64,000 bases of DNA from a virus, in the IMG/VR virus record IMGVR_UViG_3300021197_001743, positions 1 to 64,000 of that record; one strand, 5' to 3'. Positions 1 to 64,000 of the stretch are shown here, piece by piece (position 1 is the stretch's first letter; each line of letters opens with the position of its first letter). The translations under genes were made by a program, and so were the position numbers. The notes beneath the pieces were generated by a model. It had not been told where the DNA came from, did no database searches, and worked only from the letters and a program-made list of their open reading frames with translations.

Positions 1-1
1 G

Positions 2-433
2 CCTTATGAATTGCGTAATTTTATTTCAAGAAATAGTAAAGTCAATAATGAGACTTTTCTATTTCCTAGGATGGATTTTGGAGTCGGCCTCTCTGGCTAT
101 GGGCTCAACAATGGAGGAAGAGGGGTCCATACGGATAATGTCACCAGACTTATTTCTATAATGTTGTTTTTTACAGATCAGAGTGAAATAACAGCCGGCC
201 AACATCAAATATTTAAAATAGATGAGAACTATAATCCAATTAAAACAAAAACGGTAGAAGTTAAAAAAAATAGGCTGTTAGCTTCGATACAATCTAATAA
301 TGCTTATCATTCAGTAAATCCTTTGAAATTTGGAGAGCGAAGAGCGATTTATTTGTCTATTTCGAGTTCAAATAAGATCTGGAGAGATTATAAAGATCCA
401 ATTTTAAAAAGAATATCAAAAAACAGAAGGTAA
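2..433 (+). CDS. 2OG-Fe(II) oxygenase, 5'-truncated at window edge
   Basis: C-terminal part of a 2-oxoglutarate/Fe(II)-dependent oxygenase of the prolyl-hydroxylase type. The frame is open to the left edge, so the true start lies outside; the TTG at 11 is only the first start-like codon. The visible piece has the HxD iron-binding motif (GGRGVHTDN), then about 70 residues later the distal histidine (NNAYHSVNP) and the arginine that binds the 2OG carboxylate (GERRAIYLSIS). Such enzymes hydroxylate proteins, sugars or small molecules using O2 and 2-oxoglutarate; the substrate cannot be told here. It ends 2 nt before a glycosyltransferase gene, so both probably belong to one transcript and may modify virion or host glycans, which is inference. 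Family assignment is confident, role unknown. Confidence 0.75.
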   Translation, partial: PYELRNFISRNSKVNNETFLFPRMDFGVGLSGYGLNNGGRGVHTDNVTRLISIMLFFTDQSEITAGQHQIFKIDENYNPIKTKTVEVKKNRLLASIQSNNAYHSVNPLKFGERRAIYLSISSSNKIWRDYKDPILKRISKNRR

Positions 434-435
434 CA

Positions 436-1083
436 ATGAACAAAACAATTTCAGTCTGCATTTTTAGTTATAAATATGCTCATTTATTAGCTCAAGCTAT
501 AGAATCGGTCCTTTGCCAATCCAGAAAACCAGATAAAATTTATGTTATTGACGATGGAGCGAAAGATGGTGTTGATGAAGTTTTAGAAAAATATAGCGAT
601 TATGGGATTATTCCAATTTTACGAGAAGAAAACCTTGGAATAGTAAATAATTTTCAAGATGTCTTAATGAGATTAGATACAACTCATGCTCTCATGCTAG
701 GTGGAGATAATTATCTCCACCCTAATACCCTAGAAGAGCTAGAGAAAGTTAATTCAGATATTGTCTCGTATGACATAATTCTGTTTGGAACCGAAGCTCA
801 AAAATTTGCTTCTAGAAGAAGTTGTAAAATGATAAATGGATATTATGTTTGGCAATTTAAAAAAGGAAATATAAGAGCGGGAAATTACATTCATGGTTCT
901 TCTTTATATAATGTTGAACTAGCAAAAAAGTTTGGATATAAAAAAAATCCCAAATCAAGACTTTCAGAAGAGGATTATATGTTATGGAAAGCAATGATTC
1001 TAGATGGAAATGCCACTCACCAACATGTTGAAAAGCCATTTTTATATTATAGAAGGCATAAAAATAATTTTCAAAATTATTAA
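436..1083 (+). CDS. Family 2 glycosyltransferase
   Basis: A 215-residue GT-A fold glycosyltransferase of family GT2, which transfers a sugar from a nucleotide-sugar donor. The N-terminus is typical (SVCIFSYKYAHLLAQAIESV, then a YVIDDGAKDG segment matching the nucleotide-binding VDDGS motif). A metal-binding DxD equivalent is GGDNYLHP near residue 95, and a C-terminal SEEDYMLW resembles the ED catalytic-base region. No membrane segment is seen, so it is probably cytoplasmic. The length fits a minimal single-domain GT2. It follows the oxygenase by 2 nt and is followed by a new promoter, so it ends its transcription unit. Donor and acceptor are unknown; possible acceptors are host surface sugars, virion proteins or modified DNA bases. 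Confidence 0.85.
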   Translation: MNKTISVCIFSYKYAHLLAQAIESVLCQSRKPDKIYVIDDGAKDGVDEVLEKYSDYGIIPILREENLGIVNNFQDVLMRLDTTHALMLGGDNYLHPNTLEELEKVNSDIVSYDIILFGTEAQKFASRRSCKMINGYYVWQFKKGNIRAGNYIHGSSLYNVELAKKFGYKKNPKSRLSEEDYMLWKAMILDGNATHQHVEKPFLYYRRHKNNFQNY

Positions 1084-1091
1084 AATAGCCC

Positions 1092-1120
1092 TTGACACCC
1101 TTCGCAACCTATGTTATAAT
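1092..1120 (+). promoter_or_regulatory. Consensus sigma70-like promoter P1
   Basis: TTGACA at 1092-1097 and TATAAT at 1115-1120 with a 17-base spacer, a perfect match to the bacterial housekeeping consensus. Predicted transcription start is near 1127, with an AAGGAG ribosome-binding site at 1135-1140 and an ATG at 1146. It would drive the operon that ends with the late sigma factor, consistent with expression by unmodified host polymerase early in infection. Confidence 0.88.
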
Positions 1121-1145
1121 AGTATTAAGTTATTAAGGAGATATA

Positions 1146-1352
1146 ATGAACTACACATTATCAAATCAAGCCGTAGGAGCAATTATGATGGCGCTCCAGA
1201 ATTCACTCATGACACAAACGGACATTGTCCCTATGTTGACCGGGTTTCAGATTCAAGTCGATGACACCAACCAGCTTATTGTTACGAACCCGCCAGTTGT
1301 TGAAACTCCATCAGCCGAAACAAATACCCCAACCATTAAAGGCAATCTTTAA
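1146..1352 (+). CDS. Small protein of unknown function, first gene of P1 operon
   Basis: A 68-residue protein I do not recognise. It is the first gene after a perfect promoter and has a good ribosome-binding site (AAGGAG, 5 nt before the ATG), so it is probably well expressed. The first 40 residues look amphipathic and helical (SNQAVGAIMMALQNSLM). The C-terminus is rich in Pro, Thr and Val and probably disordered. There is no signal peptide, cysteine or nucleotide-binding motif. Its stop overlaps the start of the next gene (TAATG), implying translational coupling to the zinc ribbon protein. Confidence 0.75.
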   Translation: MNYTLSNQAVGAIMMALQNSLMTQTDIVPMLTGFQIQVDDTNQLIVTNPPVVETPSAETNTPTIKGNL

Positions 1353-1615
1353 TGCCTAAGTATGTATACGGCTGCCAAGAGTGCTCTGAATACTTTGAGG
1401 TCTATCACGGAATGAATGAAACACAAGAGTCGTGCGTCTTCTGTTCTGCGGTAGGCCTCAATAGAGTGCCGCAAATGCCCTTTATTAAGCGTTCTGAACC
1501 TTCAAGGGGTACTAAGGTAGGCGAGGAAACGATAGCCTCTATCGAGGCTAATAGGGCCCTTCTAAAGGATATGAAGGATAAGGCTCAAAAGGAATTTTAT
1601 AAAGATGACAATTGA
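1352..1615 (+). CDS. FmdB-like zinc ribbon protein
   Basis: An 87-residue protein whose first 45 residues match the FmdB/CxxC zinc ribbon layout: MPKYVYGCQEC, then a short linker with EVYHGMNE, then CVFC. The two CxxC pairs (Cys8/Cys11 and Cys28/Cys31) should bind one zinc ion. The C-terminal half is charged and probably helical. FmdB-type proteins are often called regulatory on thin evidence; binding to nucleic acid or polymerase is possible. Position in the operon encoding the sigma factor suggests a role in transcription switching, which is inference only. It overlaps the next gene by 11 nt. Confidence 0.7.
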   Translation: MPKYVYGCQECSEYFEVYHGMNETQESCVFCSAVGLNRVPQMPFIKRSEPSRGTKVGEETIASIEANRALLKDMKDKAQKEFYKDDN

Positions 1616-1991
1616 AATCTGGCTCGCCCTAACATTATCAATCTCGCTATCAATTAATGCGTTATTGGTATGGTTTAGTCGAGAGCAATCACAAAGACTA
1701 TCATATGTCTCACAGAACCTCGGGGATCTTGTAGAGATGATAGCAAATTATCGAGAACATTTAAGAAAAGTTTACTCCTTGGAGATGTTCTATGGCGATG
1801 AAACATTAAAGATGTTAATGGAACACACCAACGCTCTAGTTTCATTATTGAAAGAAGAGTATGGTGATATCACAGACATAACAGAACCATTAGAAGTAAT
1901 AATCGAAGAGGAAGAAGATGCGGAAGAGATCCAAGAGAGCCAAGAAAGGCAAGATGTATTTTACGGCGGAACACGAACAGGCAATTCTTAA
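1605..1991 (+). CDS. Small membrane-anchored acidic protein
   Basis: A 128-residue protein with one N-terminal membrane segment (IWLALTLSISLSINALLVWF, residues about 5-24), followed by a helical, probably cytoplasmic domain and a very acidic tail (EEEEDAEEIQESQE). I do not recognise a named family. The last 74 nt overlap the start of the sigma-factor gene in another frame; part of the acidic, glutamate-rich tail coincides with the ribosome-binding site (GAGGAAGAAG) of that downstream gene. It may be an inner-membrane protein expressed early, but no function can be assigned. Confidence 0.65.
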   Translation: MTIEIWLALTLSISLSINALLVWFSREQSQRLSYVSQNLGDLVEMIANYREHLRKVYSLEMFYGDETLKMLMEHTNALVSLLKEEYGDITDITEPLEVIIEEEEDAEEIQESQERQDVFYGGTRTGNS

Positions 1992-2613
1992 GTTTTGCAC
2001 AAGCGATGATCATGCTGAAAAAGAAGTATTATATGTAGACTGGATACAACCAGCTTTCAATCAAATGGTAGATAAGATTGTATTCTCATATAAATTTACA
2101 AATTTACCAAACATTGATGAGTTGCGAATGGAATGCAAGGTGTGGCTTACTACTATTTTAGATAAGTATGATCCCAATCGTGGATCTAAAGCATTCTCGT
2201 ATTTTAGTGTGATAACTAAGAATTGGTTCATCCATAAAGTCAAAAAGAACACCAAAAGACTTCAAAGAGAAGTCCCCTATGAAGATGCTGAATTAGAATT
2301 GGAAACGTCCTTTGTAGATCCCGGAGATCAATATTACAAAGAAAGAGTCTCACGCGAGTTCTGGCAGAAGCTATGGTCGGAAATTGAATCTTGGGATGTG
2401 GACTTTGAAAAGGAAGCTGAACGAAAGGTCTATGAGGCCGTAAAAATTATTTTAGCTTCTGTTGATGAAATTGAGATATTTAATAAGAAAGCGATATATT
2501 TATATCTCCGAGAACTAACCGGAATGAATACCAAGCAGGTCGTAACGCACTTAAATAAAATGCGAGGAAGATATAAAGACTTCAAAAAAGACTGGGATGA
2601 TGGTAAAATTTAA
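1918..2613 (+). CDS. 55: Late-transcription sigma factor, gp55-like
   Basis: A 231-residue protein resembling T4 gp55, the minimal sigma factor that directs host RNA polymerase to phage late promoters. The diagnostic stretch lies at about residues 40-110, with NIDELRMECKVWLTTILDKY and then SKAFSYFSVITKNWF, matching a sigma region 2-like core-binding and promoter-opening segment. The N-terminus is very basic. The ATG at 1918 has a purine-rich ribosome-binding site; an alternative ATG at 1954 is possible. It overlaps the preceding membrane-protein gene by 74 nt. Expression from the perfect sigma70 promoter at 1092 fits its role as switch from early to late transcription. The identification rests on motif recognition, not alignment. 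Confidence 0.72.
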   Translation: MRKRSKRAKKGKMYFTAEHEQAILKFCTSDDHAEKEVLYVDWIQPAFNQMVDKIVFSYKFTNLPNIDELRMECKVWLTTILDKYDPNRGSKAFSYFSVITKNWFIHKVKKNTKRLQREVPYEDAELELETSFVDPGDQYYKERVSREFWQKLWSEIESWDVDFEKEAERKVYEAVKIILASVDEIEIFNKKAIYLYLRELTGMNTKQVVTHLNKMRGRYKDFKKDWDDGKI

Positions 2614-2632
2614 CTAAATTCTAATTATTGAT

Positions 2633-2935
2633 ATGAGTAGTAAGAAACACATTGAAGAAGCTATTGCTAATATAAGAGATGACCGCGAGATAACCCGCGA
2701 GTTATTGGATGATGCCATTAAATACCTTGCTGTTGACGATGCAAGACACAAGGATATAGGTATGACCCTTGCTAAATATGTCGAGACACTGCAAAGATCA
2801 AATGAGCAATTAGTAAAGTTGTGTGCTCTCATGTCCAAGAATGAAGGCGGTGATGAATTAACCGATAAGGACTTCGCACAAATCTTCGATCAAATTCAAA
2901 AATCGGAGGAAGATGATGGCGATAACACCGAATGA
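2633..2935 (+). CDS. Helical acidic protein of unknown function
   Basis: A 100-residue protein, predicted almost entirely helical, with an acidic tail (KSEEDDGDNTE). I do not recognise it. It starts 20 nt after the sigma factor with no strong ribosome-binding site, so it may depend on readthrough from the upstream gene. Its last 20 nt overlap the start of the peptidase-like gene, and its final codons contain the GGAGG used by that gene. The position links the regulatory operon to the tail genes; a DNA- or polymerase-associated helical protein and a small virion protein are both possible. Confidence 0.6.
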   Translation: MSSKKHIEEAIANIRDDREITRELLDDAIKYLAVDDARHKDIGMTLAKYVETLQRSNEQLVKLCALMSKNEGGDELTDKDFAQIFDQIQKSEEDDGDNTE

Positions 2936-4016
2936 GTTAACTAATAAAGAGAATCGTACATCACGGAGAAATGATTTAGTACAAGACTTGATTATAGATA
3001 AAATCTATAATAAGCTCCCAGAGAACTTCGAAGCGATAATATTGACAGACCCATTCAAGGATTCCTCCGCCGAAACTCTTTCACCTCCCGAAGGACCCTC
3101 TGCAGAAGAGGCACCGCCAGATATTCCAAACACTAATTTTTATTATCTGGTAAGAGTCAGGCCGATAGGCGTTCAGGATTTGATACTCCCTGATCCTTTT
3201 GCTGTTAAGTTTAAAAACGTTTTAAAAAAGATAATTAATGCTCACCCGATAGGCTATATCGAAGCGGCTTCTCTTGACGGTTCACCTCCCACTGTTGGAG
3301 ATGTGTATCAATGTAGATATACAACTAAAGATCGGCGTGGTATTGCTATAGTAAAGAAGCTTAGAAAAGGAACCGCTAATTTTGCTGCTGAAGATACCAT
3401 ATCGATAGCAGACGCATTCTCCGGAGAGCTTCCAACATTGTTGGGTCCCCGCACTTCCGGATCAGGGTTCAAAACAAAGGGCAGTGTTTCCATAACAAAT
3501 CAAGCAGAACTAGATTTTCTAACTGTGTTGACGTCTAGATTGAGAAACAAAGGGTACAATCGTGAAGTTGTAGTCACTAGCACCACAAGAACCGCTAGTC
3601 AACAAGCCCAAGCCGTTATAGATCAGGTCAACAACAATGGAATATCTTGGTATGATACAAAGTATAATAGTTTCACATATAAAGCACAAGTCAGGGAATT
3701 ACTCATATCATCCCCAATTAATAAAGACAAAATGGTTGAGTGGATGAAAAAAGCAATGAGTGAGGGTAATTACATGTCCGCGCACATGAGATCAGGAGCG
3801 TTTGATTTAAGAACCAATGATCTATCTTTTACTGAGGGCTCTCTTTTGTTTAAAACAACGCAAGAAATGAAAAACGCTGGCTTGATAAGATACACTAATT
3901 GGGAAAATGTCGAGGACAGCACTGTCAATAAAGAAAAGCGAAAAACTGGAGCTGTTAATTCAATATATGGAGAGCATATACATATTAGTTTATACATTTC
4001 GGGTAAAGATGAATAG
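2916..4016 (+). CDS. Baseplate/tail protein with M15-type D,D-peptidase domain
   Basis: A 366-residue protein. The start at 2916 is preferred over the adjacent ATG at 2913 because GGAGG at 2905-2909 then has normal spacing. Residues about 75-150 look like a small beta-rich domain, possibly OB-like (FYYLVRVRPIG, VGDVYQCRYT). The C-terminal half carries the peptidase M15 (VanY/VanX) zinc signature: S288-x-H290 with G294-x-A295-x-D297, and E353-H-I-H356 near the C-terminus. Such enzymes cut D-Ala-containing peptide bonds in peptidoglycan. With a spike-like protein and baseplate genes next to it, I infer a tail-tip enzyme that opens the cell wall during injection, a role played by gp5 lysozyme in T4. 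A lysis endolysin is the alternative; no other endolysin is recognisable in the window. Confidence 0.7.
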   Translation: MAITPNELTNKENRTSRRNDLVQDLIIDKIYNKLPENFEAIILTDPFKDSSAETLSPPEGPSAEEAPPDIPNTNFYYLVRVRPIGVQDLILPDPFAVKFKNVLKKIINAHPIGYIEAASLDGSPPTVGDVYQCRYTTKDRRGIAIVKKLRKGTANFAAEDTISIADAFSGELPTLLGPRTSGSGFKTKGSVSITNQAELDFLTVLTSRLRNKGYNREVVVTSTTRTASQQAQAVIDQVNNNGISWYDTKYNSFTYKAQVRELLISSPINKDKMVEWMKKAMSEGNYMSAHMRSGAFDLRTNDLSFTEGSLLFKTTQEMKNAGLIRYTNWENVEDSTVNKEKRKTGAVNSIYGEHIHISLYISGKDE

Positions 4017-4047
4017 AGTGAATTTGTGTTCTCAAAAGGAAAAATAA

Positions 4048-5064
4048 ATGGCTGATAAAGAAAAGAAAATAGATAACTCGGGCGCATATGTGGTCTTAAA
4101 AGATGAACAGCGCCTGTCAATCGAAGAACAAATAACGGATACTATCAAGAATAACCCTAACTTTCCTGATAAAACCGGACTGTTCTTAACAAAAAGCAGA
4201 GAAAGCCTACCAGCGTTCTTCCCTGTTGGTGATGAAGAATATGTTATATCAAGAAAGAGAAATCAAGGCCGACACACCGGCTCGAGGATTGTTTTAACAA
4301 AGGATAATTATGGCCACCGCGGAACAGGACTTGGCGGTCATGGCTTCACTCAATGTGAGGCAATTGATATCGTTGCCGGTTCCTTAAGTTGCGAAGATAG
4401 AACCAAAACAGCCTCCACCCAAACAAGAGCGAACTTTATAACTGACGGTGCCAGAATTTATTTAACAGAACGCGGAGACATCCAACATTATTTCGCATTA
4501 GGAAAGTCTACCGAAGCGACAGCAATATCTTCCAAATTAAAGTCCGGCATTGGCATCAAGGCCGATCACACTTTAATAATGGGACGTGAAAGAATTAGAA
4601 TAGTAGCAGGAGTCTCAGCAGCAGAAGGCGGAGATAGAACTGTAGGTTTAAATAGCAACGTTAATCCTAAAATTGAATTAACGTCAATATCAGACCAAGC
4701 TGCACAGCCAGCTGTTTTAGGAGATAGTCTTGTAGGATATCTCTCAGAAATAAAAGACGAAATACAAAGCTTAAGAAACAAGATACAAGATTTGGAAGTA
4801 AACTTAGTTGATTATAAAACAGCAATTGCCTTACACACACACAATGGCCAAGGCATTGGCGTTGTTGCAATTAATCCAAGCCCAGAAGGTATCCAAGAAG
4901 CTGCTCAAAGCATACCGTCGTTTTTTAAAACAACGACTGGGAATATTAGAGAGACATACCAATCGGTTCAATCAGATTTCGCTCATGTTGGTACTTCTGA
5001 TGGTGAACTCAAGGGTACGCTCTCAGATAGAATTTTAAGTTCAACAGTATATATAGGAAAGTAA
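4048..5064 (+). CDS. Baseplate central spike-like structural protein
   Basis: A 338-residue protein, start set by AAAAGGA seven nt before the ATG. The middle (residues about 60-215) is rich in short beta strands with Gly/Asn turns, for example GIGIKADHTLIMGRERIRI, as in trimeric beta-helical spikes. A short helix (residues about 230-255) is followed by ALHTHNGQGIG, resembling the HxH-type iron-binding tips of phage spike proteins (P2 gpV, phi92), though here it is not at the extreme C-terminus. No enzyme motif is seen. Position between the M15 peptidase protein and gp25/gp6 supports a baseplate hub or spike role. The family name is inference; another tail structural protein is possible. Confidence 0.5.
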   Translation: MADKEKKIDNSGAYVVLKDEQRLSIEEQITDTIKNNPNFPDKTGLFLTKSRESLPAFFPVGDEEYVISRKRNQGRHTGSRIVLTKDNYGHRGTGLGGHGFTQCEAIDIVAGSLSCEDRTKTASTQTRANFITDGARIYLTERGDIQHYFALGKSTEATAISSKLKSGIGIKADHTLIMGRERIRIVAGVSAAEGGDRTVGLNSNVNPKIELTSISDQAAQPAVLGDSLVGYLSEIKDEIQSLRNKIQDLEVNLVDYKTAIALHTHNGQGIGVVAINPSPEGIQEAAQSIPSFFKTTTGNIRETYQSVQSDFAHVGTSDGELKGTLSDRILSSTVYIGK

Positions 5065-5065
5065 T

Positions 5066-8000
5066 ATGGCTAACACAGATTTTACAAAGTACCAAACCGA
5101 CGTTTGCGAAGAGACCCCAGACGCTAAGCCGTTAAAAGAATTCTGCCCGACGTGTGTCCCGGATCCAAATTATATGGAGCCTGACTGGACAATGATGGTC
5201 GGTGAGCCGTATTTAAATGAAAAGACTTGTGAATACTCTGTTTGCGTTACTATGGACAAGAACATGATGTCTTTTGTTCTTGGAGAAGATGGCCCTTTTC
5301 CTGAAGGCAATGCCCGTCGACAGCTTCTCAGGAGATACATTGAACCAGCATTAATATTAATGCTTGAGGAATATGGAAAGCTTGTGGCTGACCAAGTATT
5401 GTGCGCTTTTCATGAGGGACCAACCCTTACGGCAATGAAACCCGAAGATTTAATAGCAAATTCGAGTAATCTTACGACAATCTTTGAATCACTCAGCACA
5501 GACCCAGAAACAGGGCGATGTGTTGACCTCGAGGTACCAGCTCAAAACATTCCGGATCCCCTTCTTCCCGATCAACCAGTGGACATCTTGCAGACAACCA
5601 GTAATATTGTTGCCAATTTGCCAACAATAAAAAACCCATTTGCGCTGGAACTGTACGCGTATGCTAAGGAGTTCATGATTGATCCATATCAAGGTCTCTT
5701 AAAGGTCCTCGTGGTCATTCCAGCATATGTATTTGAGGCAGTGCCTGACCGGCCCTCATTAGGAGACTTAGAAGACAAAGCACTTGAGACCAAGCAAGAA
5801 GTCGAACTTGACATAGGCGCCCTCTTTGCGCAAATTTATCGACTGAGAACTGCTATGAGTGTCTATTCAAAATATCAATCGTATTTTGACGAGAGCCAGA
5901 ATGGCCAACTTAGCTTAACGCGAGATGGAGAGAAAGTAAGTTCTTATTACGCCTCAACGTACGCAGGGAAGGTTAAAGTTTTCTATAATGAACTTAAGAC
6001 CTTGGCGAAAAAAAATGGCTGGAATATACGCTCCAACACTCCCAGCGCCACAAAGCAAAACGCTAGATTAGTTAAGATTACATTCGACGGATCAGATAAC
6101 GAGAACCCTTATGTGATTTCTAAAATCGAAGCAAAAAAGAAAGGCTGTCAATACGAGGAATTCACCAAAGGATTAGGCAAAAACAACGAAGATGGGTTCT
6201 TCTTTAAATACAGTAACGATCCCACACTAATGAATTACATTGCCAAGATCAAAGAAATAGATTTAGCACTCCAAGCAAGACAATCGTATCCATGGTTAGA
6301 ATTTTTAATTAAATTTACTTTTCCACTTATAAAGGTTGACTACGGCACTCTAAACAAAGAAACAATCGAAGATACCGTTGGGTCTTGCGTTGCTAACAAT
6401 GCAAAGAAATTTTCACTTGACCTTAATGATTATATGCTCAAAGAAGTCCTGTCCTTGGGAGAAATTCTGTCATATGAGTACAACAAGAAAGGTTGTTCGC
6501 AATTAGCGGACTTCTCCAATGAACCAGAGGTTATGGAATTTGAGAAAAATTTAGATGCCGGTATCGAAGCTAGAAGGGATACAAAAGAAAACATTCTTGA
6601 AGCACAACAGCAAGAGTTGGATCGTATATTGTCCGATCTAAGAGCAGAGCAAAACAAATTGGTAGTGCTAGAGCAAGAGAAGCAAGTTTACGCCCAAGAA
6701 CAATCCCCTGATAATACCACCTTTGTTAATCTACGCAGGATCAATAAAGAATTAGACAAGACGAATTCAAAAATAGAAAGATTACAAAAGCAAGCAATAG
6801 ATCTCAATGACTTTGATGCTCAAGATCAAAGACAATTACAAAGAAAAGCCGCCCGAGACGCTCGTAAAACTAGAAGAAACAGTCATCCTTACACAAAAAT
6901 GGCAAGAAAGCTAGCCCTAGAAGAATTAAAATCACAAAATAGTATTCTGACATCTTTGGTGGATTTTGATAGCTGGGTAGAATCTGGATACAAGGGTCTA
7001 AGCTTCAGTACTATTGATAAAGATATGGATCGTAAAACACTCATGCAGAGAATGTCCACATGTAATATTCAAGGTCTCGCCACCCAAGCACTCCGTTGTT
7101 TGCTATCTGGGACAACAGAGAAAGCGGCACTAAAGAAAATTGTACAGGTCGCCTTAGAGCAGATGGACATTGATGTCATGGGGATATTCATCTCCAACCT
7201 ACCCCCGCAAGAGCAACAAAAGTTGAGAGATGCGTTCAAAAAAGAATTTGGAGATCTTAAGCTCCCATGGGAAGAAGGTTATGATTCTGGATCCATGGAT
7301 AATACCAATGCATATATGAATTATCTAACTCGTTCGAATGTCCAGAAAGAAAAGCAACAAGAACAGGATCGAGAACGTATTGCTGTTTTAGAGGAGCAAA
7401 TTAAAAAGGAAAAATTAGAGCAACTAAGACAAACATTATCAGAGTCATCCGATGCCGCTGAAGTTGAAGAATTTTTTTCCGACGTACATGAAGAAGAAGA
7501 TCTATTTGCTGAATTTGTAGAAGAAAACAGAGCAAGCGACATCCAAGAAGCGGAAGCAGAAATTTCTGAGCTATCAAAGCAATTTTCCGACCTCTCCGAA
7601 GAACAACAGCAAGACGTCATCGAAGGGTCGAAAAAGCCCAAGCATAAGCCCGGAACTTATGGTAAGGCGCTTGGTAATATGCAAAAATTAATTGTTGATG
7701 CGTATATTCAGAACATGATAAAGTTATTAGAGTTAGATAGTCTTTTGTCCATACTAGAAAGATTTCCGGGAGGAGACTTGTTGCCTAGGATTTTAAACAA
7801 AACAGACTGTTCAAACCAAGGTATGTTCAATCCTCCTCTTGATAGTTTTTTGAGTACATTCTCGCTGCAAACCTGTGGAGATCTAGGGGTAGGTATAGGA
7901 GTTCCTGAATTATTAGGGAAAAAACTCTCAAACTTCTATGATAGGAGCTTGTTGACTAAATTAAGAAACAAGTTCATTGAAAAAGTTGAAAAGTCTCTCA

Positions 8001-11000
8001 CCGGAGTCATAACAAAGATATTAATGAAAGTGCTGCAGACAATTGATGAAGCAATTTGTAAATCGATTCAAGCTGCCGGATCTCTAGCTTCAAACTCTGG
8101 AGGTCTAGACGATGCATTTAGAGATGCATTTTGTCCCGACGGAAATGAAGAAGATTTAGATGATACAAAGAATAATTTATTTAAAGCAGCCGGTCTCCAA
8201 CCGTCAACACCATCGCAAATCCCCAATATAAATCAGCAGCCTGTCTCTAATGATTCTTACGAATGCTTGTTTAAAGCAATAAACTCTACAACATCCAAAA
8301 GGGAAGTTCTAGGTCTATTATCGACAACACCCTCAGAGATGGACGAAACAGTACTCCGGAGAATAGCGGAGCTAACCAATGCCATGTGCCCAGAGTTTTC
8401 AAGTGTGTTTGGGACAACAAATCAAGTCGCTCAAGTTTTTGCTTCTGTTGCAAATTATATACCACCAGAGCTTCGATCGGCCATTAAGGATCAAGTGAAT
8501 GCTCAACCCGACGGCCCGATATTTAGCTCCGTATGTCTGACACAAGAACAAAAAAATCAATGGGATCAAGATAGGGTTAATTTATTAACAGATGGCGGAT
8601 TGGACCAATCAACTGCTGAAAGAATGATAAATGAAGCTAATGATAGAGTTTTAGATGACTTAGGAGATTTATCCAAGATATCCGAGAAGGGCCCTGAGGG
8701 TCTTCTAGAAGAAGCTGTGGCATCTTTGTTTCGAGAACCCGAGTGTTCTGAGGACAATGCTCCCATTAGTTTTGAGAACGAAGAGCTAGCCGCACAGAAG
8801 AAAGGTTATATTAAAAACTTTTTTGAATTAATTGAGAAAAGATTTCTTGGAGACTTAATCCGAGGAAGAAATTCGGTCCTTGGGAATATCTTGAGAGATA
8901 AGAACAACTTTAGACTACCAAAGCATGAACTGAGAACAAGTTATCCGTTAATCTGGCCTGATTACTCGGACTCAGATGAAACTTGGCAATTTAGAAAAGA
9001 TAATGCAAATTTGTTAATCACCAGTAGGATGGATGGGGCTTTCGGAGTATTTCCGGAGACTGTTGGTATTAGAATGAGAAAACAACTGCTCGAGCAAAAC
9101 CCAACATACAATAGTTCCCCAACACTGCCGCAAATTAATATGAATTTTGTCGACCGCGAAGAAGATCAAGAATATGAATTCAAAATAAACTATCAGGTTT
9201 TACATGAGACCGGCTCTTTAAAAAGAGTGTCTGTCGATGAAACTTTCTATAGGAAGTTAAGAAAGAAAGAAGCAGAACAGCTGGGACTAGACCCATCCGA
9301 GCTCGGAGATAACAAGACAGTAGTAACTGGGTCAACTGATATTATTGTCCGGTCTCCTATCGATTTATCTAAGTACGCTGTTGAATACACAGACAACACT
9401 CTTCCGTATCAATCGTATATTTTTAAATCGCTATTGGAAAACAAAATTGGATCAGATGTGCATGACAACGGCTCCTTGTCTTCGGTTTACAGCTCCATTA
9501 ACTCAACGGTTCTAGGCTTTACAAAAACCGCGGCGGCTGGTAAAGTCGATGGAGACATCCCGTCTGGGTTTAAATTTGGTTATACCGATCAAACTCCGCT
9601 GTCTTTTGTGGATCTTCATTATGTTAACCCAGATGCCGACCCCGAGGATAAAAGTACTTGGGTATATACTCATCTTCCAAATGAAAAAGTGCTTGGAAAG
9701 AGCGCAACAGAGAATCCGAGAGTTCATTTCTTGGACCCATCTATCCATGGGGGCTCTTATTTGCTTCCAAAAATTTACATTGAACCAATGACATATAGTG
9801 GCTGGCTTGGTATGGTTAAGACATTTATACCACAAATTGATCTCTGTGATGACGTGGATAATGGATTTCTAAATGTATCAGAGATTTCCGACCGAGTTAA
9901 GCAAGTTGAAGATAACCTGCCTTTCGATGAAAGATTGTCTCTGGCACCTGACTGTCGCGTGGAACAACCTTATCATAAAATCTTCGCTCAATCTTCCCAT
10001 GGTATGATGGAAGGTGTGGTGTTGGCAACTACAAAAGTATATGCAACAGAATTTATTCTTAAGACATTATCCGTGTTTAGTAGTGTAGCGTTCTCGCCCA
10101 ACAACATAGATTCGACATTTATCAGTTTGCTGGTCGATGAGATGAGGAAGGGCCTGATATCCCAGACCAATCGTTTTAATATTGTCCAAGGTTATACATA
10201 TTACTTGTTGTTTCTAGAGCAAGCCGCTCAAGTTGTCCAACGACAAATTATTGATGGATTAATGGAGGAGACACCAGAGATAACAGCAGCTAAAGCAATT
10301 ATAACAGAAGCACAAGAAAACTTCAACCCAATAAGAATAAACCCAAAAGCGATCGTTGATGGATCATATGACTTTTCGGATATTTTAGACATCTTCCAAG
10401 GCTCTGCTATTATAGGTTTCGGTGAGTTCTGGGAAGACGAGTACAACAGTATTATCGATATTGAAACCATTGATAGCGCAGGTGTGTCCGCAGCCCTATT
10501 GGCACGATTGGCGTTTAAGCTGGGTTTCCTTACTCCTTTCAAGATCAAATTGGCTAGGAAAGTAAAAACACTACATGAAACTAAAGCCGCTGCCGAGGTT
10601 CTTCTCGGAGCATTGATTGAAAAAGAAGTGCAAGAGTTGATGAAGAAAATCAACTTCAACCTTCGTCCACAACCAACGGTTCACGATATTAGCAAATATT
10701 TGCTATCAAAAAACGGTATTACCTTAGGGTCTTCTCTAAGATCCGGAGAGTCGGTCATTGAGCAACCTGTTGTAGAAGGAGAAACTGGTTTCGACTATGG
10801 AAGAGTATTCGACGTAGTTAGGAATGTTGAGACACAAAATCCATTAAATGAATTGGAAATAGAAATCAGTGAATTACCAATTCCAACTGGATATAACGAT
10901 GTGTATCAGTATTTACAAGATAGTTTCGACCCCGCAGATAATATGGTACCGGAGTTTTTAGAATCAAAGTTTCGAAATTTACTTCCGATGCTTAAAGAAG

Positions 11001-11953
11001 GGATTTTTTACTTGGAAAGATACCTGAGGGTGATTGAAAAAGACGGAACAGAACAGGTATATAATATAAAAGAATTCCAAGACATATTAAGAAATAGAAC
11101 TGACTTGGACCCGGATAAAAGGATATCTGAATATTATGGCGACGCATTTGTGGTAGCTGGGACCTTGGCCGGAAGCATTGGTATAAAATTTGGGGTAAGA
11201 TTGGTTTACTCCTCAATATCTGAATTCGAATATGAAATCCCAGCAGGAAAAGAGCAAGAAAGAACATATCAGTTCCCGCCTCCCGAATTGAAAATTAAGT
11301 TTGATGATACTTTCTATGCGCAAGTTAATCAATTGGACCCGGTATTCCGAGAAGAATTGTCCTCATATGATAGAGAAATGACTTTATCAATACCAGAGGT
11401 AGGAAATAGAGCAATCCCAGTTGTGGTGTTTGAAAAAGATGTCATGGACATGAAGATGTCTGAGATTAATTTGGATGATGACAATTTCGGCGAAGATCTT
11501 AAGTGCTATATAGACAAGTTGGTCCTTGAAGAAGAATTCAAGATATTATTCGATTATTGTTTTCCAACTAGATCATATGTCTCGCTGTTTGGTATATATT
11601 CGTATTATGGCTTCTTTGAGTCCATTGGAAAGGATGAGGAAAATGAAGACGAAACTCAAGAAGACCCCGCGAGACTTCAAGAGAGTTGGAAGCGTAGGGT
11701 GTTTAATGATACCAAGCGGATTTTGAGAAGGTCTTTTAATTCCACGTACCGTACCGATGATGATGTTGCCGAGGAGAAGCAAGGGCGAGATAAGCAAAAA
11801 AATGCAAAATTCTTAAAGAACTTGTTGCCGAATTCCTTCTTAAATCTAGATTCTAGTGTAAAGTGGTGGCAATCTATTCGAATCGTTGATATAAAGCCTT
11901 TCGATCCGGATGGAGAAGAATGCCTAAGTGCATTCCAGAAAATGTTTAAATAA
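5066..11953 (+). CDS. Very large (2295-residue) tail/baseplate-associated protein, unrecognised
   Basis: The longest gene in the window, one uninterrupted frame starting 1 nt after the preceding stop. I recognise no named domain. The N-terminus is cysteine-containing and globular (EFCPTCVPDP). Charged coiled-coil stretches occur at about residues 500-620 and 750-860. Many mixed alpha/beta segments follow, and cysteines recur throughout, unusual for a coiled-coil tape measure. The C-terminus ends just before gp25. The size and position between spike and wedge genes suggest a baseplate or tail-tip component that replaces several separate wedge or hub proteins; a tape-measure role is less likely because long hydrophobic helices are not evident. 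It has no signal peptide. Confidence 0.7.
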   Translation: MANTDFTKYQTDVCEETPDAKPLKEFCPTCVPDPNYMEPDWTMMVGEPYLNEKTCEYSVCVTMDKNMMSFVLGEDGPFPEGNARRQLLRRYIEPALILMLEEYGKLVADQVLCAFHEGPTLTAMKPEDLIANSSNLTTIFESLSTDPETGRCVDLEVPAQNIPDPLLPDQPVDILQTTSNIVANLPTIKNPFALELYAYAKEFMIDPYQGLLKVLVVIPAYVFEAVPDRPSLGDLEDKALETKQEVELDIGALFAQIYRLRTAMSVYSKYQSYFDESQNGQLSLTRDGEKVSSYYASTYAGKVKVFYNELKTLAKKNGWNIRSNTPSATKQNARLVKITFDGSDNENPYVISKIEAKKKGCQYEEFTKGLGKNNEDGFFFKYSNDPTLMNYIAKIKEIDLALQARQSYPWLEFLIKFTFPLIKVDYGTLNKETIEDTVGSCVANNAKKFSLDLNDYMLKEVLSLGEILSYEYNKKGCSQLADFSNEPEVMEFEKNLDAGIEARRDTKENILEAQQQELDRILSDLRAEQNKLVVLEQEKQVYAQEQSPDNTTFVNLRRINKELDKTNSKIERLQKQAIDLNDFDAQDQRQLQRKAARDARKTRRNSHPYTKMARKLALEELKSQNSILTSLVDFDSWVESGYKGLSFSTIDKDMDRKTLMQRMSTCNIQGLATQALRCLLSGTTEKAALKKIVQVALEQMDIDVMGIFISNLPPQEQQKLRDAFKKEFGDLKLPWEEGYDSGSMDNTNAYMNYLTRSNVQKEKQQEQDRERIAVLEEQIKKEKLEQLRQTLSESSDAAEVEEFFSDVHEEEDLFAEFVEENRASDIQEAEAEISELSKQFSDLSEEQQQDVIEGSKKPKHKPGTYGKALGNMQKLIVDAYIQNMIKLLELDSLLSILERFPGGDLLPRILNKTDCSNQGMFNPPLDSFLSTFSLQTCGDLGVGIGVPELLGKKLSNFYDRSLLTKLRNKFIEKVEKSLTGVITKILMKVLQTIDEAICKSIQAAGSLASNSGGLDDAFRDAFCPDGNEEDLDDTKNNLFKAAGLQPSTPSQIPNINQQPVSNDSYECLFKAINSTTSKREVLGLLSTTPSEMDETVLRRIAELTNAMCPEFSSVFGTTNQVAQVFASVANYIPPELRSAIKDQVNAQPDGPIFSSVCLTQEQKNQWDQDRVNLLTDGGLDQSTAERMINEANDRVLDDLGDLSKISEKGPEGLLEEAVASLFREPECSEDNAPISFENEELAAQKKGYIKNFFELIEKRFLGDLIRGRNSVLGNILRDKNNFRLPKHELRTSYPLIWPDYSDSDETWQFRKDNANLLITSRMDGAFGVFPETVGIRMRKQLLEQNPTYNSSPTLPQINMNFVDREEDQEYEFKINYQVLHETGSLKRVSVDETFYRKLRKKEAEQLGLDPSELGDNKTVVTGSTDIIVRSPIDLSKYAVEYTDNTLPYQSYIFKSLLENKIGSDVHDNGSLSSVYSSINSTVLGFTKTAAAGKVDGDIPSGFKFGYTDQTPLSFVDLHYVNPDADPEDKSTWVYTHLPNEKVLGKSATENPRVHFLDPSIHGGSYLLPKIYIEPMTYSGWLGMVKTFIPQIDLCDDVDNGFLNVSEISDRVKQVEDNLPFDERLSLAPDCRVEQPYHKIFAQSSHGMMEGVVLATTKVYATEFILKTLSVFSSVAFSPNNIDSTFISLLVDEMRKGLISQTNRFNIVQGYTYYLLFLEQAAQVVQRQIIDGLMEETPEITAAKAIITEAQENFNPIRINPKAIVDGSYDFSDILDIFQGSAIIGFGEFWEDEYNSIIDIETIDSAGVSAALLARLAFKLGFLTPFKIKLARKVKTLHETKAAAEVLLGALIEKEVQELMKKINFNLRPQPTVHDISKYLLSKNGITLGSSLRSGESVIEQPVVEGETGFDYGRVFDVVRNVETQNPLNELEIEISELPIPTGYNDVYQYLQDSFDPADNMVPEFLESKFRNLLPMLKEGIFYLERYLRVIEKDGTEQVYNIKEFQDILRNRTDLDPDKRISEYYGDAFVVAGTLAGSIGIKFGVRLVYSSISEFEYEIPAGKEQERTYQFPPPELKIKFDDTFYAQVNQLDPVFREELSSYDREMTLSIPEVGNRAIPVVVFEKDVMDMKMSEINLDDDNFGEDLKCYIDKLVLEEEFKILFDYCFPTRSYVSLFGIYSYYGFFESIGKDEENEDETQEDPARLQESWKRRVFNDTKRILRRSFNSTYRTDDDVAEEKQGRDKQKNAKFLKNLLPNSFLNLDSSVKWWQSIRIVDIKPFDPDGEECLSAFQKMFK

Positions 11954-11966
11954 GGAAAAAAATATA

Positions 11967-12341
11967 ATGTCTCTCTCAATAGTGTTCCCAATTGGAATCT
12001 CAGATTCAGGATTTGAATCATTTAGCGATAGTGAAACAAAAGCCGCTATCCAACAAAATTTAAAAATGCTCTTGCTGACAAGGCCCGGAGAATATGTAAT
12101 GGAGCCTGATTTTGGCGTAGGTATGTCTAATTTCTTGTTTGATTTAGAGACGCAGAACAACGAACAGCGCATTTCATCAAGAATAAGACAGCAGGTATCA
12201 AAATACATGCCATACGTTTCAATTTCCAGCATACAGTTTAATTATGAAAACGTTGATAGCAACACTCTTGGAGTGCGTTTGGAATATATAACGTCAGAAT
12301 CTCAGATAATAGAAACATTTCAATTGACCGTCACACTTTAA
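11967..12341 (+). CDS. 25: Baseplate wedge protein gp25
   Basis: A 124-residue member of the gp25/gpW family of baseplate wedge proteins, also related to TssE of type VI secretion. The signature is clear: LLTRPGEYVMEPDFGVGMSNF at residues about 37-57, the conserved GE and P-x-F-G-x-G motif near the middle. The ATG at 11967 is chosen over an upstream in-frame GTG because the family begins just before the FPIG segment and a TAAGGA lies in front. In T4, gp25 joins gp6 and gp53 at the inner baseplate and starts sheath assembly. The next gene is gp6, as expected. Confidence is high. Confidence 0.92.
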   Translation: MSLSIVFPIGISDSGFESFSDSETKAAIQQNLKMLLLTRPGEYVMEPDFGVGMSNFLFDLETQNNEQRISSRIRQQVSKYMPYVSISSIQFNYENVDSNTLGVRLEYITSESQIIETFQLTVTL

Positions 12342-12356
12342 CTTTTAATGAATAAA

Positions 12357-12364
12357 CTATTTAT
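12357..12364 (+). promoter_or_regulatory. CTATTTAT motif, candidate late promoter element
   Basis: The gap before gp6 holds CTATTTAT 22 nt upstream of the ATG. The same heptamer CTATTTA occurs in two other intergenic gaps, at 32095 and 63748, at comparable distance from a start codon. It is not the T4 late consensus TATAAATA. It could be this phage's late -10 element; support is only three occurrences. Confidence 0.3.
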
Positions 12365-12385
12365 CTTTTAGAGAGAGGGTCTTGT

Positions 12386-14185
12386 ATGACGAAATTAAAA
12401 AACACGCCAATAAAATACACTAGTAGAGACTTTGATTCTATCAAGAATGATCTGGTAGAGCATGCAAAAAGATACTACCCAGAACAATGGAAAGACTTTT
12501 CCAAATCAACGATTAATTCACTTTTGATAGATTCGGTTGCCTATGTCGGGGACGTTTTGTCATATTACATTGATTATCAAGTCAACGAAAGCTTCTTGGA
12601 TACATCATTAGAATTCAACAATATAAGGAAGCACGCTCGAGCACTGGGATATAAGTTTGCGGGTAGTCCAAATTCCTATGGAATAGTTACTCTCTATTGC
12701 TTAGTACCAGCAACCGGTAATGGAACAGCACCTGATTTTGCTTATCTGCCGACGATAGCCCAAGGCACTTCGTTTGAAGCCAACAGTGGTGGAGTATTCA
12801 CACTTACTGAAGATGTTCGCTTCGATGATAGTAATAATGAAATTGTAGCTGCACGATTTAATGCTACAACCGGAGCAACCACACACTTCGCAATCAAAAC
12901 ATTCGGACAAGTAGTATCGGGTGTCCTCCAGAGAGTCACTGTCGACTTGACGGATTCTAGTTTCGAAAGGTTCAGAAGGATCCGTTTGGGTTCCGGAGAC
13001 ATCACCGAGATATTGTCCGTCGTTGACTCAGATGGAAATAAATACTATGAAGTTGAAAACCTAGCTCAGGAGGTTGTGTTTGAAGAAACAACCAACCCAA
13101 CCGCAGCCTCGGATGGCGTGAGAAGTATCATTAAACCATTTGTGGCCAGCCGAAGATTTGTTGTAGAACAGGACGATACTGGAACTTATATTCAATTTGG
13201 CTTTGGATCCGAAGACGATCCACAAGAAGGACTAGCAGACCCTGCACAAGTTGCAATCAAAATGCACGGAAAGAAGACAATAACAGATCTTACGTTTGAT
13301 CCTGCAAAGCTTCTGAACACAACCAAGTTAGGAATTAGCCCTTCCGGAACAACTTTGACAGTTGTTGTTAAATCGAACACTGCATCGAACACCAATGCCG
13401 GAGTTAACACAATTAACACTATAAAAAATAGAATTGTGTTGTTTGATGACCTGCAATCGCTAGCTTCGGGAAAGGTACAGGATATAATAAATTCAGTTGA
13501 GGTTACGAACGACGAACCCATCGTTGGAAACACAGAACAAATGACAGGGCAAGAATTGAAGCAAAGAGCTAAAACATACTACTCAACACAAAACAGAGCA
13601 GTTACTAAGCAAGATTATGTTTCCATGATATACAATATGCCAAGTAAGTTTGGTATGGTTAAGAGAGTATCTATCGTAAATGACCCAAGTGCAACAAATC
13701 GTCGAATTGCCATGTATCTTATATCTGAAGATGCCGACGGGAAACTGACAACAGCCAACAGCAGAATCAAAAGTAATGTTAAAAATTGGATCATGCAATA
13801 CAAATCCTTAAACGACGTCATTGATATATTTGATGCCAAGGTTGTTAATTTTGGTGTAGATTTTAAAGTCACTGTTGACGAGAGATTTTCGAACGAAGAC
13901 ATAATTGGTAAATGCGTGAATAGGATTAAAGAGTATTTTTCGAATCAATTGTATATCGGAGAACCTATTTATATAACAAGAATGTATAGCGTATTGGGTA
14001 AGATTGAAGGCGTTGCAGACGTTAAAAAAGTCAATGTATTCCAAAAAACAGGGAGCAATTATTCATCAACTAGAATTAGTTTCGACGAAGCCCTATCCAG
14101 AGACGGAACATACATCCAGACCCCTCGAAACGTGGTCATGGAATTGAAATTTCCAAACATCGATATTAAAGGAACATTGGTATAA
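12386..14185 (+). CDS. 6: Baseplate wedge protein gp6 (gpJ-like)
   Basis: A 599-residue baseplate wedge subunit of the gp6/gpJ family. The N-terminal signature is typical: KYTSRDFDSIKNDLVEHAK, then INSLLIDSVAYVGDVLSYYI and NNIRKHARALGYKFAGSPNS, where wedge proteins fold their first domain. The middle contains the beta-rich region (residues about 100-350), and the C-terminal part carries the gpJ core (RAVTKQDYVSMIYNMPSKFG, residues about 405-424). In T4, gp6 dimers form the continuous inner ring of the baseplate. The length is close to that of T4 gp6. It follows gp25 and overlaps the next gene by 1 nt (TAATG), a standard T4-like neighbourhood. Confidence 0.93.
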   Translation: MTKLKNTPIKYTSRDFDSIKNDLVEHAKRYYPEQWKDFSKSTINSLLIDSVAYVGDVLSYYIDYQVNESFLDTSLEFNNIRKHARALGYKFAGSPNSYGIVTLYCLVPATGNGTAPDFAYLPTIAQGTSFEANSGGVFTLTEDVRFDDSNNEIVAARFNATTGATTHFAIKTFGQVVSGVLQRVTVDLTDSSFERFRRIRLGSGDITEILSVVDSDGNKYYEVENLAQEVVFEETTNPTAASDGVRSIIKPFVASRRFVVEQDDTGTYIQFGFGSEDDPQEGLADPAQVAIKMHGKKTITDLTFDPAKLLNTTKLGISPSGTTLTVVVKSNTASNTNAGVNTINTIKNRIVLFDDLQSLASGKVQDIINSVEVTNDEPIVGNTEQMTGQELKQRAKTYYSTQNRAVTKQDYVSMIYNMPSKFGMVKRVSIVNDPSATNRRIAMYLISEDADGKLTTANSRIKSNVKNWIMQYKSLNDVIDIFDAKVVNFGVDFKVTVDERFSNEDIIGKCVNRIKEYFSNQLYIGEPIYITRMYSVLGKIEGVADVKKVNVFQKTGSNYSSTRISFDEALSRDGTYIQTPRNVVMELKFPNIDIKGTLV

Positions 14186-15693
14186 TGATTAAAAGATACT
14201 TCGCCACTAAAGACAATACCATCACAAATGCATTTCAATCTGATCTAAGCACCAGAGCCACCGGATCTAATATGGGACAATCCGATATAGTAGAGGTCTT
14301 TACCATATATGGTCAAGTCTCCTCATCAGTATCTGGTTTCTCAAAAGAGAAGGCTCGAGTATTAATCCAATTTGATGTTGATAGTATTAAATCCGACAGG
14401 ACTTCAGGTACAGTGCCATCCGGCGCCTCTTATTATCTAAAGATGTACAACGCCTCTCATTCTCAAACGCTGCCTAGAGATTATACCCTTGAGGTCATTC
14501 AATTAAATGCAGCATGGGAAGAAGGCCTTGGTTTAGATATGGAAGACTATGATGATCTGACTTACGACATCAAAGGGTCTAACTGGATACAACGCTCTGG
14601 TTCTACTTCTTGGTCAGCGCCCGGTGGTGATTTAGCCCCGGGAGCAACCTATTTTACAGCTGATTTCCCCGTTGGGAATGAAGATATGGAAATCGACATT
14701 ACTTCTCTGGTGAATTTATGGAACGGAGACACAGACAACAATGGAATGATGATAAGATTATCATCCTCGCTAGAATCTCAGAACTTATCATACTATACAA
14801 AGATGTTCTTCGGCAGAGGAACTAATAGATATTTTGATAGACCGGTCATTGAGGCCCGATGGGACTCATCTTCGCAAGACGACAGAGGAAAACTATACCT
14901 CAGTAGCTCTACCGCTCCTGCTGCCGACAACCTCAATACAATCTATATGTACAACTACGTCCGCGGAAGATTGCAAAATATTCCTTCGATAGGGCAAGAT
15001 CCAATAATGGTCAGTTTGTTCTCAGGGTCCTCCGCAAACACAGCTCCTTCAGGTAGCGCATTGCAATTATCAATTGGCGGAGGAGTTCAGTCCTCTAATC
15101 AATATGCTGTTACTGGTGGTTGGGTATCTACTGGTGTTTATTCGGCATCTTTTGCCTATACGGGCTCAACCTCAATCGAAAACATTTACGATGTATGGTT
15201 CAGCGGAAGTAATTCAATTCCAGATGCAACAACAGCAGCGCTTCAGTTTAAGACCGGATCAATTACCATTGATAGGTTCGAACCAGCCGCTAATTCCGAT
15301 ACTAATCGATACGTATTGTCGGTCGTTAATAAACAGAATGAATACTATTACAACCAAACACACAGAATAAGACTGTATGCCCGGCAAAAGCAATGGTGCC
15401 CAAACATCTATACTACTGCCACATCAGTGCCGAACAGTTTAGTTTTCCCAAGCGCGTCATATCAAGTTTATAGAATTATAGATGATAGACCAGTAATACC
15501 ATACGACACCGGTTCAGTTCAGGGAACGAGATTATCATATGATGTTTCCGGCAACTACTTTGATCTCGATACATCGTTTTTGGAACCAAACTATTCTTAT
15601 GGCGTTAAGTTTTCAATCTATGATCCGGATACTTCAACATACGAAGAACAGTCCTTTACCTATAAACTTAGAGTGGTGAATAATGAGTATTAA
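14185..15693 (+). CDS. Virion protein with DNRLRE-like beta domain
   Basis: A 502-residue beta-rich protein. Residues about 5-235 follow the DNRLRE/CBM-like layout: an N-terminal AFQSDLSTRATGSN, KARVLIQFDVDSI (the 'R-x-L-x-x-F-D' strand), a Y-x-L-K-M-Y strand, W-x-E-G motifs, EIDITSLVNLWNGD, and a closing RPVIEARWD strand. Such domains bind surfaces or sugars in other proteins; this assignment is from pattern only. The C-terminal half contains further Ig-like strands ending in TYKLRVVNNEY. It lies directly after gp6 and overlaps the next gene by 11 nt, so it may attach fibres to the baseplate, like gp7-gp10 in T4, though no homology to those is visible. Confidence 0.6.
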   Translation: MIKRYFATKDNTITNAFQSDLSTRATGSNMGQSDIVEVFTIYGQVSSSVSGFSKEKARVLIQFDVDSIKSDRTSGTVPSGASYYLKMYNASHSQTLPRDYTLEVIQLNAAWEEGLGLDMEDYDDLTYDIKGSNWIQRSGSTSWSAPGGDLAPGATYFTADFPVGNEDMEIDITSLVNLWNGDTDNNGMMIRLSSSLESQNLSYYTKMFFGRGTNRYFDRPVIEARWDSSSQDDRGKLYLSSSTAPAADNLNTIYMYNYVRGRLQNIPSIGQDPIMVSLFSGSSANTAPSGSALQLSIGGGVQSSNQYAVTGGWVSTGVYSASFAYTGSTSIENIYDVWFSGSNSIPDATTAALQFKTGSITIDRFEPAANSDTNRYVLSVVNKQNEYYYNQTHRIRLYARQKQWCPNIYTTATSVPNSLVFPSASYQVYRIIDDRPVIPYDTGSVQGTRLSYDVSGNYFDLDTSFLEPNYSYGVKFSIYDPDTSTYEEQSFTYKLRVVNNEY

Positions 15694-18600
15694 GAATCTA
15701 TTTGGCAAGTCAATCAAGAATTACCAAAGCGCAAGTGCAAATGTTGAGTCTTCCACATTTATCAACAAAGAGGTGGTAGAACGAGACACTTATTTGCCTC
15801 CTATTGACTTTGCAACAGCTTCTAACTTCGTTAAATACGGTTCTGCGGAATTGTATTATTCTAATTCAATTTCTCGAATACATGATGACTATCCTTACGA
15901 CGGCTCAGAAGCGGAGAAAATTAGCTTCCATCAGTCTTCATCATATTTGGACCGGTGGATGTTTACAAACAAGTATCCAAAATCAACAGGGTATATCAAT
16001 CTCGGAACCACTGGTTATAATACTAGCATCGTTGATGGTTATGGTGGAACAGCAACACCAGAATACATCCGAACATGGGGAGGTCTACATACAGCATCAG
16101 CCGGAATGTCAGATTCTCCAATAAGATCTACGTTCGATAAGTCTACAAAGTATAACGCGGCACTGAATAGAACCCAGAACTGGAGAGTAAATCCATCTGA
16201 TGGATCAACAATCGAATTCTGGCTTAAGAAAGATGCGTTCAACCTTGCAAACACAGAACGAGAAGTCATACTCGACTTGTGGAATGGTGAAGCCTCATCC
16301 TCTGCTGACTATGGTCGCTTAACTCTCGAACTCACCGGAGGCTCCGGAGCAACGTTTATTGCAACCTTACAAAGTGGTACTGCTGGTTTTTATAGGCAAG
16401 CGGTTTGTGATACAACAATAGACACAGCTTCTCTTACGAATTGGCATCATTATGCGGTATCGTTCACAAGCGCCTCTACGGGTATCACAACGCGTTTCTA
16501 CATCGATGGTGGTGAAAACCTCTCTCAAACAGTTGGAACGCCGATAGGTGAGCTTAACGGCCTTATAACAGGCTATATTGGAGCCCTGCAAACCTCTCCA
16601 TCCGGATCTGCTGCTGCTGCAACTGCTGGTAAGCTATCTGCCTCAGTAGACGAATTCCGCTATTGGAAGACCCGACGAACTTCAAATGATATCAATTTAA
16701 ATTGGTTCACGAATGTCGGAGGAGGATCGAATACAGATGACGACACTAACAATATAAGCCTGAGTGTATATTATAAATTCAATGAAGGTATAGTGGGCAT
16801 CTCATCCACTGACCAAAAGGTTTTAGACTATTCCGGAAGGATTGCTAACGGTCACTGGCAGGGATACACATCAACAGCGAGAAATACTGGCTCTGCTTTC
16901 ACATTGTCTTCAAATGCATTTGTTGAAGGTGGAGATCCAATTATATATTCTGATCATCCGGAAGTATCCTCGTTAACCTCCGAGATGACTACATCTGGGT
17001 CCAACCATGACAACGAACAAGGAAGTTCACTGTTCAGTTCATTGCCCAATTGGATGCAGTCAGAAGACGAATTGTCCGGAGGCAACTTAAAATCAATCAC
17101 ACAAATTCTTTCAAGCTACTTTGATACACTACACTCACAGATAACAGCCCTCCCTAATTTAAAGAAGAAGAAATATACAGAAGCCACCGAAAAAGCTCTT
17201 CCATTTGCAAACCGCCTATTAACAGACAAAGGGTTCATAACAAAGGACATCTTTGTAAATTCTGAAATTGTCGAGACATTTGCAAACAAAAACACTGATT
17301 CAAAGTTCTTCAGCGACAACGTCAATGAAATAAAGAACCTTATCTACACAAACATATATAACAACCTTGAGAACATATATAAGACCAAAGGAACCGAGAA
17401 ATCAATAAGAAACTTGATCAGATGCTTTGGTGTCGATGATGAGATTATAAAGCTCAATGTATATACCGATGGTGGAACTCACTACTTTACAGATAAAGCT
17501 AAGGCAACATCAGTCAAAAAGAAGTATATTAATTTCGACAATCCTGATTATTTCTCCTCGACGATGTATCAGACATCATCTACTAACAACGCACTAACCT
17601 TCATAAGTGGCTCTACGGCGAGCGCTAATGGGTCAAATAACGCTTTCACGCTTGAGGCAGATATAGTAGTGCCCTACAAGAAAGAAGAGCTAGATATAGG
17701 CTTTTACAACACTCCATTTCTGTCTTCTTCTATCTTCGGGTTTCACGAGGCCATAGAGGGCGATCCTTCTGACTATACATGGGCAACTAGTACAACCGCG
17801 AGTCTGTCGGTGTATCTTGTCCGAGATAAATTAGAATCGAAAGATGCCAGATTTATTATTAAGAGCCAAGACGGAACAATCAATTTAACATCTAGCTACA
17901 TCTCAGATATATATAACAACAACCACTGGAACCTTGCACTAAGAGTAAAGCCAGATACCTATCCATACGCTGGTAATGTAACGAATGCTACTCCAAATTA
18001 TACGATCGAATTCTACGGTGTCAACTATAATTTTGATGAGTTAGCAAACGAAATCTTTCTAACCGCTTCTGTCTCAAACGCTAGTGGGTCGGCATTCTTG
18101 TCCAATCCAAAAAGAGTTTATGCTGGAGCACATGCTACCAACTTTACGGGTTCGGTTTTACAACGATCGGATATGCAAATCGGTTCTGTGCGTGCATGGT
18201 TTGATTATATCGGGGACGCTTCAATCCAAGCCCACAACAAGGATCCTTTGAATTTTGGTAATTTAGAAACATACCGTGGGTCGAACATCTTCACAATAGC
18301 CGATAAGCAAATATCCTCACAAGAATTGACGATTTTCAATTGGGACTTTGACACGGTGTCTGGTTCCGATGGTTCGGGCGATTTTACAATCGACGATATA
18401 ACCAGTGGCTCATCTGATACAATTTATGGTTGGATCGACAACATAATTCGAAGAGAATATCGTGGGAAAGGCGATGGGTTTGGAACATCAACATCTACAT
18501 TTATTGAGAACGAGTTCCTATACGCCCAGCGCAAGGAGCTTCCAGAGATATCATATACAAACGACAACATCTTTATTAAAGGCGAAGAACAAATAAACTT

Positions 18601-21600
18601 CATTAAAGATGACGACGTCAGTGATAATTTTTACATGCTTGAGAAAAGCATGAACCAAGTTGTATCCGAGGAAATGCTAAAGTTGTTTTCTTCCGTTCAG
18701 GAGTTTGCTAACCTGATAGGTCGCCCTGTTGATCGATACCGACACAATTACAAGCGACTAGATAAAGTCCGACAGCACTTCTTTGACAAAGTCGAGCAAG
18801 ATATGGATCCGGAAGCGTTTATTAGGTACTATAAGTGGATCGATGCTTCGATATCCGAAATGGTTAATCAATTGGTTCCTGCTTCCGTTAACTTCGGAAC
18901 AGGAGTAACAGACATTGTTGAGTCTCATATTCTCGAGAGAAACAAATATCAAAGAAGACCCGGTCTCCTCGATACAGTACAAAGCACCGAAGCCTCCATC
19001 CGTGGTATCGAAGAGCTTACGTATAATTGGAAAACAGGCCATCCTTCCACTGATGACAACACAAACTGTCTATGGCAAAAAGAAAGAAAAGAAAGGACTG
19101 ATATTCCGGATCGCGAAAGAATACGGAAAGTGTTGGTTAACGACAACAACGATCCTGCGCCGGTATTATCAAAGCCAGATAAAACAATCTATCAGGGCTC
19201 AACTTACGCCATCAGAAGGTTATCCAATCCTTACAAGTTTTCAGTAGATATGAACAACTCTATTCATGGTGGTACCAACTTCTCGGAACAAAAAAATCGA
19301 GACTTCTTTAAGAGTGGTATTACTATTCATGGAGATAAAGGTCCATCCAACGCCCCAAGAAACGTTGTTGGTATCGGTATTGGTTTTGAGCAAGGTATCA
19401 TTGAGAGACAAAAGTGCGACGATATTCAAGATCCAAATTCAAAATCTTATTTTGATGCCACAGTTCAGGTTGGTAAATTTACCGATGCTACGTCTTCTCT
19501 GCCGGTAGATGCATCTTCTTCTTACGATTATCTTCTTAAGGCTTCAATGTTCTGGCCTTTTAACATTAAGTCCGGATCACTGGTGAGTGGATACAACAGT
19601 AGAGTATCAAGCTTATATAAATCTGATGCTATTTTTGTTAATATCCACTCTGACACAATTGATATAACGAACGAAATACCCATTCAAGGGCCTTTCACAC
19701 AAGCACACGTAGGTGGTGCTCAAAATAGACACGTTAATCTAAATAAGTATGATTCTGCTCTCGCAACAGCCAACAATCTCGATGATCAATACACTCGACC
19801 TGAGGCTTGGAGATTACTACTTGGAGATAATCCATTATCACCACACTTAGATGGCGCAATGGGATTTGTTGGTCCTGATTATGGTGGTCCTTATCCTGAC
19901 ACAAGTCGTAAGCTTGCGATCTATAACCGCGAGGAAAAAGCTAAGAGACCAGTCAACATTAGGAACATTGAAACAGAACTAAATTCGCCCGTCCATGGAA
20001 ACTTTCAATTTCAATATGAGGTTTTTTCAACCTTTGGTAATCAAAAGTACTTGTTGCGACGTGAAGAGGGCTCTCTTTTACCAGACAGTATCTCCAATAC
20101 TCTCCCACAGACCACGAATTACTTCACGCTTGTTAGTCAAGCTCCGTATAACGTAGGTAATGTGTTTGGAGGAGGAATATATTCCAACAGACAACCGGAC
20201 ACTGGAAGTTTAGTATTCCAATCTGGAACAGTGGCTGTTAGTGCTTCTGGTTCGTTTTCGGTATATGGTAAAGATTTTATCGACAGCACAGATACCTTGA
20301 CTGTCCGAGAAGGCACTTACGGTACAGCAGGTAGTGGTGCCCCTAACATAGTTGCAACAGGAAGCTCTGATACCGACTGGTACAATAATTTGAGTGCAAG
20401 CGTTAGAGCCAACTCCGGAGTTACTCCCACATATACAACTTCCAATCTGGTATACAGTCAAGGCATCGAAGTACAAGCGAGGAATGCCTCTTTTATGTCT
20501 GCCTCTATAGGATCTTCTGAGATTCGAACGGGAGATTTTGCTATTTCATTTTGGCTGCTTATGGGTTCCGGATCCATTACCATGTCCAATACAATATATC
20601 GTGAATGCAATGATGCCGGTGCTGGAGCGTCGACAGCCGCGACAGATGGTAGAAATGTTTTTATAAATAGCGCCGGTAAATTAAGATTTATGACTGCCTA
20701 CAATTCCGGAGGAGGGTTTGTTAGAGATATTTTTGGTTATGAAACATTCAGGGCTGATTATTTTGACCAGAGAATACATGTTGTCTGGAGTCATGTTGCT
20801 ACTTTTAATTCTTCTACTGCCGCCACTCTTTATATAAATGGGGTATCGTCTTCAATAGCTGCGATCCCAAGTGGCGAGAGCGTCGGGCTTGTACAGAATA
20901 CTCCGACAGATGTCTTCTTTCTCAACCGAAGGCCAACCGAAGACAGGACAATATATTCTGGTGGCAACAACTCCTTCATTGATGAGATAGTCATCTTAAA
21001 CACCACAGCTTCACAAGCCGCCGTAGATACTCTATTTAATTGCGGCAAAAGAATAGATCCTTCTGACCTATACGCCGTGATTCCGTCTGCAAGCATAACT
21101 CAATACTATGGTTTTGAAGACAACATTATTAATGATGAAGATGTGATTCCCGGCAGAGGATCTGCTCCGCTAAGTCTGGACATCAACAATGTATCGACAA
21201 ATTTTAAGCTAGCCTCTGGTTCTTCTGGGGTATGTGTTAGTGAGCCGCCTCAAGCTAACTTTTCTCTGGTCGCAACAGCATCCGGAACATCTGGTAATGG
21301 GCCTGTTTCTGGATCTGTTGTTTCGAGCTGTGGCTCTTATTTCAACTTCACTGATCTTGCAGGCGGACAGGATTTTCAACCTGAGGTATCCTCTAAGGCA
21401 AATGATATTGTTCGCGAGATCCCAAGGTCTGATCTGACAAGTTCAAGACACGTAATTTCAACACGATTTTCAGCTCCCGGTGGACCTGAGGTCAACTCTA
21501 GAGGGTATCTAGACATCGCAACAGGACAATACTCTGTCTATAATTCGCTTAATTATCGCAACCTTTCTGTTCGAAGCAGTGGTTCCGGAGAACCAACGAC

Positions 21601-22003
21601 AATACGAGTTAATTCCTTCGCAAACCGTCGAGAGGGTCTGAGGACCTTGAGGACAAGACATTGCGGACAATATGGTATAGAGAGCCAGTACGGAGCTGTA
21701 TCGAGCACTGGATACGATGTTGAGCCTTCGTTTCACAAACAGCATAGGAATACGTTAGTGACTCCGCGGTCATCGAGTTCTTCAGTTGTAGACACAGAGG
21801 TATTCGACAACATGAACGTAGCGTCATTGTTGCCTCGATCAGATTTTCAATATTCTTGGATCAACAACGCGGTTAGTGGTTCAAATTGGAGAGAGGATCA
21901 AATATTATACGGGTTTGCACCTACAAATGGGCTATTGAGCTCGTCAGTGGGAATTAATGCAGCAATAACCTTCCCAACAGCATCAACATTATTTGGAGTT
22001 TAA
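15683..22003 (+). CDS. Giant LamG-domain tail fibre/baseplate protein (2106 residues)
   Basis: A very long structural protein with at least two, probably three, LamG/concanavalin-like jelly rolls. The first, about residues 170-300, has STIEFWLKKD, LTNWHHYAVSF and RFYIDGG. A probable second is at about 630-830 (AFTLEADIVV, NNHWNLALRV). The third is at about 1615-1770 (GDFAISFWLL, HVVWSHVATF, LYINGVSS). Between them lies a conserved-looking helical region (residues about 470-600 and 960-1100, for example NIYKTKGTEKSIRNLIRCFG), a type of segment seen in phage baseplate-attached proteins. LamG folds usually bind glycans, so host-surface recognition is likely. The start overlaps the preceding gene. 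No processing site or signal peptide is seen. Confidence 0.7.
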   Translation: MSIKNLFGKSIKNYQSASANVESSTFINKEVVERDTYLPPIDFATASNFVKYGSAELYYSNSISRIHDDYPYDGSEAEKISFHQSSSYLDRWMFTNKYPKSTGYINLGTTGYNTSIVDGYGGTATPEYIRTWGGLHTASAGMSDSPIRSTFDKSTKYNAALNRTQNWRVNPSDGSTIEFWLKKDAFNLANTEREVILDLWNGEASSSADYGRLTLELTGGSGATFIATLQSGTAGFYRQAVCDTTIDTASLTNWHHYAVSFTSASTGITTRFYIDGGENLSQTVGTPIGELNGLITGYIGALQTSPSGSAAAATAGKLSASVDEFRYWKTRRTSNDINLNWFTNVGGGSNTDDDTNNISLSVYYKFNEGIVGISSTDQKVLDYSGRIANGHWQGYTSTARNTGSAFTLSSNAFVEGGDPIIYSDHPEVSSLTSEMTTSGSNHDNEQGSSLFSSLPNWMQSEDELSGGNLKSITQILSSYFDTLHSQITALPNLKKKKYTEATEKALPFANRLLTDKGFITKDIFVNSEIVETFANKNTDSKFFSDNVNEIKNLIYTNIYNNLENIYKTKGTEKSIRNLIRCFGVDDEIIKLNVYTDGGTHYFTDKAKATSVKKKYINFDNPDYFSSTMYQTSSTNNALTFISGSTASANGSNNAFTLEADIVVPYKKEELDIGFYNTPFLSSSIFGFHEAIEGDPSDYTWATSTTASLSVYLVRDKLESKDARFIIKSQDGTINLTSSYISDIYNNNHWNLALRVKPDTYPYAGNVTNATPNYTIEFYGVNYNFDELANEIFLTASVSNASGSAFLSNPKRVYAGAHATNFTGSVLQRSDMQIGSVRAWFDYIGDASIQAHNKDPLNFGNLETYRGSNIFTIADKQISSQELTIFNWDFDTVSGSDGSGDFTIDDITSGSSDTIYGWIDNIIRREYRGKGDGFGTSTSTFIENEFLYAQRKELPEISYTNDNIFIKGEEQINFIKDDDVSDNFYMLEKSMNQVVSEEMLKLFSSVQEFANLIGRPVDRYRHNYKRLDKVRQHFFDKVEQDMDPEAFIRYYKWIDASISEMVNQLVPASVNFGTGVTDIVESHILERNKYQRRPGLLDTVQSTEASIRGIEELTYNWKTGHPSTDDNTNCLWQKERKERTDIPDRERIRKVLVNDNNDPAPVLSKPDKTIYQGSTYAIRRLSNPYKFSVDMNNSIHGGTNFSEQKNRDFFKSGITIHGDKGPSNAPRNVVGIGIGFEQGIIERQKCDDIQDPNSKSYFDATVQVGKFTDATSSLPVDASSSYDYLLKASMFWPFNIKSGSLVSGYNSRVSSLYKSDAIFVNIHSDTIDITNEIPIQGPFTQAHVGGAQNRHVNLNKYDSALATANNLDDQYTRPEAWRLLLGDNPLSPHLDGAMGFVGPDYGGPYPDTSRKLAIYNREEKAKRPVNIRNIETELNSPVHGNFQFQYEVFSTFGNQKYLLRREEGSLLPDSISNTLPQTTNYFTLVSQAPYNVGNVFGGGIYSNRQPDTGSLVFQSGTVAVSASGSFSVYGKDFIDSTDTLTVREGTYGTAGSGAPNIVATGSSDTDWYNNLSASVRANSGVTPTYTTSNLVYSQGIEVQARNASFMSASIGSSEIRTGDFAISFWLLMGSGSITMSNTIYRECNDAGAGASTAATDGRNVFINSAGKLRFMTAYNSGGGFVRDIFGYETFRADYFDQRIHVVWSHVATFNSSTAATLYINGVSSSIAAIPSGESVGLVQNTPTDVFFLNRRPTEDRTIYSGGNNSFIDEIVILNTTASQAAVDTLFNCGKRIDPSDLYAVIPSASITQYYGFEDNIINDEDVIPGRGSAPLSLDINNVSTNFKLASGSSGVCVSEPPQANFSLVATASGTSGNGPVSGSVVSSCGSYFNFTDLAGGQDFQPEVSSKANDIVREIPRSDLTSSRHVISTRFSAPGGPEVNSRGYLDIATGQYSVYNSLNYRNLSVRSSGSGEPTTIRVNSFANRREGLRTLRTRHCGQYGIESQYGAVSSTGYDVEPSFHKQHRNTLVTPRSSSSSVVDTEVFDNMNVASLLPRSDFQYSWINNAVSGSNWREDQILYGFAPTNGLLSSSVGINAAITFPTASTLFGV

Positions 22004-22004
22004 G

Positions 22005-25000
22005 ATGGCTAATTATTATCAAGATTTTGTAGGACTGAACACTTTTGTGTATGATATCAGCGATTGGGATAATTTAACAGTAGAAGAGATAGACTATAAC
22101 AATACCAAGACGTCTGGTCTTCCATTAGGGCTAAATACTATCGGGATTAAAGATCCTGCTACTCAAAAAATTGCTATTACAAGCTTTTACTTGAATTACG
22201 TTTTCACAAAACCAAATCTCCCATCATTCGCAGTCGCCGATAACCCAGATGTTTTCAACGCCTTAATGATAAAAAGAAATGGACCATACGGATATCCTTC
22301 ATGGCAGCAGATTAGAGTTGGTAATAACCCATTAACACGAAAGCAACGAGCCAACAACATCTTTACTTATGTCCAAGAGCCCGGAAACAAATACGAAATC
22401 ACAATTAATCAAAAGAACTATAGTCACATAGATCGCTTCGGAGCGATAAACAAGTTTACAGAGCCTGTCGTCGTTGACTCATACAAGCCCCTCGAACTTA
22501 TCGGAGGTCTCAACGTGTACAATCCCAAGATTGATGCTTATGAGACAAAGATGGTGAAGATAAAAACATCATTCGCAAATGAAACAGCGTTCTTCGCGAA
22601 TGATCAAGTGAACCGATACTACGAGACCATCGAGGAATCAGATCAGAATTATGAAAAACTTAAAGAACTTTATCTCAATGGTGGCCTATTAGACGACTCT
22701 TCGCCTTTGGAAATCTTTAATTTGCTAACTTATAAGCAATCCATCTGGCCTAAGCAACAATACCGATACCTCAATAAGACAAGAAGCCGAACTTTCTTTG
22801 TTAACAAATTCTGGAGAGACGTCCGGACAGATAGAACGAATACTTCGGCTGATAATGGCTTTGGCTCTACTGTTCCTTCACAATCAATGTGGCCTCTTGA
22901 TGTTGCTGCCGACTGGTCGACGAGGGGAATACCCTCACAGTCTACCAACGGCTCCGCCGCTGACATTTATGGGTATTACATTGGTGCTGTTGTAGGTGGT
23001 TTAGCTATAACAAACATACTCGGCTTTAATACGGGAGAGGACAGTGGAGTGGCACTCGTACCACCAAGAGCATCTTCTTCATTGGGAGGCGCTGGTGTAT
23101 TGATGAACTCTTATTCGCATGTTGGAAGAGGGTATTATACTTCTGCCGGAACACCTACTTACGGGGCTAGTCCGGAGATCATACCAGAAGGCGGCTCCCC
23201 CGGACCTTCTGGTTTAAATCTAGATAACCTATTGTCAGCATCTTGCTTTTATGCTAAAAGACACACGATCAATCTACAAGAGTCCGTTGTTTCACCATCA
23301 GGAATGAATTTGTCCGAAGTTACGAGATCGAATTCTATAGCAACGGGGTCTTTATTTGAAGGGCTCGCAACATGGGATGCTCCAGTACAAGCCGGGAAGA
23401 ATCCTTTTTATGATTCATATGAAGACTTCGCACAGAATATTAGACTTAAGGGTCAAGGATACTCTATAGTTCCGGAATTTCGAATTAGTTCACACGTCGA
23501 AACATATGAGACCCTAGGGATCACCGAAGAGTTATCTTCTATTTTCGAAATCTCTGGTGCACTTAAATCGAATACGACAACTTCTAACTCATCTACGTTT
23601 TATGAGGTGCTAAGTACATCAGATTTCCTTAAACATTTTGATTTAATAAAGAAAGACCATGAAGACTTCACTTCCCCTTCGGTTCTTACTTTAAAATGCA
23701 AGGCTGTCAAGAAATTCCTACCTTACGAAGGGTTCTACCCAGCAAACAGAACTACGCAAATAGCCCAACAATTCTATAGTTCACATAAAGATGCGATATC
23801 AGCATTTAGTATAGGAGGGAATCCAACAACAGGTTCTTCGAATTATGCCAATCAAGTAGTATTAGAACCTCTCTTCGCACCCGGAGTACTGTTCAATACA
23901 ATAAAGTCAGGTGTCGCTTGTGATTACCCCGTCATTTTCGATGCCGATAATGCCGCAACAGCTTCTTATGATTACGCAAAAGGAACAGGCTCGGACAAAA
24001 TAAACTATGTAATTACAGGATCGGATCTTAGTTTGAGCTCAAGTGGGTACTATGATAGTATTTTCAGCACCAGAATTCCATTTGAAGCACTAGTGGAGCC
24101 AGAAAGGTACATGGCCAATAAAGACTTTAGCATTCAGGAGCCTCACCCTTTTGGCATCGGCGGAGAAGGCGTTACGGCTATCTGGAGCGGCGATGGCGAT
24201 AACTTGTATAAAAAAATGGCAAACAATTTTCTGGCTGAAGTACCAGAGTTTTTCCTGAAGAGCCAGAACTTTACAACATTGTCCTCGCTAGAATCATCCA
24301 ATCCAGAGTTTGGTAATGCAATTTCGGGTAATTATTATGTCATGAGAGTGAAGATGTATCATTCGCGAGACAAAGCAAATGATCAACTACCAGCTTTGAA
24401 TGATGAATTCATCCAGCCACCCCAAGATTTATATCCAAGAAGAGAAGTTAGAGAAACGTTTACTATGTATTCCCGACCAACTGCTTTTGGGTCTTCAACA
24501 TGGGGTGGAGGAACCGGCTCTTACACGTATGACTCAATTGATTATAATTTTTCTGGGTCTGATTCTCTCAGTGGGTTTAATTTTCCATATACTGCCCCTT
24601 ATTATCATGGAGAAGGCTGGTGTGATTTAATTTTCAAGCCAACCGAGACCAAGAAATATACATTGAGCGAAATCCTTACAGATGTACAAAAGTTTCCATA
24701 TTATACCCGCTTCTGGTGGCCCGGAGAGAATGATGCAATTAGAGATCTGGCCGGTGTAGCTGCATTAAAGGCCTCGTCTAATGGATATACTGGCTCTTAT
24801 GATTCTTACGATCAATCTCCTTGGGTCGAGCTTCCAGCATCAACAGGGAGTGCACTACCGCCTGCTTTATATTACACCACGACAAATTGGTCCAACACTC
24901 CAACAAGCGATATCAGACCCTTGAGGAACGATACATATTATGGACCGCAGCATCCGTCTGTTTTAAATTATAATGCAATGCAATTAAAATCGAGCGTCAA

Positions 25001-26237
25001 TTTATTTGGAAAAGCCCAGTCTATCTCAAAACGCCTCACGACGGATGGATCGGAGACTAATATAGAGGTTTTTTCTGAGGGAACAACTGAGGCAAAATCT
25101 CAATGGGTCATACAGCCAAAATTTGAAACCCCAATGTTAAACTTCAATAAGTACACAAATTTAGATGAAAACAGCTGTACTAAGCCTTTGTATGCTTCTG
25201 AATCTGTTGCAAGAGGAATGTGGCACCAGTATGGTGAATTGCCTGCTCAAAATGAAGGAGTATATCTTCAGGTTGACGACATACCTCAGCCATGGCTCGC
25301 CGGCGCTTTAAATGTAGACAAGGTGGAACTTAAAAACAAAGTTCGTTCCCTTGCTGATCTCTGCGGCTTCGACAAGAACCCCGTTAAGCTCGGACAAGTC
25401 GGAGAAGTAAAACAAATATCCGAAGCGGTTGTTGCTGTTCCTTTTATCGAGAAAGACGCAACAAGGCAATTCTTCACTATTCCAAGAGCAGATATTGATG
25501 ATACCCTCTCGGCATTACAAAGAGAAGTGGAGCCCGGCAGTTATGTGCTCGGAGGACCTCCAAAGGTTGGAAACACAATTATCGATATGGTTAAGAAAAT
25601 GCAGCGGTATGTGTTCCCTCCATCAATGGACTTCGTAAGATACAACCAAATCCAGCCATTTGCGATGTATGTTTTTGAATTCACTCACAACTTATCTAAG
25701 AAAGACCTTGCAGATATATGGCAGAATCTCCCACCAGATATTGGAACATCATTTGACGAAGCCGAAGCTTCAATTTCCCATGAGCTACTCGCACATGAAT
25801 TGCTTGGAGGTGGATCAGTAATTAAAGATGGCAAGCTTGATGAAAATGCAGAGGGGAACGAGTTGCCTTCAAGCATCCAGTGGATGGTATTCAAAGTCAA
25901 GCGACGTGCACAAACCAAATACTTCGATAAAGTAGTTCAAAACACTGGTCGTCTTCCTAAGCCTGCATTGCAATTGGCGGCTGAAAGAGATGAAGATAAA
26001 GATAAGAGAGCCCAAGGTGAAGATCCTGATATCACATACAACTGGCCTTACGATTTCTTTTCGCTCGTTGAACTAGTTAAATTAGATGCTGAGGTCACTC
26101 TTGCAAATGTTGAAAATGACGACAAGGGCAACAAGGTATTTAAAGAAATAAACAAAAAAGACACAACTAGTGATGCCGGCGGTAAGCGATCTCAAGCGAT
26201 CTCAGAAGCAAGAGGAAACAAGAAGGACGGGAAATGA
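22005..26237 (+). CDS. Large virion structural protein (1410 residues), unrecognised
   Basis: The start is placed at ATG 22005, two nt after the preceding stop, with GGAG at 21995-21998; an in-frame TTG at 21993 is less likely. The protein is rich in Tyr, Ser, Asn and Gly, with long beta-type stretches typical of tail or fibre proteins and no enzyme motif. The C-terminal 250 residues change character, becoming charged and helical (AHELLGGGSVIKDGKLDENA, then KEINKKDTTSDAGGKRSQAI), which may be an assembly or anchoring domain. It lies in an unbroken run of overlapping genes after gp6 and the LamG giant, so it is probably part of the baseplate-fibre apparatus. I do not recognise the family. Confidence 0.65.
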   Translation: MANYYQDFVGLNTFVYDISDWDNLTVEEIDYNNTKTSGLPLGLNTIGIKDPATQKIAITSFYLNYVFTKPNLPSFAVADNPDVFNALMIKRNGPYGYPSWQQIRVGNNPLTRKQRANNIFTYVQEPGNKYEITINQKNYSHIDRFGAINKFTEPVVVDSYKPLELIGGLNVYNPKIDAYETKMVKIKTSFANETAFFANDQVNRYYETIEESDQNYEKLKELYLNGGLLDDSSPLEIFNLLTYKQSIWPKQQYRYLNKTRSRTFFVNKFWRDVRTDRTNTSADNGFGSTVPSQSMWPLDVAADWSTRGIPSQSTNGSAADIYGYYIGAVVGGLAITNILGFNTGEDSGVALVPPRASSSLGGAGVLMNSYSHVGRGYYTSAGTPTYGASPEIIPEGGSPGPSGLNLDNLLSASCFYAKRHTINLQESVVSPSGMNLSEVTRSNSIATGSLFEGLATWDAPVQAGKNPFYDSYEDFAQNIRLKGQGYSIVPEFRISSHVETYETLGITEELSSIFEISGALKSNTTTSNSSTFYEVLSTSDFLKHFDLIKKDHEDFTSPSVLTLKCKAVKKFLPYEGFYPANRTTQIAQQFYSSHKDAISAFSIGGNPTTGSSNYANQVVLEPLFAPGVLFNTIKSGVACDYPVIFDADNAATASYDYAKGTGSDKINYVITGSDLSLSSSGYYDSIFSTRIPFEALVEPERYMANKDFSIQEPHPFGIGGEGVTAIWSGDGDNLYKKMANNFLAEVPEFFLKSQNFTTLSSLESSNPEFGNAISGNYYVMRVKMYHSRDKANDQLPALNDEFIQPPQDLYPRREVRETFTMYSRPTAFGSSTWGGGTGSYTYDSIDYNFSGSDSLSGFNFPYTAPYYHGEGWCDLIFKPTETKKYTLSEILTDVQKFPYYTRFWWPGENDAIRDLAGVAALKASSNGYTGSYDSYDQSPWVELPASTGSALPPALYYTTTNWSNTPTSDIRPLRNDTYYGPQHPSVLNYNAMQLKSSVNLFGKAQSISKRLTTDGSETNIEVFSEGTTEAKSQWVIQPKFETPMLNFNKYTNLDENSCTKPLYASESVARGMWHQYGELPAQNEGVYLQVDDIPQPWLAGALNVDKVELKNKVRSLADLCGFDKNPVKLGQVGEVKQISEAVVAVPFIEKDATRQFFTIPRADIDDTLSALQREVEPGSYVLGGPPKVGNTIIDMVKKMQRYVFPPSMDFVRYNQIQPFAMYVFEFTHNLSKKDLADIWQNLPPDIGTSFDEAEASISHELLAHELLGGGSVIKDGKLDENAEGNELPSSIQWMVFKVKRRAQTKYFDKVVQNTGRLPKPALQLAAERDEDKDKRAQGEDPDITYNWPYDFFSLVELVKLDAEVTLANVENDDKGNKVFKEINKKDTTSDAGGKRSQAISEARGNKKDGK

Positions 26238-27190
26238 CATTTTTTAATAAGAAAGAAGACGTTATTGGCATCGAGCTAACCCCGTATGGAAGAAGTTTGT
26301 TGTCCAAAGGCAAGCTCGAACCAGTCTATTATGCTTTTTTTGATGACGACATATTATATGATTCGGCTGCTGGTGGCTTCACCGAGACTAACAACCTAAT
26401 AGAAGCTCGAATTATTGATGAAACACCAAGAGTAAGGCCGCCTCGAGATCTAACTTCGGTAGAAGGTAGTATCTTTACGTACGAAAGGTCTGAAGATGAA
26501 ACTCGTCCGCACACAAGAATGAAATTGAACTATATGACAGAGCCTATGGGAACTTCGGATCAGACCAGTGATGATGCTCCCTCTTGGAAAGCAACCTTTA
26601 TTCAAGGCGAGATAACCGGATCAGTCCAGACGACCTTAACCGGATCAGATAAATATATCCGGCAGATCCCACAAATTGAATCAGTGATCGAATACACCAT
26701 GCAAATTAGAAATACTAGCGATGACCCACCTGTTCGAGGACAGAAAGTGTCGCCACAACGACCGGTTTCCCAAGTATTCCAAGATGGAACATATGTCGAG
26801 GTTCTAGAAGAACAAGTCCTTAGTCAACTTAGAGAGATTGCTGGGTTCAACTTTAAAGATAGTCTAGAGGTAGAGGTCTTCTTGTATGACGATACAGCAG
26901 AAGAAAACTTAATTCCTTTAAAGTTTACACCAAGAAACGATCAAATTGTCGATGGTATTTTGCTGGATGAAGTTAGGGCTACGCAGGTTGATATCGACCC
27001 AACGTATGTTGAATATTATATTAATTTCAACACAGATGGAAATATCCCATCCGCCGATATATGCGAGGGAATTAAGGAATTAAAAGCCAACGATATACAA
27101 GTTAATATCGAGGTGGATTGCCCTGATATGGAGTCTGTTGACTTTGATATCTACGGAACAAGAGTTACAGATGTGGAGATATGTGAGTAA
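26234..27190 (+). CDS. Virion protein with shared 'T-x-x-GR-x-x-L-x-x-G' N-terminal module
   Basis: A 318-residue protein beginning with IGIELTPYGRSLLSKGKLEP followed by YYAFFDDDILYD. The same layout (TDHGRKQLAKG, then KFALGDEEIDY) opens the protein at 32128, so both share an N-terminal module of about 45 residues. The rest is a mixed alpha/beta region with acidic C-terminal segments (VDCPDMESVDFDIYG) and no catalytic motif. ATGA overlap couples it to the previous gene and TAATG to the next. A structural role in tail or baseplate is inferred from neighbours; its exact function is unknown. Confidence 0.6.
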   Translation: MTFFNKKEDVIGIELTPYGRSLLSKGKLEPVYYAFFDDDILYDSAAGGFTETNNLIEARIIDETPRVRPPRDLTSVEGSIFTYERSEDETRPHTRMKLNYMTEPMGTSDQTSDDAPSWKATFIQGEITGSVQTTLTGSDKYIRQIPQIESVIEYTMQIRNTSDDPPVRGQKVSPQRPVSQVFQDGTYVEVLEEQVLSQLREIAGFNFKDSLEVEVFLYDDTAEENLIPLKFTPRNDQIVDGILLDEVRATQVDIDPTYVEYYINFNTDGNIPSADICEGIKELKANDIQVNIEVDCPDMESVDFDIYGTRVTDVEICE

Positions 27191-30105
27191 TGCCTAGTCA
27201 GATTGTTGGTTTAGAAAATCTTCCGAATGTTTATATAACGAAGATAACAATGGAAGATAACAATACGGAATCTTTCAACGTAAATGTGCACCTAGAACTA
27301 AAGGATCGCAAGGATAACGGAAATGAAATCTGGTCTATGAACCAAGACTTGCAAAAATTCATTAAAGTATGCTTGATACAAACAACAAATGTTAATTTGT
27401 CCAATTCTTTAACTACTGGTGTCTTAAGTCCTTTGCCTAATAGTGTTGTGCAATCATCGTTTTACGATGAAACTACATCAATTTATCAAGCGCCTGTTAT
27501 TGAATTCACAAAGACTATGGAAGATGATGTTAGCTCCTTTAACAGAAAGTTTAATTTCATATCAGACAATGACGTAGAGAACTTGGTTGTGTTTGCATTT
27601 TGTTATCTGGACACAATGGCGGTTTCTAATTTTTATGATATAGAGTTATCCGGCGAGTTAGGGCAATACTTCGGAGCATTAGCTTCTGAGAGAATATTTG
27701 AAAATAAAATAATTGTTTCAAAATCAAATTTGTTTTTTAGTCCGGACAACACAGTGTGGAAAGGTCCTGTCCATTTTCACCCACCAACTGGGTACATGCA
27801 GGGATCCTTACATAGCGGCGTTCCGCATTCTCAATTAAGATTAGAAGAAGTAGACAATTTAAAGATTGTCGATAATAGAACTTTACTCTCCGACCCACGA
27901 GGAGAGATTTCGACCACAAGAGACCCATTATTCAGTGAATTGTACTACTCCATGGATAAAAACACAAACTTATCGGGAATGTTTTCGTTTAATTTGAAAC
28001 AATTCGCCCTAACTAAGTCCAAGTATGGAAGAAGAATATTTGGCTTAAGTAAAGAATTGTTTAATGAATTTTTGGATACAATAACAATAAACTCAATGGC
28101 AATCATAAGACAACAAGTTAAAACAAGAAAAGTTGCGAATCCGCTAGGGACACCATCGATAGGAACCGACAATATTAATTCCTTTGATTATATTACGACA
28201 ACAATAGAGAATGTTTCCAATTCACTTGAGGAAACGAATAAAGTCAAGCAAATATATTTAAATAGCGACACTTCAATGCGACACTACAGCTTCAACGATA
28301 CCTCTCTGACATCGAAAAGTAAGGGTCAATTTAAATACAAGGTTGAGATCTCAATTGTAGATAAGTCCCAAGAATTTATGGAGAAAAAGATTGAAGATTT
28401 AAATCTAGCTCTCAATGATTTACAGCAAGCAACAACATTCCTAGCCAGTCCATCGCGATATAATTATGATCTCAAGAGTCTAAAGCTAGATGTTGCAATG
28501 CCAGACAGTATTGTTAATTCAATTACCCAATATTATCAAGCATACTCTATATTGTACAAGATTACAAAAAAAGAAGAACAAGATCTTATATCCAACAAGC
28601 TCACGGCTTTCTCCTTAGGTAATTACACGACATCAGTCGGCAACAGATTCTTAGATGAATATAATATATTGTCAAATGAATTCGCCAAGAAATTTAAAAT
28701 ATATGAGAAACAAGGTACCACAACCAAGCCAAGAAATATAAAGAAATCATTCTTGCCTAATTTAATTTTCGTTTCAAAAGAATTCCAAGACGTGATCCAA
28801 TTCAGCGACTTTAGAAGATCATATGATTATCTTGGATCAGAAACTGAGGGTATGGTTGTGTTATCTCTAGAGGATTATAATAAAAGGGCGAACATGGAAA
28901 TTAATCGCTTCTTCGACACCACCAAGAGCTTCAGATCCGAAGATTATGATAACTTAGACGTTTCCATTGCAAATGCGCTCAAAGATGTATCTCGAGCCAA
29001 ATTTCTTTTCTTTTCTCCCATCATGTTTAATTTTGATAATGAAGAAGTTAGCGTGATGGAGTTGGACAAATTAGATACAAAAAAATTAACATCAGAGTTT
29101 ATCAAGTCTTTCGAGGTATCCAATTTGCAAATTACACCGTTCAGAAGAGCATTCGGTAAAAAACCTTCCAGAGGAACCCCAAAGAAATCAATACCAAAGA
29201 CAAACAAGTTAGGTTCGTTTTCGGTCTCTCGAACTCGAATGGTTCCAAAAATAAACAATCTTCAAGACCAAGAAATAATAACCAGTAGCGAGTATTTGGG
29301 TGATAACTCTGACTTTGTTCCCGCCAGTGATAACTTTGAAAAAACACCAGAAGAAGCGGAAATAAACGAGAGAATAGAGAGCTCCCTAGAGGTTTCAACT
29401 AATTTTGTAACTGATACGTCTAGAAATAATTTCGACTTGTCAATCTCAAGCACTCCGTTGTACAATACAATAAATTCAAAAACATTCTCTACTAGTGTGT
29501 TTTTAAAAGCACCGATGGCTTTCAAAGCTCTCGTTGGATCCCGATCCCGAGCAGCAAGGAACAATATTCTGTCTTCTAGGGTTGATATAATGTCCGATAG
29601 TGATACAAAAATAGCCTCAGAGATACTTTTCCAATCCATACAAAAAGTAGAGGTGTTATCTGGGTACGAAAAGAACCAAAATGGAAATCATAATCTCGCA
29701 AGACCAATTTGGACCGAGATCGATATGGCTTCGTTAACAGATCAGTCGAGCGTCCTATGCAGAATGTCCTATGCAGAAATCCCAGAATTGGGTCTGAGGA
29801 CCTCCAAGGACTTCAGATTACCGGTTCTTAATCAAACATTTGTTATTTCAAATCAGGATATAACAACCACACGTACATCGCCAACACCAGAGGCAACTCA
29901 AGAGCCCCAGAATATGCAGAATGACTTATCATCTCAAATAAAGTATGCTACTACCAATATTGTTGTGCAAAGCCCTGACAAAACAGCAATAGAAGGCGTT
30001 CTCGAGGAACAAGAACAACCGACTGTTGCTCCTGTTCGAAATGTAGCAGAGGCCCCAAGAGCACCACGTCGGGGCACATCTTTTACAACAGGAGGATCCT
30101 ACTGA
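27190..30105 (+). CDS. Large virion protein (971 residues), unrecognised
   Basis: Starts by TAATG overlap with the preceding gene. The N-terminal 200 residues look beta-rich (NVHLELKDRKDNG, ENLVVFAFCYLD). The middle has helical and coiled-coil segments (KIEDLNLALNDLQQATTF, about residue 400). A basic, Pro/Lys-rich stretch follows near residue 660 (FGKKPSRGTPKKSIPKTNK), then a disordered Thr/Pro/Gln-rich tail ending in APRAPRRGTSFTTGG. I recognise no family. It is coupled to the next gene by TGATG. It is probably a structural component of the tail-fibre apparatus, based only on position. Confidence 0.6.
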   Translation: MPSQIVGLENLPNVYITKITMEDNNTESFNVNVHLELKDRKDNGNEIWSMNQDLQKFIKVCLIQTTNVNLSNSLTTGVLSPLPNSVVQSSFYDETTSIYQAPVIEFTKTMEDDVSSFNRKFNFISDNDVENLVVFAFCYLDTMAVSNFYDIELSGELGQYFGALASERIFENKIIVSKSNLFFSPDNTVWKGPVHFHPPTGYMQGSLHSGVPHSQLRLEEVDNLKIVDNRTLLSDPRGEISTTRDPLFSELYYSMDKNTNLSGMFSFNLKQFALTKSKYGRRIFGLSKELFNEFLDTITINSMAIIRQQVKTRKVANPLGTPSIGTDNINSFDYITTTIENVSNSLEETNKVKQIYLNSDTSMRHYSFNDTSLTSKSKGQFKYKVEISIVDKSQEFMEKKIEDLNLALNDLQQATTFLASPSRYNYDLKSLKLDVAMPDSIVNSITQYYQAYSILYKITKKEEQDLISNKLTAFSLGNYTTSVGNRFLDEYNILSNEFAKKFKIYEKQGTTTKPRNIKKSFLPNLIFVSKEFQDVIQFSDFRRSYDYLGSETEGMVVLSLEDYNKRANMEINRFFDTTKSFRSEDYDNLDVSIANALKDVSRAKFLFFSPIMFNFDNEEVSVMELDKLDTKKLTSEFIKSFEVSNLQITPFRRAFGKKPSRGTPKKSIPKTNKLGSFSVSRTRMVPKINNLQDQEIITSSEYLGDNSDFVPASDNFEKTPEEAEINERIESSLEVSTNFVTDTSRNNFDLSISSTPLYNTINSKTFSTSVFLKAPMAFKALVGSRSRAARNNILSSRVDIMSDSDTKIASEILFQSIQKVEVLSGYEKNQNGNHNLARPIWTEIDMASLTDQSSVLCRMSYAEIPELGLRTSKDFRLPVLNQTFVISNQDITTTRTSPTPEATQEPQNMQNDLSSQIKYATTNIVVQSPDKTAIEGVLEEQEQPTVAPVRNVAEAPRAPRRGTSFTTGGSY

Positions 30106-32087
30106 TGTCTAAAATAAAAATAGCAGAAGTTAACTCTGATGGCTTACGTCAAGAATTAGGAAGAGATTTGACCATCGTATCTAAAGGCAATGTTTCAAAC
30201 ATAGAGCCTTCAGCCAATGCAAGATTAAAAATGTCTGTTGTATCGAAAGATTTGTCAACCGAAGGTCCCCTGTTCCAAGAAGTCTCAACAATTAGGCTTG
30301 ACCCTCTTACTACGGATACAGACTTCCGCAGGATTATTAGAAACAGCGTAAAGACAGGTACCTCATATTTGGATCATTATATTTCGTTACCAAAGCTTGA
30401 TGCTCCGACAGTGGAGACTAAAACTGAGACAAGCAAAGTGGTTGCTTTACAAGATTTTGAAACATTTTTTAATTATATAAGCGACCCATATGAAGAAACA
30501 ATACCAGCTATTGATGAACTATCGCTCCTACCGGCTTCATCGAAGCCAAGAAAAAATCAATTCACTGATTTCCAAAATAAAAATGCACCAGTTCCGTTCA
30601 AATTTGTCGGTGTTGAGCCCTTAAAGAATATGGTAGTACCTGAGGATTCTGAAATCAACTCTTCTTTCAATTTGAATAACTTCCCGTATTATAATAAGAT
30701 TAGATTAACTACTAAAGTCAATGGTGCTTTCATAGAATTTGTAAAGAAAATAAACATATTTGACGATCTCTTGAAAGGGTACTTAGGAACTACTAAACCG
30801 CTCGGTACATTTAATATTCAGGACGGAACAGTGGTTAATGAAAATGTTGGCGTTGAAATTTTTGATTTATTGGATTGGTCTATCTCCCAAGACACGTCGA
30901 CTTTTGAAGACTATTTCCCTTTGGATCCAAATGCTGGCGAAGAATCTAAAATGATCAGGGATTATAAAAAAATTCTACTAGCGGGATACATCAGAAAGAT
31001 ATCCAATGGAGCTTTCCGATCATATGACAACGTGATCAATGGAAACGAAGCCCATCGCGAAGATTTTGTTTATTCTTTCAACAAGTACAAGCAAGAACCG
31101 ATCGAGCCAAGGATACAAACATTCTTTCTTCCATCGAAGGACATTACGGTTTTAAACGACACTCAGATAAAGTATGACCAGCAATACATATATGATTGTG
31201 CATCTCACTTCGTTGTTGTCGGAAACAGATATCGATATGAAAACTTACGCTTCCATAGTGAAGATGGTCAAGAATTCGCAACCGTACAGGTTATTAATGA
31301 GCCCACAGTAGTTTTAATTCCCGTATCGATGTTCCAAAGAAGAACAACCATCTCTCAGCCTCCGCCAATGGTTCCTCAGATTAAATTTATAACTGAGAAC
31401 AATTCTTCCAATTCTCTTGACGTGTATTTATCAAGTACGAAAGGCGAGATTGAAGAGCGATTTCAGCCTTTATTTGAAGAGGACCAAAAGCAATTAATCG
31501 ATCTAAAGTTGTCTTCTCCGCTAGACACTGTTGTCTTTAAGGATTCCGACAGTTCGGGGCTATATCAAATCTATAAGTCTAGAATTGCCCCTCGTAATTA
31601 TAGAGACTTCAGTCTAAAAACAGAAGTAAGAATGCCATTCGAGACACCAGATGCAATCTTTAAAGACAAAGTCGTTGCTAATGAAAAAATGTATTATATG
31701 TTCAGAAAAGTAAACGCAAAAGGTCTTGTATCAAACCCAACACCTATTTATGAAGTAGAATTGGTAAAAGATGCAGACGACTCAAAAGTTGTTGTTAATC
31801 CTTATACCTTTCCCGAAGAGGTGTTGAAACAGAATATTAGAAAATTTAAAAATTTATTTCAAATCACACCAGCAATTGAACAAGCGATTTTCGATAACTC
31901 TCAGCCCTTCTTGACAGATCTAGAGACCCTCAAGGGCACCATTGACAATATTACCTTGGGTGTTGCAGAAAAATCGGTGTGGGGAAGAAAGTTTAAATTT
32001 AGATTCAAATCAACATTAACTGGGAAAATTATTGATTATAATATCACATTTACCTTAACAAAAAACAAAACAAACGAAGATTTTTGA
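30105..32087 (+). CDS. Virion protein (660 residues), unrecognised
   Basis: Coupled to the preceding gene by a TGATG overlap. The protein mixes beta strands and short helices. The C-terminal 200 residues include fibronectin-like strand patterns (MYYMFRKVNAKGLVSNPTPI) and a final basic beta segment (KSVWGRKFKFRFKSTLTGKI). There are no transmembrane segments or catalytic motifs. It ends the long overlapping run that began at gp6; a 40-nt gap with a candidate late promoter follows. A structural role is inferred from context. Confidence 0.58.
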   Translation: MSKIKIAEVNSDGLRQELGRDLTIVSKGNVSNIEPSANARLKMSVVSKDLSTEGPLFQEVSTIRLDPLTTDTDFRRIIRNSVKTGTSYLDHYISLPKLDAPTVETKTETSKVVALQDFETFFNYISDPYEETIPAIDELSLLPASSKPRKNQFTDFQNKNAPVPFKFVGVEPLKNMVVPEDSEINSSFNLNNFPYYNKIRLTTKVNGAFIEFVKKINIFDDLLKGYLGTTKPLGTFNIQDGTVVNENVGVEIFDLLDWSISQDTSTFEDYFPLDPNAGEESKMIRDYKKILLAGYIRKISNGAFRSYDNVINGNEAHREDFVYSFNKYKQEPIEPRIQTFFLPSKDITVLNDTQIKYDQQYIYDCASHFVVVGNRYRYENLRFHSEDGQEFATVQVINEPTVVLIPVSMFQRRTTISQPPPMVPQIKFITENNSSNSLDVYLSSTKGEIEERFQPLFEEDQKQLIDLKLSSPLDTVVFKDSDSSGLYQIYKSRIAPRNYRDFSLKTEVRMPFETPDAIFKDKVVANEKMYYMFRKVNAKGLVSNPTPIYEVELVKDADDSKVVVNPYTFPEEVLKQNIRKFKNLFQITPAIEQAIFDNSQPFLTDLETLKGTIDNITLGVAEKSVWGRKFKFRFKSTLTGKIIDYNITFTLTKNKTNEDF

Positions 32088-32094
32088 TTAAATT

Positions 32095-32102
32095 CTATTT
32101 AC
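32095..32102 (+). promoter_or_regulatory. CTATTTAC motif, candidate late promoter element
   Basis: CTATTTAC lies in the 40-nt gap after the preceding gene and 25 nt before the ATG at 32128. It matches the CTATTTA at 12357 and 63748, also in gaps before late genes. A TAGGAG ribosome-binding site follows at 32115-32120. Weak evidence from a three-copy motif. Confidence 0.3.
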
Positions 32103-32127
32103 TATGAAAATGATTAGGAGATAACAT

Positions 32128-33072
32128 ATGGGCTTTTTAGACAACAGCGGGGACATTATCCTAGACGCTGTACTCACAGACCACGGAAGAAAACAATTGG
32201 CAAAAGGTGATGGATCATTCCAGATAACTAAGTTTGCCCTTGGTGACGAAGAGATAGACTATTCTCTTTACAACAAGACACATCCCAGCGGAAGTGCATA
32301 TTATGATTTGGAAATATTACAGACTCCTATTCTAGAAGCATTCACCGATAATGCAGCGTCGATGAAGACACAACTTCAGACATATACTAATTTAGAATTG
32401 TTGTTTCTGCCGGTTCTTCGTTTGAATGAAACCGATCCAAAGAATGCTCGAGCATCTGCTGGAACATTTTATGTTGCTGTCAATCGCGAGACGGAAGATA
32501 ATGACGGAAGCTCTGCAACAACAACTGGTGTTGCAAGAAGTGACGATGGTCAAGAAGTTCAAGGTTTCATGTTTGGTGAATCTTTGGTAGGATCGTTGGT
32601 TGCAATAGATCAAGGGCTTGATACGACAGAGATATCTCCAAAAAGAAAATTGGACGCTAGTTTAGTAGAGACAAGCTATACAGTTCAAATTGATGATCGC
32701 TTAGGTAAATTAGTCGACTCAACAGGAACTCTAGCAACTGCTGATTATACTGATGATGATCATATCGCATATTATACTTTAGACCTAGGGGATACGTTTG
32801 TTAAATCTATAACAGATGATACCAATAGTCCGTCTCAAGTAATTCAAGGTCCTCGAGGAACTTCTATACGCTTCAGAATTCAAGCATCAATGGATCTTAA
32901 CACAAGCTCCTTCCTGTTCACTCAGTTGGGCTCAACAACAACTCTGCCAAATAGAACTCCCGGTGGAGCAGGCACATCACCAGTTTACTATATCGACACT
33001 AACGTTAGAGTCACCGGTATTAAAACTGGGACACTAATTGACGTACCAGTAAGATACGTAAGATTACAATAG
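32128..33072 (+). CDS. Virion protein with N-terminal module shared with the 26234 protein
   Basis: A 314-residue protein starting FLDNSGDIILDAVLTDHGR, then KQLAKGDGSFQITKFALGDE. The module up to about residue 50 matches that in the protein at 26234. The remainder is beta-rich with Thr/Ser/Gly/Asp turns and ends NVRVTGIKTGTLIDVPVRYV. It has its own ribosome-binding site (TAGGAG) and a possible late promoter element upstream, so it may start a new late transcript together with the two paralogous genes that follow. No catalytic motif is present. Its role is structural by context. Confidence 0.6.
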   Translation: MGFLDNSGDIILDAVLTDHGRKQLAKGDGSFQITKFALGDEEIDYSLYNKTHPSGSAYYDLEILQTPILEAFTDNAASMKTQLQTYTNLELLFLPVLRLNETDPKNARASAGTFYVAVNRETEDNDGSSATTTGVARSDDGQEVQGFMFGESLVGSLVAIDQGLDTTEISPKRKLDASLVETSYTVQIDDRLGKLVDSTGTLATADYTDDDHIAYYTLDLGDTFVKSITDDTNSPSQVIQGPRGTSIRFRIQASMDLNTSSFLFTQLGSTTTLPNRTPGGAGTSPVYYIDTNVRVTGIKTGTLIDVPVRYVRLQ

Positions 33073-33082
33073 GAAATTAAAC

Positions 33083-34192
33083 ATGACATTCAAACCATTA
33101 AACGAAAATGATGTAGTTGCAACAAGAACTCTCTTGCATGAGGCTATTCCCCTGACAGGAACAATAGTTTCCGGAACTTACGGTACATTCCCAGATGATG
33201 ATAATATCAAGAACTATTCTCATGGCATGTTCCAGAGTGTATATGATTATCCCTATCTAAGTTCTTCTGCGAACCATATTTTCGACATAACAGTCGGAAT
33301 TGGCACAAATTCTCAGCTTTATCCCTTGATTACTACTGCCGCCGGTCAACAATCTAAAAAGAAGAACATCTACAATCAAATGTCCCAAATACTAATGGGG
33401 TACGACGCCACTGGCTCTATATTGCCGTTTGACGAAGATGGCGACATCATCGGTGGTGGAAACAAAATTAATGACGCAATCATTGTTCCATTCTCTCGAC
33501 TACTTGTTAAGGATGAGATCAAGAAAGAAACTTTCTCCCTGACTTTGGGAGTATCAGCTTCTTATGCAGCACCAATGGGGAATACAATTACGATTGCCGA
33601 TGTTGGAGCATCAACAGAGTATCGTGTTAATTCACCTGCTGGAGAGTATGGAATCCTTTATGCAACAGGGTCCGGGGAACTTAGCACAGCTAGTACTCAC
33701 ACAGCATCAATCGCAGGCACCACCTACTGGTATGCTGGATTGTTGTTTTATCAAGCTGGTATTATGGTTCTGACCGCTTCTATGTTCGGAGATCAATTGG
33801 ACGATGCCGGAATCGGCGGAGGCCCATTGCAATACAATCCTGCCCTCGAAGATATCGTTGCAGTTCTAACAGGATCGCAAATATCATCATCAGCGGATTA
33901 CCTCCGACACAGAATACAAAATCTTCAGTTCAACAACACTACGGAACTCAACTCAACAGTTTACTTCTGTCGTGCGAACCACAATGAATTCAATTATTCT
34001 TCCAACCCAACATACGTTAGTGGATCTAAGGTGCGAGTAAAGACACAAGCAACAGACAATCCAGTAGCTTATATCACAACGGTTGGTCTCTATAATGATA
34101 ATAATGAATTGATGGCAACAGCTAAGTTATCCGAGCCATTGAAAAAATCTCCAGCCACGGAATTTACAATCAGAACTCGTTTGGATTACTAG
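33083..34192 (+). CDS. Structural protein, paralogue of the next gene
   Basis: A 369-residue beta-rich protein. It is a diverged paralogue of the protein at 34199: both contain a GxxYGxGxLxxxS region, an 'L-x-Y-x-x-G-I-[MI]-[VL]-L-T-[AS]-S' strand, an F/L-N-[YH]-S-x-N-P-T-Y motif (here FNYSSNPTYVSGSKVRV), and a C-terminus of the form A-K-L-x-x-P-[LI]-x-K, E-F, L-D. The C-terminal part (TTVGLYNDNNELMATAKLSE) looks like an attachment domain used by phage adaptor proteins. It follows the 32128 gene by 10 nt. It probably forms part of the tail or baseplate periphery; exact role unknown. Confidence 0.62.
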   Translation: MTFKPLNENDVVATRTLLHEAIPLTGTIVSGTYGTFPDDDNIKNYSHGMFQSVYDYPYLSSSANHIFDITVGIGTNSQLYPLITTAAGQQSKKKNIYNQMSQILMGYDATGSILPFDEDGDIIGGGNKINDAIIVPFSRLLVKDEIKKETFSLTLGVSASYAAPMGNTITIADVGASTEYRVNSPAGEYGILYATGSGELSTASTHTASIAGTTYWYAGLLFYQAGIMVLTASMFGDQLDDAGIGGGPLQYNPALEDIVAVLTGSQISSSADYLRHRIQNLQFNNTTELNSTVYFCRANHNEFNYSSNPTYVSGSKVRVKTQATDNPVAYITTVGLYNDNNELMATAKLSEPLKKSPATEFTIRTRLDY

Positions 34193-34198
34193 GATGCT

Positions 34199-35374
34199 AT
34201 GTCATATTACAAATTTAAGCCGAACGATTTATTCGTCAATACAATAGAAGCATACCCAGATGTAAAATTTTACATTCAAAGCGGTTCTATATATATAAAT
34301 GATGAAGCATACATATCGGGAAGCTATTCAGATAATATAATCGGCGTCCCTCGCAATTATATCTCTCTGTACGAATACAACATAAACCGATCAGATGATC
34401 AAAGAATATACCCTTATGTTGTTAAGGATGGGCTCAAGACAACGTTCAAGAGTGTTTCCAAGAATGATTGGAATACTCAATTCAATTATGACGGAAATCA
34501 AATTACTTCAAGTTATAATTTGTCCTCGAGCATAACGCGCTACTATATCACATCCAGCCAAGTTACGGCAACGCCTTTAGCAACATCAAGTGCGAGGTTG
34601 GATTCTTTCTATCTTCGTTCATTGAAGAATGTTGTTAATCATTATAAGTATATGTCTCCGCATTATGACTTCGATACGTATTACTCCGGTGATGTGAATT
34701 TGATTTCTGTTCCATCAATATTTTATGGATCTTCAATACGAAAAGGGTCCGTTAATCTTAAATATTATATTTCCGGAACTCTCGCTGCTCAAGCTTCTGA
34801 TACTCGATACAATGGAGAATTGGTTCAAGTATCTGGTTCAACAACCGGCGCCATCGTCGGAACCATCTTGTATAATGAAGGGATTATTCTGCTCACTTCC
34901 TCAGCTGAGATTGATGCCACGACAATAGATTATGATTCTGCAACAACATCTTCATGGCAACGTTTTGGATTTGGAGCAAATGATGGAGGCACAATTGGAA
35001 CAACAACCTTATCTGCATCATTTGCCTTAGAATTCCAAGGCTTAAACCACGTTCAGACGCTCACAATGATGGCTAAAGCACCATATGCTGAACTTAATCA
35101 CTCTAACAACCCTACCTATCTAGATAACTCCGCGGAGAGCCTTAGACTGGTCTCCAGTGGCTCGTATCAGTATGTTGAGAGTAAACGCGTGATAAAAAAT
35201 ATGGTTTCCGCAAGCTATTCAGATATCGCACCTCCTCTAAACAAAGAAACTTATATTTCTAAGATCGCTCTTTATGATAAGGATAAGAATCTTATTGGCT
35301 TCGCTAAACTAGCCACCCCTATTCGAAAGACAGAAGATCGAGAATTTATTTTCAAATTAAAGCTTGACATCTAG
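34199..35374 (+). CDS. Structural protein, paralogue of the previous gene
   Basis: A 391-residue beta-rich protein, paralogous to the 33083 protein in its C-terminal half (ILYNEGIILLTSSAE, then ELNHSNNPTYLDNSAESL, then ISKIALYDKDKNLIGFAKLA). The N-terminus is different (YYKFKPNDLFVNTIEAYPDV), so the pair share a common C-terminal domain with variable N-terminal parts, as expected for proteins that dock at equivalent sites. The promoter of the RuvC-like gene overlaps its last codons. Structural role by context. Confidence 0.62.
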   Translation: MSYYKFKPNDLFVNTIEAYPDVKFYIQSGSIYINDEAYISGSYSDNIIGVPRNYISLYEYNINRSDDQRIYPYVVKDGLKTTFKSVSKNDWNTQFNYDGNQITSSYNLSSSITRYYITSSQVTATPLATSSARLDSFYLRSLKNVVNHYKYMSPHYDFDTYYSGDVNLISVPSIFYGSSIRKGSVNLKYYISGTLAAQASDTRYNGELVQVSGSTTGAIVGTILYNEGIILLTSSAEIDATTIDYDSATTSSWQRFGFGANDGGTIGTTTLSASFALEFQGLNHVQTLTMMAKAPYAELNHSNNPTYLDNSAESLRLVSSGSYQYVESKRVIKNMVSASYSDIAPPLNKETYISKIALYDKDKNLIGFAKLATPIRKTEDREFIFKLKLDI

Positions 35375-35392
35375 TTCAAAACGTGCTATAAT
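35364..35392 (+). promoter_or_regulatory. Consensus sigma70-like promoter P2 (leaderless)
   Basis: TTGACA at 35364-35369 and TATAAT at 35387-35392 with a 17-base spacer, a perfect consensus. The ATG of the RuvC-like gene is at 35399, seven bases after the -10 box, exactly where transcription should begin. There is no room for a ribosome-binding site, so the mRNA is predicted to be leaderless. The -35 box lies inside the end of the preceding structural gene. Confidence 0.87.
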
Positions 35393-35398
35393 ATAATT

Positions 35399-35902
35399 AT
35401 GATACTCGGAATAGATGTAAGTACCTCCAAAATTGGATATTGTGTTATTGACGACCAACAGAATCTCGTTGAGGTCAATTTCAAGAAACTCAAAGAAGAC
35501 ACCTTGGAGGACAAAGCATATGAATTCTTTCACAAAGAACTTACTAGGGTCAAGAAGACTTATAAGATAACACATGTACGCATAGAAGAGCCTTTCTCGA
35601 TGTTCTCTGGTGGCAAAACGACCGCTGGTACCATGAGTAAGCTGCAACGCTTTAACGGGATGATTTCGGTCCTCTCATACATATGTTTTGACATCGTACC
35701 AACTCTTGTTCCGTCAAGATCAGCTAGATCAAAGTGCGGAATCAAAATCAAAAGAGGCGAGAACACAAAGAAAAAAGTTATCGACTGGGTTCAACAAAGG
35801 TACCCAAAAGATTTTAAGTTTGAACTAACTCGCCACGGAAACCCCAAACCCGGTACAGATGACATGGCCGACTCAATTGTCGTTGCTTTATCTCACTTTT
35901 AA
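35399..35902 (+). CDS. RuvC-like Holliday junction resolvase
   Basis: A 167-residue RNase H-fold nuclease of the RuvC type. It starts MILGIDVSTSKIGYCV (Asp6, first acidic residue), has THVRIEEPFSMF with Glu63/Glu64 as the second, and ends GTDDMADSIVVALSHF with Asp155/Asp158 as C-terminal acidic residues. RuvC enzymes resolve four-way DNA junctions; in phages they resolve replication and recombination intermediates before packaging. The length is normal for RuvC. The start is fixed because family members begin immediately before LGID. The transcript appears leaderless. Next to the primase and SbcDC genes it fits a recombination-replication unit. Confidence 0.85.
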   Translation: MILGIDVSTSKIGYCVIDDQQNLVEVNFKKLKEDTLEDKAYEFFHKELTRVKKTYKITHVRIEEPFSMFSGGKTTAGTMSKLQRFNGMISVLSYICFDIVPTLVPSRSARSKCGIKIKRGENTKKKVIDWVQQRYPKDFKFELTRHGNPKPGTDDMADSIVVALSHF

Positions 35903-35903
35903 T

Positions 35904-35932
35904 TTGACAAACTAAACTCAACACGCTATATT
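35904..35932 (+). promoter_or_regulatory. Sigma70-like promoter P3
   Basis: TTGACA at 35904-35909 and TATATT at 35927-35932, spacer 17 bases. It begins 2 nt after the RuvC-like stop codon. Predicted start near 35939 gives a short leader holding AGGAGG at 35943-35948 before the nucleotidyltransferase gene. Confidence 0.85.
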
Positions 35933-35952
35933 ATCATGAACTAGGAGGACAC

Positions 35953-36498
35953 ATGGACATGATTACTGTACTTATACCCGGCGGTTTTAAGCCACCCCAC
36001 GTCGGGCACTACAAATTCTTTATGTATTACATAAACAACCCAGAAGTTTCTGAGGTTAGAATTTTCTGTGGAGAACGTCAGCGAAAAGTTGGCGATGACT
36101 TTGCAGTCTCTATAGAGCAAGCAGAAGCCGTTCTAAGGCTTTACGGCATCTTGGATAACCCAAAGGTCATCTATCAACGCGCTAGCGTCAGAAAGGGCAA
36201 AAACGGCCACTACACAAACCCTTTTAGTGATGTGTATGACTGGGCTGAGGAAAATTACGACAAAACGGAAAATCAAATCTCTCTTGGTATGTCGTCAAAA
36301 GATACAGGATACCAAGCGGGCTTCTTGGGTTACTTTAAAACCTTCGCGAACATCGTCGAGATCCAACATTCCTACGAACAGGAAGAATTTATCTCGGCAA
36401 CAGAGTTCAGAGAGGCCCTAGCAGCAGGGAAGCCCATTGATAAATTCATACCAGATCACGTTTCAGCAGAGGAAATAAAGAAAATTTTTACTAATTAA
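35953..36498 (+). CDS. HxGH-family nucleotidyltransferase (cytidylyl/adenylyl type)
   Basis: A 181-residue protein of the HxGH nucleotidyltransferase superfamily. The signature IPGGFKPPHVGHYKFF has His16-x-Gly-His19 in the nucleotide-binding loop, and SATEFREAL near residue 155 matches the C-terminal (I)S-x-T-x-x-R motif that contacts phosphates. Members include NMN adenylyltransferase, phosphopantetheine adenylyltransferase and glycerol-3-phosphate cytidylyltransferase; which reaction applies is not clear, though phage NAD-salvage enzymes of this type are known. ATG 35953 is four nt after AGGAGG, ATG 35959 ten nt; either could be used. It has its own promoter and is followed after 18 nt by tagged genes. 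Confidence 0.75.
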   Translation: MDMITVLIPGGFKPPHVGHYKFFMYYINNPEVSEVRIFCGERQRKVGDDFAVSIEQAEAVLRLYGILDNPKVIYQRASVRKGKNGHYTNPFSDVYDWAEENYDKTENQISLGMSSKDTGYQAGFLGYFKTFANIVEIQHSYEQEEFISATEFREALAAGKPIDKFIPDHVSAEEIKKIFTN

Positions 36499-36516
36499 TA
36501 GAAGCGAGGGTCTGGT

Positions 36517-37206
36517 ATGAAATTAACAGAAGCAAAATTGAAAGCATTAATCCTAGAAGCGATGGAAGAGTCATTAAGTGACGGACAGAAGGAATTTTTA
36601 TTAGACCTTTTAAAAAGCGACGATCGCGAAACACAAACCCAAGGTGTAGAGTTGGCAACACAGTTCCTAGGGGAAAAGGAATTTTCAAATGCATTTAGAG
36701 GCCAACTGGACTTTGTGAATGGTGCTGAACTCCTTAACTGGCTCCGTCAGGGATCATCCCGAGGACCTAGGCAAGCCATGGATCGTTATATGGAAGTCCC
36801 AGATGGAATGAGTAAAGAGAAGAGGGAATTTCAATTAAGATTTCCGAATGCCGCATGGCGAGAACCAATATCAGACAAAGCCCATGAGACTTGGGTAGAT
36901 AGGGTCCAACAAATGCAGTCCAAACTAGTATCATTGGCAATGAGTGGAAACTTTGTGGAATGGGAAAAGCAATGGTTCGCTTTTAAAGATTTTTTAGGAT
37001 CTTTTTACGAAATTCATGCTCCGGGCTTTTGGCCCTCGTTAACAGACTCAGAACAAATGGGAGCAATTTATGGTCGTATACGAAGCGGAGGCACCCCTCG
37101 CCACTCAACAAAATCCTTTGGAAAAGCACAGGGAATGTTTGATCCAAGTTGGCGGCTAGCAATGCCCTTGGCCCATGAGATAGATAAAGCAAATCGAGAC
37201 CGATAA
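36517..37206 (+). CDS. Tagged protein (MKLTEAKLKALILE module), unknown body
   Basis: A 229-residue protein whose first 20 residues (MKLTEAKLKALILEAMEESL) are the N-terminal module shared with at least nine other proteins here. The module contains I-L-E, an [IL]-x-E tripeptide like the cleavage site of gp21-type proteases. The body (residues about 25-229) is helical, with several Trp residues (AWREPISDKAHETWVDRVQQ, FVEWEKQWFAFKDFLG), and is not recognised. First of three consecutive tagged genes; the start is preceded by GAGGG. I infer packaging into the head and removal of the module during maturation. Confidence 0.65.
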   Translation: MKLTEAKLKALILEAMEESLSDGQKEFLLDLLKSDDRETQTQGVELATQFLGEKEFSNAFRGQLDFVNGAELLNWLRQGSSRGPRQAMDRYMEVPDGMSKEKREFQLRFPNAAWREPISDKAHETWVDRVQQMQSKLVSLAMSGNFVEWEKQWFAFKDFLGSFYEIHAPGFWPSLTDSEQMGAIYGRIRSGGTPRHSTKSFGKAQGMFDPSWRLAMPLAHEIDKANRDR

Positions 37207-37208
37207 TT

Positions 37209-37715
37209 ATGAAACTAACAGAAGCAAAATTGAAAGAATTAATCCTAGAAGCCTATGTGGATGATTTAAAAACTCCCACTTCTTCAAATTCAGAAGGCGT
37301 GTTAACTTTTCCAACGTTGCCGCCGGTGGACACAGTGTATCATCCGGGATCAAACCGCAAACAAGTAAAACGTTTCCTCAAACAACCAAAGCTGACATTT
37401 CGAAGAGCAATCAATAAATTAGTTGGTGAATTTAAACGTTATATGACACCCCAATCAAAAAATAGACAAGGCTGGACTTTAAGAGACCCTAACTCTGTTG
37501 ATCGTATTGATATCCGAGTCGGAGTAAACATGTTCAGGGTTCAGATAAAATATTATAAAACACATCCAACCCCCGGCGGCGGAATGGTGCTTGTTGCAAA
37601 ACCATGGTACTCGCTGAAAGACTATCAGAATATTCCGGAAGACAGACAACTAGAAGTGTTTGAGGCACATGTCCGAGCACAAATAGAAAGTTTTATAAAA
37701 ACAAATAATTGGTAA
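37209..37715 (+). CDS. Tagged basic protein (MKLTEAKLKELILE module)
   Basis: A 168-residue protein with the shared module MKLTEAKLKELILEAYVDD. Its first 42 bases differ at only two positions from those of the preceding gene, while the bodies are unrelated, implying recent spread of the 5' module. The body is basic (for example NRKQVKRFLKQPKLTFRRAI), consistent with nucleic-acid binding inside a capsid. It starts 3 nt after the preceding stop without a clear ribosome-binding site and is probably translated by coupling. No fold is recognised. Confidence 0.65.
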   Translation: MKLTEAKLKELILEAYVDDLKTPTSSNSEGVLTFPTLPPVDTVYHPGSNRKQVKRFLKQPKLTFRRAINKLVGEFKRYMTPQSKNRQGWTLRDPNSVDRIDIRVGVNMFRVQIKYYKTHPTPGGGMVLVAKPWYSLKDYQNIPEDRQLEVFEAHVRAQIESFIKTNNW

Positions 37716-37721
37716 ACAACT

Positions 37722-38651
37722 ATGAAATTAACAGAAGCAAAATTGAAAGCATTAATACTTGAGACGATGGAAGAAGCAAGATTCTCCCGCAAGGACTATT
37801 CGAGGAAAATTGACGAGGTAGGGAGAATTATAACGCATGTGCTCGATAAGATTAGTGAAAGACTTGGAGCGTCTGATGATATCCAAAGGGGTCAAACTTC
37901 TAATGAACAAACAAAGAAGGTTGAGTTCACAATAGAGAAAGACGCAGCCGAGGGAATAGGGTTCATCAAAGGACGATTGTTAACACCAGCAAGCCAAGTA
38001 GGCGCTGGGAGAACTAGCCTGCCGACGTCGGAAGTATTGGAGATTGTGGTAAGCAACATGTCTGAAGGTGAATTTGACCAGACCACATTCACTTTTGACG
38101 ACATCATTGACGATGGCGGAGCCACGCTTACTCAAAAAATAAATGAGTATGAGAACCTGCTTGGCTCAAAAGATCCTGAAGCAGCAATGTCGGAATCATA
38201 TTACGACTCAAAGAGCAGAGTATCAGATGAGGGAGACCATGACAAAATCTTGGGAATGATTCAATCTGGTAGTTGGGCTCAAGCATTTTCTTTTTTGGAA
38301 ATGGGTTTTGCACAAGAATGGCCCGAGGACGCCAAGAATGATTTAATTTGGGACATCTACGATGGACTTGAGGGCTTCCACCAAAAAAACATAAGACCAC
38401 TTGAAATACTAATTGATAGATACGACAACCAAGGTAATCCATTCATGACAAAATCCGGTAACGTCCCTACACAAAAAGAGGTCGAAGGAAAAGGCGGTCT
38501 TAGAGATAGAGTTGCGCAACTAGAAGAAGAAGAGCAAAAATTGAAACTACTCGTAGCAGATCTTTTAAAATTGCCTGAAGATTGGTGGGAAGACCACTTG
38601 AAATACGCTGATCAACTCGAAGTAATTTTTAAAAGAGCAGGGATAATTTAA
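37722..38651 (+). CDS. Tagged protein (MKLTEAKLKALILE module), 309 residues
   Basis: The third consecutive tagged gene. The start MKLTEAKLKALILETMEEAR is nearly identical to that at 36517 at DNA and protein level. The body is acidic, with a beta-type segment (KKVEFTIEKDAAEGIGFIKG) and helices, ending in a coiled coil (RVAQLEEEEQKLKLLVADLL) at about residues 265-290. I do not recognise it. A promoter for the primase gene follows at once, so it ends this transcription unit. The body is long for an internal head protein, but the same packaging hypothesis applies. Confidence 0.63.
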   Translation: MKLTEAKLKALILETMEEARFSRKDYSRKIDEVGRIITHVLDKISERLGASDDIQRGQTSNEQTKKVEFTIEKDAAEGIGFIKGRLLTPASQVGAGRTSLPTSEVLEIVVSNMSEGEFDQTTFTFDDIIDDGGATLTQKINEYENLLGSKDPEAAMSESYYDSKSRVSDEGDHDKILGMIQSGSWAQAFSFLEMGFAQEWPEDAKNDLIWDIYDGLEGFHQKNIRPLEILIDRYDNQGNPFMTKSGNVPTQKEVEGKGGLRDRVAQLEEEEQKLKLLVADLLKLPEDWWEDHLKYADQLEVIFKRAGII

Positions 38652-38659
38652 CTTTTTTC

Positions 38660-38687
38660 TTGACAAATCCTCTCACCATGTTATATT
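38660..38687 (+). promoter_or_regulatory. Sigma70-like promoter P4
   Basis: TTGACA at 38660-38665 and TATATT at 38682-38687 with a 16-base spacer, in the 53-nt gap before the primase gene. The leader is short (about 11 nt) and contains GAGAGGA at 38694-38700. A TATAAT at 38687-38692 is also present but would need a 21-base spacer. Confidence 0.8.
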
Positions 38688-38704
38688 ATAATTGAGAGGA
38701 CAAT

Positions 38705-39640
38705 ATGAATGATAAACGAAAGATAATAACCGATATACTCGGTTCCTATCGCCGTGCTGGCGATGAACACTTATTTACCTGCCCGTTTTGCAACCACCAT
38801 AAAAAGAAGATGTCGGTCAACTTTTCGATCAACTCTTTTAAATGTTGGGTTTGCGATGCTCGAGGCAAGAACATTTACCGACTTGTAAGAAAGTTTGGTA
38901 ATTACCAACAGAGACAAAAGTATCTAGAACTCCAAGGAAGACTTGATCTTTCTGAATTCGACAACTTCTTTAATGAAATGAATGGTGTAGAAGAAAAGCA
39001 GATTGTAAAACTCCCAGAAGAGTTTCACTCCTTATGCAACAAACACTTGCCATTATCATCTAAGGAGCCAATACGATATTTAAATAGCAGAGGTATATCT
39101 AGACAAGATATATTAAAATGGAAAATCGGATATAGCAAAGGAGGGAAATATGGGGGAAGAATCATCATCCCGTCGTTCAACACAGAAGGCGATTGTAATT
39201 ACTTTATTGCTCGCTCTTACACTAGGCATTCTCGTAGGTACCTTAACCCGCCTTGCGGTCGAGATATTGTCTTTAATGAGCTTAATATTGACTGGGACGA
39301 CCCTGTGATACTTGTCGAAGGAGTCTTTGATGCAATTGTAGCTGGAGATAATGCAATACCAATTTTAGGGTCAACCCTAAGAGAAGATTCAAAACTATTT
39401 CAAGCAATAGCAATCCATGACACTCCGGTGTATATTGCACTAGACCCAGATGCCGAGAAAAAAGCACAGTGGATTATTCGGTCATTGATGAAATATGACT
39501 TGGAAATTAAAAAAATAAACATTGGAACTCATGAAGACATTGGCTCAATGTCTCAAAAATCGTTTCAAGAAAAATTAAAAAATGCCGAATCTGTCGATGG
39601 TGATATGTATTGGCTTGAAAAACAACTAAAAAATATATAA
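38705..39640 (+). CDS. DnaG-type DNA primase
   Basis: A 311-residue primase that makes RNA primers for lagging-strand DNA synthesis. The N-terminal zinc-binding domain has Cys26/Cys29 (TCPFCNHHKKK) and Cys47/Cys50 (FKCWVCDARGKN). The TOPRIM catalytic domain shows DDPVILVEGVFDAI with Glu205, and YIALDPDAEKKA with Asp247/Asp249 for metal binding. RYLNSRGISRQDILKWKIGY at about residues 124-143 is typical of the RNA polymerase domain of phage primases. The length is shorter than bacterial DnaG and similar to T4 gp61. No helicase domain is fused. It has its own promoter; nearby genes act in recombination. Confidence 0.88.
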   Translation: MNDKRKIITDILGSYRRAGDEHLFTCPFCNHHKKKMSVNFSINSFKCWVCDARGKNIYRLVRKFGNYQQRQKYLELQGRLDLSEFDNFFNEMNGVEEKQIVKLPEEFHSLCNKHLPLSSKEPIRYLNSRGISRQDILKWKIGYSKGGKYGGRIIIPSFNTEGDCNYFIARSYTRHSRRYLNPPCGRDIVFNELNIDWDDPVILVEGVFDAIVAGDNAIPILGSTLREDSKLFQAIAIHDTPVYIALDPDAEKKAQWIIRSLMKYDLEIKKINIGTHEDIGSMSQKSFQEKLKNAESVDGDMYWLEKQLKNI

Positions 39641-39647
39641 AAAATAC

Positions 39648-39675
39648 TTGACAAAATTAGTCAATGTGTTATATT
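39648..39675 (+). promoter_or_regulatory. Sigma70-like promoter P5
   Basis: TTGACA at 39648-39653 and TATATT at 39670-39675, spacer 16 bases, just after the primase stop. The predicted leader of about 24 nt contains GGAGGAC ahead of the ATG at 39706. It would drive the lipoprotein-like, nucleotidyltransferase and Smr genes. Confidence 0.82.
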
Positions 39676-39705
39676 ATTAATATACTTTTTTAACATGGAG
39701 GACAA

Positions 39706-40020
39706 ATGTTAACATTATTATATTTATTGGCGTGCGATGATGCCGTCCAATCAGAAACGGTAGAAATACCAATCGAAGCTTACAACTGGAGTTGTTCGGA
39801 CTACACAGAACATACGGAAATTGAAATCACAGCAGGAGTTTGTAATGATTTCGAATCGTTAACAGTATCTGTTCTGCTAATCAATGGTGAAGATGCCGAG
39901 CAGGAAATGCGGCATGAAGGCGGTTGCTGGTGGACAAGTTTAATTCTCCAAGAAGAAAATTGTATAGAAATACAGGATATTATTATAATAGCAGAAGAAG
40001 GAGGCTCCAATGGGCGGTAA
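39706..40020 (+). CDS. Small cysteine-rich, lipoprotein-like protein
   Basis: A 104-residue acidic protein. The N-terminus MLTLLYLLACDDAV has a hydrophobic stretch ending in a lipobox (L-L-A-C, Cys10), so it may be a lipoprotein with Asp at +2, which in enterobacteria favours inner-membrane retention. The hydrophobic segment is very short and lacks a basic n-region, so this is uncertain. Further Cys residues (CSDYTEH, CNDF, CWWTSL, CIEIQ) could form disulfides in the periplasm. Expressed from its own sigma70 promoter with a strong ribosome-binding site. Phage lipoproteins sometimes exclude superinfecting phage; that is only a suggestion here. It overlaps the next gene by 11 nt. Confidence 0.6.
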   Translation: MLTLLYLLACDDAVQSETVEIPIEAYNWSCSDYTEHTEIEITAGVCNDFESLTVSVLLINGEDAEQEMRHEGGCWWTSLILQEENCIEIQDIIIIAEEGGSNGR

Positions 40021-40870
40021 TATTTTTAAAGATCAAGCGAGACCAATTGTCCGCGAAAACGTTAGACCAACACTAAAAAAGTACATTGAAGCCTTAGGGT
40101 ATGCGTTCCCAAAGAAAGCACATGTATTTGAAAATTTCCACACAGTGGGAAGCACAGGTAAAAAAGAAGTATCAGGGGATATGGATTTAGCCATTGATTT
40201 TAAGCATTTTTTCGATGACGAACCATATAACGACAAAGAACTAAGGGAGTATCTAATTGACCCGCAGGAATGGAGAAAGCTCTACGAAAAAACAAAATCT
40301 AGGGCAAGAACTGCTACGGACAACATGTGTAAACTCAAGGCTTTTTTGAAGTTAATATCTGCACCAATTGCCTCAACGGGCCTTATTCAAGTTGCAAATA
40401 AGAAAACCACTACCGGAAACATCTTTACATTGTTTTCTCAATACGACTATTATGGCGAAAGGAACCATGGTGTTCAGATTGATTGGATGATAGGGGACCT
40501 TCCATGGTTAAAGTTTGCTTATCATTCTTCCGAAACCGGTCAGATGAAGGGCTTGCACAGAACTCAGTTGATAGTAGCAATGTTATCCGCAAAAGGGTAC
40601 ACATTCTCACACACCACTGGTATCAAGGATAAAGACAGCAACTCTTTCGTTGCAACTACGCCAAAAGAAGCCAGAGATTTATTAACAAAATTATATGGAA
40701 GCATCACACCAGAAGACCTTGAAAACTACAAGAATCTGCATAGTTATCTCGAATACAATTCCTCACCAGAGGATTATAAAAGCGCTATTCAATGTTATAT
40801 AAGAATTCTTACTGTTTCAAAAGCCAGAATACCAATGAATATTAGGGGTTTGATCGATGAAAACCCTTGA
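40010..40870 (+). CDS. Polymerase-beta-like nucleotidyltransferase
   Basis: A 286-residue protein with the nucleotidyltransferase-fold signature: HTVGSTGKKEVSGDMDLAID, containing Gly47-Ser48 and Asp57-x-Asp59, and a third acidic residue in GVQIDWMIGDLPW (Asp158). These three acids bind the two metals in the polymerase-beta superfamily (poly(A) polymerases, CCA enzymes, MNT toxins/antitoxins). The substrate is unknown. The C-terminal 100 residues are helical and may be a substrate domain. It overlaps the lipoprotein-like gene by 11 nt and the Smr gene by 14 nt, in a promoter unit that runs into the SbcDC gene, suggesting work on nucleic acid ends. Family assignment moderately sure. Confidence 0.62.
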   Translation: MGGNIFKDQARPIVRENVRPTLKKYIEALGYAFPKKAHVFENFHTVGSTGKKEVSGDMDLAIDFKHFFDDEPYNDKELREYLIDPQEWRKLYEKTKSRARTATDNMCKLKAFLKLISAPIASTGLIQVANKKTTTGNIFTLFSQYDYYGERNHGVQIDWMIGDLPWLKFAYHSSETGQMKGLHRTQLIVAMLSAKGYTFSHTTGIKDKDSNSFVATTPKEARDLLTKLYGSITPEDLENYKNLHSYLEYNSSPEDYKSAIQCYIRILTVSKARIPMNIRGLIDENP

Positions 40871-41069
40871 TCTTCATGGTCTGAGGCACTGGGAAGCCGA
40901 GACCGTACTACACAATTTCATTAATGAAAACTGGAATCAGGAAATGAGGGTCATAACAGGCAACTCATCATTGATGAAAGACCTAGTGTGTTCAATATTA
41001 AATTTTTATAAATTAGATTTTACACTTGACAACCTAAGAAATATGGGTTATATTACAATAAAGAAGTAA
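40857..41069 (+). CDS. Smr-domain protein (stand-alone)
   Basis: A 70-residue protein that is essentially one Smr (small MutS-related) domain. It has the start motif LDLHGLRHWEAE (residues 4-14) and the second motif RVITGNSSLMKDLV (residues 31-44), corresponding to the LDLHG and H/T-G-x-G-x-x-S signatures; the usual TGxG is TGNS here. Smr domains bind or nick branched or single-stranded nucleic acids. It overlaps the nucleotidyltransferase gene by 14 nt. The promoter for the SbcDC gene is embedded in its last codons. Role in repair or recombination is inferred. Confidence 0.75.
   Translation: MKTLDLHGLRHWEAETVLHNFINENWNQEMRVITGNSSLMKDLVCSILNFYKLDFTLDNLRNMGYITIKK
41026..41054 (+). promoter_or_regulatory. 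Sigma70-like promoter P6
   Basis: TTGACA at 41026-41031 and TATATT at 41049-41054, spacer 17 bases, inside the 3' end of the Smr gene. Predicted start near 41061; the leader holds GGAGGAC before the ATG of the SbcDC fusion gene at 41084. Confidence 0.84.
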
Positions 41070-41083
41070 ACATTGGAGGACAT

Positions 41084-44000
41084 ATGACTACTTTTGCACA
41101 CATATCTGACACACACATCCGGAATCTTAAATATCATGAAGAATATCGGATTGTATTTAAGCAAATCTACGACAAATTACAGCAAGACTGTCCGGACTAT
41201 ATTATCCATACTGGTGATATGGCTCACACAAAGACACAGTTGTCACCAGAATATTTCGAATTAACATCAGATTTTTTAAAGAACTTAGCTGACATCGCTC
41301 CAACTTATATTATTCTTGGAAACCATGATGGTAACCTTAAGAACGAAAACCGACAAGATGCTATTACGCCAATCATAGACGCGCTTCAGCATCCAAACTT
41401 ACACCTTTTAAAAGACTCAGGTGAGACCCAGTTGACAGACTCGATCTGCCTTAATGTCCTCTCTGTGTTTGATCGAGACAACTGGGTGCCTCCCTCTGAT
41501 AAATCCATGGTAAACATTGCGCTTTACCATGGTGCTATCATGGGGTGCCAAGTTTCTGATGGTTGGGCCCTTGAGAATGGCGAAGATGACGTTAATGTGT
41601 TTAAAGATTTTGATTTTGCTATGCTCGGCGACATACATAAGACACAACACCTAGACGAAGAAAAACGGGTTTGGTATGCTGGCTCAACCGTCCAACAGAA
41701 TTTTGGAGAGTCGTTGGGAAAAGGATATCTTCTTTGGAACATTCGAGATAAAGATAGTTTTACTGTTGAGAAGAGATTTTTTATGTCTCCTCGTCCGTTT
41801 GTAACTGTTGAAATTAATCAAGACGGAACTCTGCCAAAAGTAGATGTCCCTAGGAACGCTCGATTAAGATTGGTCTCAAACTACAACCTTCCTTTGGTTA
41901 AATTAAGGAGAGCCTGCGAGTACGCTAAAATAACTTGGAAGCCGTATACGGTGAACTTTATTAACAAAGCCGGCTATTCTTCAAAGACTGTTGTGGAAAA
42001 CAACGGTGAGCGCATTAATATGCGGGACCAAAATACCCAAGAGAAATATATTAAAGCATTCCTCTCAGACAAAGAAATATCCGACGAAGTACTGGACAGA
42101 GTCTTAGAACTAAACCGTAAATATTCTAAGCAAATTGAAGGTTCCGAAGATGTATCAAGAAATATTGTTTGGAAATTACGTAAAATGAAGTGGAACAACC
42201 TATTTAACTACGGCGAAAAAAATGAAATTGATTTTGACAAGCTCAATGGGCTGGTCGGGATCTTCGGTAAGAATTACTCCGGAAAATCTAGCATTATAGA
42301 TGCTGCACTTTTTGGATTATTCAATGTAACGTCGAAAGGGGAAAGAAAAAATGTCCATATTATTAATCAAAATAAGCAAAAATCTAAGTGTCAACTCGAG
42401 ATTGGAGTCGGTGATGATACCTACACAATTACAAGAAATCTTGAACGATATGAAAAAAACCTCAAAGGAGTAAAAACCAAAGAGGCAAGAACTGAATTGG
42501 ACTTTTCGTATTATAGTCTTGGTGAGCATTTTGAGAGCAAAAACGGCACAACAAGAACCAGTACAGACAAGAATATTCAGAAAACATTTGGGACCTTTAG
42601 TGACTTCATGATCACCTCAATGGCTTCCCAAACAGATGCCTTTGGGTTTATCAATGAAGGATCAACAAAGCGCAAAGAGATACTCGCTAAGTTTCTTGAT
42701 TTAAAAATGTTTGAAGCAAAACACAAGCTGGCTAAGAAAGATTCATCTGAGATTAAAGGGGTGATTAAACACTTGACTTCACTAGATTGGAGAAAGAAAC
42801 TTCAATGGTCTCGTGAAGCATTGATAGAAATCAAAGAAGAAGTAGCTGGTCAAACAAGGTTGTGCGATAAGCACTCTACTAGAGTTAAGGTTCTAGAAGA
42901 AGAAAGAAAAATAATTCAAAATCAATTGGATTCCGTTGGAACTGATTGGGTTGACATTGATGAATTGAATACTAGCCTTTTAAGGAAGCAAAACAGCCTC
43001 TCCTTGGCTTCAGAGTCGTTAATCAATGGTGCGCGCAAGCTAAAGAAACTAAACGCCTTAAAGATACGTTTACGGTCTTTTATTGAGAACTTTGATGTTG
43101 CAAATTGCAAAGATCAAATTGAAAAACATAAGGGTCTCTTGAAAGACGTTTCAATTATAGAAAGACATATTCGTTCAACCAAGATGGAAATAACCAACTA
43201 TCAAAACAAAATTGATTTACTTCATGACCATGAGTATGATCCTGACTGCGAATATTGCTCCAATAATCAGTTCGTCAAAGAGGCAGAGGAAGCAAAAACT
43301 TTAATTGAACAATCTAAAGAAGCTCTAAAAGGTTTCGAGCATGATTTGGGACTGGCTAACGAGAAGAAAGAAGCAATAAATATTGTTTATATCCAAGCAA
43401 AATTGGATGACTACAACGTAAAGTTCAGAGAGGTAAAAACGAATGAAGTCCAAATACAAAAGATCAAAGCGCAAACTGACGCAAACGAGAGTAAGAAGGC
43501 TCTTGCGGCAAAAGAAATCGAAGAGATTAATGCAAAAATTGTTCACTATCGTGAGAACCAAGAAGCGTATGAAAACCTCGAGTCGCTCCAGCGAGACCTA
43601 AAAGCAATCAATACCACTATCGAAAAGAAAACAAAAGATATAGAGCACTGCAACAGAAAGGTCCTAAGTCTTATGTCAGAAGAGGGCGCAACCCGGAGAC
43701 AAATAGAAGAAGCTCGAGAAAAGATCCAACAGATTGATGATGCAGAAAAAGACTTTATTGCTTATGATTTATTCGGACAAGCTATGCATCCTAATGGAGT
43801 ATCTTATCAGGTGATCAAATCAATGCTCCCCATTATTAATGCAGAAATCTCTACGATCCTTAATACTCTTGTTAACTTTGAAGTTTTCTTTGACAATGTT
43901 GGAGACAAACTAGAAATTTACATTAAGCACCCCAAGTATGATCCTCGGCCATTATCGATGGGATCAGGAGCCGAGAAGACAATTGCATCTATGGCTATTC

Positions 44001-44233
44001 GACTAGCACTAATATCTGTGACTAATTTACCGAAAAGCGAACTATTTATACTTGACGAACCAGCAACAGCATTGGACGAAGAGCATATGGAAGGCTTTAT
44101 ACGGCTTCTTCAAATGATCAAAGGACAATTCAAGACGGTTCTATTGATTTCCCATCTCGAATCTCTCAAAGATATTGTCGACATGACAATTGACATTCAG
44201 AAAGTAGATGGCTATGCAAAGGTAAAAATATAA
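41084..44233 (+). CDS. 47-46: SbcD-SbcC (gp47-gp46, Mre11-Rad50) single-chain fusion
   Basis: A 1049-residue protein joining both subunits of the recombination nuclease complex. Residues 1 to about 360 are the Mre11/SbcD/gp47 phosphodiesterase with all motifs: D9-x-H11, G44-D45, G79-N-H-D82, H149 (ALYHGAIMG) and G182-D-I-H185. From about residue 368 (MKWNNLFNYG) follows the Rad50/SbcC/gp46 ATPase: Walker A G395-KNYSGKS402, a long coiled coil of about 400 residues with a zinc-hook-like C722-x2-C725, the signature LSMGSGAEKT (957-966) and Walker B LFILDEPATALDE (987-999). In T4 these are separate adjacent genes in the same order. The complex resects DNA ends for recombination-dependent replication. 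Expressed from its own promoter with GGAGG. Confidence 0.93.
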   Translation: MTTFAHISDTHIRNLKYHEEYRIVFKQIYDKLQQDCPDYIIHTGDMAHTKTQLSPEYFELTSDFLKNLADIAPTYIILGNHDGNLKNENRQDAITPIIDALQHPNLHLLKDSGETQLTDSICLNVLSVFDRDNWVPPSDKSMVNIALYHGAIMGCQVSDGWALENGEDDVNVFKDFDFAMLGDIHKTQHLDEEKRVWYAGSTVQQNFGESLGKGYLLWNIRDKDSFTVEKRFFMSPRPFVTVEINQDGTLPKVDVPRNARLRLVSNYNLPLVKLRRACEYAKITWKPYTVNFINKAGYSSKTVVENNGERINMRDQNTQEKYIKAFLSDKEISDEVLDRVLELNRKYSKQIEGSEDVSRNIVWKLRKMKWNNLFNYGEKNEIDFDKLNGLVGIFGKNYSGKSSIIDAALFGLFNVTSKGERKNVHIINQNKQKSKCQLEIGVGDDTYTITRNLERYEKNLKGVKTKEARTELDFSYYSLGEHFESKNGTTRTSTDKNIQKTFGTFSDFMITSMASQTDAFGFINEGSTKRKEILAKFLDLKMFEAKHKLAKKDSSEIKGVIKHLTSLDWRKKLQWSREALIEIKEEVAGQTRLCDKHSTRVKVLEEERKIIQNQLDSVGTDWVDIDELNTSLLRKQNSLSLASESLINGARKLKKLNALKIRLRSFIENFDVANCKDQIEKHKGLLKDVSIIERHIRSTKMEITNYQNKIDLLHDHEYDPDCEYCSNNQFVKEAEEAKTLIEQSKEALKGFEHDLGLANEKKEAINIVYIQAKLDDYNVKFREVKTNEVQIQKIKAQTDANESKKALAAKEIEEINAKIVHYRENQEAYENLESLQRDLKAINTTIEKKTKDIEHCNRKVLSLMSEEGATRRQIEEAREKIQQIDDAEKDFIAYDLFGQAMHPNGVSYQVIKSMLPIINAEISTILNTLVNFEVFFDNVGDKLEIYIKHPKYDPRPLSMGSGAEKTIASMAIRLALISVTNLPKSELFILDEPATALDEEHMEGFIRLLQMIKGQFKTVLLISHLESLKDIVDMTIDIQKVDGYAKVKI

Positions 44234-44562
44234 TGAAAATTACAAAAGAACAATTGAAACAAATTATCAAGGAAGAACTGGAGTCTGTGTTGGAAGGAAC
44301 TTACGATCATACAGATGGCCCAATGGAAAAAATGGTGATAAACATTAACAACGCTATTGTTAATGCTCGTGCACCCGGTAATATAGCAGCAGACCGGAAG
44401 CAAGAAGCCGGCATGCATTTAAAAAAACTATTAGATCAAGGAATGGACATTCAGCAAATTAAACAACAAGCATATGAAATGATGCAAGCGAGAGGCTGGA
44501 AAGGAAATAAACTTGACGCTGGTTTTGAAATCCTTAGAGAACTTGGAGATCAGATACAATGA
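44233..44562 (+). CDS. Tagged protein (MKITKEQLKQIIKEEL module)
   Basis: A 109-residue protein overlapping the SbcDC stop by TAATG. The N-terminal 20 residues are the shared module, with I-K-E as the [IL]-x-E tripeptide. Its coding bases for QIIKEELE are identical over 26 nt with those of the gene at 44803. The body is a small helical domain (AADRKQEAGMHLKKLLDQGM, QQIKQQAYEMMQARGWKGNK), unrecognised. It opens the coupled cassette of small genes reaching to 48494. Capsid packaging is inferred from the module. Confidence 0.65.
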   Translation: MKITKEQLKQIIKEELESVLEGTYDHTDGPMEKMVININNAIVNARAPGNIAADRKQEAGMHLKKLLDQGMDIQQIKQQAYEMMQARGWKGNKLDAGFEILRELGDQIQ

Positions 44563-44798
44563 ATGAAGAAAAGAAAGTAATGATTCAAAATGAATTATAC
44601 ATTAAGAATAAAGATAAAGGAATTCTAGATTCCATACAAGAAAAAGTTGCAAGTCGAAAGTTGCTCGTGTTTCTCACGGCAACCGGCTTGATGCTATGGG
44701 CACAACTGGACCCAGACATTTGGGGAATGATTGCAGTTTGCTACATTGGTGGTCAATCTGTTATTGATTTCGCAAAATCGTGGAAGCACGGAGGATAA
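44559..44798 (+). CDS. Small membrane protein, holin-like
   Basis: A 79-residue protein with a charged, helical N-terminal 33 residues, then one or two membrane segments: LLVFLTATGLMLWAQL (about residues 35-50) and IWGMIAVCYIGGQSVIDFA (about 54-72), and a short basic C-terminus (KSWKHGG). Size and topology fit a phage holin, and a coiled-coil membrane protein of spanin type lies two genes downstream. No endolysin is recognised beside it. It overlaps the tagged gene by ATGA. Could also be an unrelated membrane protein; functional assignment is tentative. Confidence 0.55.
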   Translation: MNEEKKVMIQNELYIKNKDKGILDSIQEKVASRKLLVFLTATGLMLWAQLDPDIWGMIAVCYIGGQSVIDFAKSWKHGG

Positions 44799-44802
44799 AG
44801 GA

Positions 44803-45171
44803 ATGAAAATAACCAAACAACAACTAAAACAAATTATCAAGGAAGAACTGGAATCTGTTTTCGAGACCTTTGGATCTAAAGCGGATACGCCGGAAACAAT
44901 CGCCCTGAGGCAGAAGGAAAGAGAGGAAGATGCTCTCACTGCTGATCGTGATGACGTTGACGAATATGTCCTTTGGGAACTAGATAAGCTTGAAGAAGAA
45001 GCCTTACTTCACTACGAGAAAAACCGCAGTGAGGAAGAAACAAAAGCATTAATGATGCCTCGAATCGAGGCTGAACTGGATCAAGATGATCACCCTGACA
45101 AGGCGGAAGAAGTTTGGGATTTTATTTGGAATAATATAGAGATTCAATTCAATCTAAAGAGTCAATTCTAA
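44803..45171 (+). CDS. Tagged acidic protein (MKITKQQLKQIIKEEL module)
   Basis: The start is placed at ATG 44803, with GGAGG at 44790-44794, because the shared module begins exactly there; an in-frame upstream ATG at 44731 lies inside the holin-like gene. The 122-residue protein has the module MKITKQQLKQIIKEELESVF followed by a strongly acidic helical body (REEDALTADRDDVDEYVLWE). The body is not recognised. Acidity could reflect DNA mimicry, as in several phage anti-restriction proteins, but no known family is seen, so that is speculation. Coupled to the next gene by TAATG. Confidence 0.65.
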   Translation: MKITKQQLKQIIKEELESVFETFGSKADTPETIALRQKEREEDALTADRDDVDEYVLWELDKLEEEALLHYEKNRSEEETKALMMPRIEAELDQDDHPDKAEEVWDFIWNNIEIQFNLKSQF

Positions 45172-45572
45172 TGAAAATCGCTTGGGCTAAAATAAAACTA
45201 TGGTGCTTTCATAACTGGAGAATTCTGGTTATTGTGGGCGCCATAGTTTTGGCTTATGCTCTCGGAGGCAAGAAAGTCAAAGCACTCCAAACTCAATTAC
45301 AAATGGCTCGAGAGCTTTATAAGAAAGAAGCCGATGCGATTGAAGGTGCCTCCCAAAAGAAAACAGAAATGCAAACCGAAGCCAACATTAAATACAAACG
45401 CGCTTTAGAGATTGCAAACGAAACAGCAACAAAAGAAAATACTCGTGCTGCATTTGGTAAATCTAAAAGAGTAAAAGAATTAATAGAGATTAACAAAGAC
45501 AACCCTGAAGCAATTGATAAGATTTTATCTGAAGAGTTTGGGATTATTATAATGACACCCGGAGACAAGTAA
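45171..45572 (+). CDS. Membrane-anchored coiled-coil protein, inner-membrane spanin-like
   Basis: A 133-residue protein with a short basic start (MKIAWAKIKLWCFHNW), one membrane segment (ILVIVGAIVLAYALGG, about residues 18-33), then a long helical coiled coil (about 35-115) that would be periplasmic if oriented N-in. This is the topology of Rz-type i-spanins that fuse inner and outer membranes at lysis. No overlapping Rz1-like lipoprotein was found. With the holin-like gene close by, a lysis role is plausible but unproven. It overlaps neighbours on both sides by TAATG. Confidence 0.55.
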   Translation: MKIAWAKIKLWCFHNWRILVIVGAIVLAYALGGKKVKALQTQLQMARELYKKEADAIEGASQKKTEMQTEANIKYKRALEIANETATKENTRAAFGKSKRVKELIEINKDNPEAIDKILSEEFGIIIMTPGDK

Positions 45573-45964
45573 TGAAACTCACAGAGAAAAAACTTAAGCA
45601 GATGATTGAAGAAGCAATGAACCAACCTTGCGAGGATATTGATCCGAACATAAAAAGTTTAATCCTATCCGGAGAAAAAGAGCAAATTATCCAAGGGTTC
45701 GAATTGTACTCAATGGTTACCGACTTGGACATTGATCTGGATGTACATGGCGGGACACCCAATGGTGAAATTCCTGATCCTCGCGTGCACATTAGTGTCG
45801 AAGGACCTGATTGGCAGAAGTTTATGGAATGTTTTCGTATTGATAAATTAATTAGCGAAAGATCAAGACTCTTGTTTATCAAAGTAGAAAAAATGAAAAT
45901 GGCATTTGTCCCTACGGGAATGAGATATAATGTTTTCAAGAAGCACTTTGCTGGGTCGGAATGA
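45572..45964 (+). CDS. Tagged protein (MKLTEKKLKQMIEEAM module)
   Basis: A 130-residue protein with the shared module, here with I-E-E as the [IL]-x-E tripeptide, then NQPCEDIDPN. The body contains beta strands and an acidic patch (YSMVTDLDIDLDVHGGTPNG) and a basic C-terminus (VEKMKMAFVPTGMRYNVFKK). The fold is not recognised. It sits between two membrane-associated proteins in the coupled cassette, so tag-bearing and membrane genes are interleaved. It overlaps the next gene by ATGA. Confidence 0.63.
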   Translation: MKLTEKKLKQMIEEAMNQPCEDIDPNIKSLILSGEKEQIIQGFELYSMVTDLDIDLDVHGGTPNGEIPDPRVHISVEGPDWQKFMECFRIDKLISERSRLLFIKVEKMKMAFVPTGMRYNVFKKHFAGSE

Positions 45965-46371
45965 TACTATTATTGCTCTCTACAGCGTTTGCAGAGCCAA
46001 TGCTCATTCACCTCAAAGAAGGCGACGTAGCACCCTTTAACGGCCGTCTAATGAACGATGAGGCAGTAGCCAACATTATTGCTGGTCGAGAGATGTCAAT
46101 GGAACAGTGTGAGATCCAAAAAGAGCTTGCAATTTCATTAACAAAAGCGGAACTACAATTAGAAATAGACTATTTAAAAGCAGAGTTGGAAACAGAAACA
46201 GAAAAGAACGCAACTCTATTGGAACTTCGAGATCAAGAGATTTCATCGCTCCGAAAAGAAATAAAACCAAATAAAACCATGTGGGCTTTCTTCGGAGGCT
46301 TTTTGCTTGCGACAGGGACATCACTGGGAACATACTACGCCGTGAGGGAAATCGATGCGAATAACCAGTGA
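45961..46371 (+). CDS. Exported coiled-coil protein with C-terminal membrane anchor
   Basis: A 136-residue protein. The N-terminus MILLLLSTAFAEP resembles a short signal peptide with an AFA cleavage site. A region with APFNGRLMNDEAVANIIAGR follows, then a long coiled coil (about residues 50-105), and a C-terminal membrane segment (MWAFFGGFLLATGTSLGTYY, about 108-127). This gives a periplasmic coiled coil tethered to the inner membrane, like spanins, though the lipobox cysteine of a unimolecular spanin is absent. It could work with the membrane coiled-coil protein at 45171. Function is inferred from topology only. Confidence 0.55.
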   Translation: MILLLLSTAFAEPMLIHLKEGDVAPFNGRLMNDEAVANIIAGREMSMEQCEIQKELAISLTKAELQLEIDYLKAELETETEKNATLLELRDQEISSLRKEIKPNKTMWAFFGGFLLATGTSLGTYYAVREIDANNQ

Positions 46372-46377
46372 GGTATC

Positions 46378-46755
46378 ATGAAAGACAAAGACCCAAACTA
46401 CGCCGTTAAAGTAGAACAGGCAATTGCGAAGAAATACGGAAAAGAAACAGTTGTAAATCCCAAATCTCAATGGGATAATGAGAAAGAGAAAGAATATCTC
46501 GAGCAACTTAAAGAAACTTACTCCCCGGATGCAGACACAGAAGATCTAGACAAAGAAGAGATCTATGGCGTTTTTATCCCCTCAAAACTACTTAAAGAAG
46601 AATCTAAGCGTTCTTGTCCTGTTTGTAGCACTTATTCATTTAAATCAAATGATGATGTCTACATGACCAAATTTGATTGTTGCAATAAATGCTATATACA
46701 ATGGGTTGAGGATCGTGAGGAACGTTGGATCAATGGTTGGAGGCCAAATAAATGA
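46378..46755 (+). CDS. Putative zinc-binding protein
   Basis: A 125-residue, strongly charged protein. The C-terminal third has paired cysteines: RSCPVCSTY and FDCCNKCYI, about 20 residues apart, forming a likely zinc ribbon at residues about 78-102. The segment after it, WVEDREERWINGWRPNK, is rich in Trp and charged residues. The N-terminal 75 residues are helical and acidic. I do not recognise a named family. It lies in the coupled cassette upstream of the terminase gene, with ATGA overlap to the next gene, so a packaging-related or DNA-binding role is possible but not shown. Confidence 0.6.
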   Translation: MKDKDPNYAVKVEQAIAKKYGKETVVNPKSQWDNEKEKEYLEQLKETYSPDADTEDLDKEEIYGVFIPSKLLKEESKRSCPVCSTYSFKSNDDVYMTKFDCCNKCYIQWVEDREERWINGWRPNK

Positions 46756-47309
46756 GTGCAAAAACATTAGAAATTATTCAAGGGTTAGCCCAAGCTGCGG
46801 CGAATGCATACGATGGAGCTCACGATGAGCGATATAGTCTAGACGGACAGACGCACAATGTAGGACTTAACCGTGAAAATGGTCATCCAATACTAGACAA
46901 GAGAGTGAACGATGGCTTTGGTGTAAAGTTTTATGCTGACTCTGTTTGCATTACTTACCAAAGCGATGTCCGACTTGGAGATGTTAAAGATAGCAAGTTC
47001 GAGCAGGAAATGGAACGGATGCTTAATGAAGTTAAAAAATTCCTACAGAGGGAATACAAATCCATAACAGGCAATGGCATTACTCTTAAAAAGAAAGGCG
47101 AGCCAAAGATCATTGTACAAAGCACTTCGCGAGTTAGAACTTTTGTACAAGCATATCAGCACTATACAATTTCAGGCATTAAAGATATGGATGCTTTGTT
47201 AGAACCCAGCCGCTCTTCTGAAAACGATGTTATCAAGAAATTCTTGGAGCAACATTCAACCAAGAGACCACAAAACGAAAAAATTAAAAAAGGTGCAAAT
47301 CAAAAATGA
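46752..47309 (+). CDS. Protein of unknown function, 185 residues
   Basis: Starts by ATGA overlap. The N-terminus is helical (TLEIIQGLAQAAANAYDGAH). The central part has beta strands (FGVKFYADSVCITYQSDVRL) and the C-terminus is basic (STKRPQNEKIKKGANQK). It lacks the shared N-terminal tag and any signal peptide or catalytic motif. I do not recognise it. Its position within the cassette directly before the terminase gene suggests a head or internal protein, but this is context only. Confidence 0.58.
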   Translation: MSAKTLEIIQGLAQAAANAYDGAHDERYSLDGQTHNVGLNRENGHPILDKRVNDGFGVKFYADSVCITYQSDVRLGDVKDSKFEQEMERMLNEVKKFLQREYKSITGNGITLKKKGEPKIIVQSTSRVRTFVQAYQHYTISGIKDMDALLEPSRSSENDVIKKFLEQHSTKRPQNEKIKKGANQK

Positions 47310-47830
47310 ATCTTACAAGCGAAGAACTAAAGCAAATTATTCGAGAAGAATTACGTGCCATTCTGAGTGAGAACCGCGGTCAATTAGCTACTAGTGTTAT
47401 TGATACTGTTCGGAGATACATTCCTCAGAAGAACAGGTTTGAAAAACGAAAGTTCGACAAGCTTTTTTGGCAAGAGGGCCCTTTTATTATAACATACAGG
47501 AGAGACCCTGTAATGCTGCACGTTCCAGCAGTTTCGGCAACCGCAGCAGGGACGTCAACTGGCTTGGACTCTGTTTTCTATTACTCCAAGGACGCATTAG
47601 AGGGTCTTATGACACGTGATGGAAAGGATGAAGGCGACACATTATACTTTGGAGAAGTGCTAGGTAAGGCTACTCGTGGAATGGGTGATCTTGTGGAACT
47701 ACCGCAAAGCGAGTTCTTAAATAAAATTGAAGAGCTTGGCGGCGAACCTTTTAATCTAAACCCAAAATCCCTGAAAAAAGTGTTGGGATCACAACATAAA
47801 TTATTCGAGAAAAAAGGAACAAAAAAATGA
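47306..47830 (+). CDS. Tagged protein (MNLTSEELKQIIREEL module)
   Basis: A 174-residue protein with the shared module, I-R-E as the [IL]-x-E tripeptide, then RAILSENRG. The body begins with a helix (ATSVIDTVRRYIPQKNRFEK) and contains beta strands (GPFIITYRRDPVMLHVPAVS). It ends with a lysine-rich tail. The fold is not recognised. ATGA overlaps join it to both neighbours, and it opens a run of three consecutive tagged genes that ends at the terminase gene, mirroring the trio at 36.5-38.7 kb. Confidence 0.65.
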   Translation: MNLTSEELKQIIREELRAILSENRGQLATSVIDTVRRYIPQKNRFEKRKFDKLFWQEGPFIITYRRDPVMLHVPAVSATAAGTSTGLDSVFYYSKDALEGLMTRDGKDEGDTLYFGEVLGKATRGMGDLVELPQSEFLNKIEELGGEPFNLNPKSLKKVLGSQHKLFEKKGTKK

Positions 47831-48198
47831 AAATTACAAATCAACAACTAAAACAAATAATCCGAGAAGAACTGCGAAACGTTCTTGGAGGGCTTATCCT
47901 CGAGGGATTCGAAAAGGGCTCTTGGGCAATGGGCGTTGCTGGAAAAGAGGTGCCCGGCAAAGTTGAAATGCGCCAAAAATTAATTCTCCAAAGCCTTGGA
48001 GACAAAGCCAGAATCTGGAAACTTAGAGAGACCCCAGAAGGAGATGACCTTTTCGCTACCCTCGAACCGGGTAAATTTGTCAATACGAATCTCGACACGG
48101 TCAAGCCGTGGATCAATTCTCAAAACGCTGTCGGTGGTACCGGATCAGCGTTTTATCTTTCTCCTGAAGAACTCACGGCTATTGGGATTTCGATATGA
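47827..48198 (+). CDS. Tagged protein (MKITNQQLKQIIREEL module)
   Basis: A 123-residue protein. Its first 60 coding bases differ from those of the next gene at only three positions, while the rest is unrelated, a clear case of 5' module duplication. After the module comes RNVLGGLILEGFEKGSW, then a beta-rich body (KARIWKLRETPEGDDLFATL) not recognised. The body ends in SPEELTAIGISI. It overlaps both neighbours by ATGA. Confidence 0.66.
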   Translation: MKITNQQLKQIIREELRNVLGGLILEGFEKGSWAMGVAGKEVPGKVEMRQKLILQSLGDKARIWKLRETPEGDDLFATLEPGKFVNTNLDTVKPWINSQNAVGGTGSAFYLSPEELTAIGISI

Positions 48199-48494
48199 AA
48201 CTTACAAATCAACAACTAAAACAAATAATCCGAGAAGAACTGCAAAATGTTCTTAGTGAAGGATCGATGAGCGATGCCAAAAAATCAATCGAGCAAGAAG
48301 TGGACGCCAGCAGTCACTGGCGGCGTAATAAATATCTGAAAGGATTTATGAGTCTGAAATATGTCTCCGGAAATCCTCCTGAAGATTATGTTTCATGGGT
48401 TCGAAACGCCGAGCAGGCCATGGAAGAAGGCTCTAATGAAGCATCGGAAGCATATTACCTTGTTAAGAAGCATATGAAAAAGGTGGGCGCCTAA
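48195..48494 (+). CDS. Tagged protein (MKLTNQQLKQIIREEL module)
   Basis: A 99-residue protein with module MKLTNQQLKQIIREELQNVL, almost identical in DNA to the preceding gene's start. The body is a short helical domain (DASSHWRRNKYLKGFMSLKY, then WVRNAEQAMEEGSNEASEAY), unrecognised, ending in basic residues. It is the last gene before the large terminase, separated by 12 nt that contain an AGAGG ribosome-binding site. No small terminase is identified in the window; this helical protein and its neighbours are not convincing candidates. Confidence 0.65.
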   Translation: MKLTNQQLKQIIREELQNVLSEGSMSDAKKSIEQEVDASSHWRRNKYLKGFMSLKYVSGNPPEDYVSWVRNAEQAMEEGSNEASEAYYLVKKHMKKVGA

Positions 48495-48506
48495 CAAAGA
48501 GGTCAA

Positions 48507-50090
48507 ATGGCTTTTAAACTGTCAAAACAAGAGATTGTAAAAGAGATTGTGAAATGCGGAAAGGATCCACAATTCTTCATTGATAACTATTGCATGATCT
48601 CACATCCACTTAGAGGATTAATTCCTTTCAAGACCTTCGATTATCAAAAAGACCTACTCAAGGACTTTAACGATTATCGATTTAATATTATATTAAAAGC
48701 CAGACAACTTGGTATCTCCACGATCTCCGCGGGATACATTGTCTGGTTTATGCTTTTTCATCGAGATAAGAACATTCTTGTCATCGCCACCAAATTTGGT
48801 ACAGCAGCGAACCTCGTGAAAAAAGTAAAGCAAATAATGAAAAATCTTCCTTCTTGGATTCAAATTTCAAAAATCATCACAGATAACAAGACCTCATTCG
48901 AATTATCAAACGGCTCCCAGATTAAAGCCGGAACCACTTCTGGGGACGCTGGTCGTTCGGAAGCATTATCACTGCTCGTTATAGACGAGGCAGCACACGT
49001 AGAAGGCCTTGATGACTTGTGGACAGGTCTTTACCCTACTCTATCAACAGGAGGGCGTTGCATAGCCTTATCGACCCCTAATGGGGTAGGTAATTGGTTC
49101 CACAAGACTTACGTTGATGCTGACAATGAAGAGAACGATTTTCATCCAATTAATTTACCATGGGATGTTCACCCCGAGCGTGACCAAGCATGGTTTCAAA
49201 AAGAGACAAAAAATATGTCTCGTAGACAAATCGCCCAAGAATTAGAATGCAATTTCAATACATCTGGTGATACGGTAATTCATCCGGATGATATGCAATG
49301 GTTGTTTGAAAACATCAAGGATCCGATATATAGAACAGGATACGATAGAAACTTTTGGATATGGGAAAAATATCAGGAAGGAGCTTCATATGTTCTGGTT
49401 GCGGATGTTGCTCGTGGCGACGGTGCGGACTATTCTGTGTTTCATATTATTCGTTTAGATACAATGGAAATAATTGCCGAATATCAAGGTAAGCCAAGTC
49501 TAGACTTGTATTCCAACATATTGAACGAAGCAGGAAGGGAATATGGAAGCTGCTTGTTGGTTGTTGAGAATAATGGAATCGGAATTTCGGTTCTCGAGAA
49601 ACTAAACACGCTAGAGTATCCAAACATTTATTATTCTATCAAATCAACGCACGAGTTTATTGACTCATCTATCGCCGAAGGTAATGACCGAGCAGTTATG
49701 GGTTTTACTACAAGTACTAAAACTAGGCCTTTAATTGTTGCTAAATTGGAAGAGTACATCAGGAACAAACTAATTAGTGTGAACTCTAATAGGATTTTTC
49801 ATGAATTCAAAACTTTTATTTGGTATAATGGCAAACCCCAAGCAATGCGCTCTTACAATGACGATCTCGTCATGTCTTTGGCTATTGCTTGCTGGGTCCG
49901 CGATACAGCGCTACAAGAGAATCAACGGGAAGTTGAATACAAGAAGGCGATGCTAACTGGCATTATGAAATCTACACAAGTTTTTGAAACAAGAATCAAA
50001 GGACAGGATGGCTATAACGAAACCTTCGAGAAGAAATACGAAGAAGAAATAAAAAAAGCAAAAGATTTTTTTTGGATTTATAAAGGATAA
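48507..50090 (+). CDS. 17: Terminase large subunit (gp17-like)
   Basis: A 527-residue DNA packaging motor with ATPase and nuclease domains. The Walker A-like motif is KARQLGIS at residues 64-71, as in T4-like terminases, following the adenine-binding FDYQKD. Walker B is LLVIDEAAH (Asp160, Glu161). Coupling motif: IALSTPNG near 186-193. The RNase H-fold nuclease has VLVADVARGDGADYS (Asp300), LLVVENNGIG (Glu354) and SYNDDLVMSLAIA (Asp452/453). It translocates DNA through the portal, encoded next, and cuts concatemers. The length is slightly shorter than T4 gp17, with little extra N-terminal sequence. The portal gene begins 3 nt downstream. Confidence 0.95.
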   Translation: MAFKLSKQEIVKEIVKCGKDPQFFIDNYCMISHPLRGLIPFKTFDYQKDLLKDFNDYRFNIILKARQLGISTISAGYIVWFMLFHRDKNILVIATKFGTAANLVKKVKQIMKNLPSWIQISKIITDNKTSFELSNGSQIKAGTTSGDAGRSEALSLLVIDEAAHVEGLDDLWTGLYPTLSTGGRCIALSTPNGVGNWFHKTYVDADNEENDFHPINLPWDVHPERDQAWFQKETKNMSRRQIAQELECNFNTSGDTVIHPDDMQWLFENIKDPIYRTGYDRNFWIWEKYQEGASYVLVADVARGDGADYSVFHIIRLDTMEIIAEYQGKPSLDLYSNILNEAGREYGSCLLVVENNGIGISVLEKLNTLEYPNIYYSIKSTHEFIDSSIAEGNDRAVMGFTTSTKTRPLIVAKLEEYIRNKLISVNSNRIFHEFKTFIWYNGKPQAMRSYNDDLVMSLAIACWVRDTALQENQREVEYKKAMLTGIMKSTQVFETRIKGQDGYNETFEKKYEEEIKKAKDFFWIYKG

Positions 50091-50093
50091 AAA

Positions 50094-52004
50094 ATGGCAC
50101 GTAACGATAGAAACCCAAACAATAACGAGAACAGTCTGTTTAAGGCTCTTACACGAGTATTCTCTGGACCGATGGTACAAAGAAGAACACAGACCGGAAG
50201 ACAACTGAGGCGGAGGCAATTAGACAAGTACGCTAACAAATTCCGTTCCACTTCCGGACTACAATTCAAAAAGTCAGAATATAACCCAATGAATGTTATG
50301 GCCCTCAATATGATTTCAAATAGAAATCGATCTGAGCGATATGTTGACTTTGACCAGATGGAATACACCCCAGAAATAGCTTCTTCGTTGGACATCTATG
50401 CTGATGAAATGACTACACACTCTAGTCTCACTCCAATGTTAAATATTAAATGCGCGAATGAAGAAATTAAATTCATTCTTCATTCTTTGTATTATGACAT
50501 TCTTAATGTTAATTCAAACTTGTTTGGCTGGGCACGGACCATGTGTAAATATGGAGACTTCTTTTTGTTCTTAGATATAGATGAACATATGGGTGTCCGT
50601 AATTGTATTGGGCTTCCACCGCAAGAAGTCGAGCGCTTGGAAGGAGAAGACCCTTCCAATCCAAATTATATTCAGTTTCAATGGAATTCAGGCGGCTTGA
50701 CTTTCGAAAATTGGCAAATTTCTCACTTTCGTGTTCTTGGAAATGATAAGTATGCACCTTATGGAACATCCGCTTTAGAACCAGCTAGACGCATCTGGAG
50801 ACAGTTAACTCTCCTTGAGGATGCTATGATGGCTTATCGAATCGTTCGAGCAACCGAACGACGTGTTTTTAAAATTGATGTTGGAGGGATTGCCCCGCAA
50901 GAAGTGGAACAATATATGCAAAAAGTAATGACTCAGATGAAGCGACACCAAGTTGTTGATCCTGATACGGGTCGAGTTGACCTCAGATATAATCCGATGT
51001 CGATTGAAGAAGATTATTTTATTCCAGTTCGTGGAGGACAATCATCCACCGATATCGATAATCTTCCCGGTGGACAATTCACTGCTGCTATTGAAGATGT
51101 AAAGTATCTTCGAGATAAATTGTTTTCTGCTCTTAAAGTTCCGCAGTCATATCTCTCAATGGGCGAAGGAGCGACTGAGGACAAAACAACATTGGCTCAA
51201 AAAGATATCCGTTTCGCAAGAACCATCCAAAGACTTCAGCGAGTTGTTATATCCGAATTAGAAAAGATTGGCATCATTCATTTGTTCACTCTTGGGTTCC
51301 GTGGAGATGACTTGCTAAATTTTGAACTATCTCTTAATAATCCGAGCAAGATAGCAGAGATGCAAGAACTTGAGCACTGGAAAACAAAATTTGACATCGC
51401 AGGGTCTGCTACGGATGGTTACTTTTCTAAGAGATGGGTCGCTGAGCACCTACTTGGGCTTTCGGAAGAAGAGTACATCCGGATGCAACGCGAAATGTTC
51501 CATGATAGAAAATTCTCAGCCAAACTAGAGGCTGTTGGTCAACCTGCTGAAGCTGGAGGAGATCTAGGTGGAGACCTCGGAGGAGACTTGGACCTTGGCG
51601 ATGATTTGGATCTCGGTGGAGAAGAAGGCGGTGATCTAGACCTTGGTGGAGAAGAAGCTGGTGGCGGTGCTGAGGATGACGATGTATTGTTGGCCGAGCC
51701 TCCCGGAAAACGCGATGATAATGCTAGACCTAAGAAGAGAAGGCCTTATGCCAAAGATTCTAAGAAAACGTATCGCAAGGGCGGTCGGAGAAAACAGATG
51801 AAGAATATGGCTTCAGGCGAGATCGGAACATTACGAAAGACCTTTCCGGGCAAGTCGGGCTTTGGCGGCCTAGATTCATTAGCGCGAGGCCTGATGGAAG
51901 AAAGTAATTCTGATATTTTGGAAGAAAGAAAACTATTTAGTACTGATTTTGAAATCAAATCATTAATTGAATCGCTAAAAAAGGTTGACGAAGATGAAAC
52001 ATAA
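50094..52004 (+). CDS. 20: Portal protein (gp20-like)
   Basis: A 636-residue portal vertex protein forming the dodecameric ring through which DNA enters and leaves. Gp20-type features include YVDFDQMEYTPEIASSLDIY near residues 82-101, ATERRVFKIDVGGIAPQEVE (about 255-274), and the core GGQSSTDIDNLPGGQFTAAI followed by LFSALKVPQSYLSMGEGATE. The N-terminus is basic. An unusual acidic Gly/Asp/Leu repeat (residues about 486-529) and a basic region (KKRRPYAKDSKKTYRKGGRR) precede the C-terminus. The C-terminus overlaps the next gene by 11 nt. Order terminase-portal-protease matches T4. Confidence 0.92.
   Translation: MARNDRNPNNNENSLFKALTRVFSGPMVQRRTQTGRQLRRRQLDKYANKFRSTSGLQFKKSEYNPMNVMALNMISNRNRSERYVDFDQMEYTPEIASSLDIYADEMTTHSSLTPMLNIKCANEEIKFILHSLYYDILNVNSNLFGWARTMCKYGDFFLFLDIDEHMGVRNCIGLPPQEVERLEGEDPSNPNYIQFQWNSGGLTFENWQISHFRVLGNDKYAPYGTSALEPARRIWRQLTLLEDAMMAYRIVRATERRVFKIDVGGIAPQEVEQYMQKVMTQMKRHQVVDPDTGRVDLRYNPMSIEEDYFIPVRGGQSSTDIDNLPGGQFTAAIEDVKYLRDKLFSALKVPQSYLSMGEGATEDKTTLAQKDIRFARTIQRLQRVVISELEKIGIIHLFTLGFRGDDLLNFELSLNNPSKIAEMQELEHWKTKFDIAGSATDGYFSKRWVAEHLLGLSEEEYIRMQREMFHDRKFSAKLEAVGQPAEAGGDLGGDLGGDLDLGDDLDLGGEEGGDLDLGGEEAGGGAEDDDVLLAEPPGKRDDNARPKKRRPYAKDSKKTYRKGGRRKQMKNMASGEIGTLRKTFPGKSGFGGLDSLARGLMEESNSDILEERKLFSTDFEIKSLIESLKKVDEDET
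51549..51681 (+). repeat. In-frame Gly-Asp-Leu repeat within portal gene
   Basis: Short tandem repeats encode variations of GGDLGGDLDLGDDLDLGG and GGEEGGDLDLGG, giving a flexible, strongly acidic linker in the portal C-terminal region. Repeats of this kind expand or contract by slippage, so length may vary between relatives. Confidence 0.7.
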
Positions 52005-52815
52005 TAAGAAAAGAAATACCGCTTTTCTTTACGAATGCCTAATAAAAGAATTAACAAAAGCAATCGTACGAGAAGACAAAAAAAGACAAGTAATTACAAA
52101 GAAAATTCTGAAGGAATTCTTTTGCAAAAGAAGCGTTCTCAAGAAAGAACTTGAATTGTATAATTCCATTCTAGAAAGTAAGGCGTTGAGCACTGACTTC
52201 TCAGAGAGGCTGTTAAAAGAAACAAAAATAGATTATGTTCGATCTGATAGGAAAGCCATATTCAACCAGCAGACCAGTCTTATTAATAAAATCAATAAGC
52301 ATTTAGGTCATGGTGCCTTTTCTAATTTTATTCCAAATTACAAAGATATGGCAACCTTGGGTTTGTTTTTTCAAAACGACAATCTGCCTGCTAAGAAAAG
52401 AATCATGCTTGAAAATAATTTGATTAAATATCTCGGAAGAAACGAGAAGATATTAACAGAAATGAAACACTTAGATAATCTAGAGTACAGAACATTTGTT
52501 AAGAAATTCAACAATGCATATGACAGAACTTTGAGAACAGAGCAGAAAAACCTATTAACAAATTATATCGTATCGTTTTCTGACAATGGGCTGGGTTTGA
52601 AAACTTTTTTAAATGAAGAGATTGGTCGTCTCAAGGATGCCGTACAGCAGCGGATCGTAGAGGAGACGAAATGGTCAACAAGGGAAAATTTTAAAAAAGT
52701 TAAGGTAAAGCTGGACAACTACGCACAAACGCCCATAAATCAGCAAATTGTTGAAGAAATCTTTTATATTCAAGACTTAATTGCGGAGGTATCTAAAAAT
52801 GGGAATAAAAATTAA
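51994..52815 (+). CDS. Helical head-region protein, unrecognised
   Basis: The start is set at ATG 51994 rather than the in-frame TTG at 51985. The 273-residue protein is basic and almost entirely helical (NTAFLYECLIKELTKAIVRE, KIDYVRSDRKAIFNQQTSLI). There is no membrane segment or enzyme motif. It overlaps the portal gene by 11 nt and the next gene by 17 nt. Position between portal and prohead protease is where T4 has gp67 and gp68, small prohead core proteins; this protein is larger and similarity is not apparent, so a prohead core or portal-associated role is inference from order only. Confidence 0.6.
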   Translation: MKHNKKRNTAFLYECLIKELTKAIVREDKKRQVITKKILKEFFCKRSVLKKELELYNSILESKALSTDFSERLLKETKIDYVRSDRKAIFNQQTSLINKINKHLGHGAFSNFIPNYKDMATLGLFFQNDNLPAKKRIMLENNLIKYLGRNEKILTEMKHLDNLEYRTFVKKFNNAYDRTLRTEQKNLLTNYIVSFSDNGLGLKTFLNEEIGRLKDAVQQRIVEETKWSTRENFKKVKVKLDNYAQTPINQQIVEEIFYIQDLIAEVSKNGNKN

Positions 52816-53398
52816 CATTGACACTGCTGACTCTACGGAAGAAAACAACATAGATATCAAAATAACTCCAGATGATGGAGGAGTAAATTTAGATGTAATC
52901 AAAGAAGAAACTTTGGACTATAATCTAAACTTAAGATCTGCCCTCAACGGAGATTTGATGATAATGGATCACAAGGACATCGATATTGTTATCCAGCAAG
53001 GTAATAAAAAGATCGTAGCATTTGCAAAGGACGCAATGACAGACGCAGTATACGGTGCAGAATCTAGACTCTTAGAGTTCCTGAGAAAGAAAGGAGTAAT
53101 TAAGATTGATTCTATCCAAGGCGGAAATATTTATGGATCTTTGGAAGGAACAATAATGGAATCAGATGATTTTCATCCAATCTCCTCAGCTCTAATAAAC
53201 GTCTCTGAGTGGATGGAGACAGAGAGACCATACATGCAAGGCGTAACCGCTTATGATGATATGCAAGACGATGCTCTAACTGACCCAGATAACATTGACT
53301 CTACGGATTTGGGAGACGTATCTCAGGCTGAAGAGAAAGGCTCCATCAGCCCTAGAACTATATTTTCACCAGCAATGTACGGCAGGTTTTCATTGTAA
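52799..53398 (+). CDS. Acidic head-region protein, unrecognised
   Basis: A 199-residue protein. ATG 52799 is chosen because GGAGGT at 52784-52789 has proper spacing; an upstream TTG at 52781 precedes that site. The N-terminus is beta-rich and acidic (GIKINIDTADSTEENNIDIK), the middle has a helical segment (AMTDAVYGAESRLLEFLRKK), and the tail is disordered and acidic (DDALTDPDNIDSTDLGDVSQ). I do not recognise it. In this position it may be a prohead core or completion protein, by context. Coupled to the next gene by TAATG. Confidence 0.58.
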   Translation: MGIKINIDTADSTEENNIDIKITPDDGGVNLDVIKEETLDYNLNLRSALNGDLMIMDHKDIDIVIQQGNKKIVAFAKDAMTDAVYGAESRLLEFLRKKGVIKIDSIQGGNIYGSLEGTIMESDDFHPISSALINVSEWMETERPYMQGVTAYDDMQDDALTDPDNIDSTDLGDVSQAEEKGSISPRTIFSPAMYGRFSL

Positions 53399-54108
53399 TG
53401 AAGCTTATAATAGAAAACTGGAACCACTATCTTCACGAAGGAAGTGATGCACCAATTCCACTGCCAGATGTTGCTAAAGTCGCCCTCTATCATGATCCTG
53501 AGGTTGACAATCATGAATTAATATTATATGGTATGGGTCGGAATGGCCCATTCCCATTCGCAGCATGCGGAATTGATAGATTGACAGAGGACGAAGAAAA
53601 CCCCTGCATACCTGAGACTTGGCACATGAGTTGGATCTATGTCCACCAAAGATTTCAAAGTCAAGGATGGAGTAAGATTTTATATGGTATCTCTTTCAAC
53701 TTAGTCAACAGCCTTGGCGGCGGTCTTACGTCGGACCACTGGTCTTCCACATCAGATGACGCAAAAGGTCGAGCTTGGGATAAGATGATCAGCAGGGGAC
53801 AATTGACTCCTAGAACAACGCCCGGCAAACACCCCTTTGGTGGCCACTCTGAGTTTGACTATGGCGAACCGGGATTTAAGAAAACTCCGTTGGATCCAAT
53901 GGATGATTGTCGAGAGCCCGTTGATGAACCTGCAACTAATAACAGTTGGGTTATGAAAGGCCATAGTAAATTTGAACCAATCTACAACACCTTAACACAG
54001 AACCACGAGCAAATTATGTCGGCGGTTTCTGATCGAAAGGAAATCGAAAGGAAACTGTCTGATGCTGCAGCTGACGGCTTTGAGGCTGCTTATATGGGGG
54101 GAGCGTGA
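53398..54108 (+). CDS. GNAT-like acetyltransferase with tag-like N-terminus
   Basis: A 236-residue protein. Residues about 30-110 resemble the GNAT acetyltransferase fold: beta strands, then MSWIYVHQRFQSQGWSKILY, matching the V-x-x-x-x-R/Q-x-x-G-x-G/A acetyl-CoA loop, with Q-x-x-G-W in place of the canonical R-x-x-G-x-G, then a helix. The N-terminus MKLIIENWNHYLHEG is a 15-residue amphipathic segment with I-I-E and L-H-E tripeptides, reminiscent of T4 capsid-targeting sequences. The C-terminal half is Pro/Gly-rich and unrecognised. In the head gene block this could be an internal protein acting on the host after injection. The enzyme assignment is tentative. Confidence 0.5.
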   Translation: MKLIIENWNHYLHEGSDAPIPLPDVAKVALYHDPEVDNHELILYGMGRNGPFPFAACGIDRLTEDEENPCIPETWHMSWIYVHQRFQSQGWSKILYGISFNLVNSLGGGLTSDHWSSTSDDAKGRAWDKMISRGQLTPRTTPGKHPFGGHSEFDYGEPGFKKTPLDPMDDCREPVDEPATNNSWVMKGHSKFEPIYNTLTQNHEQIMSAVSDRKEIERKLSDAAADGFEAAYMGGA

Positions 54109-54434
54109 ATCTACTCGCTTTCATCCTTGTCTCTTATGGTATGACTTTTATTGTTGTCTATGGCAAGATCTTCGAGAACATAAGGCCAAAAAAAGATTAT
54201 ACTAAAAAATGGAACACTCTTTTCCACTGTCCACTGTGTATGGGATTTTGGTGTTCGCTGTTTTTGTTTTGCATAAACGGCTACACAGAACTATTTACAT
54301 TTGAATATTCCTTAGGGAATATGTTCTGCCTCTCTTGTTTGGGAGCTGGGACAACTTATTTGCTCTCCATGATTGTCAATGACTTTGGTGTGAGAGTATC
54401 GTCGAGATCAGGAGGTGATTATGTTGACGATTAA
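54105..54434 (+). CDS. DUF1360-family membrane protein
   Basis: A 109-residue membrane protein that starts at GTG (overlap GTGA with the preceding stop). It has an N-terminal membrane segment (LLAFILVSYGMTFIVVYG), then the characteristic LFHCPLCMGFWCSLFLFCI motif, then a third hydrophobic stretch (MFCLSCLGAGTTYLLSMIV). The C-P-x-C-x-G-F-W signature identifies the DUF1360 family, common in phage genomes near head genes. Its function is unknown. The paired cysteines could bind metal or form disulfides. The tail overlaps a mini-ORF with a perfect ribosome-binding site. Confidence 0.82.
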   Translation: MNLLAFILVSYGMTFIVVYGKIFENIRPKKDYTKKWNTLFHCPLCMGFWCSLFLFCINGYTELFTFEYSLGNMFCLSCLGAGTTYLLSMIVNDFGVRVSSRSGGDYVDD

Positions 54435-54480
54435 ACGATGGATGCTTCAGCCCGTCCGACGTTGCTGCTCCGGAAGTTGA
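54421..54480 (+). CDS. 19-codon mini-ORF with perfect Shine-Dalgarno
   Basis: Encodes MLTIKRWMLQPVRRCCSGS. An exact anti-16S complement, AGGAGGTGAT, lies at 54410-54419, GGAGG ending five bases before this ATG, the best ribosome-binding site in the window. It overlaps the DUF1360 C-terminus. The peptide is basic and ends with Cys-Cys. A hairpin with a T-run follows 6 nt after the stop. It may be a real small protein or a leader peptide regulating the protease gene downstream. Translation is likely from the signal; function unknown. Confidence 0.5.
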   Translation: MLTIKRWMLQPVRRCCSGS

Positions 54481-54485
54481 GCCAA

Positions 54486-54508
54486 GCCGGTAGCGCCGGC
54501 ATCTTTTT
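54486..54508 (+). terminator. Short GC hairpin plus T-run, weak terminator or attenuator
   Basis: GCCGG at 54486-54490 pairs with CCGGC at 54496-54500 around a five-base loop and is followed by ATCTTTTT. The stem is only five G-C pairs, so termination would be partial. It lies between the mini-ORF and the prohead protease gene. A CCGG at 54470-54473, inside the mini-ORF, could pair with either arm, giving alternative structures. Confidence 0.45.
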
Positions 54509-54523
54509 ACTCTGAGGGAAATA

Positions 54524-55132
54524 ATGAAAAAAAAATTACTAAGAGAATTCTATGCTTTATGCGAAGGTGGGATCTGTCAAGATCTTTTATCTGAGCGGGA
54601 AAAGCGGGAAATGCAAAATGGCACCCTATATTTATCAGGGCGCCTGCAAACTGCTGATAAGCAAAACGGAAATGGCCGTGTTTATCCGCACAATGTTCTT
54701 AAGCGAGAAATTGATAACTATATGAAAATTGTCGAAGACAATCGTGCTTGTGGAGAACTTGACCACCCAGACGATTCAGTGGTGAACCTTAAGAATGTCT
54801 CGCACATTATAACAGAAGTGTGGTGGGAAGGAAAGGATGTTATGGGAAAAATTAAAGTACTAGATACACCCTCAGGTCGCATACTCAAAGATTTAGTGAA
54901 GGCTGGTGTAAAGCTTGGTATTTCTTCTCGAGGGCTTGGATCAGTTAGTGAATCCATGGGTGTTGTTACAGTTGAAAGCGACTTCCAATTGATTTGCTTT
55001 GATATGGTTTCAGAACCATCGACACCAAACGCGTATATGCTACCGCAAGGTCAAAATAATATTTCTACTCGTCTACGAGAAGTAAAAGAAAATAACATAG
55101 ATAATCTATTTAAAAAGATTTTGGGTGATTGA
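54524..55132 (+). CDS. 21: Prohead core protease (gp21-like, peptidase U9/S78-like)
   Basis: A 202-residue serine-type protease that cleaves scaffold, capsid and internal proteins during head maturation. Key features: GRLQTADKQNGNGRVYPHNV (residues 39-58), catalytic His81 in ACGELDHPDDS, and the Ser motif LGISSRGLGS (131-140, Ser134/Ser135), followed by the core EPSTPNAYM segment. The length matches T4 gp21 (212). The N-terminus MKKKLLREFYALCEGG includes L-R-E and L-C-E tripeptides that could be self-cleavage sites, as gp21 auto-processes. GAGGG precedes the ATG. Two module-bearing genes follow directly. Confidence 0.94.
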   Translation: MKKKLLREFYALCEGGICQDLLSEREKREMQNGTLYLSGRLQTADKQNGNGRVYPHNVLKREIDNYMKIVEDNRACGELDHPDDSVVNLKNVSHIITEVWWEGKDVMGKIKVLDTPSGRILKDLVKAGVKLGISSRGLGSVSESMGVVTVESDFQLICFDMVSEPSTPNAYMLPQGQNNISTRLREVKENNIDNLFKKILGD

Positions 55133-55134
55133 TA

Positions 55135-55446
55135 ATGCAAATTAATAAAGCAAGACTAAAAGAAATAATTCTAGAAGAACTAAAGAGAGAAATGCAGTTC
55201 GATCCAGAGTCTGCGTTAGAAATTACAAAGACTGAGCGGGCAATAAAAGATTTAAAGCTAGCCATGGAAAAAATGAAGATGTCTCTCTCTGGAGAGTGGG
55301 CAATAGCTAATTTACAAGGCTACCCAGCTGATGAACAACCTGACATGTCGCAGATTGAACAACAGATACAAGATATGCAATCTGCGGTAGAAGACCTTGA
55401 ATTCGCCATTCAATCTGAACAACATAACATGCACCAGAGGAAATAA
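55135..55446 (+). CDS. Tagged helical protein (MQINKARLKEIILEEL module)
   Basis: The start is at ATG 55135, 2 nt after the protease stop; an in-frame TTG at 55129 is unlikely. The 103-residue protein opens with the shared module, I-L-E as tripeptide, and continues as a helical, Met/Gln/Glu-rich protein (IEQQIQDMQSAVEDLEFAIQ) with coiled-coil character. No fold is recognised. Being directly after the prohead protease it could be a prohead core component similar in role to T4 gp22 or the internal proteins. Coupled to the next gene by TAATG. Confidence 0.66.
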   Translation: MQINKARLKEIILEELKREMQFDPESALEITKTERAIKDLKLAMEKMKMSLSGEWAIANLQGYPADEQPDMSQIEQQIQDMQSAVEDLEFAIQSEQHNMHQRK

Positions 55447-55865
55447 TGAAAAAAGAAGAATTAAAAAAGATTTTGAGACCATTGATTAAAGAATGTGTTA
55501 AGGAGGTAATCTTTGAAGAAGGAACCCTTTCAACAATCATATCTGAGGTCTTAAAAGGAACAAGTCAACAATTGGTAACAGAAGTTAAGCAGCCTCAAAG
55601 AAAAGTTGAGACTGATCAGCAAGCTCGCCAAAGAAGAGAAAAGTTGATAAAAGAACAAAGAAAAAAAATGCTTGACGCAATAGGTAAAGACTCATACAAT
55701 GGAGTTGATCTATTTGAAGGCACAACACCTATGCAGGCCGATAGATCTGGTGGAGCCTCATCCCACAGGTCCAAGGCATTAGAGGGCATTGCTCCCCATG
55801 ACCCCGGTGTGGATATATCTTCCTTCGGCACGTCAGGCATATGGAAAAAACTAGCAGGAAATTAA
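55446..55865 (+). CDS. Head-region protein with diverged tag (MKKEELKKILRPLIKEC)
   Basis: A 139-residue protein. The first 30 residues are a diverged relative of the shared module (MKKEELKKILRPLIKECVKE), with I-K-E. A second hydrophobic-acidic helix follows (VIFEEGTLSTIISEVLKG). The middle is basic and coiled (QQARQRREKLIKEQRKKMLD), and the C-terminus is Gly/Ser/Pro-rich (APHDPGVDISSFGTSGIWKK). I do not recognise the body. It directly precedes bS21, with no intergenic space, so both are probably made together late in infection. Confidence 0.62.
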   Translation: MKKEELKKILRPLIKECVKEVIFEEGTLSTIISEVLKGTSQQLVTEVKQPQRKVETDQQARQRREKLIKEQRKKMLDAIGKDSYNGVDLFEGTTPMQADRSGGASSHRSKALEGIAPHDPGVDISSFGTSGIWKKLAGN

Positions 55866-56081
55866 ATGGCTACCAATTATACAGAGAAGCCTCGCAAAAA
55901 CGAGGATCCAAATCGTTTCATTAAAAGATTCATCAAGAAATGCAAAAAACTTGGGATAATTGATGAATTTAGAGAGAGACAATATTATACTAAACCATCA
56001 TGCAAAAAGCGCTTATCTAAAAAACGCGCAATTGCTAGACGCAAAAAAGAACTTCGCAAGCAACGGCGTAGGGAAAATTAA
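55866..56081 (+). CDS. rpsU: Phage-encoded ribosomal protein bS21
   Basis: A 71-residue, strongly basic protein matching bacterial small-subunit protein bS21: a helix with DPNRFIKRFIKKCKKLGIID, then EFRERQYYTKPSCKKRLSKK, and a C-terminal run of Lys and Arg (AIARRKKELRKQRRREN). bS21 sits near the 3' end of 16S rRNA by the anti-Shine-Dalgarno and helps initiation. Phage bS21 genes are known from aquatic phages. It has no extra domain. It is placed in the late head operon, right after the tagged 55446 gene, so it could bias ribosomes toward phage late mRNAs, which is inference. Confidence 0.82.
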   Translation: MATNYTEKPRKNEDPNRFIKRFIKKCKKLGIIDEFRERQYYTKPSCKKRLSKKRAIARRKKELRKQRRREN

Positions 56082-56116
56082 ATAAAAATACTAGTTATGT
56101 AGTAGGAGTTTTTAGC

Positions 56117-56548
56117 ATGGCCTCAAACATTTATACCGCAGGTTTACAAAACGTCGGCTCATATCAAGTATCGGGACAACCATACCTGAGTGGTTCGATA
56201 ACATCAGATCAAGTAGGATCTGTTTTGTCTTCCTCTTTTTCGTTCCCTTACGTTAGTAAGAAAGTGATAGTAACTAATCATGATGTGTCTAACAACTTGA
56301 TTGTAAGTTTTGCGCCTTTCTTGTCTAGTGAAGCTGCAACTTATGGATATACCAATTCAGCGTCTGGTTCTGGAAACTGGTTGTTCTTATCTGCTTCATC
56401 AACTATTGAGTTAGATGTTAAGTGCAAACAAGTTTTTGTAGCTCCTGCTGTCAATGCAACCTCTGCATCTTGTACAGTTTACGCAGAGTTAACCAATATA
56501 GGCACAAATAAATTATATTCTTTTGATGGCCTCAGGGGGATAAGTTAA
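56117..56548 (+). CDS. Fibre/decoration paralogue A
   Basis: A 143-residue beta-rich protein, first of three tandem paralogues starting with IYTAGLQNVGSYQVSGQPYL. The rest consists of strands such as KKVIVTNHDVSNNLIVSFAP and CTVYAELTNIGTNKLYSFDG. The ribosome-binding site is TAGGAG. There are no enzyme motifs. Between prohead genes and a long fibre gene, this family may form capsid fibres or adaptors. The C-terminus lacks the PERMYALTGSG ending shared by B and C but keeps a related NKLYSFDGLRGIS. Confidence 0.6.
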   Translation: MASNIYTAGLQNVGSYQVSGQPYLSGSITSDQVGSVLSSSFSFPYVSKKVIVTNHDVSNNLIVSFAPFLSSEAATYGYTNSASGSGNWLFLSASSTIELDVKCKQVFVAPAVNATSASCTVYAELTNIGTNKLYSFDGLRGIS

Positions 56549-56964
56549 TGGCTAACAATATATACACTGCCGGCTTACAAAACGTTGGATCATACCAAGT
56601 ATCTGGTCGACCATTTATCACCGGTTCCAATATATACTCCAACGAAAATGCTATAGCATCAGGTGATGAGACCTCCGTTAGTTTCCCAGCTGTCACTAAA
56701 TCTATAACGTTGTGGAATTATTCCGCGGATCCTTTGAGCAAATTACGATTAACATTCGTTGCAACAGGGTCCATCAATAACCATCCAGCAAGTGGCGTTT
56801 ATTACGAACTAGGACAAAACGAATCCTTAACGTTGTCTTTAAAATGCAAAGAGGTATATCTTTCCGCAGTCAGCGGAGAGGTGTTGTGGAAATTATATGC
56901 GAGCTTAACTAGTATAGCTCCGGAAAGGATGTATGCCCTAACTGGTTCTGGTATTAGTGAATAA
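56548..56964 (+). CDS. Fibre/decoration paralogue B
   Basis: A 138-residue protein, paralogous to A and C. It opens NIYTAGLQNVGSYQVSGRPF and ends APERMYALTGSGISE. The core includes SVSFPAVTKSITLWNYSADP and YELGQNESLTLSLKCKEVYL, strands that are also present in C (FPSVTKSITIRIPSI; SIKLPMKTKEIYLSA). It starts by TAATG overlap with A. It is a compact beta domain, presumably oligomeric. Role in virion surface is inferred. Confidence 0.6.
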   Translation: MANNIYTAGLQNVGSYQVSGRPFITGSNIYSNENAIASGDETSVSFPAVTKSITLWNYSADPLSKLRLTFVATGSINNHPASGVYYELGQNESLTLSLKCKEVYLSAVSGEVLWKLYASLTSIAPERMYALTGSGISE

Positions 56965-56976
56965 GGAGGGTACAAC

Positions 56977-58155
56977 ATGGCTATTTATACAACAGGTCTT
57001 CAAAGTGCAGGATCTTACCAAGCTTCCGGACGACCATTTATTGCCCGTAGGACAGTCTCCAAAGATGGACAAGTAAAGATTGAATTCCCATCAGTAACCA
57101 AGAGCATAACCATAAGAATCCCTTCTATATCAAATGCAGCCGCGAGGATGGAAAAGGTCGCAAGTTCGGATTACTTTTGGTTCACGACCCAAGAAGTCCT
57201 TAATAGCAGCCCACAGCTACCAGTTTTCGGGAGCTCATCTGCTGGTGCAATTCAGGATTGGACTATTGCCTTGTGGTACAAAGCTGATTCCTCAGGCGGA
57301 AACAACAAGCGACTAGTTAACTTATTCGGGACAACATCCTCGCCGCTTGGGAGGAGAGGAACAATTAGTAATACTAGCAATACGCAATTGACTTTTGAAC
57401 TATTCGACAACTCAAGCATCTCACTTGGTACCATTACGAAGACAGGCATTGCCAGTGTTGCTGATTGGAATCATATCTTGCTGACACAAAAAACCGGATC
57501 TACACACATGTATGTAAATGGTGTAGCAGGGTCTTCTACTGTCAGTCAGATAGGACAAGCGCAAGATATCCGAATCGGATGGAACGGTGGAAACAACCAA
57601 CCTCTAACGGCTAGTGTCGACGAAATGACTTTTTGGTATGATGGCATGGATGCAAACGAGGTTGCCGAATTGTACAATAACGGCGAATGGTTTAACCCGA
57701 GAACTCATACAAAAAATTCTGATATTAAATGCTGGTGGACCTTCGGCGATCATCATTTGGATGTATTGGGTTCCCCTGCCACAACAGGCACAGTCAAGCT
57801 AGACATCATTTATGATGTAATTGATGACACCGAAGAGAATCTAAACCTGACGAGATATTTGGATGCCGTAGATCAGAATTACGCAACAACAACAGGGCCA
57901 TTCACGAACGATTCCATTGGAAAATTGAGAATGCATCTGCTAAGCACAGGTTCTGCGAGCGGCGCTAATATATATGCCAACAAGCATTATTACGAACTTG
58001 GTGGATACAACTCGTCTATTAAATTACCAATGAAAACAAAAGAAATTTACTTATCTGCTGTTGACGCCGCTGTTACTTTTGAGATTATTGCTGAATTAAC
58101 TCACATAGCACCTGAGAGAATGTATGCTTTAACGGGCTCGGGGATCGATGAATAA
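56977..58155 (+). CDS. Fibre/decoration paralogue C with inserted LamG domain
   Basis: A 392-residue protein with the same N-terminus (IYTTGLQSAGSYQASGRPF) and C-terminus (APERMYALTGSGIDE) as paralogue B, but with about 240 residues inserted between the shared halves. The insert is a LamG/concanavalin-like lectin fold: DWTIALWYKADSSGG, VADWNHILLTQKTGSTHMYV, and SVDEMTFWYDGMDANEVAEL at about residues 89-238. The insertion probably adds glycan binding to a shared virion docking domain. It has a good ribosome-binding site (AGGAGGG). TAATG overlap joins it to the long-fibre gene. Confidence 0.7.
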   Translation: MAIYTTGLQSAGSYQASGRPFIARRTVSKDGQVKIEFPSVTKSITIRIPSISNAAARMEKVASSDYFWFTTQEVLNSSPQLPVFGSSSAGAIQDWTIALWYKADSSGGNNKRLVNLFGTTSSPLGRRGTISNTSNTQLTFELFDNSSISLGTITKTGIASVADWNHILLTQKTGSTHMYVNGVAGSSTVSQIGQAQDIRIGWNGGNNQPLTASVDEMTFWYDGMDANEVAELYNNGEWFNPRTHTKNSDIKCWWTFGDHHLDVLGSPATTGTVKLDIIYDVIDDTEENLNLTRYLDAVDQNYATTTGPFTNDSIGKLRMHLLSTGSASGANIYANKHYYELGGYNSSIKLPMKTKEIYLSAVDAAVTFEIIAELTHIAPERMYALTGSGIDE

Positions 58156-60536
58156 TGGCAGAATTTGGATGGGCATATGTTGCTGGAGCGCTGGCGGGTG
58201 GAGTCTCTGGCTCTGTTCAGACAGCTACTCCGAGAATGGCACTAACGGGTAGTGATCGTTTAGTATTTGATCATAACACTGATGTGTTAAATCTTTCCGG
58301 ATCGTTGTACGTCTCTGGTAGTATCACTGCAAACCAATATAACGTTAATGTTATTAATGAAACAGTCACAAACTTAAGTGCCTCAGGTAATACGAGATTT
58401 GGAGACACTACTGACGACAGCCATATCTTTACTGGGAGCCTGTCGATTTCATCCTCAGCTAATCCAATTCAACTCTATGGCTTACAAACGCTTCCTGCAT
58501 CAAGCTCCGCTCACTTCCTCGCTCTTGATTCCAGCAACAATGTTGTTATAACGTCTTCTTTGCCTATTGATGATTATTCGAATGCTGGAGACAACAGGAT
58601 CATAACAAGTAAACACTCCACCGGTATACAGGGAGAAAACAATTTAACATTCAATGGAACAACTTTAAACCTCGCAGGTCACCTCACAGCAAGTGGAATG
58701 GTGTCGTCGTCGTTTGGGTATTTTGATGAAATTACTGGAAGTCGTGGGAGATTCTATTCATTGTCTGTTGGGACAGCGTCAGTTAATATAACCGGCCAAG
58801 GCATCACCGGAGCTCAGCTTATTACATCTGACTTCTTGGCTGGAACTCTCAACACTAGCATTCAAAACAACATTACATCTGTCGGTCCATTAAGTCAATT
58901 AACGGTGGCCGGCAATGCTTCTTTTGATACCGATACCTTATACATTGATTCAGAGGTCAACAGAATCGGCATAGGGACACAAATCCCGACAACGCCCTTA
59001 GAAGTCTTCAACAGCAACACACAATTAAGACTAACTAATTCGAAATATGTCTTCGGCATCTCGGAGGCGAAACATACAGATCTCTTAACTAACAACCAAG
59101 GAGACCTAGTTATAACACCGTCAAGTGGTAAATTAGGCATAGGAACCGCTTCACCGACTGCTAACCTAGATGTAATAGGGGATGCGAGAATAACAGGTGA
59201 TTTGACCATCTCTGGGACACTTAAAGCACAAACAACAGATTTTGTTGTCTCAGCTGATACAATGACTCTCGGCGATGAGATAACAGATACCGTCATAATT
59301 AATGCCGGAACAATCACGGCAACCAACGGGCTCAACTTTAATTCAGGTAAATTTGTTCTTGGCTCTGACGGCAACGTTGGAATAGGAACGAGCAATGCTG
59401 GTAGCCCTTTAGAGGTTAACTCTGGGCTTGCTCAAATAGCAATTGCAGACAATCCGGCAAACGCTGTTAAGTTTAAGGCCGAGGAAAGCGGAGATTTCCG
59501 CATACTTGTTGCTGGAGATGATACGACATTAGAGTCTCACTTGACTATCTCCGGCAATTTAAATGCCGGGCTGGACAGCAATAGTGTTTCAAACATTAGT
59601 GGGACATTAAATGTTCTTACTAGGATTACTACTCCAGTGCTATCCGCTGATACTCTTACAGATGGACATGGGAGCCTATCTTCTGGTTCAATAAGTGGGT
59701 TCGATACAATCTCCGCAACCAGCATCATAGGAACCCTCACAACACCATCACAAGGCAATATAACTTCTTTGGGCACCCTTACTACTTTAAATGTCTCCGG
59801 AGACCTTGACGTTGATTCTGGCACCCTTCACGTTGACTCTGGCGCCGACCGAGTTGGTATTCGAAAAACAAATCCCCAAAGAACGCTCGAGGTTAAAGAT
59901 ACCGAGAAGCAATTACGCTTAACATATTCTGATTATGTATTCGGAATATCAGCTGACGTCAACACTGACATAGGAGTGAACTCAAGCGGATACTTGTCCA
60001 TAGTACCATCCGGAGCGAGAGTTGGGATTGCAACAGATAATCCAACTAAAACTCTGGAGGTCAATGGAGACGGACAGTTCAATGGAGATGTACATGTAAG
60101 CGGTACTCTATTTGCTGAACAAGTAAAAGTAACCCTAACAGAGGTACAAGTAGTTCACCTCTCTTCAACCGGATCTACATCATTTGGTGATACCTCGGAC
60201 GATATCCACACGTTTAAAGGTACAGTTGTGTATACCGGAGGGGTAGTTTATAATAGAAAGTCAATCTCGAGCAACTACTCCATGACCTCTGAGGACTATC
60301 TAATAGGAATTAGAGCAAATCAAAACACCACAATTACATTGCCATCGGCTTCATCTCTACTAGAGGGGCAATCATTTATAATCAAGGACGAACTAGGAAC
60401 AGCCTTAGAACAGTCTTTAATAGTACAAGCTTCTCCCGGCGATACTATTGATGGTCTCGCTAGTATTACTATTCCTAGCCCGCACACATCTTTTAATTTA
60501 TATACCGACGGATCGGGCGCTTTCTTCATTTTATAA
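58155..60536 (+). CDS. Long fibre protein
   Basis: A 793-residue fibre with repeated beta segments typical of phage fibre shafts: LSGSLYVSGSITANQYNV, NRIGIGTQIPTTPLEVF, KLGIGTASPTANLDVIGD, NVGIGTSNAGSPLEVNSG and ADRVGIRKTNPQRTLEV. The N-terminal 25 residues (FGWAYVAGALAGGVSGS) may anchor it to the virion. The C-terminus (YLIGIRANQNTTITLPSASS, then a GDTIDGLASITIPSP strand) is of the type found at fibre tips. No chaperone or peptidase domain is seen. It is coupled to paralogue C by TAATG. Whether it projects from the head or the tail is not clear; position among head genes suggests the head. Confidence 0.75.
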   Translation: MAEFGWAYVAGALAGGVSGSVQTATPRMALTGSDRLVFDHNTDVLNLSGSLYVSGSITANQYNVNVINETVTNLSASGNTRFGDTTDDSHIFTGSLSISSSANPIQLYGLQTLPASSSAHFLALDSSNNVVITSSLPIDDYSNAGDNRIITSKHSTGIQGENNLTFNGTTLNLAGHLTASGMVSSSFGYFDEITGSRGRFYSLSVGTASVNITGQGITGAQLITSDFLAGTLNTSIQNNITSVGPLSQLTVAGNASFDTDTLYIDSEVNRIGIGTQIPTTPLEVFNSNTQLRLTNSKYVFGISEAKHTDLLTNNQGDLVITPSSGKLGIGTASPTANLDVIGDARITGDLTISGTLKAQTTDFVVSADTMTLGDEITDTVIINAGTITATNGLNFNSGKFVLGSDGNVGIGTSNAGSPLEVNSGLAQIAIADNPANAVKFKAEESGDFRILVAGDDTTLESHLTISGNLNAGLDSNSVSNISGTLNVLTRITTPVLSADTLTDGHGSLSSGSISGFDTISATSIIGTLTTPSQGNITSLGTLTTLNVSGDLDVDSGTLHVDSGADRVGIRKTNPQRTLEVKDTEKQLRLTYSDYVFGISADVNTDIGVNSSGYLSIVPSGARVGIATDNPTKTLEVNGDGQFNGDVHVSGTLFAEQVKVTLTEVQVVHLSSTGSTSFGDTSDDIHTFKGTVVYTGGVVYNRKSISSNYSMTSEDYLIGIRANQNTTITLPSASSLLEGQSFIIKDELGTALEQSLIVQASPGDTIDGLASITIPSPHTSFNLYTDGSGAFFIL

Positions 60537-60747
60537 TTTGTGATTTGTCTATAGTTCCCGTGTATAGGGAAACAAAAAAAAATGCAACGTATAGAGCTTC
60601 ATTTCTAATCTTGCTGTTTTTCTTTTGCTTTTTCTGAATTTGGCCCATAGTTATGAGTGCGAATGGACTGAGGTTTCGAACCTTTGTGCTGTTCGCATGT
60701 ACACACGTACATTTAAAACATAAAATTATTTCGTGGAGGAAATATAT
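60537..60747 (+). other. Structured leader before the coiled-coil gene
   Basis: A 211-nt gap, the largest region without a convincing gene. It contains TTCCC/GGGAA with a seven-base loop followed by an A-run, a long stem-loop with outer arms TGCGAA (60658-60663) and TTCGCA (60692-60697) and inner arms AGGTT (60671-60675) and AACCT (60679-60683), and directly after it ATGTAC (60697-60702)/GTACAT (60707-60712). A GTGGAGGA ribosome-binding site follows. No consensus -35/-10 pair was found. It is probably a structured 5' leader. Confidence 0.5.
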
Positions 60748-63612
60748 ATGTCTAAATTATTTATTGGAAAAACCAAGCTTGATTCTCAAGCAAAAGGTTT
60801 TGATATGGCGGATATGGACGGTGAGCTCAATCTTGATCCATCTAAAATTACCGCTGATAAGGTTCTTGGCGCTGGTGAGCAACCGGCTGAAAATGGCCAC
60901 AAGCTAGTTAAAGAAGGTGCTCTTGAAGATGAGAAATCTCGTGCTCTTGCTGCCGAAGCTGCTATTCAAGCAGATGTTGACCAAAATGAAGCTGATGCTG
61001 ATGCTGCAATCGCTGCACTTCAAGCTGACGTAGATCAAAATGAATCTGATGCTGATGCTGGTCTTGCTGCAGCAGGTGTTGCTCGTGCAGCAATTCAAGC
61101 AGATGTTGATCAAAATGAAGCTGATGCTGATGCTGCTATGGCTGCTGAGATTGCTCGTGCTTCTGCTGCTGAAGCTGCCATTCAAGCTGACGTAGATCAG
61201 AATGAATCTGATGCTGACGCATCTTTCGTGGCTGCTACTGCAGATCGCGCTGCTGTTCGTTCTGAATTTGCTGCTGCTGATTTGGCTGCTAAAACTGCAT
61301 ATGAAGCTGCTGACGCTGCAATCATTGCAACTGCTGACGCTCTTGCTACCACAGTAACTAACAACGCTGCTGCTGACTTGGCTGCTCGTGCAACAATTCA
61401 AGCTGATGTTGATGCAAATGAAGCTGCTGCTTTAGCTGCTCGCACTGCTATTCAATCTGATGTAGATGCTAACGAAGCTGCTGCACTTGCTGGTCGTAAT
61501 CTTCTTGGTGATGCTATCGATGCTGAAGAGACTCGTGCTCTTGCTGCTGAAGGTGCTATTCAAGCTGATGTAGATGCTAATGAAGCTGCTGCACTTGCTG
61601 GTCGTAATGCTATTCAAGCTGACGTTGACCAAAACGAAGCTGATGCTGATGCATCTTTCGCTGCTATGGATGTTGCATACAAAGCTGCTGATGCTGCAAT
61701 CATTGTAACTGCTGACGCTCTTGCTGCTACAGTATCTGCTATGGACACTGCGTACAAAGCTGCTGATACTGCTGCTGCTACAGATCGTGCTGCTGTTCGT
61801 TCTGAATTCGCTGCTGCTGACACTGCTTTGGAATTATCCTTATTGGGTGATTGTGCTGCTGATTATGACACTCTTGGTAAACTTGAAGACAAAATTCAAG
61901 TTGAAGAAGGTCGTGTTGATGCTATCTTGCTTGCTGCTGATGCAGACAAAGATTCATTCGCAGAAATCGTAACTTTGATCAACTCTGTTGACACTGAAAA
62001 CGACAATGCACTTGCTGCTGTTATTTCAGATCTTAATACTGAAATCGCTGCAACTAATGCAGACATTTCTGCTGCTGCTACAGATCGTGCTGCTGTTCGT
62101 TCTGAATTTGCTGCTGCTGATGCTGCTTTAGAATTGGCTGTTCGTAAAGGTTCTAACGGTGTTTCTTTCGCTGGTTCAATGGCTGATCTTGATGATGCTA
62201 TTATAGCTGCTGATGATGCTCGTGTTGCTGGTGATGCTGCTGAGCAAGCTCGCGCTTTAGCTGCTGAAGCTGCTATCCAAGCTGATGTAGATCAAAATGA
62301 AGCTGATGCTGACGCATCTTTCGCTGCTATGGATCTTGCATACAAAGCTGCTGACACTGCAATCATTGCAACTGCTGACGCTCTTGCTGCTTCTTTGGCT
62401 ACTGAAATCACTAATCGTGCTGCTGACGTTGACGCAGAAGAAGCTCGTGCTTTAGCTGCTGAAGCTGCTATTCAAGCTGATGTAGATCAAAATGAATCTG
62501 ATGCTGATGCATCTTTCGCTGCTGCTGGTGTTGCTCGTGCAGCAATTCAATCAGATGTTGATGCTAACGAAGCTGCTGCTTTGGCTGGCCGTATTGCTAT
62601 TCAAGCAGACGTTGATGCAAATGAAGCTGCTGCTTTAGCTGCTCGCACTGCTATCCAAGCAGACGTTGATCAAAATGAAGCTGATGCTGATGCATCTTTC
62701 ACAGCTGCTGGTGTTGCTCGTGCAGCAATTCAAGCAGACGTTGATGCAAATGAAGCTGCTGCTTTAGCTGCTCGTAATCTTCTTGGTGATGCTCTAGATG
62801 CAGAAGAGACTCGTGCTCTTGCAGCTGAAGCTGCTATCCAAGCAGACGTTGATCAAAATGAAGCTGATGCTGACGCATCTTTCGCTGCTATGGATCTTGC
62901 ATACAAAGCTGCTGACACTGCAATCATTGCAACTGCTGATGCTCTTGCTGCTTCTTTAGCTACTGAGATCACTAATCGTGTTGCTGATGTTGATGCTGAA
63001 GAAGCTCGCGCTCTTGCTGCTGAAGCTGTGATTCAAGCTGATGTAAATGGTAAAGATGCTGCTCAAACTGCTGCTCTTGCTGCAGAAGCTACTACTGCTC
63101 GTGCTGCTGAAGTTGCTAACGCTGCTGCTGCTGCGGCTGCTCAAGCTACTGCTGACGCAATCGTTGCTGGTTCTGGTGTATCTCTAGATACTCTTATCGA
63201 GATCGTTGCTGCTTATGAATTGGCTGATACTTCAATCACTTCTTCTATCACTGCTCTTCAAGCTGATGTAGATGCAAACGAATTGGCTTCTGATAATGCT
63301 GAAACTGCTCTTGCAGCTAGCATTGATGATCTTGAAGCTGGTATGTTGCAATTTGCTTACTTGACTGAAGCTGATCACGCATCTACTCTTGCTAAGCCAT
63401 ATGTTGTTATCAACTCTGGTCTAGCAGGTAGAATGTATGTTCTTGCTGGTACAGCGGAAATGATGCAAAATGTTAAGAATGCTTCTGCTCTTTCTATCGA
63501 TATCGATGCTCCAGCTGGTTGTACATTCGAAAACGGTTCTGCTGTTCTTACAATGCACGAAGGTACTTCTGCAATGTTCGTTCTTTACGGTTCAACTGTT
63601 TATGTATACTAA
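60748..63612 (+). CDS. Alanine-rich repetitive coiled-coil virion protein
   Basis: A 954-residue protein; ATG 60748 has GGAGG eight bases before it, an upstream GTG lies before that site. The N-terminal 55 residues (LFIGKTKLDSQAKGFDMADM) and the C-terminal 80 (YVVINSGLAGRMYVLAGTAE, FENGSAVLTMHEGTSAMFVL) are globular; the rest is an Ala/Asp/Glu-rich repeat with about 17 copies of the type IQADVDQNEADADA or IQADVDANEAAALAAR, plus RAAVRSEFAAAD, forming a long coiled-coil rod. Codon use differs from neighbours: GCT for Ala and CGT for Arg dominate, which with the strong ribosome-binding site and terminator suggests very high expression. It is probably an abundant virion fibre or filament. Confidence 0.75.
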   Translation: MSKLFIGKTKLDSQAKGFDMADMDGELNLDPSKITADKVLGAGEQPAENGHKLVKEGALEDEKSRALAAEAAIQADVDQNEADADAAIAALQADVDQNESDADAGLAAAGVARAAIQADVDQNEADADAAMAAEIARASAAEAAIQADVDQNESDADASFVAATADRAAVRSEFAAADLAAKTAYEAADAAIIATADALATTVTNNAAADLAARATIQADVDANEAAALAARTAIQSDVDANEAAALAGRNLLGDAIDAEETRALAAEGAIQADVDANEAAALAGRNAIQADVDQNEADADASFAAMDVAYKAADAAIIVTADALAATVSAMDTAYKAADTAAATDRAAVRSEFAAADTALELSLLGDCAADYDTLGKLEDKIQVEEGRVDAILLAADADKDSFAEIVTLINSVDTENDNALAAVISDLNTEIAATNADISAAATDRAAVRSEFAAADAALELAVRKGSNGVSFAGSMADLDDAIIAADDARVAGDAAEQARALAAEAAIQADVDQNEADADASFAAMDLAYKAADTAIIATADALAASLATEITNRAADVDAEEARALAAEAAIQADVDQNESDADASFAAAGVARAAIQSDVDANEAAALAGRIAIQADVDANEAAALAARTAIQADVDQNEADADASFTAAGVARAAIQADVDANEAAALAARNLLGDALDAEETRALAAEAAIQADVDQNEADADASFAAMDLAYKAADTAIIATADALAASLATEITNRVADVDAEEARALAAEAVIQADVNGKDAAQTAALAAEATTARAAEVANAAAAAAAQATADAIVAGSGVSLDTLIEIVAAYELADTSITSSITALQADVDANELASDNAETALAASIDDLEAGMLQFAYLTEADHASTLAKPYVVINSGLAGRMYVLAGTAEMMQNVKNASALSIDIDAPAGCTFENGSAVLTMHEGTSAMFVLYGSTVYVY
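60961..63310 (+). repeat. Tandem degenerate coding repeat array
   Basis: About 17 copies of a degenerate module encoding I-Q-[AS]-D-V-[DN]-x-N-E, with longer duplicated blocks. For example, an Ala-rich block starting near 62263 is almost repeated near 62827, and AVRSEFAAAD occurs three times. The array is in-frame throughout. Confidence 0.85.
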
Positions 63613-63654
63613 TCACTAGTTGATTTTTATATCAGTATTCACAATACTATTCTT

Positions 63655-63685
63655 GGCCTCGGGGTTTTCCCCGAGGTCATTTTTA
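63655..63685 (+). terminator. Strong Rho-independent terminator
   Basis: CCTCGGGG (63657-63664), loop TTTT, CCCCGAGG (63669-63676), extended by two further pairs including one G-T, followed by CATTTTTATTT. An eight- to ten-base GC-rich stem with a T-tail, 45 nt after the coiled-coil gene. It ends that unit before the next late gene. Confidence 0.92.
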
Positions 63686-63747
63686 TTTAATGCCTCTAGT
63701 GAAGAGCACTATTCAAAATTGGATTTTACCTTTTCTTAATAAGAGCA

Positions 63748-63755
63748 CTATTTAT
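63748..63755 (+). promoter_or_regulatory. CTATTTAT motif, candidate late promoter element
   Basis: CTATTTAT lies after the terminator and 32 nt before the ATG at 63788. It matches motifs at 12357 and 32095. Because a strong terminator precedes it, a promoter is needed in this gap, which makes this the best-placed of the three copies. No sigma70 -35 was seen. Confidence 0.38.
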
Positions 63756-63787
63756 AAAGAATAAAAGTATTTCTAGGAGATGAATGA

Positions 63788-64000
63788 ATGTCGAGCATGT
63801 TAGAACAAGCCATCATCGATGCAGCCGCATTACGAGAGGCAGCATTAAAGAACGCCGAACAATCGCTAATTGAAAAATATGCGCCACAAATCAAAGAGGC
63901 TGTTGAGGCCATGCTCGAAAATGAAGAATCTCCTCGGATGAAATACGAAGGAAGATTAGTCAGTGTTGTTCACGAGGCAGATGATCAAGGCAACGTTACA
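63788..64000 (+). CDS. Probable prohead scaffold/core protein, truncated at window edge
   Basis: The first 71 residues of a gene running off the right edge. It begins MSSMLEQAIIDAAALREAAL, followed by a helical, Ala/Glu-rich region (ENAEQSLIEKYAP-like, then IKEAVEAMLENEESPRMKY). The ribosome-binding site is TAGGAG. An upstream ATG at 63784 is out of frame. A helical acidic start, an L-R-E tripeptide and its place after prohead protease and fibre genes suggest a scaffold or core protein comparable in role to T4 gp22, with the major capsid gene expected next. The family cannot be confirmed from this part. Confidence 0.5.
   Translation, partial: MSSMLEQAIIDAAALREAALKNAEQSLIEKYAPQIKEAVEAMLENEESPRMKYEGRLVSVVHEADDQGNVT

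Follow-up and report, generated by a model that had tools for sequence, protein, structure and literature searches.

The prohead locus and the tagged genes

The window, i.e. the whole 64,000-nucleotide stretch that we have analysed (positions 1 to 64,000 of the IMG/VR record IMGVR_UViG_3300021197_001743), contains a T4-type head gene cluster; the features discussed here are listed in Table 1. The prohead protease is a member of the S77 peptidase family located in this cluster, which bears out the gp21-like protease proposed in an earlier, sequence-only reading of the same DNA; contrary to that reading, the protease is not a diverged copy of the module described below, but has its own conserved leader, whose L-x-E sites are conserved too (DLL[TSN]E, close to residue 24). 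The gene at 55446 had also been taken for a diverged copy: its N-terminus is indeed related, but longer, and the gene is conserved at the protease locus; its product is possibly a core protein.

Ten ORFs of the window open with a common N-terminal module of about 22 residues, which we refer to as "tag 1", and 2 to 4 more do so in the 120-kb record. The starts of all ten have been confirmed, ATG 44803 and ATG 55135 being located within longer mechanical ORFs that open at TTG 44731 and at 55129, respectively. Unsupervised clustering of the N-termini of 122 ORFs of the record has placed the ten, together with the ORFs G000:91377 and G000:92140, in what is by far the largest cluster, and blastp assigns their bodies to ten separate, non-homologous families; the claim that ten proteins have a common start on unrelated bodies thus holds. 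The module is real, but the form first given for it, MK-[LI]-T..., has been loosened to M[KNQR][LI][TN]xxxL[KR]x[IL]IxE, because 47306 opens with MNLT and 55135 with MQIN. Recurrence by chance is excluded. A Pfam search of nine window proteins besides the protease gave no confident family.

Table 1. Features of the window; arrows mark candidate cleavage positions.
Feature	Positions	Strand	Remarks
Tag 1, ORF 36517-37206 (229 aa)	36517..36582	+	MKLTEAKLKALILE↓AMEE↓S; cleavage likely behind E14 (ILE↓A) or E18
Tag 1, ORF 37209-37715 (168 aa)	37209..37274	+	MKLTEAKLKELILE↓AY
Tag 1, ORF 37722-38651 (309 aa)	37722..37787	+	MKLTEAKLKALILE↓TMEE↓A
Tag 1, ORF 44233-44562 (109 aa)	44233..44298	+	MKITKEQLKQIIKEELESVLE↓G
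Tag 1, ORF 44803-45171 (122 aa)	44803..44868	+	MKITKQQLKQIIKEELESVFE↓T
Tag 1, ORF 45572-45964 (130 aa)	45572..45637	+	MKLTEKKLKQMIEE↓A; without second site
Tag 1, ORF 47306-47830 (174 aa)	47306..47371	+	MNLTSEELKQIIREELRAILSE↓N
Tag 1, ORF 47827-48198 (123 aa)	47827..47904	+	MKITNQQLKQIIREELRNVLGGLILE↓G
Tag 1, ORF 48195-48494 (99 aa)	48195..48260	+	MKLTNQQLKQIIREELQNVLSE↓G
Terminase large subunit, untagged	48507..50090	+	Head-gene context
Portal protein, gp20 type, untagged	50094..52004	+	Head-gene context
Tag 2, ORF 53398-54108, predicted GNAT-fold protein	53398..53439	+	MKLIIENWNHYLHE↓G; T4-CTS-like
Prohead protease, gp21 type	54524..55132	+	Peptidase_S77, PF03420, 110.5 bits (cut-off 27); phrog_207
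Tag 1 (divergent), ORF 55135-55446 (103 aa)	55135..55200	+	MQINKARLKEIILEELKREMQ; no site beyond E15
Conserved prohead-locus gene	55446..55865	+	N-terminus MKKEELKKILRPLIKECVKEVIFEE, resembles tag 1; 74 relatives
Start of gp22-like scaffold gene (called on position and N-terminal form)	63788..64000	+	MSSMLEQAIIDAAALRE↓AALK; kept in 20 relatives; runs past window end

Tag 1 among the relatives

Among the relatives, 319 non-redundant proteins carry tag 1 at the start codon, on bodies that blastp divides into 276 families; conservation across these copies drops to background past residue 22, and the consensus, M[KR][IL]TxxxLKxIIxEELxxVLxE, often holds two L-x-E sites. In 80 loci chosen by the protease only (1217 ORFs, 317,359 aa), the strict regular expression matches 76 times exactly at the start codon and 12 times internally, with 0.0 matches after shuffling of residues 2-41 of every ORF. 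A start-codon or gene-calling artefact has been rejected on the rarity of the internal matches. A Sec signal peptide, which should have a positively charged start and then an unbroken hydrophobic run, has also been rejected: in the profile, the hydrophobic positions 3, 8, 11, 12, 16, 19 and 20 are split by K, E or Q. The hydrophobic moment of the consensus alone is unexceptional, while the mean over the copies exceeds that of shuffles; in AlphaFold models, the helices of tag 1 and of the second tag introduced below have low confidence and are detached from the folded body. No paper turned up in a literature search for the text of the peptides. A tblastn search of the phage collection with the 22-aa tag gave no hits, probably as a result of masking by the low-complexity filter, and the isolates were examined in other ways.

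The cargo is almost wholly different from relative to relative, and includes enzyme-like domains, i.e. RNase_T exonuclease, YkuD L,D-transpeptidase, pentapeptide repeats and GNAT. Single-sequence queries found no relatives of the cargo bodies of 36517 and G000:91377; for the latter, an alignment query did find some, and Foldseek gave no usable match. It is quite unlikely that the tagged proteins are structural proteins of the prohead core, like gp67 and gp68 of T4, which are degraded and expelled rather than delivered as effectors: L-x-E is also where the core proteins of T4 are cut, many of the tagged bodies are small and charged, and 55135 and 55446 adjoin the protease, but essential core proteins would be expected to be conserved, and both the turnover of the cargo and its enzyme-like domains argue against such a role. 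For 55135 and 55446, the core-protein reading may apply even if tag 1 is in the main a targeting signal.

A cleavage-type site at the end of tag 1

The prohead protease of T4, gp21, cuts after L/I-x-E (PMC9026906). In tag 1, E14 is invariant and is the strongest single residue, followed by another E in most copies; a second [L/M/I/V/F]-x-E occurs at residues 21-22, where the conservation of the tag ends, with A, G or S enriched after the Glu. A site [LIMVF]-x-E ending at residue 21 or 22 is present in 179 of the 319 copies, against 24 (maximum 39) when residues 16-32 are shuffled and 110 (maximum 124) when residues are shuffled within columns; since the observed count exceeds the within-column shuffles, the hydrophobic residue and the Glu are coupled as one unit. 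The P1' residue is A, G or S at 43% of the tag-end sites, compared with 20% at L-x-E sites further inside these proteins (p=1.7e-9). The second site is kept in 12 of the 29 copies that have A, S, T or G at residue 15, and whose site 14 thus looks cleavable, versus 221 of the 278 with E15 (p=2.9e-5); about a quarter of all copies (79/319) have no such site between residues 17 and 24. In the major capsid proteins of the clade, [LIV][LIV]xE↓[SAQV] is conserved where gp23 of T4 is cleaved. Enrichment, coupling, P1' preference and the match with the capsid site point to a gp21-type L/I-x-E ending of tag 1.

Judged by sequence, the L-x-E at residues 21-22 agrees more closely with the specificity of gp21 than does I-x-E↓E at residue 14, and is the likelier cut in most copies; copies with A or T at residue 15, such as 36517, 37209, 37722 and 45572, may be cut at site 14. 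The proposal that I-x-E is the gp21-like cut site gains support from the T4-type consensus, but in most copies the cut is probably not at residue 14, but at residues 21-22.

A second tag and natural exchanges

The tag of 53398, which had been read as a diverged copy of the module, belongs instead to a second family, "tag 2", of the form MKLIMENWRxFLxE, resembling the capsid-targeting sequence (CTS) of T4; in the model it is a detached, low-confidence helix. In two families of orthologous cargo proteins, some phages have tag 1 and others tag 2. In the first, tag 1 occurs in L060 and in G000:91377 and tag 2 in about 20 relatives; L078, with tag 2, has 76% body identity within this family. In the second, the GNAT family of 53398, most members have tag 2 and L129 has tag 1 (E=1e-17). 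The single interchangeable tag of the sequence-only reading is thus replaced by at least two, swapped on homologous bodies, and these exchanges support a tag that would be independent of its cargo and transferable.

Neighbouring copies (47827/48195 and 36517/37209/37722) have nearly the same DNA, but only over some 48 bp, and the codons of the same residue differ in 40% of pairs, versus 60% expected if independent. Both observations would suit a by-product of recombination or duplication, i.e. a mobile start-codon cassette copied between genes with no targeting role, which we nevertheless consider very improbable: deeply diverged phages share the peptide but differ by synonymous changes, conservation stops at a protease-type site and not at a boundary in the DNA, and homologous bodies switch to a tag with a different sequence. 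A recent duplication of DNA has been rejected as the only cause; DNA copying may be the route by which the tags spread.

Linkage of tag 1 to the prohead protease

The S77 protease is present in 17 of 18 tagged long contigs that carry the Gp23 capsid gene, the exception having this gene at the contig edge; in a control set of 25 ThyX-selected records, a single one has tag 1, and it is S77-positive. The co-occurrence that the sequence-only reading had put up for checking is therefore found, in a comparison that drew on 50 records. T4, S-CREM2 and Mel-JY01 are S77 phages in which tag 1 is absent, and therefore the protease does not require tag 1. Common descent in a single phage lineage could also account for the linkage. 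Tag 1 occurs in one broad T4-like lineage only, apart from a few MAG contigs that are probably misbinned. Together with the E that follows E14 in most copies, unlike a gp21 site, this distribution would also agree with an uncleaved peptide that docks to some other partner, from the phage or the host, e.g. a transcription or replication complex, with S77 as a mere lineage marker; such a role is unlikely, given the coupled L-x-E↓small unit at the end of tag 1, the trade-off between the second site and site 14, the exchange of tag 1 with a CTS-like tag, and the association of this tag type with virion proteins.

Comparison with T4 and S-CREM2

The CTS of the T4 proteins IPI, IPII and IPIII, which are recovered by the same N-terminus clustering, is likewise a short N-terminal peptide on unrelated bodies, with an L/I-x-E end, a small residue after the Glu and an S77 protease. 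It differs in having 10 residues (MKTYQEFIAE) and a different sequence from the longer tag 1 with its frequent pair of L-x-E sites. In a single genome, tag 1 can reach 12 copies or more, and its cargo is much more varied than that of T4. The T4 CTS form, F/Y..F[IL].E, is present in tag 2 (53398) and not in tag 1; we have therefore classed tag 1 as similar to a CTS in its presumed function, not as a CTS homologue.

No virion proteome of any tag-1 phage was found in the literature. That of the cyanophage S-CREM2 has been published, in a paper that names no targeting tag and leaves undecided whether the virion enzymes are contaminants (PMC10665884). A T4-type tag, M..[FLY]..F[LIMF].E, occurs in 5 of its 51 MS-detected virion proteins, including a SAM hydrolase, a kinase and a cytidylyltransferase, versus 0 of 176 other ORFs (p=5e-4, for a rule modelled on the T4 CTS with its exact letters fixed after the sequences were seen). 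These data concern tag-2-like tags, which are interchangeable, end in F[LM]xE, are located on virion enzymes and have the form of tag 2, the partner of tag 1 in the swaps; tag 1 itself is absent from S-CREM2, unlike the present phage.

Interpretation and proposed mechanism

A short, removable-looking N-terminal tag on at least 12 otherwise unrelated proteins suggests head loading in this marine T4-like virus, with the tagged proteins probably delivered into the infected bacterium. We think it likely that tag 1 is a capsid-targeting propeptide in the style of T4, of a new sequence class and in far heavier use than in T4. In the mechanism that we propose from the recurrence, modularity, cleavage-type consensus, protease linkage and natural swaps observed, tag 1 would be a short amphipathic helix that docks the protein onto the prohead core while the head assembles; the protease 54524 would then cut after [I/L/M/V]-x-E, usually the second at residues 21-22, else at residue 14, and the mature body would stay in the head alongside the DNA and probably be ejected into the host. 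Tag 1 would act regardless of the cargo, and be exchangeable for the T4-CTS-like tag 2. The head-packaged set marked by a gp21-dependent tag, as originally suggested, gains support from the S77 co-occurrence, the cleavage consensus, the tag swaps and the S-CREM2 MS data on T4-type tags, but not as a set with one tag only. More tentatively, this abundant marine T4-like lineage might possess at least two interchangeable sorting tags that load a large, fast-changing effector set (nucleases, acetyltransferases, cell-wall enzymes, kinases and pentapeptide-repeat proteins) into one capsid; each tag may have a partner of its own in the prohead core, e.g. the tag-1-like protein 55446 for tag 1 and the scaffold for tag 2.

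For most marine phage proteins, the function is not known. If our reading is true, the N-terminal tag reveals by sequence which of them ride in the particle and enter as soon as infection begins, the effectors that a very common phage group packages become identifiable, and protein delivery by T4-like capsids has a second packaging signal, distinct in sequence. The tie to published, unexplained cyanophage virion enzymes makes the idea testable at once.

Related arrangements in other phages

The N-terminal propeptides of the head ejection proteins of phiKZ-like phages and SPN3US are long and protein-specific, with S/A-x-E as the cleavage motif in phiKZ. These phages likewise have many head-packaged proteins matured by a gp21-related prohead protease (PMC9026906, PMC5694885, PMC7411985). 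The present phage, with one short module reused on unrelated bodies, is set apart from them by description, not by sequence.

The nearest isolate by terminase is Flavobacterium phage immuto (MW353175), whose head-locus gene order is similar; the genome has no strict tag-1 copies, and no virion proteomics paper on immuto was found in the literature. Its reused N-terminal tags are MKKSQLRxIIKEEL, which is tag-1-like, ENFDLKKFLVENKLT and MKKQILSEQFxRMQxLAGIITES. A separate cluster of signal-peptide-like N-termini also occurs in immuto.

Genomic setting and spread of the module

The record, of which the window is the first 64 kb, is 120,038 bp long and carries a T4-type head-gene block (see the table). 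The N-terminal module reported in the sequence-only reading, which we refer to as "tag 1" (about 22 residues, M[KR][IL]TxxxLKxIIxEELxxVLxE), is common to all ten ORFs named there, and unsupervised clustering of all N-termini of the record has retrieved the same ten ORFs together with G000:91377 and G000:92140 (G000 being the whole record); two weaker copies occur at 97846 and 109990. The bodies that follow the module are unrelated to one another, and none of the further function-assigned window genes that were checked (primase, SbcC-like, terminase, portal and resolvase) carries it. The tag seems to have been spread by local DNA copying, since the module DNA of 47827 and 48195 is almost identical, while their bodies and upstream sequences are unrelated. 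A ribosomal protein S21 gene is located close downstream of the protease; bS21 phages of Bacteroidetes are a published precedent for phage-encoded S21 (PMC9723584).

In 80 IMG/VR loci, selected solely for encoding a close relative of the protease, 76 of 1217 ORFs, spread over 44 of the loci, have the strict module directly at their start codon; the 317,359 residues contain 12 internal matches, and shuffled N-termini of these ORFs have zero. A degenerate DNA pattern matches at least 120 IMG/VR stretches, while among 84,980 genomes of bacteria and archaea it has 8 matches, every one in a MAG contig; these are probably phage contigs, since the S77 (gp21-type) protease is also present in 3 of the 5 MAGs. 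One 289-kb record contains 12 copies. Contig NHDW01000006 (305,838 bp; loci L231, L234 and L235), filed as a Methylococcaceae MAG that has S77, contains at least five tag-1 genes and is likely a misbinned large phage.

Tag exchange and probable role in packaging

A second tag ("tag 2", MKL[IL][ML]E[NS]WRxFLxE), similar to the capsid targeting sequence (CTS) of T4 internal proteins, starts another 20 or so unrelated bodies, some of them with P-loop kinase-like, guanylate-kinase-like or zeta-toxin-like domains, and the two tags are exchanged in two cargo families. In the G000:91377 family, tag 1 occurs in this phage and in relative L060, and tag 2 in about 20 relatives; the body of L078 is 76% identical to that of L060, yet L078 has tag 2, and all 18 aligned members have kept the Glu that precedes the body (E18 in this phage). 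In the family of window 53398, nearly all members have tag 2, while relative L129 has tag 1; the 53398 protein is predicted to adopt a GNAT fold (pLDDT 88.5, PDB matches being GNAT acetyltransferases), and the L129 member matches Pfam Acetyltransf_1. In both predicted models the tag is a separate, low-confidence helix.

For T4 IPIII, the 10 N-terminal residues are enough for packaging, and gp21 cleaves after L/I-x-E (PMC9026906); our N-terminus clustering, run on T4, retrieves IPI, IPII and IPIII. T4 gp61.1 (gene 61.1, 18966-19130), listed merely as hypothetical, has a start of CTS form, MKTFKEFIKED. The virion proteome of cyanophage S-CREM2 includes soluble enzymes that its authors were unable to distinguish from contaminants (PMC10665884); with the virion list of Table 3 in that paper, the pattern M..[FLY]..F[LIMF].E is found in 5 of 51 virion proteins versus 0 of 176 other ORFs (p=5e-4), and a large nuclease has LRFASFMAEA close to its N-terminus. 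A role as packaging signals is thereby supported for tag-2-type peptides and, by way of the tag swaps, for tag 1. The NMNAT/cytidylyltransferase-like protein of the window is untagged; the same enzyme class is tagged in S-CREM2, and cyanophage enzymes of this class occur in virions.

Probable cleavage site and linkage to the protease

In 319 non-redundant tag-1 proteins, with copies related by descent and part of the sample coming from a DNA pattern that requires E14-E15, conservation stops at residue 22. A hydrophobic-x-Glu ending at residue 21 or 22 occurs in 179 of the 319 copies, against 110 on average and 124 at most in column-preserving shuffles, and thus the hydrophobic residue and Glu are coupled as a pair; A/G/S follows this Glu in 43%, versus 20% for L-x-E at internal positions of these proteins. 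Major capsid proteins of this clade keep [LIV][LIV]xE followed by [SAQV], at the position of the gp23 cut in T4.

The cut had originally been placed after I-x-E at residue 14, which is probably unfavourable in most copies, where Glu follows Glu (78 of 86 in the protease-anchored sample, free of the E14-E15 demand), but may suit the four window copies with a small residue 15. The second site is kept in 12 of 29 copies with A/S/T/G at residue 15 versus 221 of 278 with E15 (p=2.9e-5, comparison devised post hoc), as if a single good site were sufficient per copy.

Among 25 long module-bearing contigs, S77 is present in 18 and a Gp23-type capsid protein in 18, the sole capsid-bearing contig without S77 having its capsid gene at the contig edge; among 25 long contigs picked by the unrelated gene ThyX, S77 is present in 4 and a looser module pattern in 1, which is S77-positive. 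These counts for module and gp21-type protease come from a small sample with phylogeny uncontrolled. Strict tag 1 is absent from T4, S-CREM2, Mel-JY01 and immuto, though all four have the protease.

Most likely, the tag helix would dock onto the prohead core, the protease would cut the tag off, as the site statistics suggest, and the body would remain in the head and then be ejected, by analogy with T4. That tag 1 is a new, widely deployed class of capsid-targeting propeptide is a well-supported prediction, not a demonstrated fact.

Cargo and other recurrent modules

Most of the 122 long tag-1 proteins have no match, and tag-1 bodies are almost never common to different phages; this, with the variety of the cargo, is more in keeping with delivered effectors than with structural parts.

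Proteins of varying length that start with M[AS]SNxYTxGLxNVGSYQVSG have dozens of members in relatives, and so this N-terminus is probably a virion or fibre attachment module, not a packaging tag. In relatives, large proteins whose lengths vary widely begin with MAEFGWAYVxG...SGSxQ (also at 58155) or MAYKFQLGxxxLSGS, which are possibly tail-fibre anchors. A C-terminal domain, KKFKVYV...RKSFRARHxC...YWxCxxW, is found on proteins whose N-terminal tags differ, among them tag 1 and one tag of Flavobacterium phage immuto, where a third reused N-terminus opens two different proteins and ends in I-x-E before S.

Locations of the features (window positions unless a record or locus is named)
Feature	Location	Remark
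Terminase	48507	head-gene block
Portal	50094	head-gene block
gp21-type protease	54524	Pfam Peptidase_S77, 110.5 bits
Major capsid protein	G000:65014	head-gene block
Tag 1, small residue after E14	36517, 37209, 37722, 45572	
Tag 1, later L-x-E-type site	44233, 44803, 47306, 47827, 48195	
NMNAT/cytidylyltransferase-like	35953-36498	
Ribosomal protein S21	55866-56081	
Tag-1 cargo	L079, L226	RNase_T exonuclease
Tag-1 cargo	L224	YkuD L,D-transpeptidase
Tag-1 cargo	L129	pentapeptide repeats
S-CREM2 SAM hydrolase	virion	MKDFDSFLEE
S-CREM2 kinase	virion	MKRFDAFLTEE
S-CREM2 cytidylyltransferase	virion	MKNFSSFLTEA
S-CREM2, two hypothetical proteins	virion	M..[FLY]..F[LIMF].E
M[AS]SNxYTxGLxNVGSYQVSG	56117-56548, 56548-56964, 56977-58155; G000 ~103116	
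Large proteins, further recurrent N-termini	58155-60536, 60733-63612	
KKFKVYV...YWxCxxW domain	G000 109990-110943; L103:7590; L227:11392; L110:16270; L094:11041	
MKKQILSEQFxRMQxLAGIITES	L108 25061, L110 26675	immuto
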